From contig NZ_CP041696.1 of assembly GCF_007362955.1 (NCBI RefSeq), positions 744,001 to 808,000 of the forward strand: a stretch of 64,000 nucleotides of DNA, read 5' to 3'. This stretch comes from Lysinibacillus fusiformis (GTDB lineage: Bacteria > Bacillota > Bacilli > Bacillales_A > Planococcaceae). The position numbers were made by a program, and so were the translations under genes. The notes under the pieces are model-generated. The model saw only the letters and a list, made by a program, of their open reading frames with translations. It made no database searches and was not told the origin of the DNA. This document shows, piece after piece, positions 1 to 64,000 of the stretch. Every line of letters begins with the position of its first letter. Position 1 is the first letter of the stretch.

Positions 1-387
1 TTGGATTAATCCATCATCTAATAAAATAATTGAGTTTTGTTCAACATCTTCAATTAATCGATCGTAAGTGACAGAGAAACTTGCTTCTGTACCTTCAACC
101 TCAGTCATTGAAATATCAATAACTTGACCTGTTTTTAGATGTAGCTCGCCATTTTGCATGTTATGCGTACGAATCTCAGGTCCTTTTGTATCGAGTAAAA
201 TACCGACCGGTTTTCCTAACTTATCCGCTACTTCGCGAATTAAATTGATGCGCACTTCATGTTCTTCATGTGTGCCATGTGAAAAATTTAAGCGGGCTAC
301 GTTCATACCAGCCTCAATAAGTTTTTCTAAAGTTTCTGGTGATTCACTTGCTGGTCCAATTGTACATACGATTTTTGTTTTTCTCAT
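1..387 (-). CDS. pyk: Pyruvate kinase, N-terminal part (runs off the window)
   Basis: Pyruvate kinase transfers phosphate from phosphoenolpyruvate to ADP, the last step of glycolysis, in the cytosol. Only the first 129 codons are in the window. The translation begins [18 protein letters not shown] and continues with [10 protein letters not shown], the classic N-terminal barrel motif carrying the substrate-binding Arg and Asn, then [11 protein letters not shown]. The ATG at 385-387 was chosen because this is the usual pyruvate kinase N-terminus. It lies 26 bases downstream of pfkA on the same strand, the standard pfkA-pyk operon of Bacillales. The rest of the gene lies outside the window. Confidence 0.95.
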
Positions 388-413
388 TATCTGCCCACTC
401 CGTTTTTGCGAAA

Positions 414-1397
<984 letters not shown>

Positions 1398-1600
1398 CTA
1401 TTATTATTCACATTAACACGAAAAAACAAACTATGTAAGGGTTCTGGAACGACAAAAACATAACTTTTACATAAAAAATGAAAAGAATGCGCTTTCACAC
1501 ACTCCTCTCATCAAAAAACATCTAAAATATACCATTTTTACAATAATACCTATGTATTATTGTAGTTTATAGACCTTCATAACTTAAAACCTAAATCGAG

Positions 1601-2557
1601 TTATTCTTCCGTATATTGTCCGATTTTTTTAAACTTTTCGTAACGGTCTTCAGTCAATTGTTCACCGTTTAAAGAATTTAATACCTTTAATGTGTCACTT
1701 ATACATTCTTTTAAATAGAGTGCCTGTTTGGCTACATTGCGATGCGCGCCACCCGTTACTTCTGGAACAATACCATCTATAACACCAAGTTCTTTTAAAT
1801 CCGGTGCCGTAATGCGCATTGCCTCTGCAGCTTGCTTCGCCAGGCTACCATCACGCCATAAAATCGATGCAGCTCCCTCAGGAGAAATTACCGAATATGT
1901 TGAGTTTTCTAGCATGAAGACACGGTTTGCTACACCCAATGCAAGTGCACCCCCGCTTCCGCCTTCTCCAATAACAATACTGATGACTGGTACTGTTAAG
2001 CCCGCCATTTCTACTAGATTACGAGCAATCGCCTCACTTTGACCTCGTTCTTCAGCCGCCTTACCAGGGTAAGCACCTTTCGTGTCAATAAAACAAATAA
2101 TTGGACGATTGAATTTCTCTGCCTGTTTCATTAAACGCAACGCTTTACGATAGCCTTCTGGATGAGGCATACCAAAATTGCGACGGATATTTTCCTTCGT
2201 GGACTTTCCTCGTTGATGTCCGATAATGGTTACTGGCTGTCCTTCGAAAAGGGCAATGCCCCCAAGAATAGCCGCATCGTCACCGAATGTACGATCTCCA
2301 TGTAGCTCAATGAAGTTTTCACACATTGCTTCGATGTATTGAAGCGTTGTTGGTCGTTCTGGGTGACGTGCCACTTGCACACGATCCCATGGTTTCATAT
2401 TTGCATAAATGGATTGCTCTAACTGCGTTAATCGTGTTTCTAGCTTTTCAATTTCGCCTGTCATATCTACATCTGCTTCAGCAGCTATGATTTTTAGTTC
2501 ATCAATTTTTTCTCGTAATTGTACAACTGGTTCCTCAAAGGCTAATGTTTTAGACAT
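1601..2557 (-). CDS. accA: Acetyl-CoA carboxylase carboxyltransferase subunit alpha
   Basis: AccA forms, with AccD, the carboxyltransferase that moves CO2 from carboxybiotin to acetyl-CoA to make malonyl-CoA for fatty acid synthesis. The 318 residues match the family length, with a coiled N-terminus (residues 10-55) and the crotonase-like carboxyltransferase fold containing [17 protein letters not shown]. The start is placed at the ATG at 2555-2557 ([10 protein letters not shown]), because AAAGGTGG lies 8 bases upstream; an alternative GTG at 2569 falls inside that Shine-Dalgarno sequence. It overlaps the end of accD by 8 bases, so the two subunits are probably translationally coupled. Confidence 0.97.
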
Positions 2558-3407
2558 GTTGCACGCCACCTTTCGTATGCATTTTCACAAGCACTGCTAC
2601 TTGATTTCGTAATTCTTTACGATGAAAAATTGCATCAAGCTGTCCATGCTCTAATAAAAATTCTGCCGTTTGGAAATCGCTTGGTAGCTTTTCTCTAACA
2701 GTTTCTTCAATTACTCGGCGACCTGCAAAGCCAATTAGTGCTTGTGGTTCAGCAATATTAATATCACCAACAGAGGCAAAACTTGCAGAAACACCGCCTG
2801 TTGTTGGATGGGTTAAAATTGAAATAAATAAAAGCCCATGCTCACTATGACGCTTTAATGCTACACTTGTTTTTGCCATTTGCATCAACGATAGAACACC
2901 TTCTTGCATACGTGCACCGCCACTTGCTGTAAAAATAATAAACGGTCTACGTAATTCCGTTGCTTTTTCTACTGCACGTGTAATTTTTTCTCCAACTACA
3001 GAACCCATTGAACCCATACGGAAATGAGAATCCATAATTGCTACAACAATTTCTTCTCCGTCTAGTGTACCTAGACCAGTTAATACGGCCTCATTTAATC
3101 CTGTTTTTTGTTGGTCAGCAGTTATTTTCTCAACATAGGCAGGGAAACCAAGTGGATTAGTCGTTTGTAAATGGTCGTCCATTGACACAAATGAGCCCTC
3201 ATCTAAGAAATACGCTACACGTTCCCGTGCAGTCATTTTAAAATGATGCCCACATTTCGTACATACTTTATGATGCTTTTCTAATTCTTTCGTAAGTTGG
3301 ATATGACGGCACTCTGGACATTTTGTCATGAGTCCTTCTGGAAATGCCTTTTCCTGCCCATCCTGTTTCTTTTTTCGGTTGCCACTAAATAAATCGCGTA
3401 TTGCCAT
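2550..3407 (-). CDS. accD: Acetyl-CoA carboxylase carboxyltransferase subunit beta
   Basis: AccD is the zinc-containing beta subunit of the acetyl-CoA carboxylase carboxyltransferase. The 285-residue protein has an N-terminal four-cysteine zinc ribbon (CPEC at about residue 29, CTKC at about 51) followed by the crotonase-like domain with [12 protein letters not shown] and the [14 protein letters not shown] oxyanion region. It sits 30 bases downstream of a GntR/FadR-type regulator and overlaps accA, giving a likely regulator-accD-accA operon. Gene order and motifs leave little doubt about identity. Confidence 0.97.
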
Positions 3408-3437
3408 GTTTGACTCCCCCTTTGTTGTCTAAATGCT

Positions 3438-4070
3438 TTATACAGTACCCATCCACTGCTCGTAAGCTTGTAATGCCTCTTTTTCAAAGCCAAGCTGCAT
3501 CGATTTCAACATTGTTTGAATGATTATTTTTTCAGTTTCTGTTGAGTTTCGATTTAAACGGTCACCGTCATAAGCCGCTAATTGAAACCAGATTTTTAGT
3601 GCAAGGCGATTGCCTGTAGTAATTAATACTTCTCGCAAAACATCCCGACAATTTACTGCACCTTCTATTTCTAGTTTCACAAAAAAACTGTCCCACACTG
3701 GTAGTGTTCGCAGAATCTCTGTACAACTTATTACGCGGATAGCTTCCTTTTCATGAATTTGTCGCGTAAATTCGACATCTTTTTTTGATTTTTCATCTTC
3801 TAATATAAACATCGACAAGACCTCTACAAGCTGATGCTTATGGGTTGCGGCGAGAAAAGTACCTCCACCATGTCTCGTTTCAATTAGTCCTAGCAATTCT
3901 AAACTTCGAAGTGCCTCTCTCACAGAGGAACGACCGACACCTAGACGCTCTGAAAGGACTCGTTCAGAAGGTAGCTTCTCTCCAGCTTGAATTTTCTCCA
4001 AGCGAATAAGCTGACGCAACTGCTGAACGATTTCTAAAAATACTTTCTTTTGTTCGGTTTGTTTATCCAT
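3438..4070 (-). CDS. GntR-family transcriptional regulator, FadR type, upstream of accDA
   Basis: A 210-residue DNA-binding protein. Residues about 10-75 form the winged helix of the GntR family (LPSERVLSERLGVGRSSVRE, then ALRSLELLGLIETRHGGGTF), and the remaining alpha-helical part is the size and type of a FadR/FCD ligand-binding domain. Its place immediately ahead of accD and accA suggests that it controls malonyl-CoA synthesis, perhaps sensing an acyl-CoA or organic acid; that role is inferred, not shown. A perfect palindrome of FadR-operator type lies 19 bases upstream of the start, pointing to autoregulation of the whole unit. The B. subtilis accDA locus is not preceded by such a regulator as far as I recall. 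Confidence 0.85.
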   Translation of the reverse strand: MDKQTEQKKVFLEIVQQLRQLIRLEKIQAGEKLPSERVLSERLGVGRSSVREALRSLELLGLIETRHGGGTFLAATHKHQLVEVLSMFILEDEKSKKDVEFTRQIHEKEAIRVISCTEILRTLPVWDSFFVKLEIEGAVNCRDVLREVLITTGNRLALKIWFQLAAYDGDRLNRNSTETEKIIIQTMLKSMQLGFEKEALQAYEQWMGTV

Positions 4071-4088
4071 ACGATAACTCCCCTATCA

Positions 4089-4111
4089 AAAAAGTGGTCT
4101 GACCACTTTTT
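4089..4111. promoter_or_regulatory. Perfect 23-bp palindrome, probable FadR/GntR operator
   Basis: The core AAGTGGTCTGACCACTT is symmetrical around position 4100 and extends to 11 bases per arm. The TGGTCnGACCA centre matches the operator style of FadR-subfamily GntR regulators. It lies 19 bases upstream of the regulator's start codon. On the minus strand it could also fold as a 10-bp stem with a T run, so a terminator role cannot be excluded; dnaE already has its own terminator at 4154-4178, which makes the operator reading more likely. Confidence 0.65.
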
Positions 4112-4153
4112 AACGTTGACTCTAGCTTACAAAATAACTGTTTAAAAGTAAAG

Positions 4154-4178
4154 AAAAAACTGCATAAAAATTATGCAG
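4154..4178 (-). terminator. Intrinsic terminator after dnaE
   Basis: Inverted repeat CTGCATAA / TTATGCAG with a 3-base loop, followed on the minus strand by a run of six T. It lies 22 bases downstream of the dnaE stop codon. Confidence 0.8.
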
Positions 4179-4199
4179 CTTCTAAAATCTTGTTTAATT

Positions 4200-7100
4200 T
4201 CATATTTTTCTCGTCGTTTGCGCATGTTTTGCTTTCACTTGAGGTTTACCAAAACGCAGTTCCAGTGATCCTTCAATGTAAAGCAATGCATCCTCCAACA
4301 ACATTTCCTCGACTAACTGAAAAACCTGAGGGAACAATGTCACTGATACAGTACCAAATTCATCTTGGAGCTGAACAAAAGCCATTTGCTCCCCTTTTTT
4401 TGTGCGGATTTTTTTCACCTCTTCAATCAAGCCAATCAATTTTACATACGTGCCCTCACGCATATTTTTCAGCTCACGGCACGAAGCATTCACATCACGC
4501 CAAAATGCTCTTTCCTCAGTGACAGGATGTGCTGTTATATAAAAGCCCAGACTTTCTTTCTCGTGTTGCAATATTTCCTTTTGTGACATTGCTTGTGCCT
4601 CCATATACTTCGGTTTACCGAAGTCAAAAGCTGTAGCTGTTTCAAGATCAATATCCTCCGTTGGGCGCAAGAGCTCTGCTTGCTTCAGAGCCGCCTCTAA
4701 AGTCGTCAACAACACCGCACGATCCTTCCCTAAATAATCAAGTGCTCCAGCAAAAATTAAAGACTCCATCACTTTTGGTTTAAAATGCTGCGCACTTAAA
4801 GCAACCGCCATATCAAATAAATTATTAAAGGCATCTTGATTTGTTTTTCGTAAAGCTAGTATTTTCTCTATAAACGGTTGTGGCACGCCTTTAACGCCCG
4901 ATAAACTATAGCGAATACCACCATTTTCAACAGTAAAAAACTTTGTACTTTGCTGTAAAGAAGGTGGGTAAAATGGCATGCCTTTTTCCTTTGCTTCCAC
5001 GACAAGCTGCTGAATTTTATCCGCATTGCCAGTTGCATTCGATAATAACGCAGCATAGAAACTTTGGGGGAAATGCGCCTTTAAATAAGCCATATGATAA
5101 GAGATGATACTATAGGCCACCGCGTGACTTTTCGGAAATCCATAGTCCGCAAAGCGCACAATTAACGCATACACCTCTTCTGCAATGTTGCTATCAAAAC
5201 CTTGCTTATTCGCACCACTGACAAATGCGGCACGTTGCTGCTCTAGGACCTCACGTTTTTTCTTACTAACCGCACGGCGCAACAAATCAGCCTGTCCCAT
5301 TGTAAATCCAGCCATGACTGAAGCAATGCGCATAATTTGCTCCTGATAGACAATGACACCAAACGTCTCTTTCAAAATTGGTTCCAGTATCGGATGTGGC
5401 ATTATAACAGGTTCTTTACCTGCTTTTCGTCGTGCATAGACTGATATAAAATCCATCGGACCTGGACGATAAAGTGCATTGACAGCCACAATATCCAAAA
5501 AATGGGTCGGTTGAATATCACGTAATGCTTGTTTCATCCCTTCAGATTCTAATTGGAATATCCCCACCGTATCACCAATTTGTAATAGCTGAAATGTCTT
5601 CTCATCTTGCATTGGGATAAGATTGAATTCAATCCAAGGCCCTCCTGATTTATAAATTGACCAACGTATTTGTTCCAATATCGTTAAATTGCGTAAGCCT
5701 AAAAAGTCCATTTTCACTAGTCCTCTGTCCTCAACATCGCCCATTGGCCATTGCGTTAAATAAATACCATCATGCCCATTTTCAATCGGTACAGTATTCA
5801 CTAACGGTGTTGGTGATAGTACAATACCAGCCGCATGTGTAGAGGAATTTCTCGGTAAACCCTCAAGCTTTAATGCCACTTCATACCAACGACGATGGTA
5901 CTCACTTTCAGCCAGCCAACCTTGAAAATTCTGAGATTCTGCTACGGCTCTTTGTATCGTCATCCCTGGTTTATTAGGAATCATTTTCGAGATTTTTTCC
6001 AGTAATTCTGCCTCAAAACTAAAAACACGTGCTACGTCTCTGGCAACAGCTTTTGCAGACAATGTTCCAAAGGTAATGATTTGCGCTACATTTGCCTTAC
6101 CGTATTTTTGAGCGACGTATTGGATAACTGTTTGTCTTTTGCTATCAACAAAATCGATATCTATATCAGGTAATGTAACTCGATCAGGATTTAAAAAACG
6201 TTCAAATAATAAACCATATTCAAGTGGATCGACACGGGTTATGGATAAACTATAAGCAACAAGTGAGCTTGCAGATGAACCACGCCCTGGACCTGTTAAA
6301 ATATGTTTTTCTTTGGCGAAGCGCATAAAATCAGCAACGATTAAAAAATAATCCGCATAGCCCATCGAACAAATAACATCTAATTCATAATGAAGTCGTT
6401 CGCGATAAGGTGTTGGTATTTCGTCCTGTTGTAGGTGTACAGCAAGTCCTGAAAAAGCTTCTTTTATAAGTAAACTTTCAGCTGTTTCATCCGCTGGTAC
6501 AGGATATTTTGGCATTTGGACATGGACCTCTGGAATTTTCGCGCTACAGCTTGCGAGCATCATCGAACTTGCTTCAAGCCATTCTGGACGATCTCCAAAC
6601 CATGCATGCCACTCTTCACTAGTTGGTACAAAATGCCCTTGTAAATGGGCCGTTAACATTGTATCACCGAGCTTTTCTCCTTGATCAATAGCTCTGGCAA
6701 CCTCAAAGGCAAAATGATCTTCTGGGCGTAAAAAGTAGCTTTCCTGTGTTGCAACAATTCTTATGTTTTCAGCCTCACACCATAATGAAATAGCTGTTTC
6801 CTTTTCTGAAACAATACCTGCTGGTCTCGCAATACCTACATAAAAACGCTCTGCAAAGACATGATGTAGCGCACTCACAACCATCGTCCATTCATCTAAC
6901 TCCGTTGAGCTATCTGCACGAAGCATTGCCAAACAGCCCGCCGAATAGCCTTCAAGCCATTTCCAAGGTAATACTTCGTTTTCTTTTATTGAAACGGCAC
7001 TACTAATCTTTAATAGATGTTGGTAGCCTTCTTGTGTCTGTGCATACAAAACAACAGGAATCACAGTTTCCTGCCACTGCACATTCACTGTTAGCCCTAA

Positions 7101-7283
7101 AACAGCATGGATACTCGCCTGCTGCATTGCTTTACAAAAAGGCAAAAGCCCGTACAACTTCGAATTGACGATTGCACAGGCCTGTGTATTTTGCTCTTGT
7201 AAAAAAGGGATCAATTGCTCAAGTCGAATCGTACTTTTCAATAAATCCGCGCTCGTATGCATTTGTGTATACACATGTGTCAA
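4200..7283 (-). CDS. dnaE: DNA polymerase III subunit alpha, DnaE
   Basis: DnaE is the error-prone replicative polymerase of Firmicutes that extends primers on the lagging strand before PolC takes over. The 1027 residues are somewhat shorter than the roughly 1115 of B. subtilis. Order of parts: N-terminal PHP domain (degenerate, THVYTQMHTSADLL in place of a metal-binding HxH), the palm with GPGRGSSASSLVAYSL and the catalytic aspartates in LPDIDIDF, thumb and fingers, helix-hairpin-helix, and a C-terminal OB fold (TYVKLIGLIEEVKKIRTKKGE). The start is a TTG at 7281-7283: GAAAGGAAGGGG lies just upstream and the alignment with known DnaE N-termini begins there. nrnA lies 31 bases upstream. Confidence 0.95.
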   Translation of the reverse strand: MTHVYTQMHTSADLLKSTIRLEQLIPFLQEQNTQACAIVNSKLYGLLPFCKAMQQASIHAVLGLTVNVQWQETVIPVVLYAQTQEGYQHLLKISSAVSIKENEVLPWKWLEGYSAGCLAMLRADSSTELDEWTMVVSALHHVFAERFYVGIARPAGIVSEKETAISLWCEAENIRIVATQESYFLRPEDHFAFEVARAIDQGEKLGDTMLTAHLQGHFVPTSEEWHAWFGDRPEWLEASSMMLASCSAKIPEVHVQMPKYPVPADETAESLLIKEAFSGLAVHLQQDEIPTPYRERLHYELDVICSMGYADYFLIVADFMRFAKEKHILTGPGRGSSASSLVAYSLSITRVDPLEYGLLFERFLNPDRVTLPDIDIDFVDSKRQTVIQYVAQKYGKANVAQIITFGTLSAKAVARDVARVFSFEAELLEKISKMIPNKPGMTIQRAVAESQNFQGWLAESEYHRRWYEVALKLEGLPRNSSTHAAGIVLSPTPLVNTVPIENGHDGIYLTQWPMGDVEDRGLVKMDFLGLRNLTILEQIRWSIYKSGGPWIEFNLIPMQDEKTFQLLQIGDTVGIFQLESEGMKQALRDIQPTHFLDIVAVNALYRPGPMDFISVYARRKAGKEPVIMPHPILEPILKETFGVIVYQEQIMRIASVMAGFTMGQADLLRRAVSKKKREVLEQQRAAFVSGANKQGFDSNIAEEVYALIVRFADYGFPKSHAVAYSIISYHMAYLKAHFPQSFYAALLSNATGNADKIQQLVVEAKEKGMPFYPPSLQQSTKFFTVENGGIRYSLSGVKGVPQPFIEKILALRKTNQDAFNNLFDMAVALSAQHFKPKVMESLIFAGALDYLGKDRAVLLTTLEAALKQAELLRPTEDIDLETATAFDFGKPKYMEAQAMSQKEILQHEKESLGFYITAHPVTEERAFWRDVNASCRELKNMREGTYVKLIGLIEEVKKIRTKKGEQMAFVQLQDEFGTVSVTLFPQVFQLVEEMLLEDALLYIEGSLELRFGKPQVKAKHAQTTRKI

Positions 7284-7314
7284 AAGAACCCCTTCCTTTC
7301 ATTATTATTAATTA

Positions 7315-8256
7315 TTAATATGCCTGACAGATTTCCTGTAAACGTTTTGTAACGCTGTCCGCCTCTTCCCAAGAATACGCTGTTGCACCTGAAGCAAGCG
7401 GATGTCCACCACCATTAAATTCCTTAGCCAATGTATTAATAATTGGACCTTTTGAACGTAAACGTACGCGAATTTGACTGTGTTCTTCAATAAATACTAC
7501 CCAGGCACAGATCCCCTTTACACTTCCAAGACAGCCTACTAAAAGTGATGCTTCTGATGGCACCACATTATACTCTGCAAGTAATTCCTTGGTAAGCTTG
7601 ACGTAAGCTGCACCGTTTTCATCCATTTGGAAGTGCTGATAAATATAGCCTTGTAAATTTAATAGTTTACGCTCCATTTCATACATACCATCGAAGATTT
7701 GATTTCGATCAAAATCATATGTAATGAGCTCGCCAGCAATTTTAAAGGTTTTTACAGTTGTGCTCGGGAATTGGAAGCGACCAGTATCACCAACAATTCC
7801 ACCAAATAATAATCTTGCTGCTGCATCAGATAGGGTCCAGTTAGCTACTTCTTTGCCTTCCTCAAAAAGCTCATAAATCATTTCACTGCATGAACTCGCT
7901 GTCGTATCAACCCACAGTAAGTCACCATACACATCATCATTCGGATGATGATCAATTTTAATGACCATCTTGCCTTTCGTGTAGCGTTGATCATCTACTC
8001 GTTCAGTGTTCGCGGTATCCGTCACAATGACTAGTGCATCTTTATAGACATCGTCTTCAATTTGATCTGGCATTGCTAAAAACGACAAGGACGTATCGTG
8101 TTCACCCACTGCGTATACTTTCTTTTCTGGGTAATTCGCTAAAAGTAGCTCCTTCAAGCCAATTTGCGACCCATATGCATCGGGATCAGGGCGTACATGT
8201 CGATGAATAACGATAGTTTCATATGAAGCAATTGTGTCAATGATTTGTCTTTTCAA
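7315..8256 (-). CDS. nrnA: Bifunctional oligoribonuclease/PAP phosphatase NrnA
   Basis: NrnA degrades 2-5 nt RNAs to mononucleotides and dephosphorylates 3'-phosphoadenosine 5'-phosphate. It is a DHH/DHHA1 phosphoesterase: RHVRPDPDAYGSQ and the DHH motif IDHHPND bind Mn2+, VGDTGRF follows, and the C-terminal DHHA1 motif is NGGGHPLASGA. Starting at the TTG at 8254-8256 (LKRQIIDTIASYE) gives 313 residues, equal to B. subtilis NrnA, with GGAGG 8 bases ahead; a longer reading to 8295 lacks such a site. It lies upstream of dnaE on the same strand and is probably co-transcribed with it. Confidence 0.95.
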   Translation of the reverse strand: MKRQIIDTIASYETIVIHRHVRPDPDAYGSQIGLKELLLANYPEKKVYAVGEHDTSLSFLAMPDQIEDDVYKDALVIVTDTANTERVDDQRYTKGKMVIKIDHHPNDDVYGDLLWVDTTASSCSEMIYELFEEGKEVANWTLSDAAARLLFGGIVGDTGRFQFPSTTVKTFKIAGELITYDFDRNQIFDGMYEMERKLLNLQGYIYQHFQMDENGAAYVKLTKELLAEYNVVPSEASLLVGCLGSVKGICAWVVFIEEHSQIRVRLRSKGPIINTLAKEFNGGGHPLASGATAYSWEEADSVTKRLQEICQAY

Positions 8257-8346
8257 AATTGTTTCCTCCAAAATGATAGTAATAACCGTTAGCATTTTTC
8301 TTAAATTATCGTTACAATAATGACTAGCTATGCTAGGAGGTTTACT

Positions 8347-8652
8347 ATGCTCAATTTAATTTTTGTGTTTGCGATTATCATATCGTTTGTATTTTATTTT
8401 TATTTTAAAACTAGACAGATTCGTTCTACGTTACCAATCGCTAAAAATTGGTATAAAAGCAAAGCAAACGTAGGACTAGGCGCATTTATCTTATTATTCG
8501 CCTTAAACCAAGCGTATTTATTCCCTAGTACGTATACTTTTATTATTGTAGCAATTCTTGTCGTTTTAGGCATCTTTGTTATTTTAGAGAATGTTAAAAA
8601 GGTTCGTCACTATGGGCAATATGTGAAAGAAGAATTCCGCATTAACCAATAA
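8347..8652 (+). CDS. ytpI: YtpI-family membrane protein
   Basis: A 101-residue protein with three hydrophobic segments (about residues 1-18, 41-58 and 63-82) and a basic C-terminal tail. Length, sequence style and place next to nrnA and ytoI match YtpI of B. subtilis, whose function is unknown. The start ATG at 8347 is chosen because AGGAGG at 8335-8340 ends 6 bases before it; an upstream in-frame ATG at 8320 has no such site. It is transcribed divergently from nrnA and convergently with ytoI, with a bidirectional-looking terminator between. Confidence 0.85.
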   Translation: MLNLIFVFAIIISFVFYFYFKTRQIRSTLPIAKNWYKSKANVGLGAFILLFALNQAYLFPSTYTFIIVAILVVLGIFVILENVKKVRHYGQYVKEEFRINQ

Positions 8653-8749
8653 GTAATCACTTAATCGGACATTAACCAGAGTCTGATTTCTACTTATTAT
8701 TCGTGTTAAGATGGAGTTAGTACCCATAGAATCTCGGTGAAGTCATAAA

Positions 8750-8787
8750 GGGATGACCTAGTAATTGCGCTAGACCATCCCTTTTTT
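8750..8787 (+). terminator. Intrinsic terminator between ytpI and ytoI
   Basis: GGGATG...CATCCC stem with an inner CTAG/CTAG extension, followed by a T run on the plus strand. It sits between two convergent genes and may stop both. Confidence 0.8.
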
Positions 8788-8793
8788 GTTTGT

Positions 8794-10101
8794 TTAACGC
8801 TCCAATAATTGGAACATCATCATTGCTTTACCGACAAGCACTTGATGATTAAATACTTCGAAGTCCATTTTAACGAACTTACGACTCATATCTAATATTC
8901 GAGGTTTAACAGTAAGCGTGCTTTCCATTTGCACAGGCTTGATGAAATAAATGGTCATGTTTTCTGCCACTGCATCTCCACGTTTACGACGCTTCAATGC
9001 AAATGAACCAACCTCAGCAAGTAGAGTTGTAAATGCTCCGTAAGAAATCGCTCCATATTGGTTTGTCATTTGCGGTGTCACTTTAAACTCCACGATTAAA
9101 TCCTCATCGCCAAGTACCTTCATCTCATTCTTTACTAAATCATCAATTGTCTCTCCGTGCTGAGGTTGACGTTGTGCAAGTTGTAATGCCTTTAGTACAT
9201 CTTGACGACTAATAACTCCTTGTAAAACATTATCATCATTCACAATCGGCAGTAGGTCAATGCCTTCCCAAATCATACGGTGTCCTGCTGAAGCAACACT
9301 CATTTTCATAGACCCCGCAATTGGGTTTTTCGTCATGACCTTTTCAATAAGCTCGTCTTCTTCCCGACCAATAACGTCTTTTACCGTTACCATACCGACC
9401 AGCTTATTATTCATTGTTACGACAGGGAATGCACCATGCGTCGTACGCTCGTTCAGCTTATGGAAATGATGTATTGTTGCATCATTTCGAAGCACAGATG
9501 TATCCGTCATAGGAACATAAATGTCCTCAATAAATAATATATCTTTTTTGATTAACTGGTCATAAATTGCTCGGTTAATCATTGTCGCTACTGTAAAAGT
9601 ATCGTAGCTCGTTGAAATGATCGGTAAATCTAATGAATCAGCTAGCTGTTTGTTATCCTCTGTTGTATCAAAACCACCTGTGATTAATACCGCAGCACCT
9701 GCTCGTAGCGCATTTTCATGTGCTCTAATACGGTTACCTACGATGAGTAAGCTACCTGCATCCGTATATCGCATCATGTCTTCTAATTGCATCGCACCAA
9801 TAACAAATTTTGTTAATGTTTTATGTAGACCCGATTTACCACCTAAGACTTGGCCATCTACAATATTAACAATTTCTGCAAAAGTTAATCGCTCGATGTT
9901 TTCTTTCTTTTTCTTTTCAATACGAATCGTACCAACACGTTCAATGGAACTCACTAAACGACGATTTTCCGCTTCTTTAATCGCACGGTAAGCCGTTCCT
10001 TCACTCACTTGCATTTCTTTTGCAATTTGACGTACTGAAATTTTATCGCCCACGGGTAGTGACTCGATGTATTGTAAAATCTTCTCATGTTTTGTAGACA
10101 A
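8794..10101 (-). CDS. ytoI: YtoI: HTH-DRTGG-CBS-hotdog protein
   Basis: A 435-residue cytosolic protein with four parts: an N-terminal winged helix (ISVRQIAKEMQVSEGTAYRAIKE, residues about 20-45), a DRTGG domain (about 70-185), two CBS repeats (about 195-310; MTKNPIAGSMKMS and VISRQDVLK) and a C-terminal hotdog thioesterase fold (about 325-432). This arrangement is that of YtoI of B. subtilis and suggests a nucleotide-sensing regulator, but its ligand and targets are not known. The start is a TTG at 10099-10101, preceded by AGGTGAT. The gene lies alone between convergent ytpI and upstream ytkL. Confidence 0.9.
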   Translation of the reverse strand: MSTKHEKILQYIESLPVGDKISVRQIAKEMQVSEGTAYRAIKEAENRRLVSSIERVGTIRIEKKKKENIERLTFAEIVNIVDGQVLGGKSGLHKTLTKFVIGAMQLEDMMRYTDAGSLLIVGNRIRAHENALRAGAAVLITGGFDTTEDNKQLADSLDLPIISTSYDTFTVATMINRAIYDQLIKKDILFIEDIYVPMTDTSVLRNDATIHHFHKLNERTTHGAFPVVTMNNKLVGMVTVKDVIGREEDELIEKVMTKNPIAGSMKMSVASAGHRMIWEGIDLLPIVNDDNVLQGVISRQDVLKALQLAQRQPQHGETIDDLVKNEMKVLGDEDLIVEFKVTPQMTNQYGAISYGAFTTLLAEVGSFALKRRKRGDAVAENMTIYFIKPVQMESTLTVKPRILDMSRKFVKMDFEVFNHQVLVGKAMMMFQLLER

Positions 10102-10254
10102 AATATCACCTATTTCTCAAGCAATCAATTCTGCTCTTAGTGTACCATATTTTTTATGAAAATATTGAGTATAATGTGGTGAAATTGTTTCACTTAGCCC
10201 ATCGTTTCAACTACGCACGTGGCATCAATCTATATAGTACAGTGATGTCACAGA

Positions 10255-10938
10255 TTAGGAACAGTTTACTTTTTCACCCGCTTTTAAAATTTGAACCTCC
10301 GCATTCTGAACTAAATCTGCAAAAAGTTGAGGATTCTGTTCGATAGGAGGGAATGTATTATAATGCACTGGTACGACAATTTTTGGCTTTAAGAACGAAA
10401 CGGCATAAGCCGCATCCTCTGGCCCCATTGTAAAATTGTCCCCAATTGGTAAAAACGCTATATCAATAGGATGTCGTTCACCTATTAGTTTCATATCGCT
10501 AAATAATGCCGTATCACCTGCATGATAAATCGTTAGACCTTCGATAAATAGTAAAATTCCCGCTGGCATACCCATATAAATAATTTCATTATTCTCTGTT
10601 GTATATGAGGAGCCATGGAAAGCTTGCGTAAATTTCACTTTTCCAAAATCAAAATCTCTGGCACCGCCAATATGCATCGGATGCGCTTTTACGCCTTGCC
10701 ATGAAATCCAGTTTGCCAGCTCATATGGTGCAATGACAAGTGCATCCTTTTTCTTGGCCAGCTCCACTGTATCACCTACATGGTCATTATGCCCATGTGT
10801 AAGTAAAATAATATCCGGTGCCTCTTCAGCTACCTTTAAATCAGTTTGTCCATTTCCATTAATAAAAGGATCAATTAATATCGTCTTGTCATTTGTCTGA
10901 ATTTTGACTACAGAATGTCCATGATAACTTATTTCCAT
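10255..10938 (-). CDS. ytkL: Metallo-beta-lactamase-fold hydrolase YtkL (UPF0173)
   Basis: A 227-residue metal-dependent hydrolase of unknown substrate, the same length as B. subtilis YtkL. The zinc motif HGHNDHVGD (residues about 47-55), a further metal Asp/His pair around [11 protein letters not shown], and the C-terminal [10 protein letters not shown] are intact, so it should be catalytically competent. AAGGAGGAA precedes the ATG by 7 bases. It is divergent from the neighbouring M24 peptidase, with about 130 bases between for both promoters. Confidence 0.92.
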
Positions 10939-11067
10939 TTGTCATTCCTCCTTGCATTACATTTTTTGCTCCCTCATTTTAATTCGCTACCCATGCGCTT
11001 TTTCCCTTTTTTTGATATGCTTGTTTAGGATAAAAACTATATAGAGCACTATGAGGAGGAAATGATT

Positions 11068-12156
11068 ATGTCAAAGGTTGAAGAAATCCAAAGCTATTTA
11101 CAACAAAATCAAATTGATGCCGCTTTTATAACGACACCAGATAATGTCTTTTACGTTTCAGGCTTTAAAAGCAATCCCCATGAAAGATTACTAGGTGTGG
11201 TGATTTTTAAAGAGTCTGAACCCTTTTTAATTTGTCCACAAATGGAAATCCCAGATGCAAAGGATGCCGGTTGGCCATATGAAGTAATTGGTCACCAAGA
11301 TACAGAAAATGCAATGGAAATACTTGCACAGGCTATCAAGGGGCGCAATGAATATCCAGCAACATTTGCCATTGAAAAAGCACAGCTCATCGTAGAACGT
11401 TTAGAAGCTTTACAACACTCATTCCCACAGGCAAGCTTTGTTCGCCTTGACGAGAAAATTAATGCGATGCGTGTTATCAAAGATGAAGATGAGTTAAATA
11501 AGTTGCGAAAAGCTGCTGAACTAGCAGATTATGCTATTGAAGTTGGCTGTAAAGAGATAGCTGAAGGCAAAACAGAAATGGAAATTTTAACTGCCATTGA
11601 AAGTGCTATTCAAGAAAAGGGTTGTAAGATGTCCTTTGAAACAATGGTGTTAAGTGGTCCTAAAACGGCTTCACCACACGGTAAGCCAGGTGCCCGTAAA
11701 GTAGCGAAAGGCGATATGGTATTATTCGACCTTGGTGTTATTTACGAGGGCTATTGCTCTGATATTACACGTACTGTTGCATTTGGCGAACCTACTGATG
11801 CACAGAAAGAAATATATCATGCAGTACTAGCGGCTAATACAAATGCAGTTGCAGCCGTAAAACCAGGTGTTCGTGCTATGGACTTAGATAAAATTGCACG
11901 TGACACAATTAATGACGCTGGCTACGGTGAATATTTCACTCATCGCCTCGGTCATGGTCTCGGCATTTCTGTACACGAATTCCCTTCTGTTACAGGTGCA
12001 AATGATATGACGATGGAGCCAGGTATGGTTTTCACAATTGAGCCAGGTATTTACAAATCTGATGTAACTGGTGTTCGTATCGAAGATGATGTCGTTGTCA
12101 CAAATGAGGGAGTAGAAGTACTTACAAAATTCCCAAAAGAATTAATTATTCTGTAG
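11068..12156 (+). CDS. M24-family Xaa-Pro peptidase
   Basis: Predicted cytosolic aminopeptidase P / prolidase-type enzyme that cleaves peptide bonds involving proline. It has an N-terminal creatinase-like domain (about 1-125) and the pita-bread catalytic domain with all five metal ligands in view: the two Asp in LFDLGVIYEGYCSDITRT, His in HRLGHGLGISVHE, Glu in TIEPGIY and Glu in VRIEDDVVV. The ATG at 11068 is preferred over 11062 because GGAGGA at 11055-11060 gives normal spacing. Substrate preference (dipeptides or longer) cannot be decided from sequence. It is the last core gene before the accessory island. Confidence 0.9.
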   Translation: MSKVEEIQSYLQQNQIDAAFITTPDNVFYVSGFKSNPHERLLGVVIFKESEPFLICPQMEIPDAKDAGWPYEVIGHQDTENAMEILAQAIKGRNEYPATFAIEKAQLIVERLEALQHSFPQASFVRLDEKINAMRVIKDEDELNKLRKAAELADYAIEVGCKEIAEGKTEMEILTAIESAIQEKGCKMSFETMVLSGPKTASPHGKPGARKVAKGDMVLFDLGVIYEGYCSDITRTVAFGEPTDAQKEIYHAVLAANTNAVAAVKPGVRAMDLDKIARDTINDAGYGEYFTHRLGHGLGISVHEFPSVTGANDMTMEPGMVFTIEPGIYKSDVTGVRIEDDVVVTNEGVEVLTKFPKELIIL

Positions 12157-12312
12157 GTTAAAATTTTTATCGCAAGGTCACAAACAATTGTTTGTGCAGA
12201 GACTGCGACAGAACGTAATGTTCTTGTTTGATGTCAGCTCCAATTTCAGTTAGTGCCGAATAAACAAATGAAGGAAGTATCCATTTTCAATGTTGCTACC
12301 TTCAAAATGACA

Positions 12313-14188
12313 ATCGAGTAGGAGGGAGTGATTAACTCCCGACCTCTCACACCACCGTACGTACCGTTCGGTATACGGCGGTTCAATTAAGTTGATAACG
12401 CAAAGTTTCATAACGAGCTAATAGACTTTTGAGCCCTCGGGAACTCCAATAGGAGTTTCCGAGGGTTCTGTCTAGTATCGGGCTTTTAGATATTCTCCAG
12501 TAACTTTTACGTGAGTTGCCCCATTCGTAAGCCTTTCCTTTCGAGGCGCCTAACCCTATGAGTTTTCTCACCTTGGTTCTTGGTAGCTTCCAATCCTTCC
12601 ACGTACACATTCGAAGTCTTCTTCTGATCCACGAATCGAAGTTCCTGAAAACACTTGGCGTATCTGCCAATGCGAAGTAACCGCACCACCCTATCAGGTA
12701 TTGATTGAGTTCCTGGATACGATAATCCATCGAATAAGGTTTCTTCCTAGAGGTTATCTCTCGAATTTTGTTCTTCATCCGTTTCACGCTTTCTTTGGCG
12801 ATGCGAACCTTTGGTTCTATACCATTATCCAAGAAACTTCCTTTTCCAAGGACGGTCTACTGCTGACTTATTCAGGTTAACTTTCAACTTAAGTTTCCTT
12901 TCAATAAACCAGGTAACAGAGTTCATGACCCGATTGCCTGATTTCTTTGTTTTCACATAGATATTGCAGTCATCAGCATATCTTACAAATTTATGACCTC
13001 TTTCCTCCAATTCCTTGTCCAGTTCATCAAGTACGATGTTGGAAAGCAGTGGACTTAGGGGACCTCCTTGCGGAGTACCTTCTTCACTAGTTGTCACGAT
13101 ACCATTTATCATGATGCCCGATTTCAAGTATTTACGGATTAACTTAAGCAGATGCTTATCTTCGATTCGTTTCGCAAGTACACCCATGAGCCTATCATGG
13201 TTCACCTTGTCGAAGAATTTCTCCAAGTCTATGTCCACTACCCAGCGATTCCCTTCCCGTATATATCCTTTTGCTTCCCTTATCGCACCATGAGCGCTTC
13301 GATTTGGTCGAAACCCGTAACTATGGTCTGAAAAAGTCGGGTCATATAGAAAAGTTAACACTTGGGCAATGGCTTGTTGAATAAAACGGTCTGTCACGGT
13401 AGGGATACCTAATAAACGCACACCACCAGCAGGTTTCGGGATTTCGACTCTGCGGACAGGCTGCGGTTCATAAGTTCCCTGAAGAAGTTCCATTTTCATG
13501 GTTTCCCAGTGTTGTAGGATATGCTTTCGTAGGTTTTGTACGGGCATTTCGTCGACACCGTGGCTCCCTTTATTACGCTCCACCCGTTTTAAGGCAGAGA
13601 GCAGATTTTCGCGTGACAGGATTCGTTCCATTAACATTGGTTACGCCTCTTTCCGTGAACAACAGTTCTTCTTATGCCAGTTCTGCTCCACCATCTTGAA
13701 GTCCCCCATGGGATTCACCATTTCCTCCTTCAAGCATGCCTTATCGGTTATCTGTGTTCTTCGCAGTTTACTGAATGCCAAGATGTTGTTCTCTCTTAAT
13801 TGTTCAGCCCTTCCCATCCTTCTCGAGTCAGAATGGTACTATGGCTTCTGCTGACTTCTGATTGTTCAGCTATTCATCACTGAATAGGTTACCAAGTGTA
13901 CTTGGCGTACCAACCAGACCTCCCCAGGTAAGAACGTAGTCTTTCCCTCCATCTATCTGCTTCATTTACTACATATGACCTTCGGCAGAAAGGGCTTCGT
14001 TTTGTTATGCAAACTCACCCAGTCGTACATAGCCTTCTATGAAGTTCGTGTTCCTCAGACCGGAGGTTTGCCGCTCGCTTCCTTCAGATTCCGCGTCACC
14101 GCGAACACCCTTGCGTTAAGCTAACTATTACTTCTGCCTTCACAGTTCGGGACTTGCACCCTATAGACTACGCCCATGCTGGGCGCAC
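12313..14188 (-). mobile_element. Group IIC-type intron, full length, with frameshifted reverse transcriptase
   Basis: Read on the minus strand the element starts at 14188 with GTGCGCCCAGCATGGGCG, the GUGYG 5' end of group II introns. The 3' end near 12313 carries domain V (about 12346-12384, with the paired CCGT...ACGG arms and a CGTAC strand) and domain VI (GGGAGTTAATCACTCCC with an unpaired A). The encoded reverse transcriptase has RT and maturase domains and no endonuclease. The 5' exon is a hairpin terminator followed by TTTAT, the target type of class C introns. Boundaries are exact at the 5' end and estimated within a few bases at the 3' end. A 589-base identical copy of its 5' part lies at 28279-28867. 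Confidence 0.9.
12383..13637 (-). pseudogene. Group II intron reverse transcriptase/maturase, frameshifted
   Basis: Two reading frames together make one LtrA-like protein. The upstream part (12825-13637, 270 residues) contains RT blocks 0-7 with YGFRPNRSAHGA, GTPQGGPLSPLLSNI and the active-site FVRYADDCNIY. It ends KRKFLG followed by a stop, where family members continue FLGFSF. The downstream part (12383-12832, 149 residues) resumes in another frame with EPKVRIAKES and holds the maturase X domain (LNQYLIGWCGYF). A short deletion near 12825-12840 that shifted the frame is the simplest explanation. Without repair or recoding the intron cannot make its own maturase. Confidence 0.9.
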
Positions 14189-14189
14189 A

Positions 14190-14225
14190 TAAAGAAGAAG
14201 ACCACCCATCACGGAGTGGTCTTCT
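14190..14225 (-). terminator. Hairpin terminator forming the 5' exon of the group IIC intron
   Basis: GAAGACCACTCC and GGTGGTCTTC arms with a small loop, followed on the minus strand by TTCTTTAT and then the intron. The same hairpin recurs uninterrupted at 23814-23855. Confidence 0.85.
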
Positions 14226-14234
14226 TAAAGCTTA

Positions 14235-14256
14235 TTCAACTAAAGCACCCCGTTAG
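14235..14256 (+). repeat. Island cassette repeat R, copy 1
   Basis: Exact match to the core CAACTAAAGCACCCCGTTAG, preceded by TTATT. It lies between the hairpin terminator and the Tn3-type inverted repeat. Confidence 0.85.
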
Positions 14257-14331
14257 CACGATAAGGGGACTCGTCAGATTTATGCGGATTTACAACGATA
14301 AGACTTCAATTTTTATACACGATTTTATTCA

Positions 14332-14487
14332 TCAAAGACGATGGTGCAACATTACTTCAAATACTTCAAAACCTTTGCTATGACTGACTTTTAACAAAAG
14401 TGCATAAAACACCCCATAAACAATGTTCATAAGAAAAGCCACGAACGTTGATTTAACAATATTAGTGGCCTTTGAGTTCGTCTCCAA
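14332..14487 (-). other. Coding-like stretch, possible remnant of a membrane protein
   Basis: A 51-codon open frame with a TTG start and no clear ribosome binding site. It has a hydrophobic stretch (FVAFLMNIVYGVFYALLL) after a polar N-terminus. It may be the truncated start of a transporter gene trapped downstream of the acetyltransferase, or chance. Confidence 0.25.
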
Positions 14488-14531
14488 ACTTTGATTTGGG
14501 AACGTTATTTGAATAATGGGTGTATGTAATT

Positions 14532-15056
14532 TTAATACGGTAAAACGTCTATTTTTGATTGTGTAATTCTATTTTCTTTCCAATCATCAAAAATAGCTCC
14601 ATATAAGACTGTATCAGAAATTGTCCCGTCTTCATTTTCCCAAGCATTTCTTAAATAGCCTTCTTTAACAAACCCAGCTTTTGTAAAGCATTTTCGCATC
14701 GCAAGATTATCCGCCCTCGTGTAGCCCTCAATTCGAATTTTTTGTTTTTCACCAAATAAATAATCTTTTAACCACAATAGAGCTTGTGTACCAATATTTT
14801 TACCTCTCGCTCCTTCAGTTAATCGAATATCAAATAAAGGAATGGTATCATCAATATCATCTATAATGATTATTCCAACTTTTTGAGTGTCTAAAATAAT
14901 CCAATATGTTTCTCGCCCATTGGCATAATAACCATTTTCCACAGCTTTTTGAATAGCTCCGTTTTCTAAATGAGGATTCGAATGGTATCTCCAGTCATTT
15001 GAACAAAGTAAGTTCGTTAATTCTTCTTTTTCGCCATTAAATAATTGAATTTTCAT
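14532..15056 (-). CDS. GNAT-family N-acetyltransferase
   Basis: A 174-residue acetyl-CoA-dependent acyltransferase of the RimJ/RimL-like Acetyltransf_3 group. The acetyl-CoA pyrophosphate loop is ARGKNIGTQAL (about residues 81-91), followed by the C-terminal NLAMRKCFTKAGFVKEGYLR segment typical of that group. The substrate is unknown; relatives act on ribosomal proteins, small amines or antibiotics. A ribosome binding site (GGGGAGG) precedes the ATG. It is the only intact gene inside a pair of Tn3-type terminal repeats, and is therefore a likely mobile passenger gene. Confidence 0.85.
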   Translation of the reverse strand: MKIQLFNGEKEELTNLLCSNDWRYHSNPHLENGAIQKAVENGYYANGRETYWIILDTQKVGIIIIDDIDDTIPLFDIRLTEGARGKNIGTQALLWLKDYLFGEKQKIRIEGYTRADNLAMRKCFTKAGFVKEGYLRNAWENEDGTISDTVLYGAIFDDWKENRITQSKIDVLPY

Positions 15057-15166
15057 AATTTACACCTCCCCAAAAATTATAACAAAGTTACCAAAGCTTG
15101 GATTGGGTATGTTTCTACTTATCGTTGTAAATCTGTTTTTTCCTGACGTTACCTCAAGAATGGTTT

Positions 15167-15364
15167 TTATTCCACAATTAAAGTTGCGATATCATTTTCT
15201 ACTATGAAAACCAAGAAGTCATCATCTTCCTCTACACATTCTTTTTCATATCTCATTTCTTTATCGATTAGCATTTCAAAATAGTTTGTTTTCATATTTA
15301 ATTCAAAGACTGGACATTGGTCAAATCTAACATCACCAATATAGATTGCTCTAATTTTTCTCAT
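15167..15364 (-). CDS. Small acidic protein of unknown function
   Basis: A 65-residue protein with a basic N-terminus (MRKIRAIYIGDVRFDQCPVF) and a strongly acidic middle (CVEEDDDF). A purine-rich GGGGGA lies about 11 bases before the ATG, which is weak support. I do not recognise the family. It lies between the Tn3-type right end at 15155 and the R repeat at 15494, in the same orientation as the other cassette genes. It may be a true small cassette gene. Confidence 0.5.
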   Translation of the reverse strand: MRKIRAIYIGDVRFDQCPVFELNMKTNYFEMLIDKEMRYEKECVEEDDDFLVFIVENDIATLIVE

Positions 15365-15493
15365 CTAATATCGTCCCCCATAATGTGTGTAAAATGTTTT
15401 TTTACTTTTCAAAGCATTAATGCATCTAATTGTATTTTACAGTAATACATACACCTATGTGACTCCTTATTGAACACAAGTTAAACAACATTC

Positions 15494-15515
15494 TTTAACT
15501 AACCGTTAGTTGAAG
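15494..15515 (+). repeat. Island cassette repeat R, compact palindromic copy
   Basis: TTTAACTAACCGTTAGTTGA reads as an inverted repeat of the R arm without the AGCACCC spacer. It is followed by A/T-rich DNA that on the minus strand is a T run. Confidence 0.6.
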
Positions 15516-15554
15516 AAAAAAAGTCCCCAAAGCCCCGTTTGGTAACATTAAGTG

Positions 15555-15592
15555 CTAAACGTTGTAAATCCGCATTTTTCTGACGCTACCCC
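15555..15592 (-). repeat. Solo Tn3-type 38-bp terminal inverted repeat
   Basis: On the minus strand this reads GGGGTAGCGTCAG, then ATGCGGATTTACAACG, nearly identical to the known Tn1546 end. No transposase is nearby. It has the same orientation as the end at 15118-15155, so it marks a second Tn3-type insertion or an alternative right end for the cassette starting at 14265. Confidence 0.75.
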
Positions 15593-15639
15593 AATTAGAA
15601 AAATAACTTAGAAATCCATATTTTTTTCTGATATGCTAT

Positions 15640-15712
15640 TCATCAATCTGGCCCTTTTCATGAAGAAAGACGCTTTCCTTATTACGGAAAAGCGCCCGAT
15701 TATGGAATATGG
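15640..15712 (-). repeat. Island hairpin repeat S, copy 1
   Basis: On the minus strand: TCGGGCGC, a stem CGCTTTTCC/GGAAAGCG, then GTCTTTCTTC, AAAGGGCCA and TTGATGAATAG. A related element lies at 27731-27790 and a reduced one at 16990-17015. It probably acts as a terminator. Confidence 0.65.
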
Positions 15713-15751
15713 TTATTGAATTCTTACACCTATACTTTGATGTGTTTTGAT

Positions 15752-16336
15752 TCATAAATTACTATTTTTCTTACCGTCCATTGATCTAGAGTAACCAAAA
15801 CATTCTCTAAATAGCTTCCTACCAATATATTGATGAAAATTATTGTATTTATTCCTGTAATATTCGTTCCAATAGCTAATCATTCTACTATAACTTTTGC
15901 AAAACAAATCAATATTTTCAAAACAAAATCTCTTAATTGGTTCTGTATCTTGTTCTTTTAAGATATCATAAGTCATTTCTAGTATTTCTACGACATATTC
16001 ATCACATATTTTTACGATATAAGGAATAGCCCAATCTTCATAATCCATTAAAAGCAATGATTTCAGATGTTTTAGGCGAACAAACCCATCACAACTTCTT
16101 GAATAAATGCAATGCAAAATCATTTTTTGTTGTACACTTAAATTGTCTATAAATTTATCTGAGTTATCAATGTTGTAAATACGATAAGGAAATTTAATCA
16201 CTTTTTCATCTTGAAAATATTCAATAGTCTCCTGCGATTCATCAAGAGTGACATTATTATAAGTCTGCTTAGGAATCAGTCCAATAACATCAGTCACATC
16301 ATCCCTCAAATATTTTGGAAATCCATCTTGAAACAC
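15752..16336 (-). CDS. Protein of unknown function
   Basis: A 194-residue soluble protein, acidic and aromatic-rich, with no recognised motif. Segments such as LSVQQKMILHCIYSRSCDGF and WAIPYIVKICDEYVVEILE look like conserved helices of a real family. The proposed GTG start at 16336 follows AGGATGTG. The stop of the broken NTR-like gene lies 11 bases upstream, so the two may have formed a two-gene unit. The position among small orphan genes would suit an immunity or stress function, but nothing in the sequence shows it. Confidence 0.65.
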   Translation of the reverse strand: MFQDGFPKYLRDDVTDVIGLIPKQTYNNVTLDESQETIEYFQDEKVIKFPYRIYNIDNSDKFIDNLSVQQKMILHCIYSRSCDGFVRLKHLKSLLLMDYEDWAIPYIVKICDEYVVEILEMTYDILKEQDTEPIKRFCFENIDLFCKSYSRMISYWNEYYRNKYNNFHQYIGRKLFRECFGYSRSMDGKKNSNL

Positions 16337-16347
16337 CTAATCACATC

Positions 16348-16898
16348 CTAATCCAACCTTTTTCTTTTATTTAATATGAAAAACACAACAATGCCAATGG
16401 CTACTGCCACTGAAGCCCAAATATATATTTGATTTCTATTATGTTTATCACTTAAATTAACTTCTTCAATCGAGGGCTGTCCTTCTCCAAGTATCTCCAA
16501 ATCCTCCTGTGAAGAACTCAACACACCGGTACGATTACACATGGTTGATACAAGCGATTTTGCTCCGTACATAATTGATTCGTTAGCATAAACCAAATAT
16601 TCTTCTCCTTTTATAAAACTATATCCACAATCTCCTCCACCTTGACCAGTAGTAATGATAATTTGTGATTGTTCAACACCCTTCCAGGTGTTGGTTACCT
16701 CAAAAAGAACTGATTTAGTTGTATATCCTTTTAAACTTTTATATCAACAATTTCCCCACTAAATACGGCTTTTGAAAGTTCAAATTCTTCTTCTACACTT
16801 GGTAAATATGCACACGAACATGCACTTGTAATCGAAGGAAAAGAGCCTATCATAAAAATGAAAGCCAGAATTGTCATTGCTTTCTTCAAATAAATCAT
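16348..16898 (-). pseudogene. TIMP/NTR-like secreted protein, frameshifted
   Basis: The N-terminal part (start ATG at 16896-16898) has a signal peptide ending SITSA, then CSCAYLPSVEEEFELSKAVF, like the Cys-X-Cys start of bacterial tissue-inhibitor-of-metalloproteinase-like (netrin-fold) proteins. That frame stops at 16731 after GEIVDIKV. The remainder continues in another frame: GYTTKSVLFEVTNTWKGV, DCGYSF, then STMCNRTG, and a C-terminal membrane helix (IYIWASVAVAIGIVVFFIL) with a basic tail. A small deletion with frameshift near 16725-16735 is the likely cause. The product would be a membrane-anchored extracellular domain; its function is unknown. Confidence 0.75.
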
Positions 16899-17032
16899 CT
16901 CAATTTCACCCACTATCACCTAGGTTTAGTATTTTTTATAATATAATACTAATGTTAACATATAAACCTAGTTTTTCTTGGTAATCTTATCCCATTAAAT
17001 GGCCCGATTGTTGAACACAAGAAACAACACTC

Positions 17033-17059
17033 TTCAACTAACCTGCTCTGTTAATTCAA
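17033..17059 (+). repeat. Island cassette repeat R, copy 3
   Basis: TTCAACTAACCTGCTCTGTT followed by AATTCAA, a diverged R copy. On the minus strand it follows the terminator hairpin at 17062-17090. Confidence 0.65.
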
Positions 17060-17061
17060 TA

Positions 17062-17090
17062 AGAAAAAAAGAGCTGCCTACGCAACTCAA
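17062..17090 (-). terminator. Hairpin terminator between two R repeats
   Basis: On the minus strand GAGTTGCGTAGGCAGCTC forms a short stem, followed by seven T. It is bracketed by R copies at 17033 and 17096. Confidence 0.7.
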
Positions 17091-17095
17091 TAATC

Positions 17096-17114
17096 TTCAA
17101 GTAAAGCACTCGTT
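17096..17114 (+). repeat. Island cassette repeat R, copy 4
   Basis: TTCAAGTAAAGCACTCGTT, diverging immediately after into CGTATTATAAGG, near the left side of the IS110 element. Confidence 0.65.
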
Positions 17115-17125
17115 CGTATTATAAG

Positions 17126-17345
17126 GTCAGCCAGAGAAATCTGGTTGACTATTTTTTATTCAATTTATAGATTGATAGTAGCCGGGGTAGAACGGAAGCA
17201 CCCGTGGGACTTGATCCCGACAACTAAACTGTTCGCCCTCTACTTGTTAACACATGATTAGGCTGGTTGGGACATAGTGATCCCGTATAACAAGCGAAGA
17301 TATGAATAACAAGCTAGATAGAGGTTACCGGTCAATACACTACAT
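17126..17345 (+). ncRNA. IS110-family leader, candidate bridge RNA
   Basis: IS110-group transposons express a structured RNA from the non-coding end upstream of the recombinase that pairs with donor and target DNA. Here about 220 bases upstream of the recombinase hold no frame but several inverted repeats: GTCAGCCAGA/TCTGGTTGAC (17126-17149, then a T run), GGGACTTGATCCC, and CTTGTTA paired with TAACAAG enclosing a loop of about 40 bases with an inner GGGAC..GATCCC. Exact ends and guide bases cannot be set by eye. Confidence 0.5.
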
Positions 17346-17361
17346 GAGGAGGAGATAAACT

Positions 17362-18597
17362 ATGAATCCAGTAGTAGGTCTGGATGTCGCAAAAGGTGAA
17401 AGTCAGGTTCAAATGTTCTTGGATAAAAAAATGCCCTATAAAAGCAGTGTGAAGATTAAACATACGGTGGGAGGACTTGAAGAGTTACACTCTTATTTAC
17501 TAGATTTAGAGCGTCAAACAGGGTTAAAACCACCTGTTGTATTGGAATCAACAGGTCACTATCATGCTCCAATTGTACAATTTTTAGAAGCTAGAGAATA
17601 TATTGTCATTATTGTCAATCCGCTCGTTTCATACCGAGCTAAAAGCTCTAGTTTACGAAAAACTAAAACAGATGTAATTGATGCCTATCACTTAGGCGAA
17701 CTGTATTACAAAGAGGATTTAGAGCCTCAGAAAAAACGTGGTATTCAGCTTTTAAACCTTCGGCATCTGACAAGGCAACACGAAAATATGACGGGAATTA
17801 TGGTTCAAACAAAGTTACAATTTCAAGCTGTATTAGATCAAGTTTTCCCTGAGTATAAAGGAGTTTTTGGTGATTTGTACGCAGAAATTTCATTAAGGAC
17901 TTTACAGTCCTACCCTACATCTGAATTAGTACTAGACGCAGGTGTAGAAGAGATTGCACAATTTATTGATAAGCATTGTAAAGCACGTTCATTTAATTGG
18001 ACGCATGAAAGAGCTGAAGTATTAATCGTAGCTGCAGAACGCAACCCATTTCGGTCAACGCTTTATCAAAGCCTTCTCGTCAGTCTGAATATGTATATTG
18101 ATTTACTTCAAGCTTACCGCCAACAACTTTCTACGCTAGAGCGTGAGATTGATCAATTGGCGGCACAACTCGAAGAATATGAATTAATCCAATCACTTCC
18201 CGGTGTAGGTGAAAAAATCGCGGCCACGATACTTTCAGAAATTGGGGAAATTGAGCGGTTTAATCATCCAAAAAAGTTAGTAGCCTTTGCGGGACTAGAT
18301 CCCAGCGTGTTTGAATCAGGTCGGTTTAAAGGCACGAAAAATCACATTACCAAACGCGGCTCAGCTAGGCTTCGCCATATGCTTTATACAGCCGTTCGCT
18401 GTTCCATTCGAGATAGCCGTAAAAAGAAAACAACAGATGAAACTATTGCCCGAAACAAACGATTACGAGCCTTCTACGACTTAAAACGGGAGGAAGGAAA
18501 GCCGTATAAAGTAGCCATTATTGCTTGTGCTAATAAGCTTTTACACTGGATTTATGCGATTTTAAAAACGAAAGCACCATTCCAAGAAACTATTTAA
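17362..18597 (+). CDS. IS110-family transposase (DEDD recombinase), intact
   Basis: A 411-residue recombinase that moves its element through a bridge-RNA-guided reaction. The N-terminal RuvC-like DEDD domain has D8 (GLDVAK), E62 (LESTGHYH), D104 and D107 (KTDVIDAYH). The C-terminal Tnp_20 domain has SLPGVGEKIAATILSEIG and LVAFAGLDPSVFESG, whose Ser is the usual second nucleophile, then ITKRGSARLR. A coiled coil of about 50 residues lies between. GAGGAGGAG precedes the ATG. All key residues are present, so it is probably active. It runs opposite to the cassette genes. Confidence 0.95.
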   Translation: MNPVVGLDVAKGESQVQMFLDKKMPYKSSVKIKHTVGGLEELHSYLLDLERQTGLKPPVVLESTGHYHAPIVQFLEAREYIVIIVNPLVSYRAKSSSLRKTKTDVIDAYHLGELYYKEDLEPQKKRGIQLLNLRHLTRQHENMTGIMVQTKLQFQAVLDQVFPEYKGVFGDLYAEISLRTLQSYPTSELVLDAGVEEIAQFIDKHCKARSFNWTHERAEVLIVAAERNPFRSTLYQSLLVSLNMYIDLLQAYRQQLSTLEREIDQLAAQLEEYELIQSLPGVGEKIAATILSEIGEIERFNHPKKLVAFAGLDPSVFESGRFKGTKNHITKRGSARLRHMLYTAVRCSIRDSRKKKTTDETIARNKRLRAFYDLKREEGKPYKVAIIACANKLLHWIYAILKTKAPFQETI

Positions 18598-18754
18598 TAA
18601 CAGAATTTTCAAATAAAACAAAAACCTTCCACACTGAATGAGGAGGGTTATTTGTCTTGCGCATTTTTAGTATAACATGAAGTGTTTTTCGATTAAAAAT
18701 GTTTTTCTTGACATTCTATTAGCTGGTTTAGTTGAAGAAGAAAAGTGAAGCTTA

Positions 18755-18776
18755 TTCAACTAAAGCAACCCGTTAG
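18755..18776 (+). repeat. Island cassette repeat R, copy 5, with an inverted half-copy
   Basis: TTCAACTAAAGCAACCCGTTAG. An inverted arm (TTTAGTTGAAGAAG at 18727-18740) upstream pairs with it. It lies 12 bases after the stop of the gene at 18789-19382. Confidence 0.8.
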
Positions 18777-18788
18777 CACAACAGCGAT

Positions 18789-19382
18789 TTAGTCATTAAA
18801 CATTTTTTCAATATTATTTAGTTCTATCTTTTCTTCTTCTGTACGATAATCGTTATATTCATTTTCAACAATTATTCTTAACGTCCCATTCTGAAAGAAT
18901 GATAACAATCTCCTTGCTTCATTAACCAACTTAGGTTTAATATATTTTAATATTTCTCTCCTACCATCAAATTCGTTTTTATCCCATTTTTCTTTTTGAT
19001 TTAATTTAGGAAGATTATCAATTCCAGTAACATAATTAAGCCCTAAATATCGAAGAAACGAATATCCACTGCAATAATCGTCGTATATCTGCTCTAAAAC
19101 CTCTACTAAATCACCTTTTTCATAAATTATATTTTCTAAAAGTGAAACAATCCGCATTTGTTCAAACTCACCAAATGGAATTTTAATTTCAATAACTTTC
19201 TCTAATTCATTTTTAATGTGCCTACTTCTATAGTTCAAATCAAGTAGGTTGAAGTAAAAGTCATCACCATAAACCTTTTCAATTTCTGGTGTATTATAAA
19301 GCCATTCTTCGAATTCTGAAACGCTAATTAGTCCTTTATAAATTTTATAAAACTGCTTTTGAATGTCCTTTTCATTGCTCAC
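18789..19382 (-). CDS. Protein of unknown function, possible immunity-type protein
   Basis: A 197-residue acidic, soluble, helix-rich protein starting MSNEKDIQKQFYKIYKGLIS. Segments IPFGEFEQMRIVSLLENI and YCSGYSFLRYLGLNYVTGI look family-conserved, but I cannot name the family. The size, charge and tryptophan/tyrosine content are common in orphan immunity proteins of polymorphic toxin systems; that is a guess. The R repeat begins 12 bases after its stop, the typical arrangement in this island. There is no strong ribosome binding site (GGAGTTGAAG about 5 bases ahead). Confidence 0.65.
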   Translation of the reverse strand: MSNEKDIQKQFYKIYKGLISVSEFEEWLYNTPEIEKVYGDDFYFNLLDLNYRSRHIKNELEKVIEIKIPFGEFEQMRIVSLLENIIYEKGDLVEVLEQIYDDYCSGYSFLRYLGLNYVTGIDNLPKLNQKEKWDKNEFDGRREILKYIKPKLVNEARRLLSFFQNGTLRIIVENEYNDYRTEEEKIELNNIEKMFND

Positions 19383-19419
19383 TCGCTTACTTCAACTCCT
19401 TAAATTCTAACTTCGCATC

Positions 19420-19441
19420 TTCAACTCTTCTACCCCGTTAG
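19420..19441 (+). repeat. Island cassette repeat R, copy 6
   Basis: TTCAACTCTTCTACCCCGTT followed by AGCACAAG, a diverged R copy. Confidence 0.6.
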
Positions 19442-19477
19442 CACAAGAAGAAAAAGATGCTGTGCTGCAACACCTTG

Positions 19478-19498
19478 TTTAACTCTTGCCCCCGTTAG
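19478..19498 (+). repeat. Island cassette repeat R, copy 7
   Basis: TTTAACTCTTGCCCCCGTTA followed by GTTAAATTTAATC. On the minus strand the stop codon of the small broken gene at 19505 lies 6 bases away. Confidence 0.6.
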
Positions 19499-19504
19499 TT
19501 AAAT

Positions 19505-19751
19505 TTAATCTTTAATTACTTCAACCTCTTTTATCGCATTTGTAAATTCCGTTGTGTTTTTAGTAATTGTATGCCCCTCTACAAGTGACATTTCATATTC
19601 TCCATTTGATAAAGATGTATAATTCAAATCTTTTTTGTTCTTGAACACTCTAACTTGGTGACACTGAAATTAAAAACCACATTGCTAATAAAATCAACCA
19701 AATTACTGCTATACCTATAATTAAACACTTCACGCTCAATGCCCCTATCAT
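19505..19751 (-). pseudogene. Small membrane-anchored protein, probably frameshifted
   Basis: Two short frames read on as one gene. The first (from about 19751 or a better-placed GTG at 19736) encodes a single hydrophobic helix, CLIIGIAVIWLILLAMWFLI, and stops at 19650. The second, one base out of register, encodes DLNYTSLSNGEYEMSLVEGH and ends KEVEVIKD before a stop at 19505-19507. The joined product would be a signal-anchored peptide of about 80 residues. R repeats lie on both sides (19478 and 19759), so this is one complete cassette, now broken or possibly two tiny genes. Confidence 0.45.
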
Positions 19752-19758
19752 AACCTTC

Positions 19759-19780
19759 TTCAACTAACCTGCTCCGTTAG
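19759..19780 (+). repeat. Island cassette repeat R, copy 8
   Basis: TTCAACTAACCTGCTCCGTT followed by AGTTTAATAATACC. The same following bases are found at the R copy at 23660. Confidence 0.75.
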
Positions 19781-19887
19781 TTTAATAATACCTCAAATTC
19801 ATATTTGGATTTAATCCCCTACTATTATCTCTAATAAAATCAGTTGCACTATCAACCTGACCTGTTATATTGATGGGCACGTAAATA
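19781..19887 (-). pseudogene. 3' remnant of a cassette gene, copy A
   Basis: On the minus strand an open frame without a start reads YVPINITGQVDSATDFIRDN and ends NPNMNLRYY at a TAA next to the R repeat. A diverged copy of the same C-terminus lies at 23685-23790. The upstream part was replaced by an IS3 remnant. The family is not recognised. Confidence 0.55.
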
Positions 19888-20055
19888 AAAAATGTATTAT
19901 ATTGAATCGTCTATACTAAGTTGGATATAAAAAATAAGTGCTATCACACTTAGACTACCAAATTAAAGGAAAGTGCTACGATGCCACGTCAAGGTCGAAC
20001 TTTTACATCGGAATTCAAATTGCATTTAGCCCCATTGCATGTTATGTCCGAGTAA
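19888..20055 (+). mobile_element. IS3-family left-end remnant with start of orfA
   Basis: A TGTATTATATTGAATCG end is followed about 75 bases on by a ribosome binding site and a short frame beginning MPRQGRTFTSEFKL, the usual N-terminus of IS3/IS150-group OrfA. Homology stops after about 14 codons and the frame ends at 20055. The rest of the element is missing. Confidence 0.6.
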
Positions 20056-20062
20056 AAAACTA

Positions 20063-20110
20063 TTGACCTTTATGTTATCAATGTGATTATATAATCTTAT
20101 TGATAACATA
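20063..20110 (+). promoter_or_regulatory. Promoter with 12-bp inverted-repeat operator
   Basis: TATGTTATCAAT at 20071-20082 and ATTGATAACATA at 20099-20110 are perfect inverted arms around TATATAAT, a good -10 box. TTGACC at 20063 could be a -35 box, although the spacer is long. The site lies just ahead of the HTH regulator gene and probably binds its product. Confidence 0.7.
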
Positions 20111-20127
20111 TGGAGGTGAATATCCAA

Positions 20128-20682
20128 ATGGATATTAGCATTAAAGATATGATGGACTGCATTGTCAACCCTGTTAAAAATCAAATTGTTCTTGCGATTC
20201 AAGCAAAAGGCGAGTGTACAGCAAAAGATTTATTATCATTACAATACGACATCCCACAGGCCACACTCTATCGCACATTAAATCGTTTGGTAGAGAGTGG
20301 GGTTATAAAGATTGTCGAAGAAAAAAAAGTTCGAGCCGTAACGGAGAAAGTTTACGCATTGAATGAGAGTTTTTTAAATGTCAACCAATCTGTCATTGAG
20401 CAGAACGATGGTGAAGCATATTTTAAGTTATTTACGAACTTTTTAATTGTATTGATGAAAGAGTTTCAAAATTACGCTGAAAAATCCTCTATAAATATTG
20501 TAGAAGATGGGTCAGGTTTCAGCGCAACTCCTATCTATGCAACTGTTGAAGAAATGTTAGATATCGGAAATAAATTTAAAGAAATAATTGCTCCTTATCA
20601 AACAAGAAATGCATCGGTTGAGGAACAAAAAATGCATATTCTCGCAACTATTATTACGCCGCCAAACGATAAAAAAATATGA
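20128..20682 (+). CDS. Winged-helix transcriptional regulator
   Basis: A 184-residue protein with an N-terminal helix-turn-helix of ArsR/PadR-like type (AKDLLSLQYDIPQATLYRTL, then RLVESGVIKIVEEKKVRA, about residues 28-70) and a helical C-terminal dimerisation or ligand region. The ATG at 20128 is preferred because GGAGG at 20112-20116 gives correct spacing; the ATG at 20110 lies over that site. It is probably a repressor of its own promoter and of the downstream hydrolase gene, whose start lies 10 bases after its stop. The pair is on the plus strand, unlike the cassette genes. Confidence 0.8.
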   Translation: MDISIKDMMDCIVNPVKNQIVLAIQAKGECTAKDLLSLQYDIPQATLYRTLNRLVESGVIKIVEEKKVRAVTEKVYALNESFLNVNQSVIEQNDGEAYFKLFTNFLIVLMKEFQNYAEKSSINIVEDGSGFSATPIYATVEEMLDIGNKFKEIIAPYQTRNASVEEQKMHILATIITPPNDKKI

Positions 20683-20692
20683 GGTGACTGTT

Positions 20693-21370
20693 ATGAAAAC
20701 ACAGAATAAAAGGAGAAATTTTCGTATGATAATCATTAATATTATTGGAATATTGGTACTTTGTTTCGGAATTATAGCCTTAAGATTGGTATATTTGTCG
20801 AGTGCCACAACCGGAGTTTCAATCGCCAAATACGATAGCCCAAAAAGCGCACTTTTGGTAACAGATATCCAAAATGACACCTTGGGTATATCCGAATACG
20901 GCAACACGGAACCGTTAATCGCTAATATCAACACAGCTATAGAATACGCCAATGACTCTGAAATGGAGATTATTTACGTCAAGCAAGAGTTTACAAGAAA
21001 CCCTTTGGATTCATTGCTTTCTAATGGTATGTATCAGGCTGGTAGTGATGGAGCGGACTTATATAATGAATTATCCATTCAATCGGATAACGTTTTTAGC
21101 AAGCTTCGCTCTGATGCTTTTTCTTCGGATCATTTTGAAAATTACCTCATAGAAAACGAGATTGACACCCTTTATATTGTTGGTGCAGATGCCAGTGGTT
21201 GTGTTTACAAGACAGCTTTGGGCGGCATAAAAAGGGGGTATCGCGTTTTTGTTTTGGGTGATAGCTTATTTTCTGTGAAGGCAGGCAAACTGAATACAAT
21301 GCTTGAGAAATATCAGACAAAAGGTATCGAGATAACTAATATTAAGGATTTTACCCAAACGCAAGACTAA
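20693..21370 (+). CDS. Membrane-anchored isochorismatase-like cysteine hydrolase
   Basis: A 225-residue protein with an N-terminal membrane helix (IIIINIIGILVLCFGIIALRL, residues about 12-33) followed by an isochorismatase-like domain. The catalytic triad of that family is visible: D58 in VTDIQNDT, K97 in VKQEF and C170 in ASGCVYKTA. Family members hydrolyse amides such as nicotinamide or isochorismate; the substrate here is unknown. Most relatives are cytosolic, so the anchor is unusual and would place the enzyme either outside the cell or at the inner membrane face. GAGGTG precedes the ATG at 20693, and the gene is coupled to the regulator upstream. Confidence 0.85.
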   Translation: MKTQNKRRNFRMIIINIIGILVLCFGIIALRLVYLSSATTGVSIAKYDSPKSALLVTDIQNDTLGISEYGNTEPLIANINTAIEYANDSEMEIIYVKQEFTRNPLDSLLSNGMYQAGSDGADLYNELSIQSDNVFSKLRSDAFSSDHFENYLIENEIDTLYIVGADASGCVYKTALGGIKRGYRVFVLGDSLFSVKAGKLNTMLEKYQTKGIEITNIKDFTQTQD

Positions 21371-21895
21371 TAGTCTGATTGTTGCAACCAAGAACGGGGT
21401 ATGAATATCTGTCTGATAAAGATGTTGTGTAAAATCTAAGGGATCATACCTTGCCAAACTGTAAAAGACGTATGGGAGGAAATTGGGTTAGTGTTCTCTA
21501 TAACTTACTGTTTATTCAACTAACCTCCCTCTATAAACATTGATGTATCAACGGTTTCCATCACTTCGTGATGAATAGAAAATAATTTTTCACTTCATTT
21601 ATAAACAGTATTTCGAATTTATAGTTATAATTTACAATCAAGGTGTACGCTTCGCTAAAACTAATTGGAATCATTAGCTTTTTTATCCACTATGTGATGC
21701 ACAATGGATCTCTGCGATACTTATGACGACGTACCCTCCCATGTCTCTTAGCGTCATTTGCGCTTACATTCCTTCGTTCGGTCTATTCATAAGGCAGAGG
21801 CCTGCTATGCTGCACCGGAGACTCATAGTCTGAGTTTAGTTATTTTGCTGGCTTCTCCGTGTCATCCTTCTTTTATAGTTCGATGAAAGAATTGA
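21371..21895. other. Non-coding stretch: partial R repeat and 3' non-coding end of decayed IS110
   Basis: A partial R copy (TTCAACTAACCTCCCTCTAT) lies at 21515. From about 21545 to 21895 there is no convincing frame, but several inverted repeats occur (for example AGCGTCATTTGCGCT and CTAATTGGAATCATTAG). This is the region 3' of the minus-strand IS110 recombinase and may hold the guide RNA of an IS1111-type element. Confidence 0.45.
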
Positions 21896-23135
21896 TTACG
21901 CTGCCTCTGCGAGACAGTAGAGGTCCTTCATCATATGTTGCTCATTAAAAAAGACTTTCTTTTTGCATATGCCATGTAATACCTTCAGTAATTTACCACA
22001 GAGTATCACCATTGACTGCTTTCCCCTTAAGGGATTTTGTTGTCTTGTTGTGTAATATTCATGAAGTTTTTTAAACGCTTCGTTATGACGAATAAGCGGG
22101 ACTATCACCTTAAATAGAGTGCTTCTAAGCTTCTTTCGTCCTCGTTTAGAGATATGTTTTTGTCCCTTATGTTGACCAGACGAGCTTTCACGTAATGTTA
22201 ATCCCGCTAGTTTTATAAGTTGGCGTGGATTTTCATAAAGTGAGAAGCTTCCTACTTCTGATAGTAAATCAACGATTGTCGCGTCTCCTAAACCAGGAAC
22301 TGAAGCCAGTATTTCATATTCGATTGTTGTTTGTGCCATTTCTGCTAATTGATCATTTACAGTTTCAATTTCGGTTTCTAATAACCGATACTGACGTAAG
22401 AGCGTGGCGATTTCATGTTGGGCCATCTGTGTTCCTTCTGTCAGTCCGATAGAGTTTTGCGCGGTTGCAATGAGAAGCTTGGCTTTCGGTAACTGTGGGG
22501 CTCTCATTCCCTTTACCTGTCGGTAAAGAAAGAGTAGCTCTTCAGCTGTTTTCTCTTTAATATCTTTTGGTAATGGCGTCATTTCTAGTGTTGCAAGTGC
22601 CATCTTCCCGAAGAATGATTCGATTTTTGATACTAGCCAAATCCTCCGTCAATTTTGAACGAAGAGTAGAACCAATACGAAGCTCAGCTTCAATGTCTTT
22701 CAGTATACGTGGATAACTGAAACGTCCATCTTTTAATAAGCGAGCGATGACTAGTGCATCTTTTTTATCATGCTTTGTCGGTAAGTTATCATCGAGTTCT
22801 TTCGAACGTTTTACGTGCATTGGATTCACCATGACCAGTGGGATTCCGTATTAATCTAAGAAATAGGCTAAGTTCATCCAGTAGTGGCCTGTAGGCTCAA
22901 TACCTATTATTACTTCAGTTTTCTTAGCTTCCTTCATTGTTTGCAGAATCTTTACATACAAGTTTTCGAAGCCTTCTTTCGATTGATGTACCGCAAAAGC
23001 TTTTTCTATTACTCGCCCGCGTTCATCGACAAAGCATGCGTAATGAATACGCTTGGCAATGTCCATGCCGACAACGAGTGTATTTTCAGTAACTTGATTA
23101 ATTTTATTATTCCATTTAGAATGCATAAAGGAGTC
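21896..23135 (-). pseudogene. IS110-family transposase, decayed (IS1111-like)
   Basis: Three fragments rebuild one recombinase of about 415 residues. The N-terminal piece (22851-23135) has GMDIAKRIHYACFVDE and GIEPTGHYWMNLAYFLD, then an in-frame TAA followed by YGIPLVMVNP. The middle piece (22557-22832) has [20 protein letters not shown] and shifts frame after ASIKNRII. The C-terminal piece (21896-22603) has the Tnp_20 motifs SVPGLGDATIVDLLSEVG and LIKLAGLTLRESSSGQHKGQ, then ISKRGRKKLR. One nonsense codon and one frameshift make it inactive unless complemented. It is only distantly related to the intact IS110 element at 17362. Confidence 0.9.
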
Positions 23136-23171
23136 CTCCTTGTTTGATGATGGGTCAATGGTCGTTGACAC

Positions 23172-23389
23172 TCATGCATCATACTAGAGGGCTCTTTTTC
23201 TTTCAATACCTCGAACATCCTTCAAACAGGAATGCTGCTCCATTAAAGTATAAAAAGGCTCTACTACTTATTGAAGTAAATCACCCCGTTAGCCATCCAT
23301 GTCGCGTACAATCAACACTACACCACAGAAAATGAAAGATTATTACGTTCTTTCATGGGAGTTGAAGAAGGAGATTTAAAAATCAAGTA
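23172..23389. other. Non-coding stretch with R repeat and a plus-strand coding-like remnant
   Basis: It contains the end of the decayed IS, an R copy at 23271 and, directly after the R core, a plus-strand frame reading VAYNQHYTTENERLLRSFMG and ending DLKIKY at 23393. This looks like the 3' end of a lost gene in the opposite orientation to the neighbouring cassettes, but it may be chance. Confidence 0.35.
23271..23292 (+). repeat. Island cassette repeat R, copy 10
   Basis: TTGAAGTAAATCACCCCGTT followed by AGCC. The bases upstream (GGCTCTACTACTTATT) are shared with the copy at 24192. Confidence 0.7.
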
Positions 23390-23578
23390 TTAATTTTTAT
23401 TTTGCTCATCTAACTTTTGTAATATAGTGTCTAATTTTTGGTTAATTATCTGTTTTTCTTTAGCAGAATCTTTTAATCGTTTAAAAGCAATAAAAATAAT
23501 AGCAAAAACTAAAATAACAAAGACTAAATATATTAAAGTCGCTATAACATCGCCAGTATTCACAATCACAAAAAACAC
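23390..23578 (-). CDS. Small membrane protein, DUF4083-like
   Basis: A 62-residue protein with one membrane helix (about residues 10-32, IATLIYLVFVILVFAIIFIA) and a charged amphipathic helix with heptads (IINQKLDTILQKLDEQ). This is the layout of DUF4083 proteins, common small proteins of unknown function in Bacillus. Start codons are ambiguous: the GTG at 23578 overlaps a GGGGG ribosome binding site, so a GTG nine bases later is likely. It is a single-gene cassette between R copies at 23271 and 23660. Confidence 0.6.
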   Translation of the reverse strand: MFFVIVNTGDVIATLIYLVFVILVFAIIFIAFKRLKDSAKEKQIINQKLDTILQKLDEQNKN

Positions 23579-23659
23579 CCCCTAAATTTATTTAATCACA
23601 CCTCTATATGAATATAATAACAAAAAGTTACAATCTTCATAATTGGTTAGCAATCCTTG

Positions 23660-23681
23660 TTTAACTAAACTGCCCCGTTAG
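23660..23681 (+). repeat. Island cassette repeat R, copy 11
   Basis: TTTAACTAAACTGCCCCGTT followed by AGTTTAATAATACCCC, shared with the copy at 19759. Confidence 0.75.
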
Positions 23682-23684
23682 TTT

Positions 23685-23790
23685 AATAATACCCCTAATT
23701 CATTTTATTTGGATTTAATCCCCTATTATTATCTTTAATAAAATCAGTTGCACTATCAATCTGACCTGTTATGATAATAGGCACATAAAT
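23685..23790 (-). pseudogene. 3' remnant of a cassette gene, copy B
   Basis: On the minus strand an open frame without a start reads FIYVPIIITGQIDSATDFIK and ends NPNKMN at a TAG next to the R repeat. It is a diverged paralogue of the remnant at 19781-19887. The upstream part is replaced by the hairpin at 23814-23855. Confidence 0.55.
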
Positions 23791-23813
23791 GAAAAAACAT
23801 AAATAAGGAAATC

Positions 23814-23855
23814 AAGAAGAAGACCACCCATCACGGAGTGGTCTTCTTCTTGATT
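23814..23855 (-). terminator. Hairpin terminator, second copy of the group IIC target hairpin
   Basis: ATCAAGAAGAAGACCAC and GTGGTCTTCTTCTTGAT form a long stem with loop CCATCACGGA. The same hairpin at 14190 carries the group IIC intron; this copy has none. Confidence 0.85.
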
Positions 23856-23856
23856 A

Positions 23857-23878
23857 TTCAACTAAAGCACTCCGTTAC
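23857..23878 (+). repeat. Island cassette repeat R, copy 12
   Basis: TTCAACTAAAGCACTCCGTT followed by AC. The stop codon of the DUF3953-like gene (23875-23877 on the minus strand) lies inside this repeat. Confidence 0.85.
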
Positions 23879-24108
23879 TTCAATAAGAAACTTTTGATTG
23901 ATACAAATAAAATAAATATAAATACAACTATACTTAGCCAGCAGTTACCTTTTTGTCCCTTTTGAAATTCTCTTAATCCCATTACCAACATCATTAAACC
24001 TAAAAACAACATCATATATGGTTGAAACTTAAAATCTTCAGTAATCAATCCATACCCTGCAAGTGAAATAACTGTTATTGATAAAATAATTTGCAAAAAC
24101 TTTAACAA
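23875..24108 (-). CDS. DUF3953-like membrane protein
   Basis: A 77-residue protein with three hydrophobic helices and the conserved core YGLITEDFKFQPYMMLFLGL, MLVMGLREFQKG and SIVVFIFILFVS, which is the pattern of DUF3953 proteins. The function is unknown. The start is a TTG at 24106-24108 preceded by AAGGGGG with 7-base spacing. Its last codons (SFLLK) and stop overlap the R repeat at 23857, so the repeat supplies the 3' end of the coding sequence. It is a single-gene cassette. Confidence 0.75.
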   Translation of the reverse strand: MLKFLQIILSITVISLAGYGLITEDFKFQPYMMLFLGLMMLVMGLREFQKGQKGNCWLSIVVFIFILFVSIKSFLLK

Positions 24109-24191
24109 TTAAAAACCCCCTTAACCAGGTTACCACATATCCCCAAAACTATTCTGCCTTTAGTTTAAGTAGAAAAAGGCTCTACTCCTTA

Positions 24192-24212
24192 TTGGAGTAA
24201 AGCACTCGTTAG
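24192..24212 (+). repeat. Island cassette repeat R, copy 13
   Basis: TTGGAGTAAAGCACTCGTTA followed by GTTGAAGTAG. The left flank (GGCTCTACTCCTTA) matches the copy at 23271. Confidence 0.7.
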
Positions 24213-24231
24213 TTGAAGTAGAAAAGTGAAG

Positions 24232-24266
24232 CTTCTTCAACTAAAGCACCCCGTTAGTTGAAGAAG
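24232..24266 (+). repeat. Island cassette repeat R, copy 14, full palindrome
   Basis: CTTCTTCAACTAA and TTAGTTGAAGAAG are perfect 13-bp arms around AGCACCCCG. The kinase gene's stop codon and last residues (FFN) are encoded inside the right arm. Confidence 0.9.
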
Positions 24267-24874
24267 TAAATCTGTTTTGCGTAGGAATCCCAATCTTTAT
24301 TATCAGTATTTATTTCAATTGTAGGAATGATTGAATTTTCAGCTTGACTCCTATACTCTTGTTGTTGTTCTAATAATAATTCACACGCTAATTTCATTTC
24401 TTCTACGGTTTTCCCTTCCCATTCATTGGGATTTCTACTACTAATTCTTTGCTCTAAATTCTCTGGAGATACAGTTAACAAAGTACATCTTGCTCCCATT
24501 TCAAATAACTGGGCTTCTAATTCCTTGATTTCATCTGATATTGAATGAGAAAATGCTACTCGATGATTTAAATGAAACCTTTCCAATATAAAGAATAAGC
24601 CTTTTGAACGTTGGGTTTGTCCAATTTCACTTGCCCAATTATTTAACATTTTCAGCATCGTAACTCTTTCTCTTAAGATTTGTAAGTGTTCCTCACGACT
24701 TAACCACTTTAATTCACCATTTACTTTGTGTAATACTTGCGAATAATGCTCACTAAGAACTATGACACTGCGTTCGGCATCATCATTTGCGTGAAGTTGT
24801 TTCAATGATTTTAAGACTGATGTTTTTCCAGCATTTGAGTAGCCTTCTAAGATTATCCCTCTAAATTTACTCAT
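24254..24874 (-). CDS. P-loop kinase-like ATPase of unknown substrate
   Basis: A 206-residue protein with an N-terminal Walker A motif GYSNAGKTSVLKSL (residues about 11-24) after a hydrophobic strand, and the overall look of thymidylate-kinase-like or zeta-toxin-like P-loop kinases (ILERFHLNHRVAFSH may supply the Walker B Asp/Glu region, QRISSRNPNEWEG a lid). It could be a nucleotide or small-molecule kinase; the substrate is unknown. AGGAGG precedes the ATG. The C-terminal residues YFFN and stop lie inside R copy 14. A second group II intron is inserted about 65 bases upstream, between the gene and its upstream R repeat. Confidence 0.7.
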   Translation of the reverse strand: MSKFRGIILEGYSNAGKTSVLKSLKQLHANDDAERSVIVLSEHYSQVLHKVNGELKWLSREEHLQILRERVTMLKMLNNWASEIGQTQRSKGLFFILERFHLNHRVAFSHSISDEIKELEAQLFEMGARCTLLTVSPENLEQRISSRNPNEWEGKTVEEMKLACELLLEQQQEYRSQAENSIIPTIEINTDNKDWDSYAKQIYFFN

Positions 24875-24938
24875 TTTTTCCTCCTAATTAATGCTATTTC
24901 TATCTAAATAAGGTCTGTAGAATTATTTACGTTTATTG

Positions 24939-27649
24939 ATACAGATAGGTAAGGGTTTGAAGTTATCGCTCCCTTTTCCCCCTGTTCACACCGTACGTGC
25001 GACTTTCACCGCATACGGCGTTCCAACTAAACCAATTTATTCTTTCTATATTTTAAGCAGACGAGTGCTGTGTTTCCAAAGTTAGATTATTTCATTGTTA
25101 CATTTCAGTCGTAAGATATTTACTTTTTCTATTTGCCTAATTGAAAGCTTTACAGCTTTTAAGAATTCTTCAATTTTAAATTTGTCTTTTAAATGTATAA
25201 GCTCATGTATAGCCTTGTTCAAAACTATTAAGTTTGAATAGCTATCATCTTTTGAAATGTGAAAAGGATTAATATGATGACAATGCCAATCGTTAATACC
25301 CAATTCTTCACCTAAAATGGCACATTTGCCGTACTGGGCAATAAACTTACTGATTCTGTTGTCGTTATATTCAATAGATCTGTTTGGAATGTAGTTTCTC
25401 ATGATGTAAGAAAGAGTACTTCTATTGATAGCCTTTAGGCTATTGTGAATTTTTGCTCTGCCTTCGGCAGTAAAGTTACATATCACTTGGGAGAAACCAA
25501 GTGTCTTTCTCCAACGTTGTGCATGGATGGGGACAAAGACCATATTTTGTATTTTAAATAGTTTGGACTTGTAACCCCCATATCTTTTCTGTAAAGTCTT
25601 CGTCATCTCATGGAAACTTGCCTCTGTTCGAATATTCTTTAGTTGATTGTATAACGTCTTGCGTAAATGTAGATTTAACTCATTCAAGTTGATTGTAATT
25701 TGAGTTGCAGCTGAGTAATAGTTTTGGATTCCCATTACAACGGTATTAAAGTTCCAAACTGTCTGAATGCAAGGCTTTCTCTTGATTACTTTTATTGCTT
25801 CTTTAATCTTTTGAAAAGCATTTGCTTTAGCCTTTTTTGACATATCAGACTTTGCTACATAACCAAATCTGGTCTTACCTTTTCTTATGGCTTTCATTGA
25901 AAACCCTAGAAACTCTGATGAGTTTTTCTTCAAATTAACTACCTTTGATTTTTCTTCACTTGTTTCCAAGTGTAATCTCTTACTCAAGAAATCTTTTAAC
26001 TCATTGTACATTTTAATTGCTTGTGACCTTGTGCGACACATTACCTTAAAATCATCCGCATAGCGGACAATAAAACACTCTTTCAAACTCGATTTCTTTA
26101 ATTGCTGATACTTACTACCATTGGTCGAGTAGGTATATTTACTTTCAAATGTTTCCCACTGGTCACTAACCCACCAATCCAACTCATTTAACACAATGTT
26201 AGATAATAATGGCGACAGAATACCACCTTGCGGTGTACCTTTTGTAGGGATACCCTCTCCTACAATCTCTGCTTTTAGTAACCTAGATATAATAGAAAGA
26301 AGGGATTTATCCCTGATACCTAATGACCACATTTGTTTTAAAAGTTTGCTATGATTTACATTATCAAAGAAACCTTTAATATCTACATCAACACAATGAT
26401 ATAGTCCAGATTGGTTAATCAGAAATTCAAGTCTAACTTTAGCGTGATGAGTGTTTCTGTTCGGTCTAAAACCATAACTATGTTTATGGAATTTAGCTTC
26501 ACAAATTGGCTCTAAAATTTGCAGTACGCATTGTTGAAAAATCCTGTCCCAAATCGTAGGTATTCCTAGTGGTCTAGTTTTATCTACTCCTTTTGGGATG
26601 AAAACCCGTCTAACTGGTTGTGGTTCATACCATTTGAACATAGCTTGAACTTTTTCTATTACATCTTCTACTCGTAGATGCAAAACATCTTTAATTGTTA
26701 ATTTATCAATTCCAGCAGTTTTACTACCTGTATTTCTTTTGATGTTTCGGTAGGCTAGACGTATATTATCCTTAGAACTCATTAATTCTGTTAAATTATA
26801 GAAATGATGACCACAAACACTTTGAGCGTAGAGTGTATCGAAGCAATCTTGCATACCATAATACTCATTGTGTCTCAGTTTCTTCCGTTTCAATAAGTCG
26901 ATGACTCCTTTCGGAGTTAAACCTCTTTTAGTCTCACAAGAACCTTATTAATCAATAAAGAACTGCCTTACTTGGTTGAATAAATCTTTATTAGTCTAGT
27001 GGCTATCCCTCCATGTGGATTAAACATTTCATTGGTACTATGCCACCACTTTCACTGATATTAAAGCAAGTTATACAACAACTAGTTTCATTGATGTTTT
27101 CCTCGCCAACGTTTCATTAGAAGTAAGTCCTCCACGTTATCAGCTTACAACGTTGAATTATATCTATTATAGAATGAACTTAGGTGCTTCCTCTAAGCCT
27201 GTTAACTCTCATACGCCTGTAACGTATCATGGCTTTTCATATTAGCTAGTTTTACTCACCCACAGCTAACCTCACAATTTGGTGATATACACATTTCTAT
27301 GTATCGCAGTTATAGACCCGTACATTCAGAAGTTCGTCAGCTTAACCTTTTCTTGTAGGTTTATTTGCATCCTCACCATATCCATTCAACTCAAGCATAA
27401 TGAACTACACCACTCCAGCGAGTAGGCTTTCGTCAGCCGTACTGTTACGGTAATTTCTCACGCCTTTTCACCGAGCTTATAACACAATCATTCTTACTAA
27501 ATCCAGTGCTATTCGATTAAGAGAGAACCCTTCCGAGCGTTACCTCATCATTTGATTCTTCGATATAACCCTTCAATTCCGTAAGGAACTGTCTAGCCTT
27601 TACCTGAGTGATGTGACCACCCTCAATTTAAGCTAGAAACATTTCGCAC
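24939..27649 (-). mobile_element. Group II intron with HNH-containing maturase, complete, inserted in an R repeat
   Basis: The 5' end at 27649 reads GTGCGAAATG on the minus strand. Domain V near 24990-25025 has CCGTATGCGG, a GAAA tetraloop and CGCACGTACGG. Domain VI and the 3' end (CTTACCTATCTGTAT) are near 24939. A reverse transcriptase gene lies in the expected internal position (25082-26893). The 5' exon ends in the R-repeat arm GGAGCAGTTTAGTT, and the rejoined exon TTTAGTT + CAATAAAC resembles the repeat consensus TTTAGTTGAATAAG. It is not closely related to the intron at 12313. Confidence 0.9.
25082..26893 (-). CDS. Group II intron reverse transcriptase/maturase with HNH endonuclease
   Basis: A 603-residue multifunctional intron protein that reverse-transcribes the intron, helps it splice and cuts the target strand. 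Domains in order: RT0-7 (residues about 45-340, with SYGFRPNRNTHHA, GTPQGGILSPLLSNIV and the active-site VRYADDFKVM), maturase X (about 360-460, GIQNYYSAATQ), and a C-terminal HNH nuclease (about 520-575, DWHCHHINPF and NLIVLNKAIHELIH). All catalytic motifs are intact, so the intron should be mobile. The start codon is a TTG or near-start at 26893 within the intron. It is about 180 residues longer than the compact class C protein at 12383. Confidence 0.92.
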   Translation of the reverse strand: MKRKKLRHNEYYGMQDCFDTLYAQSVCGHHFYNLTELMSSKDNIRLAYRNIKRNTGSKTAGIDKLTIKDVLHLRVEDVIEKVQAMFKWYEPQPVRRVFIPKGVDKTRPLGIPTIWDRIFQQCVLQILEPICEAKFHKHSYGFRPNRNTHHAKVRLEFLINQSGLYHCVDVDIKGFFDNVNHSKLLKQMWSLGIRDKSLLSIISRLLKAEIVGEGIPTKGTPQGGILSPLLSNIVLNELDWWVSDQWETFESKYTYSTNGSKYQQLKKSSLKECFIVRYADDFKVMCRTRSQAIKMYNELKDFLSKRLHLETSEEKSKVVNLKKNSSEFLGFSMKAIRKGKTRFGYVAKSDMSKKAKANAFQKIKEAIKVIKRKPCIQTVWNFNTVVMGIQNYYSAATQITINLNELNLHLRKTLYNQLKNIRTEASFHEMTKTLQKRYGGYKSKLFKIQNMVFVPIHAQRWRKTLGFSQVICNFTAEGRAKIHNSLKAINRSTLSYIMRNYIPNRSIEYNDNRISKFIAQYGKCAILGEELGINDWHCHHINPFHISKDDSYSNLIVLNKAIHELIHLKDKFKIEEFLKAVKLSIRQIEKVNILRLKCNNEII

Positions 27650-27668
27650 AACTAAACTGCTCCGTTAG
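27650..27668 (+). repeat. Island cassette repeat R, copy 15, split by the group II intron
   Basis: AACTAAACTGCTCCGTTAG. Its left arm is cut exactly at the intron 5' splice site at 27649/27650. Confidence 0.8.
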
Positions 27669-28018
27669 TTTAAGTACTTTTCTTCACAATTTCCACGTCC
27701 AATTTAATTCTTGTATTTTATTCAATTAAATGGCCCTTTAAAAGAAAAAGACGCACGCGTTCCTAAATAAACGCGCCCGTTTGTTGAATAGTATTTTTAA
27801 ATTATGATTCAAGATAAGCTCCACTTTACCTATTCATAAAGAGTAAAATTAGCGCTCCACCACAGAATATGTTAGAAAATATCTTTCTTACATGTTAATT
27901 GAAGAACATATTATATTTAAGGTAATAGGTCAAACAGATTTATATTTTAAAAGACCGATATTTCTTAAGTATTTATAATACATAAAGATGCTAGAGAGGT
28001 AATTTTATGATTTTTTCA
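27669..28018. other. Intergenic stretch with hairpin repeat S and no clear gene
   Basis: An S-type hairpin repeat lies at about 27731-27790 (AAAGGGCCATTTAATTGAAT on the minus strand, CGCGTT/AACGCG stem, then a T-rich run). Between 27860 and 27980 a plus-strand frame reads TTEYVRKYLSYMLIEE and on to a stop without a start codon; it could be a gene remnant. Nothing else is supported. Confidence 0.4.
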
Positions 28019-28201
28019 CTAAACAAAGCTTACCCCACCATCAGCAATGATATTTTGTCCAGTTATATAAGTCGCCTCATCAGACATTAACCATGTCACG
28101 ACTGCCGCTGCTTCTTTAGGTGTTCCTATTCTACCCAAAGTATTTAGATTATTATATTTATCTTCGAGCCTTTTTGCTTCTTCTGCTGATAAACCTTCAA
28201 A
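28019..28201 (-). pseudogene. C-terminal remnant of a short-chain dehydrogenase/reductase
   Basis: A 60-codon open frame without a start reads GLSAEEAKRLEDKYNNLNTL, then GRIGTPKEAAAVVTWLMSDE and ATYITGQNIIADGGVSFV to a TAG. This is the unmistakable C-terminus of an SDR-family oxidoreductase (3-oxoacyl-ACP reductase type). The Rossmann and catalytic parts are gone. The break lies about 77 bases from the truncated intron, so the same deletion may have removed both the intron 3' part and the gene 5' part. Confidence 0.85.
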
Positions 28202-28278
28202 TTAAACATTGTTCATATTTTAATGTCTTCCGCAAATTATGGGGTGAAGTCGTAATTCTCATTGATATGTGGTCTTCT

Positions 28279-28867
28279 AGCAGATTTTCGCGTGACAGGA
28301 TTCGTTCCATTAACATTGGTTACGCCTCTTTCCGTGAACAACAGTTCTTCTTATGCCAGTTCTGCTCCACCATCTTGAAGTCCCCCATGGGATTCACCAT
28401 TTCCTCCTTCAAGCATGCCTTATCGGTTATCTGTGTTCTTCGCAGTTTACTGAATGCCAAGATGTTGTTCTCTCTTAATTGTTCAGCCCTTCCCATCCTT
28501 CTCGAGTCAGAATGGTACTATGGCTTCTGCTGACTTCTGATTGTTCAGCTATTCATCACTGAATAGGTTACCAAGTGTACTTGGCGTACCAACCAGACCT
28601 CCCCAGGTAAGAACGTAGTCTTTCCCTCCATCTATCTGCTTCATTTACTACATATGACCTTCGGCAGAAAGGGCTTCGTTTTGTTATGCAAACTCACCCA
28701 GTCGTACATAGCCTTCTATGAAGTTCGTGTTCCTCAGACCGGAGGTTTGCCGCTCGCTTCCTTCAGATTCCGCGTCACCGCGAACACCCTTGCGTTAAGC
28801 TAACTATTACTTCTGCCTTCACAGTTCGGGACTTGCACCCTATAGACTACGCCCATGCTGGGCGCAC
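28279..28867 (-). mobile_element. Group IIC-type intron, truncated copy (5' part only)
   Basis: Base-for-base the same as 13600-14188 wherever compared, with the intron 5' end at 28867 and the break 11 codons into the reverse transcriptase frame. Domains V-VI and most of the RT are absent. The 5' exon is again a hairpin terminator ending TTTTAT. Retention of the 5' rather than the 3' end argues for deletion after insertion, not abortive reverse transcription. It lies in direct orientation with the full copy. Confidence 0.92.
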
Positions 28868-28869
28868 AT

Positions 28870-28907
28870 AAAAGGTATTAGGAATGATCACATTCCTAAT
28901 ACCTTTT
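28870..28907 (-). terminator. Hairpin terminator, 5' exon of the truncated intron
   Basis: AAAAGGTATTAGGAATG and CATTCCTAATACCTTTT form a perfect 17-bp stem with a 4-base loop. It lies about 160 bases downstream of ald and may be its terminator. Confidence 0.85.
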
Positions 28908-29066
28908 GAAATTTCATCAGACATATTAGTTACAAATAGCCCTTATTAACGAGAGTAGTACTCAATAATCAACTATTTTCTATAAATTCATAAACTTTAC
29001 CACAAATAAACGGTTCAAATGTTACGCAGTAGGGACGCTAGCCCCTCCGCTTAACTTCCACGTTAG

Positions 29067-30188
29067 TTAGCTTAATGTCATTAAATCATCAACATGGACG
29101 TATGGTAATTCTTGTGAGTCTGCTACTGCTTTATAAACAATATGTCCGTCAAATGTATTTAATCCTTTTTTCAGTGCTGGATTATCGATACATGCCTGCT
29201 TATAGCCTTTATTTGCAATTTGCAATGCATATGGAATTGTATTATTTGTTAAAGCTATTGTTGACGTACGTGGTACTGCACCTGGCATATTTGCCACTGC
29301 ATAGTGAACAACACCATGTTTTATATACGTAGGATCATCATGTGTCGTTACACGATCAGATGATGCAAAAATTCCACCTTGGTCAATTGCAATATCAACC
29401 ACTACAGAACCTGGCTGCATTGAAAGAATCATCTCCTCTGAAACAAGCTTCGGTGCCTTTGCTCCGGGAATTAGGACAGCTCCAATAACTAAATCCGAAT
29501 TTTTCACTGATTCTGCAATATTATAAGGATTGGACATTAATGTTTGCACTTCACGACCAAATAGATCTTCTATTTGACGTAGGCGCTCTGGACTTAAATC
29601 AATGACAGTTACATCTGCCCCCATTCCAACAGCTATTTTTGCTGCATTTGTCCCAGCGATACCGCCACCAATAACCGTTACTTTACCACGTGGCACACCC
29701 GATACGCCTCCTAGTAAAATCCCTTTACCGCCATGATTTCTTTCTAAAAATTGTGCACCGATTTGCGTTGCCATCTTCCCTGCAACCTCACTCATTGGTG
29801 TTAATAATGGTAAAGAACCATTTGCCAACTGTACGGTTTCATAGGCAATACCTACAACTTTCTTATCTAAAAGTGCCTGCGTCAGTTCACGCTCAGGCGC
29901 TAAATGTAAATAAGTGAATAATATTTGACCTTCATAAAAATAATCGTATTCCGATGCTACAGGCTCTTTTACTTTTAAAATCATTTCCTGTGCCCATGCC
30001 TCTTGTGCTGTTGCGACAATGTGAGCACCTGCCGCTAGGTAATCTGCATCTGTAAAGCTAGAGCCTAAACCAGCTCCTGCTTCAATGTATACTTCGTGGC
30101 CTGCATGTGTTAAAGTTACTACCCCTGCTGGTGTCATTGCTACACGATTTTCATTGTTTTTAATTTCTTTTGGAATACCAATCTTCAT
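29067..30188 (-). CDS. ald: Alanine dehydrogenase
   Basis: Ald reversibly deaminates L-alanine to pyruvate with NAD+, supports growth on alanine and is needed for normal sporulation in B. subtilis. The 373 residues show the family signatures [17 protein letters not shown] at the N-terminus and the NAD-binding glycine loop [20 protein letters not shown] (about residues 172-191). The substrate-binding [16 protein letters not shown] segment is present near residue 300. It is full length, with an ATG after GGGGACAGG. It is the first core gene right of the accessory island. Confidence 0.97.
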
Positions 30189-30488
30189 CTTTCCTGTCCC
30201 CTTCCGTAACCTATGAAATAAGCATTATTTCATCAATTATGCATTAGCGTAATTGATACACCCCTTGTGCACTTCCATCTTACCAAATAAATGCAAAAAA
30301 TGCTTTAATTAAAGCGTTTTCAAGTAAAATTTATAACATTTTCAAAATAAAAAATATTGAAATTATTAAAAAGAAATAAGTATTTCGCAGTAAATGCCTT
30401 TAGTTTTTCACAATTTTTCTTTCGCAAAGTATTTCCTTTAGACAATCATTTGGTATAATCAGAATATAAATATAGGGAGGTAATACAA
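30189..30488. other. Intergenic region between divergent ald and uspA
   Basis: About 300 AT-rich bases with promoters for both genes. TATAAT at 30453-30458 is the likely -10 box for the stress-protein gene, with GGGAGG at 30475. No inverted repeat stands out. Confidence 0.5.
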
Positions 30489-30938
30489 ATGGCTAATCAT
30501 TATAAAAGCATTGTAGTTGCTGTAGACGGTTCAAAGGAAGCTGAATACGCTTTCCGTAAATCAATCGACGTTGCAAAACGTAACGAGGGTGCAGTATTAA
30601 ATCTAGTAAATGTTATTGATACTCGTTCATTCGCTGCAATCGAAGCATATGACCGTTCAATCGCAGAACGCGCACAAGCATTCTCTGAAGATTTATTAAA
30701 CGGTTATAAAAAACAAGCTGAAGAAGAAGGCTTAACAAATGTAAACCTTGTAATCGAATACGGTTCTCCAAAAAATATCATCACAAAAGAGCTTTCTAAT
30801 ATCGTAGACGCTGACTTAATCATTTGTGGCGCTACTGGTCTTAACGCTGTAGAACGTTTCCTAATCGGTTCTGTTTCTGAAGCAATCGTACGTTCAGCTA
30901 AATGTGATGTACTAGTTATTCGTACACCAGAAGCTTAA
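30489..30938 (+). CDS. Universal stress protein, UspA family
   Basis: A 149-residue cytosolic stress protein of the UspA fold. The ATP-binding signature GATGLNAVERFLIGSVSEAIVR (about residues 117-138, G2xG9xGS type) is present, so it is an ATP-binding member. The N-terminus IVVAVDGSKEAEYAF is typical. GGGAGG precedes the ATG and a strong terminator follows. It is a single-gene unit divergent from ald; its precise role is unknown. Confidence 0.95.
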   Translation: MANHYKSIVVAVDGSKEAEYAFRKSIDVAKRNEGAVLNLVNVIDTRSFAAIEAYDRSIAERAQAFSEDLLNGYKKQAEEEGLTNVNLVIEYGSPKNIITKELSNIVDADLIICGATGLNAVERFLIGSVSEAIVRSAKCDVLVIRTPEA

Positions 30939-30951
30939 TCAAGTAATACAT

Positions 30952-30986
30952 AAAAAGGTATCCAAAGACTCTTGGATACCTTTTTT
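30952..30986 (+). terminator. Intrinsic terminator after the uspA-like gene
   Basis: AAAAGGTATCCAA and TTGGATACCTTTT stem with a T run. It may also serve ytxK from the other strand. Confidence 0.9.
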
Positions 30987-31014
30987 AATAGATTATTTTA
31001 GAACTTACTTCTTG

Positions 31015-31944
31015 TTATTTCTCCTCTTGCCACATCTTCACTTTCTCAAAGAACATAGCAAGCGCTTGTTTATTTTGCATGTTGGGTACCTTCGCAAGTA
31101 ACACTTCTTTTGGCGCCTTAAAGTTCTCGCCTTGCTTTTGTAAAATAACAATACTTTTTTCATGTGCTTTATTCGCAAACATTGTATCTGGCAATTGGAT
31201 AATAGCCTGAATCCAAGCGTGCTTTTGAATGTACTTATGCAATTGCTTCGATTGCTCAGATTCAAAAAGATGAGTTGGCGCTAGGAAAAATAAATACCCG
31301 CCATCCTTCGTATAATTAACAGATTGCTCAATGAATAAATGGTGTGCATAGCTCATTCCCTCTGGTGCACACACTTCATAATCCAATGCCACATCTTCAT
31401 TTGGATAATAACCAACTGGTAAATCACAGACAATCGCATCTACAGGATCGACTAATAAATCTTGCAATGCATCTTGACGGAATAGTGATACGGGCTGCTC
31501 AGTTAAATCTGCAGTTGCTGCCGCTAAACGGATGAGTAACTCATCAACCTCTACTCCTGTGGCTTCTATTTTACCATCTAGTAAGTTCATTACCGTCAAG
31601 AGTAAGTTACCTGTACCAACAGCTGGATCCATTATAGAAATTTTTTCTTTTTCTAAACGTTCAACAAAAATTTGCTCAACAAAATAGCCGACTAATAAAC
31701 CAAGCGTATCTGGTGTCATTTGATGATTTGGCTGGGAACCTTTACGCATTCCTTTTAAAACGGCAATTTGAATTGCTTTTCGTACGTCTTCTTTCGTTGC
31801 ATCTGCCTGTGAGAAATCGACTTCTCCATCTAGCCATGCCTCTAAACCATCCAGTATGCCTTCTAACAGTGTTATATTGTGCTCTTTTTCTAGCTTTTCG
31901 GCACGCTCATTCAGCATTGCAAATAATTTCTCGATTTTTTCCAT
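31015..31944 (-). CDS. ytxK: YtxK, N6-DNA-methyltransferase-like SAM-dependent protein
   Basis: A 309-residue protein with the AdoMet-binding loop MDPAVGTGNLLLTVMNLL (about residues 106-123) and a DLPVGYYP motif in the position of the NPPY motif of N6-adenine methyltransferases (the usual Asn is Asp and the first Pro is Leu). No specificity domain is present and the size matches B. subtilis YtxK, whose substrate is unknown. It lies downstream of tpx on the same strand with a hairpin between. Catalytic competence as an amino-methyltransferase is plausible but unproven. Confidence 0.88.
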   Translation of the reverse strand: MEKIEKLFAMLNERAEKLEKEHNITLLEGILDGLEAWLDGEVDFSQADATKEDVRKAIQIAVLKGMRKGSQPNHQMTPDTLGLLVGYFVEQIFVERLEKEKISIMDPAVGTGNLLLTVMNLLDGKIEATGVEVDELLIRLAAATADLTEQPVSLFRQDALQDLLVDPVDAIVCDLPVGYYPNEDVALDYEVCAPEGMSYAHHLFIEQSVNYTKDGGYLFFLAPTHLFESEQSKQLHKYIQKHAWIQAIIQLPDTMFANKAHEKSIVILQKQGENFKAPKEVLLAKVPNMQNKQALAMFFEKVKMWQEEK

Positions 31945-31965
31945 AAAAAACTTCCTTTCACGCAG

Positions 31966-32000
31966 AAAGGAGCCGTGACAAAACCTGTCACAGCTCCTTT
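31966..32000 (-). terminator. Hairpin between tpx and ytxK
   Basis: AAAGGAGCCGTGACA and TGTCACAGCTCCTTT form a 15-base stem with one mismatch. The following T run is short, so it may attenuate read-through into ytxK, not stop it fully. Confidence 0.7.
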
Positions 32001-32032
32001 GTCTAGTATTATCTTAGCCTAAAAGAAGCGGA

Positions 32033-32536
32033 TTATGCTAGTGCTTTTACAGCGGCAATCGCTGATTCATAGTTTGGATGGTCTGTTGCTTCTGGAACGT
32101 ATTCCACATGTGTTACTTTACCAGCCGCATCCACAACAAATACTGCACGTGTTAGAAGTCGTAATTCTTGAATGTACACACCATATGCTTCCCCAAATGA
32201 AAGATCACGGTGATCAGAAACTGTTTGAACGGCATCAATGCCTGCAGCGCCACACCAGCGTTTTTGTGCGAACGGAAGATCCACAGATACTGTATAAATC
32301 ACTACATTATCGCCTAAGTTTGCTGCTTCTTCATTAAAACGACGTGTTTGCGCATCGCATACGCCTGTATCTAATGATGGGACAACACTAAACAAACGAA
32401 TTTTCCCCTCTGAATCCTTTAAAGTAACAGGTGATAAGTCATTAGCTAATACCGTGAAATCTGGTGCTTGGTCTCCAACCTTTACTTCGTTCCCTACTAG
32501 TGTTACTGGACCATTTTTAAATGTTACTTGTGCCAT
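32033..32536 (-). CDS. tpx: Thiol peroxidase
   Basis: Tpx is an atypical two-cysteine peroxiredoxin that reduces hydrogen peroxide and alkyl hydroperoxides using thioredoxin. The 167 residues contain the peroxidatic Cys in [18 protein letters not shown] (about residue 60) and the resolving Cys in [12 protein letters not shown] (about residue 94). The family start [20 protein letters not shown] is intact, and AGGAGGC precedes the ATG. It is upstream of ytxK as in B. subtilis. Confidence 0.97.
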
Positions 32537-32605
32537 ATAAACGCCTCCTTCATCATATGTACATAATATTACTAAATGTAGGGAATTAATTGCAACCGAG
32601 ACAGC

Positions 32606-32731
32606 TTAAATAAAAAAATGATCTTTCTGAAGTCCTAATGACTTTCGTTTAGCCTTATTTATTTTGAGGAAATTATTGAATAGTTTTATCTCATCTTCAT
32701 GTGGGATTGCCCATTTTCTCCCCGATTTCAT
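32606..32731 (-). CDS. Possible small basic protein
   Basis: A 41-codon frame, MKSGRKWAIPHEDEIKLFNN onward, rich in Lys and ending KDHFFI. AAAGGTAT lies about 9 bases upstream. It follows the yteJ terminator. There is no recognised family; it may be a chance frame. Confidence 0.3.
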   Translation of the reverse strand: MKSGRKWAIPHEDEIKLFNNFLKINKAKRKSLGLQKDHFFI

Positions 32732-32753
32732 CTCTTTTATACCTTTTTTTACA

Positions 32754-32788
32754 ACAAAAATGGCTGTCTCATTATTTTTGAGACAGCC
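32754..32788 (-). terminator. Intrinsic terminator after yteJ
   Basis: GGCTGTCTC and GAGACAGCC stem, followed on the minus strand by ATTTTTG. Confidence 0.85.
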
Positions 32789-32806
32789 CAACCATCAATT
32801 TTCCAT

Positions 32807-33406
32807 TTATTCTTCTATCGTTTGTTCCAGCTTTTCAGGTTCAGTTACTTTCTCCTGAATAGGTAAAGCTGTAGGCGCTTCTTTTTTTTCTACATAAATT
32901 TTTTCATGGACAACTGTTGTCTCTGCAAAAAAATCATGTAAGCCTTGATTGTCTGGCAAAATAGCAACAAAAATATACAGTGGCATAAAGATATTGCTAA
33001 TAAAACGACCAATCCAATCTCGGAAAAGCACATCCGACCACGTTAAATTGTCATGTTTTAATGACACAACACGTAAACCGCAAGCCATCTTTCCTAAAGT
33101 TTGCCCCAAAAATTTCGTCATAAACACGAAATAGCCATAATAGATAATGGCTGAAATAATAGAAATTGGCGCATACCATACCGTTTCCGATAACGACCAA
33201 TCCATTAAGTAAAAAATCGGGTTAACAAGTATTCCCACAACAGCTGATATAATTAAGGTATCTAATAAAAATGCCCAAAAGCGTACCCAAAAGCCAGCTG
33301 TTTTTAATGCATAGTGTTTAGTTGCTAATAATGTTTCTACCTTATCACATGGAGGCTCTGTTTCAAAAGAGGGTTGCCCTTGTATAACGAATTCATTATT
33401 TGTCAT
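32807..33406 (-). CDS. yteJ: RDD-family membrane protein YteJ
   Basis: A 199-residue integral membrane protein with the RDD domain (about residues 38-160): AGFWVRFWAFLLDTLIISAV carries the Arg and Asp for which the family is named, followed by two more helices. The C-terminal tail is charged. YteJ of B. subtilis lies next to sppA and has been linked to SppA regulation and lantibiotic resistance. Here it also follows sppA directly, 12 bases downstream, and shares its operon. Confidence 0.9.
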   Translation of the reverse strand: MTNNEFVIQGQPSFETEPPCDKVETLLATKHYALKTAGFWVRFWAFLLDTLIISAVVGILVNPIFYLMDWSLSETVWYAPISIISAIIYYGYFVFMTKFLGQTLGKMACGLRVVSLKHDNLTWSDVLFRDWIGRFISNIFMPLYIFVAILPDNQGLHDFFAETTVVHEKIYVEKKEAPTALPIQEKVTEPEKLEQTIEE

Positions 33407-33418
33407 GGTACACCCTCC

Positions 33419-34432
33419 TTAGTATTCGCCGTATAAGTACATCATTTTGGGCGCTCTATAGTCAGCCATAATCTTCATTAGCATTTTTTCCTCTGAAGAA
33501 GGACCAAACATTGAACCAATCTTCATACCAACGTAAGACTGCCAGCCACCCATATCATATGAGTATTCAAATAGTGCTGCGTCTTCTAAACCATAATCTG
33601 CACGTAAAGCCGCAATTGTTGCTTCCTCATCACCAATTTCATCGATTAAGCCTGCTTCAAGTGCCTTTGTTCCTCCGAGAATTCGACCATCCGCTACCTT
33701 TTTCACATCGGCTTCAGACATATTACGACCTTTTTCGACAATATCGACGAACTCTTCGTAGGTTTCATTAATCATATCTTGCATCATTGCACGTTCTTCT
33801 TCGGTAACATCACGCATCGGGCTTAGCATATCTTTATGTTCACCTGATTTAAATGTCTGAAATTTCACGCCTACTTTTTCAGCTAGTTCCTGGTAATTGA
33901 TTGACTGCATAATAACACCAATAGAGCCTGTTATCGTATCGCGATGAGCGAAAATCTTATCTGCAGGTGCGGCAATATAATACCCGCCTGAAGCTGCCAT
34001 CGAGTCCATTGATACATAAATTGGAATTTGGCGCTCTTCTTTAATTTCTAAAAGCTTTTTATAGATTTCTGCTGATTCTTTTACACCGCCACCTGGTGAA
34101 TTCACGCTTAAAACAATCGCCTGTACTGTTTCATCATATAAAATATTGTCTAATTGCTCTAAAAAAAACTGGTGATCATATGCCACCGGCTGCCATAATG
34201 AACTAGATCCAATATCTTGGATCGTACCATCCACTTTTAAATACGCAATCCGTTTATTATAATCTTCTCCTTCAATCACCGTTTCAAATACTTCTAAATT
34301 GTTTCCAGCCATCAGACTATCAAAACTACCAAAAAAGTCTGATTTAAATATTGCAAATACGGTGTTAATCCCTAGTGAAACTACTAATAATACACCTGCA
34401 ATAATTAAGGCTACCCACCTTTTAACATTCAT
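33419..34432 (-). CDS. sppA: Signal peptide peptidase SppA
   Basis: SppA is a membrane-bound serine protease that degrades leftover signal peptides and helps resist lantibiotics. The 337-residue reading (ATG at 34430-34432, nine bases after GAGGAGG) begins MNVKRWVALIIAGVLLVV with one membrane anchor. The crotonase-like protease fold has the catalytic Ser in SMDSMAASGGYYIAAPAD and the Lys general base in FKSGEHKDMLSP. The C-terminal extension is typical of the Bacillus enzyme, which YteJ inhibits. It is first gene of the sppA-yteJ unit. Confidence 0.94.
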   Translation of the reverse strand: MNVKRWVALIIAGVLLVVSLGINTVFAIFKSDFFGSFDSLMAGNNLEVFETVIEGEDYNKRIAYLKVDGTIQDIGSSSLWQPVAYDHQFFLEQLDNILYDETVQAIVLSVNSPGGGVKESAEIYKKLLEIKEERQIPIYVSMDSMAASGGYYIAAPADKIFAHRDTITGSIGVIMQSINYQELAEKVGVKFQTFKSGEHKDMLSPMRDVTEEERAMMQDMINETYEEFVDIVEKGRNMSEADVKKVADGRILGGTKALEAGLIDEIGDEEATIAALRADYGLEDAALFEYSYDMGGWQSYVGMKIGSMFGPSSEEKMLMKIMADYRAPKMMYLYGEY

Positions 34433-34555
34433 GTCTTTCCGCCTCCTCAAGACGTTATACGTCCCAATGTCTAAAATGTTTCACTTTTTTGCAATATTAT
34501 GCAAAAGTTTTATCTTATACAGTTTCCCATAAAAAATGTCCTTTACACATAAAAA

Positions 34556-34593
34556 AAATCAAAGTTCATAAATTTGGCATGAACTTTGATTTT
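34556..34593 (-). terminator. Intrinsic terminator after the acyl-CoA synthetase gene
   Basis: AAATCAAAGTTCAT and ATGAACTTTGATTT stem with a T run on the minus strand, just downstream of the stop at 34614. Confidence 0.9.
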
Positions 34594-34613
34594 CGACATT
34601 ATTTCCTAGGAAA

Positions 34614-36200
34614 TTATTTCTGAATTAACTGGTACTTTTCTTGTTGACGTAGTTCGACACGACGAATTTTACCCGAAGCTGTTTTTGGTAGCTCCTCTAC
34701 AAATTCAATCGCACGTGGATATTTGTAAGGTGCTGTTAATGTTTTTACATGGTCTTGAAGTTCCTGGATAAGTGATTCTAGGCCTATTTTTCCATCATGT
34801 AAAATCACAAATGCCTTTACTATATTCCCTCTTACTTCGTCTGGACTCGCAACCACTGCAACTTCTTTCACTGCTGGATGCTTCATCAACGCATCTTCAA
34901 CTTCGAATGGTCCAATCGTGTAACCTGAGGAAATAATCACATCATCACCGCGCCCCTCAAACCAAAAATAACCATCTTTATCTTTATATGCACGGTCACC
35001 AGTGATATACCAATCACCTCGAAATTGTAAACTTGTGCGTTCTGGATCTTTAAAATACTTTCTAAATAAGGCTGGGGTTTCACGATGAACCGCTATATCG
35101 CCAACGACACCTTCGGAAACTGGCGTACCAAAATCGTCAATAATTTCTACAGTATTTCCTGGCGTTGGTTTCCCCATGGAGCCAATACGTGCCTCCATAC
35201 CTACCATTGTTCCAACAAGTAATGTATTTTCCGTTTGACCATAGCCATCACGTACCTGAAGTTTAAAGTTTTGTAAGAATATTTTCATAACCTCACTATT
35301 CAGAGGTTCGCCTGCAGATACAGCCTGACGAATGCCACTCAAATTATAGTCCTGTAAATTTTCAAGTGCTGCCATAAAACGATACTCAGTTGGCGTACAG
35401 CATAGCACGTTGATTTTAAATTTTTCAAGTAATGTTAAGTAAGTAGCTGCATTAAATTTCCCCTTGTATACAAAAGCTGTCGCGCCACTTCCTAAGGTCG
35501 CAAGGAATGGACTCCATATCCATTTTTGCCACCCTGGTGCTGCAGTAGCCCACACAATATCATTTTCCTGAACACCTAACCAATTTGGTGCAGTTGTCCG
35601 TAAATGTGCGTAACCCCAACTATGTGTATGCACAGCAGCCTTCGGATTGCCTGTTGTACCACTTGTATATGCAAGAAATGCGATATCAGTACTCTTCGTT
35701 GGCGTAGAAATAGTATATGCGGTTGGTTGATTCTTCATTTGTTGTAACAGTGGTTGCCATGGTTCATGTGCATGACCGATGACAAACTGCTGTACACCCT
35801 CCAAATTTTCCACCTCATCAAATTGCTCAATATAAGGCTCATAGGCAATAACCGCCTTTGCATCAGCATGTGTAATTCGATAGTCTATATCTTTTGCACG
35901 TAACATCTCAGAGCTTGGAATAATCGTTAAGCCCGCCTTTAATGCTGCAATATAAACAATGTATGCCTCAACTGATCTCGGCACCATCACTAAAAGCACA
36001 TCTCCTTTGACTAATCCTTGAGCTGTTAATACATGCGCTGCCTGATTTGCCTTTTCAAGTAAACTTGCATATGTAATGTATTGAATTTCTTCGTTTTCGT
36101 TATAAACAATTAAAGCATTTTTGGTTGGATGCTGTGCATACTTTTCAATTTCCTGTGCAATGTTATACCACTCTGGTGCGAGTAAATCTTGTCTTTTCAT
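34614..36200 (-). CDS. ytcI: Acyl-CoA synthetase, YtcI-like
   Basis: A 528-residue AMP-forming enzyme that activates a carboxylic acid to its CoA thioester; acetate or a medium- or branched-chain acid are candidates. Motifs: P-loop-like AYTSGTTGNPKAAVHT (about residue 167), GYGQTENTL, the hinge TGDRAYKDKDGYFWFEGRGDD, and the catalytic Lys in TASGKIRRVELR. The start at 36198-36200 (MKRQDLLAPEW) follows AAAGGGGGC. Its place between sppA and sspA is that of ytcI in B. subtilis. Substrate specificity cannot be read from sequence. Confidence 0.88.
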   Translation of the reverse strand: MKRQDLLAPEWYNIAQEIEKYAQHPTKNALIVYNENEEIQYITYASLLEKANQAAHVLTAQGLVKGDVLLVMVPRSVEAYIVYIAALKAGLTIIPSSEMLRAKDIDYRITHADAKAVIAYEPYIEQFDEVENLEGVQQFVIGHAHEPWQPLLQQMKNQPTAYTISTPTKSTDIAFLAYTSGTTGNPKAAVHTHSWGYAHLRTTAPNWLGVQENDIVWATAAPGWQKWIWSPFLATLGSGATAFVYKGKFNAATYLTLLEKFKINVLCCTPTEYRFMAALENLQDYNLSGIRQAVSAGEPLNSEVMKIFLQNFKLQVRDGYGQTENTLLVGTMVGMEARIGSMGKPTPGNTVEIIDDFGTPVSEGVVGDIAVHRETPALFRKYFKDPERTSLQFRGDWYITGDRAYKDKDGYFWFEGRGDDVIISSGYTIGPFEVEDALMKHPAVKEVAVVASPDEVRGNIVKAFVILHDGKIGLESLIQELQDHVKTLTAPYKYPRAIEFVEELPKTASGKIRRVELRQQEKYQLIQK

Positions 36201-36395
36201 GGCATATGCCCCCTTTGCTATGCTCATTATAAAACTCATTTTTCATGATTTTCAATGGTAGAAGTCTTATTTTTGAAAAGTCATGACAACTATCATACTT
36301 CTCTATATGGCATCAGTCACAGCTTTTACTAAAATGGAAAATCTCTATTGAACACAAAGAAAAAGTATGGTACATTTTGGTCAACTAAAATCATG

Positions 36396-36477
36396 ATTGC
36401 AGGGGGACTCATCCTGAGTTGAGAAGGTAAAACCTGACCCTTTGAACCTGTTAGTTAATACTGACGTAGGGAGCAAT
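36396..36477 (+). promoter_or_regulatory. TPP (thi-box) riboswitch
   Basis: The conserved pieces are in order: GGGGGACTCATCCTGAGTTG, GAGAAGGTAAAACCTGACCC, TTTGAACCTG and ACTGACGTAGGGA, closed by an ATTGC/GCAAT outer stem. Thiamin pyrophosphate binding should shut off the thiM-thiD-thiE operon through the terminator at 36495. Confidence 0.97.
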
Positions 36478-36494
36478 ACATCTTGTTATTGATG

Positions 36495-36541
36495 AAAAGC
36501 TCTTTTTACGTGTATTCTCTTGCACGAAAAAGAGCTTTTTT
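36495..36541 (+). terminator. Riboswitch-controlled terminator
   Basis: AAAAGCTCTTTTT and AAAAAGAGCTTTT arms with inner CGTG/CACG and a T run, about 17 bases after the aptamer. Confidence 0.92.
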
Positions 36542-36577
36542 GCATGCTTACGTCCATCCAAAAAAGGAGGACTTACA

Positions 36578-37333
36578 ATGATTTTCCAAACTATCCGTAA
36601 ACAACAGCCACTTATTCACTGTATAACAAATTATGTAGTGGCAAATTTTCAAGCAAATGGCTTACTAGCTATTGGCGCTTCTCCTGTAATGGCCGAGGAA
36701 GTCGAGGAAGTCGAAGAAATGGTAAAAATTGCTTCCGCTCTATTATTAAATACTGGTACGATTAATGAACGTACAAAGGAATCTATGCTACATGCAGGGA
36801 AAAAGGCCAATATGCTTGGCATTCCGATAATTTTAGATCCCGTTGGTGTAGGAGCAACTACTTTTCGAAAAAAAACGATTCACCTGCTATTAACACATGT
36901 TAAATTTGCTGTTATTCGTTGCAATATTGGTGAACTTGCTGCTATTGCCAATGTGAGTTGGCAACAAAAAGGCGTCGACAGTGGTAATGGCTCGATTTGT
37001 ATTGAGGTTGAAGCAAAAAAAATTGCCCAACGCTTTGATTGTATCGTTATTGTGACCGGTGAAAAAGATTTTATAACCGATGGTGAACAGATGCATTGGG
37101 TTGTAGGTGGGCATCATCAGATGACCGAAGTCACAGGGACAGGCTGCCTATTAAGTGCAATTTGTGCTGCAGCATATGTTGTACAAAACGAGCCATTTAA
37201 ACAATTAGTAAACACATTAGTAGCTTATAAACAATTAGCTGAACATGCTGCTTACTCTACGCAAAATATTGGTGATTTTCAAATAGCTGTCCTAAATGAG
37301 TTACATCGTCTTTCAAAGGACGGTGAAAAATAA
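36578..37333 (+). CDS. thiM: Hydroxyethylthiazole kinase
   Basis: ThiM phosphorylates 4-methyl-5-(2-hydroxyethyl)thiazole, the salvage route to the thiazole half of thiamin. The 251 residues show [20 protein letters not shown] near the N-terminus, [10 protein letters not shown], and the anion-hole [10 protein letters not shown] with its Cys (about residue 190). AAAAGGAGG precedes the ATG. It is first in the TPP-riboswitch operon and its stop codon overlaps the thiD start by one base. Confidence 0.96.
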
Positions 37334-38160
37334 TGCATATCGTGACTACAATCGCGGGCTCAGATAGTGGCGGTGGTGCAGGTATACAAGCAGATTTAAA
37401 AACATTTCAAGAATTAAATGTTTTTGGCACTTCTGTTATTACCGCTTTAACTGCACAAAATACATTAGGTGTGTCCGATGTTTTACCAATCGATACCATA
37501 TTTATCGAAAAACAATTTCATGCACTATTAGAGGATTTTTCGATTAGTGCGCTCAAAACAGGCATGCTTTTCTCCTCTGAAATTATTCAGGCAATTGCCA
37601 ATATCATGGCTGATTTAGATATACCACTTATCATTGATCCAGTAATGATTGCTAAAGGGGGCGAAAGCTTATTGCAACAACAAGCAATCGAGGCAATGCG
37701 ATATTATTTATTGCCGTTAGCAACAGTCATTACGCCAAATATCCCTGAAGCAGAAGTGTTAACAGGGAAAAAAGTAGATGATATTGCATCCATACAGCAG
37801 GCTGCTCAAACACTTTTACAACTAGGTACACGTTGTGTTGTCATTAAAGGTGGACATTTAACTGACGAGAATTTTGCGACTGACTATGTATTTTTTAAAG
37901 ATGGTCGCGCTTTTTCCATGCAAACTACACGTATAGCAACAAAAAACACTCATGGTACAGGTTGCACATTTTCTGCTGCATTAGCAGCTTTTATAGGGCG
38001 TGAATTACCGATAGATTCAGCTGTAGTAGAAGCAAAAAAGTTTATTCAGTTAGCAATCACCCATGATCTATCTATTGGCAATGGACACGGTCCGACGAAT
38101 CATTTCGCCTACCGTAAATACAAAGATTCTTGCGAGGTGACAATTCATGAATTGTCATGA
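37333..38160 (+). CDS. thiD: Hydroxymethylpyrimidine/phosphomethylpyrimidine kinase
   Basis: ThiD adds the first and second phosphates to 4-amino-5-hydroxymethyl-2-methylpyrimidine. It is a 275-residue ribokinase-fold enzyme with [19 protein letters not shown] at the N-terminus, [12 protein letters not shown] in the middle and the ATP/anion-hole [15 protein letters not shown] near residue 215. The frame overlaps the stop of thiM by one base and extends 14 bases into thiE, so the operon is translationally coupled. Confidence 0.96.
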
Positions 38161-38782
38161 TTTAAGGCTTTATTTTATTATGGGTTCGACGAACGTTAAA
38201 AAGCGCCATCCCTTAGAAGTGCTTGAAGAAGCACTGCAATCAGGCATTACTATGTTTCAATTTCGTGAAAAGGGTCCAGATGCAATAACTGGCCAAGCTT
38301 ATGAAAATTTTGCTCGAAGTTGTCAAAACCTTTGCAAACAGTATCATATTCCGTTTATCGTCAATGATGATGTCGAGCTTGCCTTAAAACTTGATGCGGA
38401 TGGCATCCATATTGGGCAAGAAGATTTTCCTGTTGCTGTTATTCGAGAAAAAATCGGAAATAGGTTACTTGGTGTTTCTGTTCATACAAAAGATGAATTG
38501 CAAATTGCCTTACAATACGAAGCTGATTATGTAGGCATTGGTCCTATTTTTGCAACCACTTCAAAAAGGGATGCCAAACAACCAAGTGGTACTGAATTTT
38601 TACAGCAAGCCTGTACTGATTATCCTGAATTGCCGATAGTGGCAATTGGCGGTATTGATGAATTCAATGCACAGAAAGTATTAAAAGCAGGTGCGAATGG
38701 TATTGCTGTTATCTCTGCTATTTGTGAAAGTGTAAATATAAAAAATACTGTGAAGACTTTAACATCATGTCAATCACGTTAA
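38147..38782 (+). CDS. thiE: Thiamine-phosphate synthase
   Basis: ThiE joins the pyrimidine pyrophosphate and thiazole phosphate to thiamin monophosphate. The 211-residue TIM barrel has FQFREKGP, the substrate-binding IVNDDVELALKLDADGIHIG, GPIFATTSKRDAK and AIGGIDEFN, all conserved in the family. GCGAGGTGAC precedes its ATG, which lies inside the end of thiD. Together thiM, thiD and thiE form a salvage operon; no de novo thiazole or pyrimidine genes are present here. Confidence 0.96.
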   Translation: MNCHDLRLYFIMGSTNVKKRHPLEVLEEALQSGITMFQFREKGPDAITGQAYENFARSCQNLCKQYHIPFIVNDDVELALKLDADGIHIGQEDFPVAVIREKIGNRLLGVSVHTKDELQIALQYEADYVGIGPIFATTSKRDAKQPSGTEFLQQACTDYPELPIVAIGGIDEFNAQKVLKAGANGIAVISAICESVNIKNTVKTLTSCQSR

Positions 38783-38814
38783 CATGGGATAAAAACAGTA
38801 AATTTAAACAAACT

Positions 38815-38845
38815 AAAACCAGTGCCTTTTACGGTCACTGGTTTT
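38815..38845 (+). terminator. Terminator between thiE and the spore protein gene
   Basis: AAAACCAGTG and CACTGGTTTT stem between convergent genes; it may serve both. Confidence 0.85.
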
Positions 38846-38870
38846 AAGTTTATAAATGCTTATTCTGCAT

Positions 38871-39089
38871 TTATTGGTTGTTGTTTGGCATACCTTTTAA
38901 TTGAGATTCTGCCATTTGTACAAGACGTTTAGTGATTTCACCACCAACGGAACCGTTGGCACGAGCTGAAGCGTCAGCTCCTAATTGAACACCAAATTCT
39001 TGTGCAATTTCGTATTTCATTTGATCTAGCGCTTGTTGTACACCAGGTACTGCAAGCTTGTTTGAACTGCGGTTGTTGTTTGCTGTCAT
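38871..39089 (-). CDS. sspA: Alpha/beta-type small acid-soluble spore protein
   Basis: A 72-residue protein that coats and protects DNA in dormant spores. It has the alpha/beta SASP signatures: [20 protein letters not shown], whose E-F-G is the germination protease site region, and [17 protein letters not shown]. The ATG at 39087-39089 follows AAGGAGGTGAGAG. Expression is expected from sigma-G in the forespore. Several paralogues usually exist, so the sspA name rests on position next to thiI. Confidence 0.95.
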
Positions 39090-39195
39090 GTCTCTCACCT
39101 CCTTGTGAATATAGAATGTGCGATATTTGTTTTTTAATACGAAAATTTTAAAGGTAAAATGTAACTGCAAAGGAAATCAATTAGAAATCAAATAA

Positions 39196-39228
39196 AAACC
39201 GTCTCAAAATAGAACTTTGAGACGGTTT
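39196..39228 (-). terminator. Intrinsic terminator after thiI
   Basis: AAACCGTCTCAAA and TTTGAGACGGTTT stem followed on the minus strand by TTTATTTG. Confidence 0.9.
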
Positions 39229-39288
39229 CTTTCCTATACATATAACGAATCGAGTTTGCTTAATAGCAGAACAAATTAAAATTTACTT

Positions 39289-40500
39289 CTATAAAAGATC
39301 TGCAAATTTATCAGCAGGTTGTTCTTTTTTCGGGAAAATATAGACCTCACGATTTTTCACAGCTCGATCGATTAGTTCATCGAATTCAGAAAAACTTTCG
39401 TAATGCTCTACTTTTTCAAGTTTAGGTTTTGTTTTTGGACTAGCTGGCGTGAATATTGTACAGCAGTCTTCGAATGGTTGAATTGACGTTTCATATGTGC
39501 CAATTTTCTCAGCGATTTCAATTATCTCTAATTTATCAGTTGAAATTAGTGGACGTAAAATCGGTGTGTTAGTCACAGCATTGATTGCTGTTAAGCTTTC
39601 AAGCGTTTGGCTTGCTACTTGCCCAAGACTTTCACCAGTAACAATCGCTAATGCATCTATTTCTTCACGTACTTTGTCAGCAACTTTTAACATCATACGA
39701 CGAGTTGTTGTCATCGACACATTAGATGGCACTTTTTCTTTAATAAGAACTTGGATTTCTGTAAAAGGAATAACATGTAGTCGAATATTCGCGCCAAATT
39801 TCGTTAATTCATTGGCAAGCACTTTTACTTTTTCCAATGAATTTTGACTTGTATATGGCGGACTGAAGAAATGAATTGCTTCTAAACGAACTCCTCGTTT
39901 CATCATTAAATATCCTGCAACAGGGCTATCGATACCACCTGATAGCATTAGTAATGATTTACCGTTGGAGCCAACTGGCATGCCACCAGCACCCGGAATA
40001 ACTTGTGCCATCATATAAGTAGCATCATGGCGTACCTCAACCCGAAGCTCTACATCTGGTTTTTTCACTTTTACTGATAAATTTTGATACTGCGGTAATA
40101 CATGCCCACCAATTTCACGCTGAATGGCATGCGAATCTAAAGGGAATGTTTTATCTGTACGCTTAACCTCTACTTTAAAAGTCAATTGTTCATGTTTAAA
40201 CGTATCCATAATTGTAATCGCCAGTGATTTCATCGCCTCAATGTCTTTGTCACAAGCGGCAACTGGACTGAATGATTGAATCCCAAAAATTTTCGGTAAC
40301 CCATTTAGTAAAACGTCCATTTGTGCTTGATCTTGAATTGCGATGAACATACGATCACGCTCTGTACGAATGTGTAAATGACCTAAATCTGCAAATGCAT
40401 GGCGAATATTTTCGCGCAAGCGACGGATAAAGTCCATCTTGTTACGTCCTTTTGTAGATAGCTCACCATATCGAATTAAAATTTCTTTCCAAATCATCAT
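39289..40500 (-). CDS. thiI: tRNA 4-thiouridine synthase ThiI
   Basis: ThiI adenylates U8 of tRNA and transfers sulphur to make 4-thiouridine, an ultraviolet sensor. The 403 residues comprise the N-terminal ferredoxin-like and THUMP domains (about 1-165) and the PP-loop ATPase domain (LLMLSGGIDSPVAGYLMMKR, about residue 185). No C-terminal rhodanese domain is present, as in B. subtilis, where a dedicated cysteine desulfurase supplies the sulphur. The start overlaps the stop of that desulfurase gene (ATGA). Confidence 0.96.
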   Translation of the reverse strand: MMIWKEILIRYGELSTKGRNKMDFIRRLRENIRHAFADLGHLHIRTERDRMFIAIQDQAQMDVLLNGLPKIFGIQSFSPVAACDKDIEAMKSLAITIMDTFKHEQLTFKVEVKRTDKTFPLDSHAIQREIGGHVLPQYQNLSVKVKKPDVELRVEVRHDATYMMAQVIPGAGGMPVGSNGKSLLMLSGGIDSPVAGYLMMKRGVRLEAIHFFSPPYTSQNSLEKVKVLANELTKFGANIRLHVIPFTEIQVLIKEKVPSNVSMTTTRRMMLKVADKVREEIDALAIVTGESLGQVASQTLESLTAINAVTNTPILRPLISTDKLEIIEIAEKIGTYETSIQPFEDCCTIFTPASPKTKPKLEKVEHYESFSEFDELIDRAVKNREVYIFPKKEQPADKFADLL

Positions 40501-41660
40501 ACATATTCTCCTTTAAGTTCCGTTAGTACTTCATTCAATACTTGTTTAAATAGCACAATATCTTCGTCCGTTACATGTGCACCAAAGCTTACACGGATAA
40601 CACCTTTTTTAAAATGCTCATCGATATTTAAAGCTTCTACAACATGACTTGTTTTCGTTTGCTTGGAAGAACACGCACTCGATGTTGACACAATAACGCC
40701 ACGTTTCTGTAGTGCATTTATAATGACTTCACCTTTTAAATCACGCACACTAAATGATAAAATATGAGCCGCACCCTGTGATGTCGATATAATATGCACA
40801 GCCTCACCAAAACCTTTTAACTCTGTACATATTTCATCCTGCCATGTACGATATTTTTTCGTACGTTCACTCATTGTTTCGATAGCCATACGAGCTGCCT
40901 TTGATAGCGCTACCGCTTGTGGAACAGCCACAGTGCCACTACGTAAGCCAAATTCCTGTCCTCCACCAAGTGCATATGGCTGCCATTGCATTTTTTTACG
41001 AAATGCTAATATACCCGAACCTTTTAAACCATGAATTTTATGACCAGATATGGAAATACAGTCTGGTCCTTCATCTTCTTTAAAAGTTATTGGCAGTTTT
41101 CCAAAGCTCTGCACTGCATCAACATGAAATGCGGCACGACTTGCTTCATGGACAATTTTTGCCGCTTCAAAAATCGGCTGAATAGCACCCATTTCGTTAT
41201 TAATATGCATCATACTTACTAAAATAGTGTCCTTGCGTACTTTTTCTCGTAGCTCATCTAACGACACTACACCCTTTTTATCGGCCTGTAGATATTCTAT
41301 TTCAAAGCCTTCTTTTTCAAGTTGCTTCACCGATTCTAACACAGATGGATGTTCGATTTCCGTAGTCAAAATATGGTTACCTTTATGAGTATTACCATGC
41401 GCTAGCCCGAAAATAGCCGTATTATTGGATTCCGTACCTCCCGAAGTAAACAGTACATTTATCGCCTCAGTATGCAAAATGTCTGCTACTTGTTCACGAG
41501 CACGCATTAATAAATTATTTGATTCTACACCCATAGCATGAATCGATGCAGGGTTGGCGTAATACTGCTCATTTACTGCCATAAATGCTTGCATCACTTC
41601 TTTATAAGGTTTAGTTGTTGCGCTGTTATCTAGATAGATTGTATTTTCTTTCATTGTCAT
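40497..41660 (-). CDS. nifZ: Cysteine desulfurase (NifZ type, partner of ThiI)
   Basis: A PLP-dependent enzyme that takes sulphur from L-cysteine as a persulfide. The 387 residues start with YLDNSATTKP, include the PLP-lysine motif SISGHKIHGLKGSG (about residue 205) and the sulphur-carrying Cys in STSSACSSKQTKTSHV (about residue 325). Position immediately upstream of thiI with a 4-base overlap matches nifZ of B. subtilis, so its main job is probably tRNA 4-thiouridine. The ribosome binding site is weak, and either of two ATG codons could start it. Confidence 0.93.
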   Translation of the reverse strand: MTMKENTIYLDNSATTKPYKEVMQAFMAVNEQYYANPASIHAMGVESNNLLMRAREQVADILHTEAINVLFTSGGTESNNTAIFGLAHGNTHKGNHILTTEIEHPSVLESVKQLEKEGFEIEYLQADKKGVVSLDELREKVRKDTILVSMMHINNEMGAIQPIFEAAKIVHEASRAAFHVDAVQSFGKLPITFKEDEGPDCISISGHKIHGLKGSGILAFRKKMQWQPYALGGGQEFGLRSGTVAVPQAVALSKAARMAIETMSERTKKYRTWQDEICTELKGFGEAVHIISTSQGAAHILSFSVRDLKGEVIINALQKRGVIVSTSSACSSKQTKTSHVVEALNIDEHFKKGVIRVSFGAHVTDEDIVLFKQVLNEVLTELKGEYV

Positions 41661-41808
41661 TCACACACTTTCAAAACGTTAATTTAACGGTATTTATTAT
41701 AGTTCAAACTTACTTATAAAACCATTAACTATTATTACGCGATAAAAACTTCCAGTTTTAACCGTAAGTTTTTTCCTGTTAGAGACGTATCATCAATGTA
41801 ATTGTACG

Positions 41809-44800
41809 TTATTTTTTTAAGACGATAAACGATACAGTAGTACCGTAATCCTGCTTGCTATTAATTTGAAGTCCTTTACCATAGTGCTGTTTTAATCGGA
41901 GATCCGTGTTTAACAGGCCAACTCCAGATTTATTAGTTGTTTGTCTTACAAGTATGCGTTGCACCATTGATTCGTCCATTCCGACACCATCGTCTGTAAC
42001 TATTATCTCAACGTAATGAACATAGTCTAAAACTTGAATATGAATATTTCCACCTTGTACTTGCTTCATAATACCGTGTCTTACGGCATTTTCAACTAGC
42101 GGTTGGATGGTAAGTGCTGGAAGCATCATTTCTATATTTTCTGTTATCTCCCAAGTAACATGCAAGCGATCTCCAAATCGTTCCTTCTCGATAAAAAGAT
42201 AAGATCGGACAAGATTTAACTCTTCCTCAATTGGAATAAGCTCGTCAATATTTTGAAACTTAAATGATTCCCTCAAATAGTCACTAAACGCTTCAAGTAA
42301 ATTGCGCATCCGATTCATATCAATTTCACTTAATGCTAAAATTGCATTTAATGTGTTAAAGAAGAAATGAGGCTGTATTTGCGCCTGAAGCCATGCTGCT
42401 TCCATTCGTAGTCGCTCACGAACAGATTGTTTAACTTCAGTTAACGCCTTCGCTCGTGTTCTTATTTCCAAGGCATCCACAGGCTTTACAACATAATCGT
42501 TGGCACCTGCTAAAAATCCGTTTTCAATGTCCTGTGGCTGACTCCTCGCAGTAAGGAGGAGGATTGGAAGTTCTGTGATGGTGAATCGTTGACGAATTTT
42601 TCGTGTTAGCTCATAACCAGACATTTGCGGCATCATCACGTCTGAAATAATTAAATCCCATTCTGTAGCATCTAAAATAGCCAACGCTTTTTTACCGCTT
42701 GTTACTGTCACTATATCAAATTTTTCTACTGTAAGAATCGTTTCAATGACTCTTAGATTAATCGGATCGTCGTCTACAACTAATACACGAGGGCGATTTT
42801 CTACAATTTTTGGTTGCTGTTCAGATATACTATCGAATTGCTTAGAGGTCATGGATATCGTTGACTCTGCTACATTAAACGACGAAAGAATTGTATTCAC
42901 TGTTTCTTGTTGTTCATTTGTGTCATTGGATAACTGTAAAGTAAAGCTGAATTCCGAACCTTGTCCTAGGACAGATTTTGCCTGTAACGTGCCTCCATGT
43001 AATTCAACCAATTGTTTGCTAATGCTTAGACCAAGGCCAAATCCACCTTCAATCATCGTATTCCCATGATAAGCTTGCTCATAAGGTTCAAATATCCGAA
43101 TCATCGTTTCCTCATCTATTCCAACGCCTGTATCAGAAATGACAATTTGTGCACGTCCATCTTTTACGAAACTATGTATTGAAATTGTCCCTTCATTTGT
43201 ATATTTAACCGCATTGTGCAGAACATTAAAAATGATTTGTATGACCCTATTTTCATCGGCAAATACTTTTGGGAAGTCAACAGGAATATCGTTTATTAAC
43301 CGTATCGGCTTGTCCTCCGTCATAAATTGAAGCATGTCTATTACACCTGTTACGATTGTATGAATAGAAAAGGTTTGTAAATTCAACTGCTGTGAATGTT
43401 CTTTTAGACTCATCGTATCAAGTAAATCGTTTAACATTAGTGACATTCGGCGTCCGACAGAAAGAACCGTCTCCAAATCCTTAATACTATTCTGATTCAA
43501 TGTTGGCTGTTCTCTTTCTAATACAGCTTTTGAAATATTTAGTATACCGTGAAGTGGATTTCGTAGCTCATGAGATGTATTCGCTAGAAATTCATCCTTT
43601 AACTTATCGCTTCTTTGTAGCTTTTTAGTCAGCAGATTTGCTTCGGCGTGAATCTTAAAATAGCCTCTAAACCAAAACGAAGCAAAACAAGCTATCGCAA
43701 TTATCAAATCAAACGGATAATAAATACTTTTGATACCTGTTATAAGAAAAATTCCCCACCAAAATAAATTATTACCGAATGCGACGATGGCTAAAAGTAA
43801 TAGAGTATTATCCTTAATTTCCTTAATGGATGTAAGAAACATTGATATAATTGTTAAAACAATCGAAATACTCAATAGAATTGTGTATAAGGGCTGTAGC
43901 ATTATAACATACTGCGCAGGTAAAAGTAGTGACAATAAAATAGCTAATCCGCAAAGAGCAATGTAATATGGAAAGAATTTACGCCAACTAACCGGGAACT
44001 GTGGTTTCACACATTGAAATAATGCATATGCAAGGCTAACCATCGAAAGGTGGACTAACTTAAATCCCCATTCATAATTTATCGGAAACCAATAAGACAA
44101 TAATTTCTCATCGCTTCCGAGTAAATTGATGAACATCGCACTAATAGTCAATAGTGAAAAATAAAGTAATCTTTTTTCTCTATGTCCAACAAAAAATAAA
44201 ATAAGTGCGTACACCCCATGCATCAAAAATACAATGGCCACCATTTGTTGCATAGTAATAGAAAATTGTGTCTCACGAGTAATCGACTCAACTTCCCCAA
44301 ATTTTATGGACCGGACAATTCCGCTATTTCTGGGATCCTTGAAATTTGCAACTTGAACAACTATCTCGATTACGTTGCTACCGTTTGTTGGGAAGGAGGC
44401 AGAGTAAGGTATATTATATGCAATTGTTTCTTCCGCTGTTTTCCCTGGCTGACCTGACTTGCTTAACAATCGACCATTTACATATAACTCAGATGAACTT
44501 CGAACGCTAGGAATTCGAATACTGTAGGTTTTTTCGTCATTTGGATTGACTAGAATTCGTAAGCGATAAGAACCGTAGCCATATGGAGAATTATCTGCAG
44601 ATACGAAATCGTTCCACCCGCCTGGGACTTGAATAAATTGGGCTCTTTCCTCAATAGAACTTTCTCCCATCAGCCAAACGTGAGGATAAAATTCCCACTG
44701 TCCATCCAAAGTAATCGTACGACCGTCATTAGCATCCCATTCTTGTAAATCCAGTTGTCCATTGATAGCATAGGGTTGATCTAAATTATGAAACGTAACA

Positions 44801-44916
44801 ATCCACAGAATTCGTGTCCCTGTAAGAATAATTAAAAATAAACTTACTAAAATATAAATTTTTCCTGTTCTCTTAAAAAAACCTGGCGAAAAGTCTGATT
44901 CCCCAAACTTATCCAT
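41809..44916 (-). CDS. Large hybrid sensor kinase: 7TMR-DISM, HisKA kinase, receiver and LytS-type kinase
   Basis: A 1035-residue membrane signalling protein. Order of parts: membrane anchor (about 18-40); extracellular jelly-roll 7TMR-DISM2-like domain (about 60-205); seven-helix DISM membrane region (about 220-420); HisKA dimerisation helix with the phospho-acceptor H449 in NTSHELRNPL; HATPase with GFGLGLSISKQLVELHGG; a receiver domain (about 710-825) with acidic DDD, phospho-acceptor D759 and K811; then a second, LytS/YehU-type kinase with H850 in QIQPHFFFNTLNAI and its own HATPase (LVENAVRHGI). No separate response regulator is adjacent. The ligand is unknown; jelly-roll DISM domains often bind carbohydrates. 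Confidence 0.9.
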   Translation of the reverse strand: MDKFGESDFSPGFFKRTGKIYILVSLFLIILTGTRILWIVTFHNLDQPYAINGQLDLQEWDANDGRTITLDGQWEFYPHVWLMGESSIEERAQFIQVPGGWNDFVSADNSPYGYGSYRLRILVNPNDEKTYSIRIPSVRSSSELYVNGRLLSKSGQPGKTAEETIAYNIPYSASFPTNGSNVIEIVVQVANFKDPRNSGIVRSIKFGEVESITRETQFSITMQQMVAIVFLMHGVYALILFFVGHREKRLLYFSLLTISAMFINLLGSDEKLLSYWFPINYEWGFKLVHLSMVSLAYALFQCVKPQFPVSWRKFFPYYIALCGLAILLSLLLPAQYVIMLQPLYTILLSISIVLTIISMFLTSIKEIKDNTLLLLAIVAFGNNLFWWGIFLITGIKSIYYPFDLIIAIACFASFWFRGYFKIHAEANLLTKKLQRSDKLKDEFLANTSHELRNPLHGILNISKAVLEREQPTLNQNSIKDLETVLSVGRRMSLMLNDLLDTMSLKEHSQQLNLQTFSIHTIVTGVIDMLQFMTEDKPIRLINDIPVDFPKVFADENRVIQIIFNVLHNAVKYTNEGTISIHSFVKDGRAQIVISDTGVGIDEETMIRIFEPYEQAYHGNTMIEGGFGLGLSISKQLVELHGGTLQAKSVLGQGSEFSFTLQLSNDTNEQQETVNTILSSFNVAESTISMTSKQFDSISEQQPKIVENRPRVLVVDDDPINLRVIETILTVEKFDIVTVTSGKKALAILDATEWDLIISDVMMPQMSGYELTRKIRQRFTITELPILLLTARSQPQDIENGFLAGANDYVVKPVDALEIRTRAKALTEVKQSVRERLRMEAAWLQAQIQPHFFFNTLNAILALSEIDMNRMRNLLEAFSDYLRESFKFQNIDELIPIEEELNLVRSYLFIEKERFGDRLHVTWEITENIEMMLPALTIQPLVENAVRHGIMKQVQGGNIHIQVLDYVHYVEIIVTDDGVGMDESMVQRILVRQTTNKSGVGLLNTDLRLKQHYGKGLQINSKQDYGTTVSFIVLKK

Positions 44917-45023
44917 TTCTCAAGATCATACCTCCTTCTTTCTTATATTTTTTTTGCCAATACTTGCATAAAAAAATCCAATCTAATAAAATTCCCTCTC
45001 TCTAAATGCTAATTCTCATAAGA

Positions 45024-45053
45024 AAACCACCAACTTCTATCCAGTGTGGTGGT
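45024..45053 (-). terminator. Probable terminator after ezrA
   Basis: AACCACCA and TGGTGGTT stem with a 14-base loop and T-rich DNA on the minus strand. Confidence 0.65.
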
Positions 45054-45101
45054 TACTCTTTTCCGATATGATAATTTATCATCTACATGTATTTTGTAGT
45101 T

Positions 45102-46802
45102 TTAACGTAAAACTAGATCCTCGGCGACAATTTCCTGAATACGTTTTAAGGCACCTGGCTCCATTTCTTCAACAGCTGTACCAGCTTCTTCAAGTGCTTT
45201 TGTATAACGGAATTGGTGGAATGCTTCTTCTGCTTCTTTTAAACGCGCATTTAATTTTGGATTTGTTGCACGATGACGATTGCCATATTGAATAATTCGT
45301 TCAATCAACATGACATTCTCAATCAATTCATGTGCCTTCGAATGAACATCCTCAACACAAAGCGTTGCTGCATTTAAGTTATTATGAACAGTTCCCATGT
45401 TAAGTGGTACCTCTTGTAAACTTTGCATTACAACATAAATATGCTCAGCTGCCTCATCTAAACGTGCATCCATCTCTTCAGGAATACCCGGAATATTCGC
45501 CTTGTTTAACAGTCGATCCGTGTCCTGCAACGTTTTTTTCAGATTTTCAACTTGTGTACAAGCCTTATTTTCGTCTATGCGAAGCTTTTTCATCGTATTC
45601 GATAAACGATCCTGCTCCTCATGAATACGTTCAAGCTCCTCACTTATTTCAATCAATTCTTCCTGCAAACTTGAATAAGCTGATTTTTCTTCTGCAACAC
45701 GCATCGCTAGTAAATCATAACGACGTTGGAGTGCTTCTAATTGCTTTAAAGCCGCTTTTGGAATTTCAGCATCCTTTTCATTTAGATGATAGCTTTGTTG
45801 TACAAAAGTTGCTTCGTCACTTACTAATCGAGTAGAGTTAATGACATTTGTGATTGAACCTAATAATCGGTCACAATTAAGATCTACATAATTTTTTGCA
45901 ATAACCTCTTTTTCAAGAAGGTCATAGAAATGGTCGATTTCTTCATTTATTTCAACGACTCGTGGCTTGACAGCAGATAAATGAAGTTGAGCCAATTCAT
46001 CTTTTAATGCGGTAAATTCCGTCTCAAGTATGTCCAGTGCCTGTGTCAGTTCTAAATGATGTAAGTAATAAGATTTTTCTTCCATTTCTCGTTGACCATT
46101 GCGCAGTTCTTGAACAGCACCTGGTAATTTCACTTGTAGTTCTGTCAAAATAGTTGGTACATCATTAATGTATTCAAAAGTCTCTTGTGATTCATGATTC
46201 AAGCCAATAACAATTTCACGCGCCTGTAAATAATTACCATCGCGAGTAAGCTCATCGAATTCTTCAAACTTTTGAACAAATACTTCAAGCTTTTGCTCAA
46301 GTGCTGGTAACGCTATCCCAAATGAGTGTTGGTGGGCAAGCAAAGTTTTACGCGCTGATCGATAATATTCTTTTAGTTGTTCAATTTCAATACGATTTTT
46401 TTCTTCGCTGCCAATTAATTCATTTAATTCTTCTAAAATTTTATCTTTATCTTTTTCACACTTGCGAACATAATCCTCAATTTCACGTTCAATCAACGTT
46501 GCTTTTTTAAAACGAAGATGATTTACTTGGTCCTCCGCATCGAATAGGAGTGAATCAATTTTTGTCATATGTACATCGATGACTTCATCCCAACTATTAC
46601 GCCATCGTTCAAACATTTCTTCCGTTTCACCATTCATGTTTAATGATTTAACTTTAGAAATTTCCTCATTTATGGGATTATTTTGTATTTGTAATTTTTC
46701 ATTTTCAAGTTGAGCAATAATTGCTGTATGTTTTCGTCGCATCATAAATCCTACTATGGCTAAAATTAATAGTAGGATAACCGGAATGATGATATACTCC
46801 AT
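45102..46802 (-). CDS. ezrA: Septation ring formation regulator EzrA
   Basis: EzrA is a membrane-anchored spectrin-like protein that prevents FtsZ rings at the poles and takes part in septum assembly. The 566 residues begin with one helix (MEYIIIPVILLLILAIVGFM), followed by a short basic linker and an almost continuous series of long alpha-helical coiled coils, as in the EzrA structure. Length and gene neighbours (hisJ, nifZ-thiI) agree with B. subtilis. It is divergent from the histidinol-phosphatase gene. Confidence 0.95.
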   Translation of the reverse strand: MEYIIIPVILLLILAIVGFMMRRKHTAIIAQLENEKLQIQNNPINEEISKVKSLNMNGETEEMFERWRNSWDEVIDVHMTKIDSLLFDAEDQVNHLRFKKATLIEREIEDYVRKCEKDKDKILEELNELIGSEEKNRIEIEQLKEYYRSARKTLLAHQHSFGIALPALEQKLEVFVQKFEEFDELTRDGNYLQAREIVIGLNHESQETFEYINDVPTILTELQVKLPGAVQELRNGQREMEEKSYYLHHLELTQALDILETEFTALKDELAQLHLSAVKPRVVEINEEIDHFYDLLEKEVIAKNYVDLNCDRLLGSITNVINSTRLVSDEATFVQQSYHLNEKDAEIPKAALKQLEALQRRYDLLAMRVAEEKSAYSSLQEELIEISEELERIHEEQDRLSNTMKKLRIDENKACTQVENLKKTLQDTDRLLNKANIPGIPEEMDARLDEAAEHIYVVMQSLQEVPLNMGTVHNNLNAATLCVEDVHSKAHELIENVMLIERIIQYGNRHRATNPKLNARLKEAEEAFHQFRYTKALEEAGTAVEEMEPGALKRIQEIVAEDLVLR

Positions 46803-47000
46803 CGTAAGCCTCCTATTCTACAATAAACGAATTGGCTAGTTGTATTTATTATATACTATGTTTTCCCCTTTTGTACTAAAATTTAAGTGTTTTTCAGAAA
46901 AGTGTATTCACGCCCAACAGACAAAACGGCAACTCCTGACCTTGAACGTACGGCGTCAATATCTAGAGACCATTCAAATAACCAAAGGAGTGTAAACTTT

Positions 47001-47795
47001 ATGAAAAGAGACGGGCATATTCATAGCCCCTATTGTCCACACGGTACAACCGATACATTTACGCAATATATCGAAAAAGCAATTGCTGAAAATTTTAGTG
47101 ATATTACGTTTACAGAACATGCTCCGTTACCGCCAGGCTTCGTTGACCCTACACCGGATATGGACAGCGGCATGAATCCAGACTATTTAATACCCTATTT
47201 TGAAAATTTACAACGATTACAAAATCAGTACGCTCAGGACATTCGGATTCGTATCGGGCTTGAAATTGACTACATTTTAGGCTTTGAGCAGGAAACACGT
47301 AACTTCCTTGATACATATGGTTATTTATTAGATGATGCTATTTTGTCCGTTCATTTTTTAAAATGGCAGGACAACTTTGTATGTATCGACTATTCAGCGG
47401 AAACCTTTATAGATTTTTCAAATAAAATGGGCTCCGTAGCACATGTCTATGATTTATATTACGATACCGTCCTACAATCAATTCAAGCTGATTTAGGAAA
47501 ATACAAACCCAAACGCATTGGACATCCATCTCTCATTCATAAATTTCAATTAGCACACAGTGTGAAAATTGATGATACTTCACGGATTCGAGAAATCCTA
47601 GATGTAATGAGGCAAGAAGGGTACGAACTAGACTTGAATAGTGCAGGTTTAAGTAAAGTACATTGTCAAGAACCTTATCCACCATTTTCCTTAATTGACT
47701 ATAGCAAGTCAATTGGGTTGCCTTTTGTTTTTGGCTCTGATGCTCATGCCGTAGTTGATTTACATCAACATTATAATGTTATATTTCCGAAATGA
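47001..47795 (+). CDS. hisJ: Histidinol-phosphatase, PHP family
   Basis: HisJ removes phosphate from L-histidinol phosphate, the eighth step of histidine synthesis. The 264-residue PHP-fold enzyme shows metal-binding DGHIHSPYCPHGT, FTEHAPLP, IGLEIDYI and the C-terminal GSDAHAV, covering the trinuclear metal site. The ATG at 47001 follows AAAGGAGTG; an open frame extends upstream to 46887 but lacks a ribosome binding site and homology. The gene is apart from the rest of the his genes, as in B. subtilis. Confidence 0.94.
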   Translation: MKRDGHIHSPYCPHGTTDTFTQYIEKAIAENFSDITFTEHAPLPPGFVDPTPDMDSGMNPDYLIPYFENLQRLQNQYAQDIRIRIGLEIDYILGFEQETRNFLDTYGYLLDDAILSVHFLKWQDNFVCIDYSAETFIDFSNKMGSVAHVYDLYYDTVLQSIQADLGKYKPKRIGHPSLIHKFQLAHSVKIDDTSRIREILDVMRQEGYELDLNSAGLSKVHCQEPYPPFSLIDYSKSIGLPFVFGSDAHAVVDLHQHYNVIFPK

Positions 47796-47819
47796 ATAAC
47801 TTTTAAACGAGGTGCCAGT

Positions 47820-48299
47820 ATGTTTACACAAATAAATTACGAAGGTCCTATTGCTGACCAATATAATGCATTAGCAAAGCAATTAGATGCGCTACTCACA
47901 GGAGAAACTGATCGCATCGCTAATTTAAGCAACGCTTCCGCATTACTAAACCAATTCCTAACAAATATTAACTGGGTTGGGTTTTATATATTACAAGGAG
48001 AGGAACTTATTTTAGGTCCGTTCCAAGGTTTACCTGCATGCGTTAGGATTCCAATTGGTCGTGGTGTTTGTGGTGCAGCTGTGGCTAAAAAAGAAACCAT
48101 TGTCGTAAAAGATGTCCACGTATTTCCAGGACATATAGCCTGCGATGCTGCTTCACAATCTGAAATTGTGATTCCTCTTATCAAGCAGAATAATATAATA
48201 GGTGTACTTGATATAGATAGCCCGATTACAAATCGCTTCTCCATCGAAGATCAAGTTGGCTTAGAGCAATTTGTCAAAACATTGCTTCTCCATCTATAA
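47820..48299 (+). CDS. msrC: Free methionine-(R)-sulfoxide reductase, GAF type
   Basis: This enzyme reduces the R-epimer of free methionine sulfoxide. The 159-residue GAF-domain protein has the three family cysteines (PACVRIPIGRGVCGAAVA and HIACDAASQSEIVIPL) that form the reaction disulfides. The neighbour of hisJ and rpsD in B. subtilis is the homologous ytsP. It lies 24 bases after hisJ and is probably co-transcribed. Confidence 0.92.
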   Translation: MFTQINYEGPIADQYNALAKQLDALLTGETDRIANLSNASALLNQFLTNINWVGFYILQGEELILGPFQGLPACVRIPIGRGVCGAAVAKKETIVVKDVHVFPGHIACDAASQSEIVIPLIKQNNIIGVLDIDSPITNRFSIEDQVGLEQFVKTLLLHL

Positions 48300-48392
48300 A
48301 AGCTATTTGCTCATTCGTACGTGAACATTAAAATTGCCCTGAAATGTTGATTTTTCACATACCATTCCGGGGCAAATCTATATTTCATTTTT

Positions 48393-50276
48393 TTAGGCAT
48401 TGGTTTTGGGGTAACGATCATGAATACAAAAACGATTTTTTCCACTGTTTTTTGCTTCGTACAAAGCTGTATCAGCATGCAGGAAAACTGATTGAAATGC
48501 TGGTCGATAATTTTGATCCCATGTGATGAGTCCTGCTGAAATTGTTACTTGAGGATCTGTGGTGTCTGGAATCATTGTAACTATAGTCGTGGCCAGTTCG
48601 AATGATTCTTTCTCATCAATATTTGGCACATAGACTGACATTTCCTCTCCACCCCAACGCGCACAAATTCCCCGAGTACTAATCGTTTCATTTAACTTCA
48701 TCGCAATTTGCACGAGAATCTTATCGCCAATTTGGTGACCGTAGGTATCGTTGATGCGCTTAAAATTATCAATATCAATAAGTAAAAACATACCTGATTG
48801 ATCTTTCTTTAGGGATTCTTCTACATACTGATCTAAATAACTTCTTGCATAAAGCTTTGTTAAATGGTCTCTATCTACCATTTCCTGCAGCTGATTTCGT
48901 AAAATGGAGTTTGCAATCGCTAAAGATGAGTGATGGATTAAAGACTGCATTAACTTAAAGCTATCAAATGAAAAGAAATATGGTTCTTTGTGTAGTACGA
49001 TACTAAAACCGTTTATTTTCTCCTCCATTAAAATTGGAATAGCCATAATCGAACGATATTCAATTTGATTAGGCGTCAATCGGTTAAAGTCGGCAATGAA
49101 TAATGGATCATTCGTATGTTCAAAATGTTGTTCAACATGTTTAATATACGTTTTACCCTCTTCCAATCTAAATAAAGTTGTACTGGCATCCGTCACTTCA
49201 AAGGTATCATCATTTTTAAAAGCAAAACAAACTTCCATTGGTTGAAAAGATTTCATTAATTGTTTCTGTAGGAAAAGCAACATTTCATGAATGTCTATCC
49301 GCATATTTAAACGATGCGATGTTTCATTTATAAGTTGCAAGTCACTTACGAGGCGATGCGATTGATGATATAACTTTGCATTTTCTAGTGCATTTCCTGA
49401 TGCTTGCGCGAGCATTCGTACAAAGTCCTTCTCAGTCGTTGAGAAAAGATAAGTTGTTGGCGCACTTACTTGCAAAATACCGTAGATAGCTTGTCTTCCT
49501 TTTATTGGTGCATTTAATAAACGACAATTTAAGTCACTTGCCAATTCAGTTGTCAAGTCTCCTGAGACAAAAGCTTCAATAGTAGCTGGTCTTTCGGATA
49601 AATAATCAAAAAGTTTAATATCGATGGTCGTATGGCGGTCTTGATCATTCGATAGTATAAGTTCAACATTAAATTCTGGGAAATTATCCCTAATATTTTT
49701 TAGTACATTTTCTAAAATTAAATCTATGTCCATTGTTGAATGGAATAAATCTGTCATATTATACAATTTTCTATATTGGTCTTCATTTGATTTCACTTCT
49801 AAATTTTCACGCAAAATCTGCAAAACCTTCATAAGCGTTTCGACACATTCTTCACCGTAATCTGAAGTCATAAAGTCCGTCCAAGCATCCGTTGCTTCAA
49901 CAAGTAATACTCCAAGTGGGTCTTTGCCCTCCGGTTGGAAAAGCACCATATCTGTCATCATGTTATAGGCTTCTTTTTCTTTCAATATATAAGGTAGTTT
50001 AACTATTTTTTGTTGATAAAAGCTAGTTTCAATCATCAGCCATGACACAGCATTTAGTTTTGTTTCTATTGTTAATGCAGCTAATTCTTCTACAGGTATT
50101 AAACTATTACTTTCATAGCTGAGAAAAGCAGCATTTACAATTTTTAAGTGCTTCTTTAGACACTGCTTTAATGAATCAAAATACTCATTAAAACTGGTCA
50201 GTTCTCCATTCGAACTCACCCAAAAGCTCAAAACATCTGATTTTATATATTTTAGCGTTTGTAAATGGTCTGTCAT
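48393..50276 (-). CDS. GAF-GGDEF protein, putative diguanylate cyclase
   Basis: A 627-residue cytosolic protein. After an unassigned N-terminal sensor region (about 1-170) come one or two GAF domains (about 175-450) and a C-terminal GGDEF domain (about 465-625; DRDHLTKLYARSYLD, DIDNFKRINDTYGHQIGD). The signature motif is GGEEM, not GG(D/E)EF; the two glycines and metal-binding acids are kept, so cyclic-di-GMP synthesis is possible. No RxxD inhibitory site is seen five residues upstream. The ATG at 50274-50276 follows AAAAGGTGA. No membrane segment is present. Confidence 0.85.
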   Translation of the reverse strand: MTDHLQTLKYIKSDVLSFWVSSNGELTSFNEYFDSLKQCLKKHLKIVNAAFLSYESNSLIPVEELAALTIETKLNAVSWLMIETSFYQQKIVKLPYILKEKEAYNMMTDMVLFQPEGKDPLGVLLVEATDAWTDFMTSDYGEECVETLMKVLQILRENLEVKSNEDQYRKLYNMTDLFHSTMDIDLILENVLKNIRDNFPEFNVELILSNDQDRHTTIDIKLFDYLSERPATIEAFVSGDLTTELASDLNCRLLNAPIKGRQAIYGILQVSAPTTYLFSTTEKDFVRMLAQASGNALENAKLYHQSHRLVSDLQLINETSHRLNMRIDIHEMLLFLQKQLMKSFQPMEVCFAFKNDDTFEVTDASTTLFRLEEGKTYIKHVEQHFEHTNDPLFIADFNRLTPNQIEYRSIMAIPILMEEKINGFSIVLHKEPYFFSFDSFKLMQSLIHHSSLAIANSILRNQLQEMVDRDHLTKLYARSYLDQYVEESLKKDQSGMFLLIDIDNFKRINDTYGHQIGDKILVQIAMKLNETISTRGICARWGGEEMSVYVPNIDEKESFELATTIVTMIPDTTDPQVTISAGLITWDQNYRPAFQSVFLHADTALYEAKNSGKNRFCIHDRYPKTNA

Positions 50277-50529
50277 GAAATCACCTTTTCTATATAACGT
50301 ACAAATCAATTACTATTAACTTATGATATATTATACATAATTTGTGTCATTTTGACTATGTTATTCTGTTTTACTTTTATATTTTACATTTACTACCGTA
50401 TCTTTAACTATTTCGAAATAGTGTAAAATGTATGAAAAGGAATTTCCTACTATTGTCCCTTTTCAAAAATAGCTTTACTAACTAATTGACGTCTATGAAA
50501 TAAGCAGTTACAATGAAGTTTGTGTAAAA

Positions 50530-50735
50530 TAAACGCAGCAGTGGTATAAGCTTAATATTGTATTTTATTCCTCTATTTTAAAGAGTATTACTTAACCGTT
50601 ACTCTCTTACTTGAAAATAGATGGTGTATTGCGTAACCTAACGGCTGCATAGGCGAAAATACATGAAAATAAAATGCGTATAAGAATGGGTACTACTGGT
50701 TTTTGTTTTACAACAAAAAAACCAAATTTAAAGGA
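50530..50735 (+). promoter_or_regulatory. Candidate S4-autoregulated leader of rpsD
   Basis: About 440 bases without a gene lie between the GGDEF gene and rpsD. The last part contains GGTTTTTGTT and AACAAAAAAACC arms directly ahead of the ribosome binding site. In B. subtilis the S4 protein represses its own gene through a leader RNA, so a similar element is expected here. The exact fold is not established by eye. Confidence 0.4.
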
Positions 50736-50747
50736 GGAGACAACAAT

Positions 50748-51350
50748 ATGTCTCGTTATACAGGTCCATCTTGGAAATTATCACGTCGTCTTGGTATCTC
50801 ACTAAGCGGTACTGGTAAAGAAATCGAAAAACGCCCTTACGCACCAGGTCAACACGGCCCGAACCAACGTAAAAAATTATCAGAATACGGTTTACAATTA
50901 CAAGAGAAACAAAAACTTCGTCATATGTATGGTATGACTGAACGTCAATTCCGTACTGTATTTGACCGCGCTGGTAAAATGAAAGGTGTTCACGGTGAAA
51001 ACTTCATGATCCTTCTTGAAACTCGCCTTGACAACTTAGTTTACCGCTTAGGTTTAGCTCGCACTCGTCGTGGAGCTCGTCAATTAGTAAACCACGGTCA
51101 CGTTATGGTAGACGGTAAACGCGTTGATATTCCATCATACAGCGTTAAACCAGGTCAAACGATTTCTCTTCGTGAAAAATCACAAAACCTATCTGTAGTT
51201 GGCGAAGCAATCGAAGTAAATAACTTCGTACCTGACTATTTAGCTTTTGATGCAGACAAAAAAGAAGGTACATTCACTCGCCTTCCAGAACGTTCTGAAC
51301 TATCTGCTGAAATCAACGAAGCATTCATCGTAGAGTTCTACTCTCGATAA
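50748..51350 (+). CDS. rpsD: 30S ribosomal protein S4
   Basis: S4 is a primary 16S rRNA-binding protein that nucleates the small subunit. The 200 residues start [20 protein letters not shown], contain the S4 RNA-binding domain ([20 protein letters not shown]) and end in the usual EFYSR. AAAGGAGGAG precedes the ATG at 50748. Codon choice is highly biased, as for abundant proteins. No zinc-finger cysteines are present, so this is the zinc-independent form. Confidence 0.98.
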
Positions 51351-51379
51351 GAGAATCTTTTCGTTAATTGTAAAAATAA

Positions 51380-51423
51380 AAAACCTACAAACCATGGTAT
51401 ATCAATGGTTTGTAGGTTTTTTT
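51380..51423 (+). terminator. Intrinsic terminator after rpsD
   Basis: AAAACCTACAAACCAT and ATGGTTTGTAGGTTTT stem with a T run. Confidence 0.95.
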
Positions 51424-51740
51424 ATTTTATATCATCTCTTTGAGAGCTTCCTAATTATCAATAGGCTACTAAGCTTGCGACTGGTAATTTAAGCCCTATA
51501 TCAATTTGCACTCATTAGAGCAAAAGGTTTCTGGAGACAACGCAATAATCTGTGCATTCCCTACAGTACATTCAAATCCTGCCACAAGAACCTCTGCATC
51601 GCCTACTTAGATTTCTCAAGTACTGTCCCTACCGAAAATTAGAAACGACTCCGGTAATTTCTCGAATCATCGCTAGAAGATGCAACCTATTATTCTTCCA
51701 AAAGTCCAAATGATAAATATAGGAAATTAAGGAGAGTGTA
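51424..51740. other. Intergenic stretch with no supported gene
   Basis: About 317 bases. A short minus-strand frame of about 36 codons without a start or ribosome binding site is the only coding-like signal. Confidence 0.4.
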
Positions 51741-52139
51741 GTGGATAATTCAGAACTAATCGTCTTATTTTTAATTTATAGTGGCCTTATGATATTTTTC
51801 TTAGTCCCTTTTCAAAATACTTTGAAGTCGGATTCACAACCAAATCATATATCCTTTATAACCATTCTTAAAGTAAACCTAGTGCAAATCATTTTTCATA
51901 AGAAAGCAATACTTGCCTTAGTTTTATTTAATATCGTATTAATAAGTGTTTGGTTAGGATTTAGCGAGATAGAATCTCATGTTAATATGCATAGTGGATA
52001 CGCGGCTATTAGTACAAATGCAGAATCACTTTACTCTCTAATTGTGGTGTTTATCTATACTGTCTTTCTTTGCATCCTTATAGCTTCTGTAAGAACTTTA
52101 AAAATGATCGTTTCTAATTGTAAAAAATCTAAATATTAG
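51741..52139 (+). CDS. Small integral membrane protein of unknown function
   Basis: A 132-residue protein with three hydrophobic segments (about residues 6-22, 54-72 and 98-116) and a basic C-terminus (NCKKSKY). It starts at a GTG at 51741 with GGAGAG upstream. I do not recognise the family. It stands alone between rpsD and the alcohol dehydrogenase, followed by a very AT-rich gap, and may be an accessory gene. Confidence 0.6.
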   Translation: MDNSELIVLFLIYSGLMIFFLVPFQNTLKSDSQPNHISFITILKVNLVQIIFHKKAILALVLFNIVLISVWLGFSEIESHVNMHSGYAAISTNAESLYSLIVVFIYTVFLCILIASVRTLKMIVSNCKKSKY

Positions 52140-52535
52140 AGAAAACTAATTTACCTAAAAGGTCGTTTTTTTTTACATTAAAATAATAATCCCCTACTTT
52201 TTAATCAACATAATCACTACCTGTATATTTAATACTAAATATCACTTTTTTACTATTCAACTAGTCTTCAAAATAGAACCAATTTCCAAAATATATATAT
52301 TACTTTCACAAGAAAGTATTTACCAAACTATATATACATCAACAATCCTATATAATTAAAGCTTCCACCCTACCATAAATTCATTTAACTTTTTTGTAAG
52401 ATAATAACACATTAAATATTAACAATTTTAATAAAAATACGAGTTGAATTTTTACAAAAAATAGAATAACATGAATTTCGGAAGGTGGTTCGCCATCATT
52501 CAAGCAATAACAATTATTTTAAAGGGGTTGGAAAT
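52140..52535. other. Very AT-rich intergenic region upstream of the alcohol dehydrogenase
   Basis: About 400 bases with long A/T tracts (for example AAAATATATATATTAC at 52289) and no open frame of note. It probably holds the alcohol dehydrogenase promoter and may be bent or bound by a nucleoid protein. Confidence 0.45.
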
Positions 52536-53741
52536 ATGTCAGACGTTCTAAAGCAATTTGTAATGCCGAAAACAAACTTATTTGGACCTGGAGCAATTCA
52601 AGAAGTTGGTAAATGCTTAAATGATTTAGAAGTGAAAAAGACATTGATCGTAACAGATGAGGGCTTACACAAATTAGGTCTCTCAGAACAAATTGCTAAT
52701 ATCATTACAGCTGCTGGAATCGATGTTGCAATTTTCCCGAAAGCAGAACCAAATCCAACAGATCAAAACATTGAAGACGGTATCGCGGTATATCATGCTG
52801 AGAACTGTGATTCAATAGTATCACTTGGAGGCGGTAGTGCACATGATGCTGCAAAAGGTATCGGAATTATTGCTTCGAATGGTGGACGCATTCATGATTA
52901 TGAAGGCGTTGACAAATCAGAAAACCCATTAGTGCCATTAATCGCTATTAACACGACAGCTGGTACAGCAAGCGAAATGACACGCTTTACGATTATTACA
53001 GATACAGCTCGTAAAGTGAAAATGGCAATCGTTGACAAGCACGTAACACCGCTTGTATCGATTAACGATCCAGAGTTAATGATTGGCTTACCGCCAGCTC
53101 TAACAGCTGCAACTGGTTTGGATGCGTTAACACACGCAATCGAATCATTTGTATCAACAGATGCAACACCAATAACAGATGCTTGTGGTGAAAAGGTACT
53201 TCAGCTAGTTCCTGAATACTTACCACGTGCATATGCAAACGGCGCAGATTTAGAAGCACGGGAGCAAATGGTGTACGCACAATTTTTAGCAGGTATGGCG
53301 TTCAATAATGCGTCACTTGGCTATGTACATGCAATTGCTCACCAATTGGGTGGTTTCTATAATCTTCCACACGGTGTATGCAACGCGATTTTACTACCTC
53401 ATGTTTGTCGCTTCAACTTAACGGCACGTACAGAGCGTTTTGCAAGAATTGCAGAATTACTAGGACAAAATGTAGAGGGCTTATGCAAGCGTGATGCTGC
53501 TGAAAAAGCGATTACTGCAATTGAAAGCTTATCGAAAGACTTAAATATTCCTAGTGGCTTCCGTGAATTAGGCGCGAAGGATGAGGATATTGAAACTTTA
53601 GCGAAAAATGCCATGCTAGACGTGTGTGCTGCAACAAACCCACGTAAAGCAACATTAGAAGACATTAAGCAAATTATTACAAATGCAATGGGACCTGTAG
53701 TGAAAACAGCAGAGTCGCTTGAAGCTGTTGCACTTTCATAA
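52536..53741 (+). CDS. Iron-containing alcohol dehydrogenase
   Basis: A 401-residue group III NAD-dependent alcohol dehydrogenase, like the methanol and 1,3-propanediol dehydrogenases of Bacilli. It has the NAD-binding SLGGGSAHDAAKGI (about residue 98), DPELMIGLPPALTAATGLDALTHAIE, and the metal ligands in DALTHAIESF and AIAHQLGGFYNLPHGVCNAILLPH. The ATG at 52536 follows AAAGGGG. Its natural substrate (ethanol, butanol or a diol) cannot be fixed from sequence. It is a single gene with a terminator after it. Confidence 0.92.
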   Translation: MSDVLKQFVMPKTNLFGPGAIQEVGKCLNDLEVKKTLIVTDEGLHKLGLSEQIANIITAAGIDVAIFPKAEPNPTDQNIEDGIAVYHAENCDSIVSLGGGSAHDAAKGIGIIASNGGRIHDYEGVDKSENPLVPLIAINTTAGTASEMTRFTIITDTARKVKMAIVDKHVTPLVSINDPELMIGLPPALTAATGLDALTHAIESFVSTDATPITDACGEKVLQLVPEYLPRAYANGADLEAREQMVYAQFLAGMAFNNASLGYVHAIAHQLGGFYNLPHGVCNAILLPHVCRFNLTARTERFARIAELLGQNVEGLCKRDAAEKAITAIESLSKDLNIPSGFRELGAKDEDIETLAKNAMLDVCAATNPRKATLEDIKQIITNAMGPVVKTAESLEAVALS

Positions 53742-53754
53742 AATATAAAGAAAT

Positions 53755-53787
53755 GGCGTGTCTCATATTTTGAGGCACGTCTTTTTC
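53755..53787 (+). terminator. Terminator after the alcohol dehydrogenase
   Basis: GGCGTGTCTCA and TGAGGCACGTC arms with a 5-base loop, then CTTTTTCT. Confidence 0.75.
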
Positions 53788-53869
53788 TATGAAACAATGA
53801 AAACCCAATCATTGTATACAAGGGCTACACCAGCTATACTTTTCTTAAAAGTAATGGGGGGAAATAAAT

Positions 53870-54679
53870 ATGCGTTTAATCTCAATTTGTCCTAGTAATA
53901 CAGAACTTGTCGCCTATTTAGGTTTGACAGATCAGCTTGTCGGTGTCGATGATTTTTCTGATTGGCCTGCAGCTGTAAATGTACTGCCCAAGCTAGGCCC
54001 TGATTTATCGATTAACATAGAGGCATTAGAAGCATTGCAGCCCGATCTTGTACTTGCTTCCTTGAGTGTACCGGGTATGGAGAAGAATATAGAGGCATTA
54101 CAAGCAAGAAATATTCCCCATCTTGTCTTTAATGCTAACTCTCTACAAGAAATTGCACATGATCTCCTAACACTTGGTGTAGCCTGTGGTGTTGAGGACC
54201 GTGCAAAAAAAATCGCTGAAGATTACTTGAAATTTATTGAACAACTTCGTATGATTGCGCAAACAATTCAGGAAAAGCCAACGCTGTATTGGGAATGGTG
54301 GCCAAATCCCATTTTTACCCCAGGAAAAATAAATTGGCTCACAGAAATTAGTGCCATTGCAGGCGGATATAATCTATTTCAAGATGTGGAGTTAGCAAGC
54401 GTGCAAACTGACTGGACTGACGTAGTAAGACGCAATCCAGATTATATTATGATGGCTTGGGTAGGTGTTGCATTTGAGCGCATTCAGCCAAGTAATTTAT
54501 TGAAGCGTCCACATGCTTATGAGCTACATGCTATCCAGTTGAAACAACTCCATGTAATGGAGGAATGGCTTTACTGCCGTCCTTCTCCTCGTTTAGCAGA
54601 GGGAGCATTCAAGCTAGCGAAACTACTTCATCCCGAAAGTTACCAGCATCTAAATCTTCCTAGCTTTTTAGAATGCTAA
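53870..54679 (+). CDS. BtuF-like helical-backbone protein without signal peptide
   Basis: A 269-residue protein of the periplasmic-binding-like fold III family to which vitamin B12 and siderophore receptors belong: ISICPSNTELVAYLGLTDQL, LGPDLSINIEALEALQPDLV and IAGGYNLFQDVELASVQTDW are family segments. No signal peptide or lipobox is present: the mature-like sequence begins directly at residue 2 after a GGGG ribosome binding site. It may therefore be cytosolic, and no ABC permease or ATPase lies beside it. Such orphan cobalamin-binding annotations are common in Bacillales; the role is unknown. Confidence 0.75.
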   Translation: MRLISICPSNTELVAYLGLTDQLVGVDDFSDWPAAVNVLPKLGPDLSINIEALEALQPDLVLASLSVPGMEKNIEALQARNIPHLVFNANSLQEIAHDLLTLGVACGVEDRAKKIAEDYLKFIEQLRMIAQTIQEKPTLYWEWWPNPIFTPGKINWLTEISAIAGGYNLFQDVELASVQTDWTDVVRRNPDYIMMAWVGVAFERIQPSNLLKRPHAYELHAIQLKQLHVMEEWLYCRPSPRLAEGAFKLAKLLHPESYQHLNLPSFLEC

Positions 54680-54682
54680 AAC

Positions 54683-54934
54683 AGGCTGGGACAAAAGAGA
54701 AAAAGTGTTAGATTGACTGCTGTCGATCCAACACTTTTTTGCTGTAAGCGTTGATGTTCGCTACGGCGGACGCTTTCCGGGGGCGTGGCCTTCGCTACCA
54801 TCGACTAGTACTCTCTTCTGAATTTTATTTATTTCAAAAGGAAGAACGTCTAAATTTTTCTTCATTTTTAGATAGCAAAAATTTAATAACGCCTTTGCTC
54901 CTCTTTCTTAAAATTTAAAGTTATGTCCCAGCCT
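54683..54934. repeat. Intergenic inverted-repeat element (AGGCTGGGACA ends)
   Basis: The element begins AGGCTGGGACA at 54683 and ends TGTCCCAGCCT at 54934. Inside are a terminator-like hairpin (AAGTGTT/AACACTTTTTT, about 54702-54742) and the GC-rich segment CTACGGCGGACGCTTTCCGG, which I recall as a frequent intergenic repeat in Bacillaceae. There is no frame. It resembles a small non-autonomous element or processed intergenic repeat. Confidence 0.75.
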
Positions 54935-54951
54935 CTTTACAAGTCCAATTT

Positions 54952-56500
<1,549 letters not shown>

Positions 56501-56594
56501 CACTATTCTATACGATTCTTTTTCAATGTCAATAACTATGTTCGAGTCAATTCAATATATGCTATAATAGACAAGATTTTAGGAGGTCGATACC

Positions 56595-59500
56595 TTGAAA
56601 GATTGGATTGAGAAAATCAATGCAAAGATCGATGAGTTGCTCGAACAAAAATGGATGAAGACATTACGTATTTCAGGTAGTGTTACCTGGAACTTATTTT
56701 TACTATTTTTAGTCTTTGCATTGGTAGGCACTGTATTTGTCGGTTCAGTTGGCGCCGGCTATTTCGCCTCACTTGTAAAAGAAGAACCACTTCGCTCAAA
56801 AGAAGAATTACGCGAGTATATTTTCAACTATGAGGAAACAAGTGAAATTTATTTTGCCAACGATATTTATATTGGGAAATTACGCACGGACTTAGATCGT
56901 CGTGAAACGTCACTAAGCGCTGTTGCACCAGATGTTATTAATGCCGTACTAGCAACAGAAGATGAATATTTCCGCGAACATAACGGCATTGTTCCTAAAG
57001 CTGTAGTCCGTGGCCTACTACAGGACGTGACAAATTCAGCAACGCAAACAGGTGGCTCTACATTAACACAGCAACTTATTAAAAACCAAGTGTTAACAAA
57101 TGAAGTATCCTATGAACGTAAAGCAAAGGAAATCCTACTTGCAATGCGTTTGGAGCATTTTATGACAAAGGAAGAAATTTTAGAGGCCTATTTAAATATT
57201 ATTCCGTATGGTCGTAATGCCTCAGGTCGTAATATCGCAGGGATTGAAACAGCAGCTAATGGTATTTTCGGTGTAAATGCGAAAGAACTTACACTTCCGC
57301 AAGCCGCGTACATTGCTGGTATTCCGCAAGCTCCTTATGCCTATACGCCGTTTACGAATACAGGTGTACTAAAAAGTAAAGAGGCTCTTAAACCCGGTAT
57401 TGATCGTATGAAGACGGTTCTTTACCGCATGAAAGAAGCAGGCTATATTGATGATGCACAGTACAAAGAAGCACTAAGTTACGACATTACGGCAGACTTC
57501 CGTTCACCAGAAGTAGCGCCAGAAGATCGCTATCCTTGGTTAACGTATGAGCTTGAAAATCGTGCGAAAGAAATTATAGCTGAAAAGCTAGCTAAAGAAG
57601 ATGGCGTTGATCCTGAACGCTTGAAATCAGAAAAAAAATTAAACGAGAAGTATACGATTTTAGCAGACCGTGACGTCCGTTCAAAAGGCTATCGTATTTA
57701 TTCGACTATTAACAAAGATATGTACGATGCAATGCAACAAGCCGCTGATAACTTTAAATACTATGGCCATACCTATACAGGTAAAGGCAAAGATCCTGTA
57801 ACAGGGGAAGAAATTGATATTCAAATGCCTGTACAGGTTGGAAGTATCTTAATCGAAAATAACACGGGTCGCATTTTAAGCTTCCTAGGTGGTCGAGATT
57901 TTAAAACTACTGAGTTAAATCATGCGACGCAAGCTTTTCGACCAAATGGTTCAACGATGAAGCCATTACTTGTCTATGCACCAGCGGTTGAATACGGTGT
58001 AATCGGTGCAGGTAGCCCGCTAGTAGACGTAAAATTCTCGATTGGCTCTTGGAGTCCTAACAACTATATTACTAGTGATGAGCGTGGACTTATTCCTGCA
58101 CGTGAAGCATTAGCTGATTCCCAAAACCTATCAGCATTGCGTTTATATAATGACATTATTAATAAACGTCCTGCTGAGTATTTAGCAAAAATGGGCTTCT
58201 CAAAACTACAGCCTGAAGACTATACTAACCTTTCAACGGGTATTGGAGCTTTAGAAGTGGGAACGACTGTTGAAGAAAATACAAATGCGTTTGCAACATT
58301 TGCAAATGGCGGTCAATTTATTGACTCCTATATGATTGAAAAAATTGAAGATTTAGATGGCAATATTATTTATCAGCATGAAATTGAACCTGTACAAGTA
58401 TTTAGCCCTGAAACATCGTATATTGTAACAGACATGATGCGTGATGTTTTAACAAAGGGAACAGGAACGACAGCAAGAAATACCCTGAAATTCTCTTCTG
58501 ATTTTGCTGCCAAAACTGGTACTTCACAAGAGTACAAAGATGTTTGGTTGGTTGGCTATAACCCGAATGTTTCACTCGGTGTCTGGATGGGCTATGATAA
58601 GCAACGTTCATTATATGCATTTAATAATACGTATTTGCAACCAAGTGTACGGGTTAACAAGTTATGGGGAACTTTAATGAATGCTATGTACGATGTGGAT
58701 CCAAAATTGATTGATGCCCCAACGAACTTTAAGGCACCCAAAAATGTTGTGACCGCTTCATTCTGTGGTATTTCTGGCTTAGCACCTTCTGCGGCATGTT
58801 CTAGTGCTGGACTAGTACGCTCAGATTTATTTAATGCGAAAGTATTTTTACCATCACAGCCAGATGATAGCTTGGCTTCTTCAAGTGTTGTAACGATTAA
58901 AGGAAAGACTTACAACGCACACCCAAATACCCCATCAGAGTTTGTAAAAACAGGTGGAGCAGGTATTAATCAAGCCTTTATTACACGTATGTTAGGAAGA
59001 CTTGGTGGTAATCCCGGAAGCTTACTTCCTAAAAATTCATCGCTATCGAATTCATCTGTATCAGCGGTTGATTTCCCAGCAGATGGGAGTCCACCTGCAA
59101 CTGTAACAGCATCGATTAATGGCAACACCCTATCTTGGTCTAGCTCTTCCAACGATGTTGTCGGTTATCGTATATATAATGTGACAAATGGTGGTAATAC
59201 CCTAGTCAATTCAGTACTCGAAGCGACACAAAGTATGTCAGTCGCAAGTGGACAAGCTTATGTAGTTGTTGCTGTCGATATTACAGGTTTGACCTCTGGA
59301 AAATCGAATGTCGTATCTACCGGCGGCAGTGAAAGCGAACCTGAACCGGAAGAAAATGAAGTTCAACCACCTACTCCACCTACAAACGGAAATGAAGGTT
59401 CGGATAATGAAAATGGTTCGAACAACGGCAATGGTTCTGGGAATAATGGGAATGGCTCCAATGGATCTAACAACGGTAATGGTTCCAATGGAGAGAATAA

Positions 59501-59600
59501 TGGCAATGGTTCCAGCGGAGAGAATAATGGTAACGGCAATGGTTCCAGCGGAGGAAATAACGGTGGCACAACACCACCTCCTGAAAAGCCAAGCCAATAA
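56595..59600 (+). CDS. Class A penicillin-binding protein (PBP1 type) with FN3 and Gly/Asn-rich tail
   Basis: A 1001-residue bifunctional peptidoglycan synthase. One membrane anchor (about 32-58) is followed by the GT51 glycosyltransferase (about 85-270; catalytic E122 in ATEDEYFREHNG, GGSTLTQQLIKN, AMRLE) and the transpeptidase (about 400-700; S453 in STMKP, S509 in DSQN, KTGTS at about 640). After it come an FN3-like domain (about 815-890) and an 80-residue low-complexity tail of Glu/Pro then Asn-Gly-Ser repeats, probably spanning the wall. AGGAGG precedes the start at 56595. It is divergent from tyrS. Confidence 0.93.
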   Translation: MKDWIEKINAKIDELLEQKWMKTLRISGSVTWNLFLLFLVFALVGTVFVGSVGAGYFASLVKEEPLRSKEELREYIFNYEETSEIYFANDIYIGKLRTDLDRRETSLSAVAPDVINAVLATEDEYFREHNGIVPKAVVRGLLQDVTNSATQTGGSTLTQQLIKNQVLTNEVSYERKAKEILLAMRLEHFMTKEEILEAYLNIIPYGRNASGRNIAGIETAANGIFGVNAKELTLPQAAYIAGIPQAPYAYTPFTNTGVLKSKEALKPGIDRMKTVLYRMKEAGYIDDAQYKEALSYDITADFRSPEVAPEDRYPWLTYELENRAKEIIAEKLAKEDGVDPERLKSEKKLNEKYTILADRDVRSKGYRIYSTINKDMYDAMQQAADNFKYYGHTYTGKGKDPVTGEEIDIQMPVQVGSILIENNTGRILSFLGGRDFKTTELNHATQAFRPNGSTMKPLLVYAPAVEYGVIGAGSPLVDVKFSIGSWSPNNYITSDERGLIPAREALADSQNLSALRLYNDIINKRPAEYLAKMGFSKLQPEDYTNLSTGIGALEVGTTVEENTNAFATFANGGQFIDSYMIEKIEDLDGNIIYQHEIEPVQVFSPETSYIVTDMMRDVLTKGTGTTARNTLKFSSDFAAKTGTSQEYKDVWLVGYNPNVSLGVWMGYDKQRSLYAFNNTYLQPSVRVNKLWGTLMNAMYDVDPKLIDAPTNFKAPKNVVTASFCGISGLAPSAACSSAGLVRSDLFNAKVFLPSQPDDSLASSSVVTIKGKTYNAHPNTPSEFVKTGGAGINQAFITRMLGRLGGNPGSLLPKNSSLSNSSVSAVDFPADGSPPATVTASINGNTLSWSSSSNDVVGYRIYNVTNGGNTLVNSVLEATQSMSVASGQAYVVVAVDITGLTSGKSNVVSTGGSESEPEPEENEVQPPTPPTNGNEGSDNENGSNNGNGSGNNGNGSNGSNNGNGSNGENNGNGSSGENNGNGNGSSGGNNGGTTPPPEKPSQ

Positions 59601-59602
59601 TA

Positions 59603-59649
59603 AACAGGCTTACTACATTCAAATTTGAATTGTAGTGAGCCTGTTTTTT
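59603..59649 (+). terminator. Intrinsic terminator after the penicillin-binding protein
   Basis: AACAGGCTTACTACA and TGTAGTGAGCCTGTT arms with a T run. Confidence 0.92.
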
Positions 59650-59692
59650 TGTCATGATAGAGAAGATAACTAAACGAAGGGGTGGATAAAGT

Positions 59693-60598
59693 ATGAAAAT
59701 CTTAATTTTAGGGGGCACACGCTTTTTCGGCAGAAAATTAGTGGAGCTTTGCCTTCAAACCAACCATGACGTGACAATATTAACACGCGGTCAAAGTGGG
59801 AATCCTTTTGGATCTCAAGTAAAGCAACTCATTGCTAATCGAGATGATGAAAACGCATTAGCCCAAGCACTTTCTAGTACAACATGGGATATTGTCTACG
59901 ATAATATTTGTTATTCCCCAAAAGAAGCACAAAAAATTGTACAAATTCTAGAAGGTAAAACAAAAAAGCTTATATTTACCTCAACGCTTTCTACTTATGA
60001 AGCAGATGGCATTGTAAAAACAGAAGCAGATTTTAATCCGTATGACTACGAAATTCGTATGGGAGATCGAGAGGATTTCACTTATGGTGAAGGTAAACGC
60101 CAAGCGGAGGCAGTCCTATTTAAAGAAGCTCCATTCCCAGTTGTGGCAGTGCGTTTCCCCATCGTTGTTGGAGAACAAGACTATACCCGCCGTTTACACT
60201 TTCATGTAGAGCGTATAGTAAATGAGCAGCCAATTACGTTCACAAATGTGGATGCAAAAATGAGTTTTATTACCGATGATGAAGCTGCTGCATTTTTATA
60301 TTTTGCAGGTATCTCTACGATAGAAGGACCATTCAATGCTACAGCAAGTGGTGCTATTTCATTAAAAGATTTACTTAGACTTATTGAAGATGAAAGCGGC
60401 AAACATGCGAAAGTTTCACTGTTTGGAGGAGATGCAAATTCACAGTCTCCATATGCTATTCCAGCAGATTGGTATATGTCGAATGCCAAAGCAGCAGCTG
60501 CAGGTTTTTCATTTAGCCAGCTAAACGATTGGTTGCCTAAGCTAGTTAACACATTAGTAAAAGAACAACAAAAATCAATACTGCCTCAACAGCACTAA
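59693..60598 (+). CDS. NAD-dependent epimerase/dehydratase family protein
   Basis: A 301-residue extended-SDR protein. The N-terminal dinucleotide loop is ILILGGTRFFGRKLVELCL (residues about 3-21), a variant of GGxGxxG, and the C-terminal half has the substrate-domain pattern of nucleotide-sugar epimerase-like reductases. The usual YxxxK appears as YGEGK (about residue 129). The substrate is unknown; many such proteins are annotated as isoflavone-reductase-like or mRNA-binding. It is a single gene between two terminators. GAAGGGGTGG precedes the ATG. Confidence 0.85.
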   Translation: MKILILGGTRFFGRKLVELCLQTNHDVTILTRGQSGNPFGSQVKQLIANRDDENALAQALSSTTWDIVYDNICYSPKEAQKIVQILEGKTKKLIFTSTLSTYEADGIVKTEADFNPYDYEIRMGDREDFTYGEGKRQAEAVLFKEAPFPVVAVRFPIVVGEQDYTRRLHFHVERIVNEQPITFTNVDAKMSFITDDEAAAFLYFAGISTIEGPFNATASGAISLKDLLRLIEDESGKHAKVSLFGGDANSQSPYAIPADWYMSNAKAAAAGFSFSQLNDWLPKLVNTLVKEQQKSILPQQH

Positions 60599-60628
60599 GT
60601 ACTGTCTTTGAAAAGATAAGTATGCAGT

Positions 60629-60667
60629 AAAAGGCGTCCAACCTGCTCCAAAGTTGAACGCCTTTTT
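60629..60667 (+). terminator. Terminator between the epimerase gene and argD
   Basis: AAAAGGCGTCCAAC and GTTGAACGCCTTTT stem with T runs on both sides, placed between convergent genes. Confidence 0.9.
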
Positions 60668-61798
60668 TTATAGTAGTATCGTTTTTAAAATTGCTACTGC
60701 TTCATCAATCTCCGCTTTCGAGACTGTAAGCGGAGGAAGAAGTCGGATAACGTTTGGCCCTGCCCCTACTAAGAGTAAGCCCTTTTCCTCAGCTTTTGTA
60801 ATATATGATGCTACCTCCGTGTCGCCACAGCTAATGCCAAGCAATAAGCCCTGCCCTAGCACCGTATATGTAGTTGGTAAATTGGTTTTCAACTGTTCTA
60901 CAAAATAGGAGGATACATCTTGCACATTTTGTAAAAAAGCCGTTGCAAAAACGTGATCAAGCACTGTTTCTGCAACACTCATTGCTAGAGGATTACCACC
61001 GAATGTTGTCCCATGTGTGCCTGGTCCAAATGCATCGTAGAGCTCAGCCGTTCCAAGCATTCCACCAATTGGGAAGCCACCGCCTAAACCTTTTGCTAAT
61101 GTTACGATATTTGGTTTCAACACAGTCTGCTCATAAGCAAAGCGTGTCCCTGTACGTCCGATACCCGTTTGAACCTCATCAATAATCAGAAGAATACCTT
61201 TTTCCTCACATGCCTTTGCAATTGCCGCTGCAAATTCAGATGATACGCTGTTAACGCCACCTTCTCCTTGAATCATTTCTAGCATAATTGCTGCAACTGA
61301 ATCATCAACCGTCACTTCGAGCGCTTCGACATCATTAAAAGGTAAAATCGTAAATTTATCTACAAGTGGTCCAAATCCATTATGAACTTTTCCTTGTCCC
61401 GTTGCAGACATTGCCCCAAATGTGCGCCCATGAAACGACTTTTCAAATGTAATGATATGGTTTTTCCCAGTATGCTTACGTGCAAGCTTAATTGCAGCTT
61501 CATTTGCTTCAGCGCCACTATTACAGAAAAATGCATATGAAAAATGCGTATCTGCCACTAGCTTTTGTGCAACCGTTTCCTGCCCAGGTATTTCAAATAA
61601 ATTAGAAATATGCCATAATTTCTCGCTTTGTTCGTGCACCGCCTTAACAATCGCAGGATGTGCATGTCCAAGACTTACAACAGCGATCCCACTTGTAAAA
61701 TCTAAATATTTCTTTCCATTAACATCTTCAACAATGGTTCCTTGCCCTTTGACGATTTGTGCACGACGTTTGCCGTAATTTCCAAATAAAGCACTCAT
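60668..61798 (-). CDS. argD: Acetylornithine aminotransferase
   Basis: ArgD converts N-acetylglutamate semialdehyde to N-acetylornithine with glutamate as amino donor. The 376-residue class III PLP aminotransferase has FCNSGAEANEAAIKLAR, LIIDEVQTGIGRTG (PLP ring Asp) and the PLP-lysine region VTLAKGLGGGFPIGG (about residue 240). AGAGGAGC precedes the ATG. It follows argB with a gap of about 116 bases in the argC-J-B-D order typical of Bacilli. Confidence 0.95.
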   Translation of the reverse strand: MSALFGNYGKRRAQIVKGQGTIVEDVNGKKYLDFTSGIAVVSLGHAHPAIVKAVHEQSEKLWHISNLFEIPGQETVAQKLVADTHFSYAFFCNSGAEANEAAIKLARKHTGKNHIITFEKSFHGRTFGAMSATGQGKVHNGFGPLVDKFTILPFNDVEALEVTVDDSVAAIMLEMIQGEGGVNSVSSEFAAAIAKACEEKGILLIIDEVQTGIGRTGTRFAYEQTVLKPNIVTLAKGLGGGFPIGGMLGTAELYDAFGPGTHGTTFGGNPLAMSVAETVLDHVFATAFLQNVQDVSSYFVEQLKTNLPTTYTVLGQGLLLGISCGDTEVASYITKAEEKGLLLVGAGPNVIRLLPPLTVSKAEIDEAVAILKTILL

Positions 61799-61914
61799 TT
61801 TATCAGCTCCTCTTATCGATTACACCTCGGCGTAATGTGTCCTGATGTTGATTGAGCTACATCGATAAACATCTCAAAAATCTGTGACACCCTAGATGAT
61901 TACCTAACTCACAT

Positions 61915-62706
61915 TTATAAAGAAGATAAACTTTTACTGTTTGAAGTTAAAATAGTCGTACCTAGTAAGGCATCGCCAACAATTTGCACGGACGGGATAC
62001 CCGCATCTAGGCAATCAATCGCCCCTTGCACCTTAGGAATCATTCCACCGTAAATATGTCCTTCCTCAATCCATTGTGCTATTAGGGAAGGTGTTACCTC
62101 TGTTTGGTATTCATCTTCAATACGAATACCTGCTACATCTGTGACAAGTAACAAGCTATCTGCTTTAACTGCAAGTGCGATTTCACTTGCAACTGTATCG
62201 CCGTTAATATTAAGTGCCTGCCCATCTTCATCAGCCCCCACACAAGCAATGACAGGTACAATACCCGCATTCAATAACGCTTCTAAAAGTGCTGTATTCA
62301 CCGACTGAATTTCACCGACAAACCCATAAACATCTTTGTCTAAAAAATCCGCTACAATCAATTGATCATCAAAGCCGTTTAAGCCAATTGCCACAATACC
62401 TGCAGTTGTCAATTCATGGACTAGTGCAGGATTCACCTTACCGATTAACGTTGACTGTACAATATCAATCGCTGCCTCACTCGTTACACGGATGCCATTT
62501 AATGCATGAGATCCTACACCACGTGCAGCAAGTTCGCGATTAATGGCAGGACCGCCACCATGCGTGATGATAAGCTCTACACCGCTATCCTGTAGCTTTT
62601 TAAAATTTTCAAAAAACGCTGCATTCAAGCCTTCCAGTGTACTTCCACCAAGCTTAATAACCATGCGCTTACGAGCGGTATGATGCATTGATTTGAACAT
62701 AGTCAT
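61915..62706 (-). CDS. argB: Acetylglutamate kinase
   Basis: ArgB phosphorylates N-acetylglutamate, the usual control point of arginine synthesis. The 263 residues of the amino-acid-kinase fold show VIKLGGSTL, ITHGGGPAIN (phosphate loop), INGDTVASEIALAVKAD and GGMIPKVQGAIDCL. The start is uncertain: the ATG at 62706 overlaps the end of argJ by 38 bases and has only a distant GGGG. The ATG at 62664, just after the argJ stop, lacks a ribosome binding site. Translational coupling to argJ is likely in either case. Confidence 0.94.
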   Translation of the reverse strand: MTMFKSMHHTARKRMVIKLGGSTLEGLNAAFFENFKKLQDSGVELIITHGGGPAINRELAARGVGSHALNGIRVTSEAAIDIVQSTLIGKVNPALVHELTTAGIVAIGLNGFDDQLIVADFLDKDVYGFVGEIQSVNTALLEALLNAGIVPVIACVGADEDGQALNINGDTVASEIALAVKADSLLLVTDVAGIRIEDEYQTEVTPSLIAQWIEEGHIYGGMIPKVQGAIDCLDAGIPSVQIVGDALLGTTILTSNSKSLSSL

Positions 62707-63901
62707 AAGTTAAATCACATCCCCATGCATGCCCCTTGCCTTCTCCAACACCAAGTGACACATAAATTTTTACTTCATGCATTTTCAAAATTTGAATTAA
62801 CTCATCTTCTGAGAAAGGAATTGGCTCGCCGTTTTCAACCATAGTTGCCCCACCAATTTGAATCGAAATTTTATCGGGGTCCACTGTTGCACCACTGTAG
62901 CCAACCGCTGCAATAATACGACCCCAGTTTGCATCACAACCGAATACTGCCGTTTTCACAAGCGGTGAACCAACAACTGTCTTTGCAATCTTACGCGCTT
63001 CCTCATCAGAAAATGCACCCTCAACTTCAACTTCGATTAGCTTCGTTGCACCCTCACCATCTTTTGCAATCATCTTCGCTAAGTCTTGTGCAACTGTTTT
63101 TAATGTAAAATAGAAGTTTTGCCAATCCGGATGAGCAGTTGTTAAAGATTCATTGCCTGCTAAGCCATTCGCCATCACTACTACCGTATCATTTGTAGAT
63201 GTATCCCCATCAACTGTAATAGCATTAAACGTAAGGTTGGTTATATCAGACAACGCAGCCTGTAATACATCTGATTCAATATTTGCATCTGTCGTTATAA
63301 AGCCAAGCATCGTTGCCATGTTTGGCTCAATCATTCCTGAGCCCTTTGCCACACCAGCAATAATGACCTCTTTACCATCAACTATTGTGCTATAGCTCGT
63401 GTTTTTCATGACCGTATCAGTTGTCATTATTGCCTGCGCAAAATCGATTGCACTTTCAAGATTATCTTGTGGCTCTAGTTGAGCGATACCCTTCTCAATA
63501 GGCTCCATGTTCATAATTTCACCGATAACACCAGTTGAGCAAACGCCAACTAGATTTGCCTCAATCCCTAACTTCCCAGCTGTTAAAACTTGCATTGTTT
63601 GTGCATCCTGCAAGCCTTGCTTACCAGTACAAGCATTTGCATTCCCAGAGTTCACGATCATCGCCTGAATTTTTTTTGTAGTGTAGACTACCTCTTTTGT
63701 TACCTTTAACGGTGCAGCCTGTACTGCATTTGTTGTAAATACACCGGCTACACTTGCTGGCACGTCACTTACTAAAACTGCTAAATCCTTTTTCTTATGC
63801 TTTAGTCCGCAATGCATCCCTGCTGCCTTAAACCCCTTAGGTGATAAGATATTTTTACTTGATAATTTTTTCATGATATTTGTTGATGCTGTTAATGTCA
63901 T
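62669..63901 (-). CDS. argJ: Bifunctional ornithine acetyltransferase/N-acetylglutamate synthase
   Basis: ArgJ recycles the acetyl group between acetylornithine and glutamate and can start the pathway with acetyl-CoA. The 410-residue precursor cleaves itself before the conserved Thr in KGSGMIEPNMATMLGFITTD (about residue 195), giving alpha and beta chains. GNANACTGKQG and VCSTGVIGE are also family signatures. AAGGAGGAA precedes the ATG at 63899-63901. It lies after argC, which is outside the window except perhaps for its last codons. Confidence 0.96.
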   Translation of the reverse strand: MTLTASTNIMKKLSSKNILSPKGFKAAGMHCGLKHKKKDLAVLVSDVPASVAGVFTTNAVQAAPLKVTKEVVYTTKKIQAMIVNSGNANACTGKQGLQDAQTMQVLTAGKLGIEANLVGVCSTGVIGEIMNMEPIEKGIAQLEPQDNLESAIDFAQAIMTTDTVMKNTSYSTIVDGKEVIIAGVAKGSGMIEPNMATMLGFITTDANIESDVLQAALSDITNLTFNAITVDGDTSTNDTVVVMANGLAGNESLTTAHPDWQNFYFTLKTVAQDLAKMIAKDGEGATKLIEVEVEGAFSDEEARKIAKTVVGSPLVKTAVFGCDANWGRIIAAVGYSGATVDPDKISIQIGGATMVENGEPIPFSEDELIQILKMHEVKIYVSLGVGEGKGHAWGCDLTYDYVQINASYRS

Positions 63902-63973
63902 AATGAAATTCCTCCTTAGGTTGTACGAAATATGAGATTACAGAAGCACACAGACTTCTGCATGCTATTACAT

Positions 63974-64000
63974 TTAAATAAAGAACGGCACAACATCTAG
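63974..64000 (-). CDS. Possible last codons of argC (runs off the window)
   Basis: The last 27 bases read LDVVPFFI and stop on the minus strand, which fits the G-L-x-x-x-P-x-x end of N-acetyl-gamma-glutamyl-phosphate reductase, the gene expected here. Too little sequence is present for certainty. Confidence 0.3.
   Translation of the reverse strand, partial: LDVVPFFI

Follow-up and report, generated by a model that had tools for sequence, protein, structure and literature searches.

The window (64,000 nucleotides of Lysinibacillus fusiformis contig NZ_CP041696.1, positions 744,001 to 808,000) very probably holds part of an integron-like cassette system of the Bacillaceae and their relatives, in which units would be exchanged at a short core by a dedicated recombinase. 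The system is apparently an undescribed integron-like type with a recombinase other than IntI, and we infer recombination at the cores from sequence comparison. An undescribed cassette-exchange system of Bacillales was the main proposal of the first-pass annotation, and it is supported by the clustering of the repeat in arrays, by genes with differing neighbors, and by shared segments that end at or near cores.

The repeat core and the array in the window

The repeat unit is a core (AACTAACGGG..TTAGTT) that is frequently doubled around a terminator. The repeat exists as it was first reported: the exact core CAACTAAAGCACCCCGTTAG, searched with up to three mismatches, had five matches in the window versus 0.00 expected. 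A relaxed two-type pattern matched 13 times at 12–30 kb of the window, on the minus strand only; two of these matches (27118 and 27808, three mismatches each) were at chance level, and the same pattern had three matches in each of two control stretches. A weight matrix for the core was built from 150 sites, drawn from the same 78 recombinase loci that are described below. Applied to the window, it located 12 cores on the minus strand and none on the plus strand, spanning 14256 to 27783. In the controls, the matrix had four matches in 400 kb of the same genome, none in 276 kb of relatives, and three in 472 kb of shuffled sequence. Two further minus-strand cores (18755-18776 and 23271-23292) were supplied by the pattern search, for 14 in all.

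The features of the region are collected in Table 1. The single orientation of the repeat and its pairing around hairpins or terminators, both noted in the first-pass annotation, were borne out in the window. Its placement of most copies at the 3' end of a gene held for three of the 14 cores: two overlap a stop codon (23878 and 24257), and one (18776) follows a stop at a distance of 13 nt. The remaining cores either form the second half of a doubled site, are farther away, or adjoin mobile elements. Nor are the genes minus-strand throughout, as two of them (20110-21370) run on the opposite strand. A general promoter scan, not directed at the Pc promoter from which integron arrays are read, gave results at shuffle level.

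Table 1. Features of the array region, in window positions
Positions	Strand	Feature	Basis
12301-29012	minus	Region missing in relatives: cassette array and its mobile elements	Empty-locus comparison
12313-14193 (bounds approximate)	minus	Group II intron containing reverse transcriptase frames; follows the last site's terminator	RF02001 at 13932-14105, RF01998 at 13807-13891 (Rfam); RVT_1 1.1e-40
14195-14256	minus	Core 14235-14256 and terminator hairpin 14195-14226	Pattern, terminator and matrix searches
14532-15056	minus	GNAT acetyltransferase gene, likely a cassette gene	PF13302 2.3e-9
15167-15364	minus	Orphan frame, 65 aa	Pfam: none at E<=0.1
15752-16336	minus	Orphan frame, 194 aa	Pfam match sub-threshold only
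16348-16973	minus	Cassette with second copy in the large array (3997527-3998181), 90% identity	
17029-17121	minus	Compact doubled site: hairpin flanked by two cores	Model R1, 75 bits
17362-18597	plus	IS110-family transposase between core remnants	PF01548 1.3e-28, PF02371
18755-18776	minus	Core 13 nt behind stop codon	Pattern search
18789-19382	minus	Orphan frame, 197 aa, likely a cassette gene	No Pfam match
19415-19503	minus	Doubled site, cores 19441 and 19498	R1 42.7 bits; matrix
19759-19785	minus	Core, gene-side type	Matrix score 46
20110-21370	plus (opposite to array)	Two genes	
21896-23171	minus	Second IS110-family transposase, split over two frames	PF02371, PF01548
23271-23292	minus	Core adjoining inserted 78-bp repeat (about 23293-23370)	Pattern search
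23360-23689	minus	Cassette with 62-aa orphan gene (23390-23578)	98% identical to large-array 3977476-3977805
23656-23883	minus	Long doubled site: core 23878, terminator 23810-23855, gene-end remnant, core 23681	
23875-24108	minus	DUF3953 (YczI-like) gene; stop codon within core	PF13129 1.1e-12
24192-24257	minus	Two cores and terminator	Matrix, terminator search
24254-24874	minus	P-loop-like gene; stop overlaps core	AAA_18 26.6 bits, below cut-off of 29.4
24939-27646	minus	Group II intron, 603-aa reverse transcriptase, inserted in core after TTAGTT	RF02004, RF00029; RVT_1 8.7e-38
27647-27668	minus	Core interrupted at right arm by group II intron	Sequence; matrix
28279-28872	minus	Fragment of the 12.3-14.2 kb group II intron	100% over 594 bp

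The confinement of the repeat to ca. 14.2-27.7 kb holds within the window but not genome-wide, where 12 of 16 matches (up to two mismatches) lie elsewhere, nine of them at 3.975-4.036 Mb. The repeat is concentrated in arrays rather than spread uniformly over the genome. A second one-way array in the same genome has 54 cores on the plus strand and three on the minus strand (140 kb read). Thirteen relatives are without the 16.7-kb array of the window; in genomes G125 and G109, the counterparts of window positions 1-12300 and 29013-30188 adjoin, with 20 bp between them.

This empty locus bears on the notion that a MITE-like, terminator-carrying repeat, or the resident IS110 elements and group II introns, spread behind genes that were themselves static. 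IS110 and group II elements are indeed located in or beside cores, and a 78-bp block (the P block) is inserted in ca. 10 cores of the source genome. However, the empty locus lacks the entire array and not merely its repeats, genes flanked by cores recur among different neighbors, and the movement of single genes between cores is seen in part in close strains, which makes this explanation very unlikely. The alternative named in the first-pass annotation, a terminator-linked mobile repeat, is half true because the doubled site contains a terminator; what moves is not the repeat alone, for genes move as well and a recombinase is tied to the sites. The P block was also considered as a cassette end; that assignment was dropped, and the block is treated as an inserted element.

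Recombinases of the arrays and of the source genome

None of the 21 tyrosine recombinase matches in the genome falls in 744001-808000, in agreement with the first-pass annotation. Its description of the array as lacking an integrase, however, applies only to the window's own genome, which is without the array type. Relatives, sister species among them, have a tyrosine recombinase of 281 aa, XerA/C-like in type, that is located inside such arrays. It is antisense to the array in 77 of 77 fetched loci with cores (one further locus has none). In the 78 named loci, 932 cores are on the other strand from the recombinase and 17 share its strand, with at least one opposite-strand core in 77 loci and at least four in 71. 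A core lies 60 nt (56-70) from the recombinase stop in 58 of 74 loci; on the start side, 42 of 75 loci have one at a distance of 70 nt (66-74). Beside the start is a conserved attI-like block that ends in a core, behind which the cassettes differ; the core at this position exceeded the matrix threshold in only those 42 of 75 loci.

The array-type recombinase was found in 18 genomes, all of them site-positive (p = 2.8e-10); 24 of 42 site-positive genomes, the window's included, are without it at E<=1e-60. The array-type enzymes form one clade (support 100/100) apart from the XerC/XerD-like rows. Six residues (R140, K164, H230, R233, H256 and Y265), which we take to be catalytic, are invariant across 22 aligned rows. 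The array recombinase narrowly passed NCBIfam model NF040815 recomb_XerA_Arch (221.6 bits, cut-off 220), whose name, "site-specific tyrosine recombinase/integron integrase", gives no indication of cassette arrays. Against the IntI model TIGR02249, it scored 90 bits (cut-off 265).

The source genome has cassettes and, as recombinase, a divergent relative only (P0001, at 640.5 kb); its arrays would therefore be either relics or moved in trans. P0001 lies on the same strand as the adjacent cores, outside the platform layout, and has ca. 16 residues between two matched stretches, compared to ca. 55 positions in the IntI profile. It was rejected as the recombinase of the system, being of a related type whose occurrence does not follow that of the sites (6/14, p = 0.34). 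Close to an isolated core at 3.307 Mb is a long frame, presumably Tn554-like, with a sigma-factor-like start in frame with a recombinase; it was set aside.

Gene movement and break points

Genes with cores at both ends were found among differing neighbors, and, as the idea of gene exchange between repeats had implied, the same gene has different neighbors in different strains. The cassette at 23360-23689 and its copy in the large array differ in their neighbors on both sides. The DUF3953 gene also occurs at other places in the source genome, and four Bacillaceae plasmids that were fetched carry it too. Loci L174 and L180 share one platform and carry different cassettes at the attI-like core.

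Ends of shared segments were tallied with recombinase-versus-recombinase matches left out. A core was no more than 30 nt away from 207 of 748 right ends and 152 of 748 left ends, versus 143 of 3740 random positions; the majority of ends (541 right, 596 left) were farther than 30 nt from a detected core. In five close locus pairs, 8 of 10 segment ends were at a core or within ca. 30 nt of one, and L184 and L192, which are 99.7% alike over 10 kb, diverge directly after CTAACGGGTGC. The expectation that junctions would fall at a fixed base of the repeat is supported by near-identical segments, which end at or near the CTAACGG core.

Those distant ends would fit a shuffling of genes by RecA, through homologous recombination or through gene conversion, at terminator-linked repeats that resemble one another, with the recombinase a bystander; some repeats are long, with similarities of up to 91% among terminator units and 200-bp blocks. 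Such shuffling is nevertheless unlikely to be the explanation, given that the sharpest breaks are at the ca. 20-nt core itself (as in L184/L192), that orientation is preserved, and that the recombinase clade tracks the arrays and is antisense in every locus with cores.

The following scheme best explains the data. Units are joined head to tail at the core, and two kinds, gene cassettes (5' end CGGGGCAGGTTAGTTGAA) and short terminator units (5' end CGGGTGCTTTA), alternate in many places, the recombinase gene of relatives taking the place of a terminator unit. The attI-like sequence, ca. 70 nt from the recombinase start codon, ends in the core, and there the next cassette starts. The recombinase would bind the core at its inverted arms and catalyze strand exchange in or beside CTAACGG; units would leave as circles and be reinserted, with fixed polarity, at another core or at the attI-like site. 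As a result of excision and one-way reinsertion, a gene with its terminator could occupy any position in an array. We consider the chances about even for a second, IntI-independent origin, in the Bacillaceae and from a XerA/C-like recombinase, of cassette arrays that have a resident integrase and an attI-like site, with the integrase platform itself among the exchangeable units and arrays thereby able to gain, lose or relocate their integrase.

Relation to known cassette systems

The arrays are one-way arrays of mobile gene cassettes. With integrons, superintegrons and CALINs they share length, single orientation, mostly single small genes, and a site behind each gene; half of the sampled array genes are without a known family, the recombinase gene runs counter to the array and has a conserved site next to its start, and some arrays, as in CALINs, have no resident integrase. 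They differ in that the enzyme is XerA/C-like and not IntI, that the site is conserved in sequence and has a terminator within it, and that the recombinase gene is internal to the array, where it occupies the position of a terminator unit, instead of standing at an end.

Covariation was used to test for an attC-type fold. In the composite site, 78.4% of cells were paired versus 77.2% in shuffles; eight pairs were changed on both sides (8.9 in shuffles), as were 41 cells (31 in shuffles). Covariation in single cores was likewise near shuffle level. A single-strand attC-type fold is therefore not supported by covariation, with sequence and not pairing conserved, and the attC likeness seen in the first-pass annotation persists in layout only. 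A canonical integron remnant (CALIN), with an IntI-type integrase acting on attC sites in folded single-strand form, would account for the shared cassette orientation and for a doubled site whose terminal CTAAC..GTTAG and unpaired spacers resemble the attC layout. It is extremely unlikely, because the pairing is near shuffle level, the array recombinase falls far below the IntI cut-off, and no IntI above the curated cut-off was found in the source genome or in any of 16 site-rich genomes.

The dif modules (pdif) of Acinetobacter plasmids likewise have genes between short Xer-type sites and an Xer-like enzyme. A core in which a short spacer separates inverted arms, together with an Xer-like recombinase, would suit the movement of gene modules by housekeeping XerC/XerD at dif-like sites. 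That reading is exceedingly improbable, since the clade that tracks the arrays is separate from the XerC/XerD-like rows and the cores are one-way (932 versus 17 in the recombinase loci, 12 versus 0 in the window), whereas C/D and D/C sites are about equally frequent on Acinetobacter plasmids (PMC6449649). The dedicated recombinase with its attI-like site and the long chromosomal arrays differ from dif modules as well. So does the core sequence, as judged against the published dif layout of 11 + 6 + 11 bp (PMC6449649).

Integrons are described as nearly absent from Firmicutes, where IntegronFinder 2.0 reports one complete integron (Limnochorda pilosa) and a few CALINs (PMC9024848). No integron-like system of the Bacillaceae was found in searches of openly licensed PMC full text. 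Sites of the present type were detected in 42 of 121 genomes of the family (E<=1e-5) and, at E<=1e-6, in 103 of 261, or between roughly one third and two fifths of those searched in one large group of Bacilli. If confirmed, the system would open up an extensive reservoir of small mobile genes among environmental Bacilli and would allow the integron features that any cassette system needs to be separated from those peculiar to IntI. Sites are also present on Bacillaceae plasmids, and large plasmids have both sites and recombinase. The plasmid recombinase is annotated as "tyrosine-type recombinase/integrase" at most, or is unnamed, and plasmid relatives labelled xerA are 34-36% identical to the array recombinase.

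Repeat, sites and cassettes

The shared repeat reported in the first-pass annotation is real and occurs far beyond chance. In the window (G000:C1:744001-808000), 12 cores (the ca. 20-nt repeat with CTAACGG and TTAGTT) were located with a model and a pattern search added 2; every one lies on the minus strand. The host chromosome (4.97 Mb) also carries a large one-way array, in which 54 plus-strand and 3 minus-strand cores were found over the 140 kb read; core spacing there has a median of 615 bp and a largest gap of 16.1 kb. Open frames in this array were called by length alone, and 67 of 93 non-overlapping ones lie on the plus strand. GC skew places the replication origin of this chromosome at about 1.95 Mb and its terminus at about 4.5 Mb; 31 of 33 non-overlapping matches to the doubled-site model (at least 30.6 bits) are co-directional with replication.

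Features of the window and its chromosome (G000:C1)
Feature	Position	Strand	Remarks
Large one-way array	3.951-4.035 Mb, window's chromosome	plus	same core as window
P0001-type recombinase gene	G000:C1:640542-641381		relatives at fetched loci L113-L122; at least 73% identical to each other's reference
Recombinase frame with sigma-factor-like N-terminus	G000:C1:3306.7-3309.0 kb		continuous in frame; also L016 8196-9998 and L043
DUF3953 gene, further copies	4005.6 and 4021.4 kb, same chromosome
Segment shared with large array	window 23360-23689		98%, other neighbours
78-bp repeat	window about 23293-23370
78-bp repeat, nine more full copies	array G000:C1:3975-4036 kb
TrmB/PadR-like regulator and isochorismatase-domain gene	window 20110-21370	against array direction	between two cores
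Core-like CTAACTAACGTGGAAGTTAAG	window 29050-29075		directly behind ald stop codon

Read in gene-strand order, the end of many genes falls within or ahead of AACTAACGGGTGC; then come a terminator, TTATTGAACTAACGGGGCAGGTTAGTTGAA and another gene. The consensus, built from the best 150 of 279 sites in 78 recombinase loci, is TTaAACTAACGGGTGCTTTAcTTcAAGA..(hairpin)..TTTTTTCTTATTGAACTAACGGGGCAGGTTAGTTGAAgAAG. Both halves of a doubled site are of one core kind, with inverted arms around a 7-9 nt spacer; in a search with a 190-nt limit, doubled sites measured 73 to 228 bp. The right half of the core varies with what comes next: it reads GGGGCAG where this is a gene and GGGTGC where it is a terminator unit. 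A gene-end motif, TTTGTGAAGAAATGTACTTAAA, recurs before many cores behind unrelated genes, at the recombinase stop side in L142-L219 and in the window genome's own array. An attC-type fold is not supported by covariation; pairing contributes little beyond sequence.

No family was assigned at E<=1e-3 to 10 of the 20 large-array frames chosen for Pfam. The families found include glyoxalase, two alpha/beta hydrolases, short-chain dehydrogenase, and AHSA1-like, CAAX-protease-like and PhzF-like proteins. Genes on the plasmid stretches include GNAT, DinB, GrpB, DUF and hypothetical ones.

An array-tied recombinase and its platform

The window's genome encodes a 280-aa tyrosine recombinase, P0001, and a search from it led to a related, array-tied type that is ca. 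66% identical to it. Among 121 family genomes (sites at E<=1e-5, P0001 relatives at E<=1e-60), 42 have sites, 34 a P0001 relative and 24 both (p = 4.4e-7). The array type occurs in 18 of these genomes, every one of which has sites (p = 2.8e-10); 14 genomes carry the P0001 type, 6 of them site-positive (p = 0.34). P0001-type recombinases are thus relatives of the array type whose occurrence does not follow that of the sites.

When named genomes were scanned, 292 recombinase relatives were found, from which 78 loci were retained. Their hosts are Lysinibacillus, Psychrobacillus, Sporosarcina, Paenisporosarcina, Viridibacillus, Solibacillus, Neobacillus, Bacillus, Mesobacillus, Cytobacillus, Litchfieldia, Oceanobacillus and others; a few unexpected names, Chryseobacterium for example, may come from contigs with wrong labels. 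Cores are present in 77 of the 78 loci, at least 4 in 71, and none was found in the 11.9 kb of L160. In total, 932 cores lie opposite the recombinase strand and 17 on it. Array-type sequences form one clade, separate from XerC/XerD-like sequences (support 100/100). Among solved chains, XerA-like ones and XerD are the closest in sequence, and the IntI4 match is limited to the C-terminal part. By profile score, the array recombinase is not an IntI, the integrase of canonical integrons.

When loci were compared side by side, the recombinase gene was found in the position of a terminator unit. The platform runs from a gene end with CTAACGGGTGC through a terminator, the antisense recombinase gene and ca. 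70 nt with shared blocks beside the recombinase start (GGAATTATTGCC and TATAGAAAT) to CTAACGG, after which the cassettes vary between loci. With the threshold set so that 5% of random stretches pass it, the distance from the recombinase start to a core is 70 nt (10-90% range 66-74) in 42/75 loci, and that from its stop is 60 nt (56-70) in 58/74. Further cores flank the platform on both sides in 53 of the 57 loci having 3 kb each side; the platform therefore lies inside arrays.

No array-type gene was found in the window's genome; site-positive G072 and G084 hold recombinase pieces only, some with stops, and the L201 gene contains a stop. Arrays can therefore outlive their recombinase. The recombinase frame with a sigma-factor-like N-terminus has a lone core ca. 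145 nt upstream of its start.

Together, the sequences point to an integron-like cassette system that has a non-IntI recombinase of its own, whose reaction we infer. Of the genomes of the group that were searched, roughly one third to two fifths have it. No earlier description was found in the open-access literature searched in full text, and the system is apparently undescribed. The dif modules described in PMC6449649 differ from these arrays in orientation and core.

Cassette movement and segment ends

The window's DUF3953 gene recurs twice in its chromosome, the two copies having >1 kb in common, and again on plasmids of Cytobacillus, Peribacillus (two) and Mesobacillus, each time with a different terminator behind it and different neighbours. 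Across all fetched loci, with the recombinase gene left out, 374 shared segments connect different loci. Their ends lie <=30 nt from a core in 207/748 (right) and 152/748 (left) cases, compared to 143/3740 random positions; among the 118 pairs that are 88% or more identical, ends lie <=25 nt from a core in 82/236 (left) and 77/236 (right). Most segment ends are therefore not at a detected core, which may be due in part to divergence, undetected cores and locus edges.

Breaks at cores are sharpest in close pairs of loci. L184 and L192 (ca. 99.7% identity over 10 kb) diverge right after CTAACGGGTGC. Divergence falls at, or ca. 30 nt or less from, cores on both sides in L181/L193, L157/L158 and L174/L180, and on one side in L211/L212; the remaining ends of L211/L212 and L184/L192 are off any core. 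The platforms of L174 and L180 are 98.8% alike, with different cassettes at the attI-like core, and L180's cassette there has a relative (80-91%) elsewhere within L174's array. A gene common to L157 and L158 (98.7%) has a gene unit behind it in one locus and a terminator unit in the other; the two part after CTAACGGG.

The empty locus and mobile elements

In the relatives G125 and G109 (91-92% identity in the flanks), window positions 1-12300 and 29013-30188 are joined with 20 bp between. Nine more relatives have the same flanks joined, with 54 to 803 bp between aligned parts, and in G014 and G128 the place is taken by other DNA, 7.8 and 5.3 kb long, respectively. No core above the threshold used was found in any of the 14 fetched stretches of this locus. 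Most simply, the 16.7 kb would have been gained in the window's lineage. Empty sister genomes have TAATTAAAGTGGCAGTTAAG in place of the core-like sequence behind ald. The array may have entered near that sequence, though homology breaks off a few tens of bases beyond it.

The 16.7-kb region contains two IS110-family transposases and group II introns with reverse transcriptases, and several of these elements lie in or beside cores. In integrons, the IS1111-attC family is a parallel to such elements. At window 27646 and in the attI-like core of L178, and so in two different genomes, TTAGTT is followed by an intron that begins with GTGCGAAATGTTTCTAGC. The group IIC-attC introns of integrons (PMC7923331) parallel the introns in cores here. 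The 78-bp repeat (CCCATGAAAGAACG..CATGGATGGCT), with two hairpin-like stretches, follows the AACT of cores and keeps a single orientation throughout; similar sequence occurs in L168 and L185.
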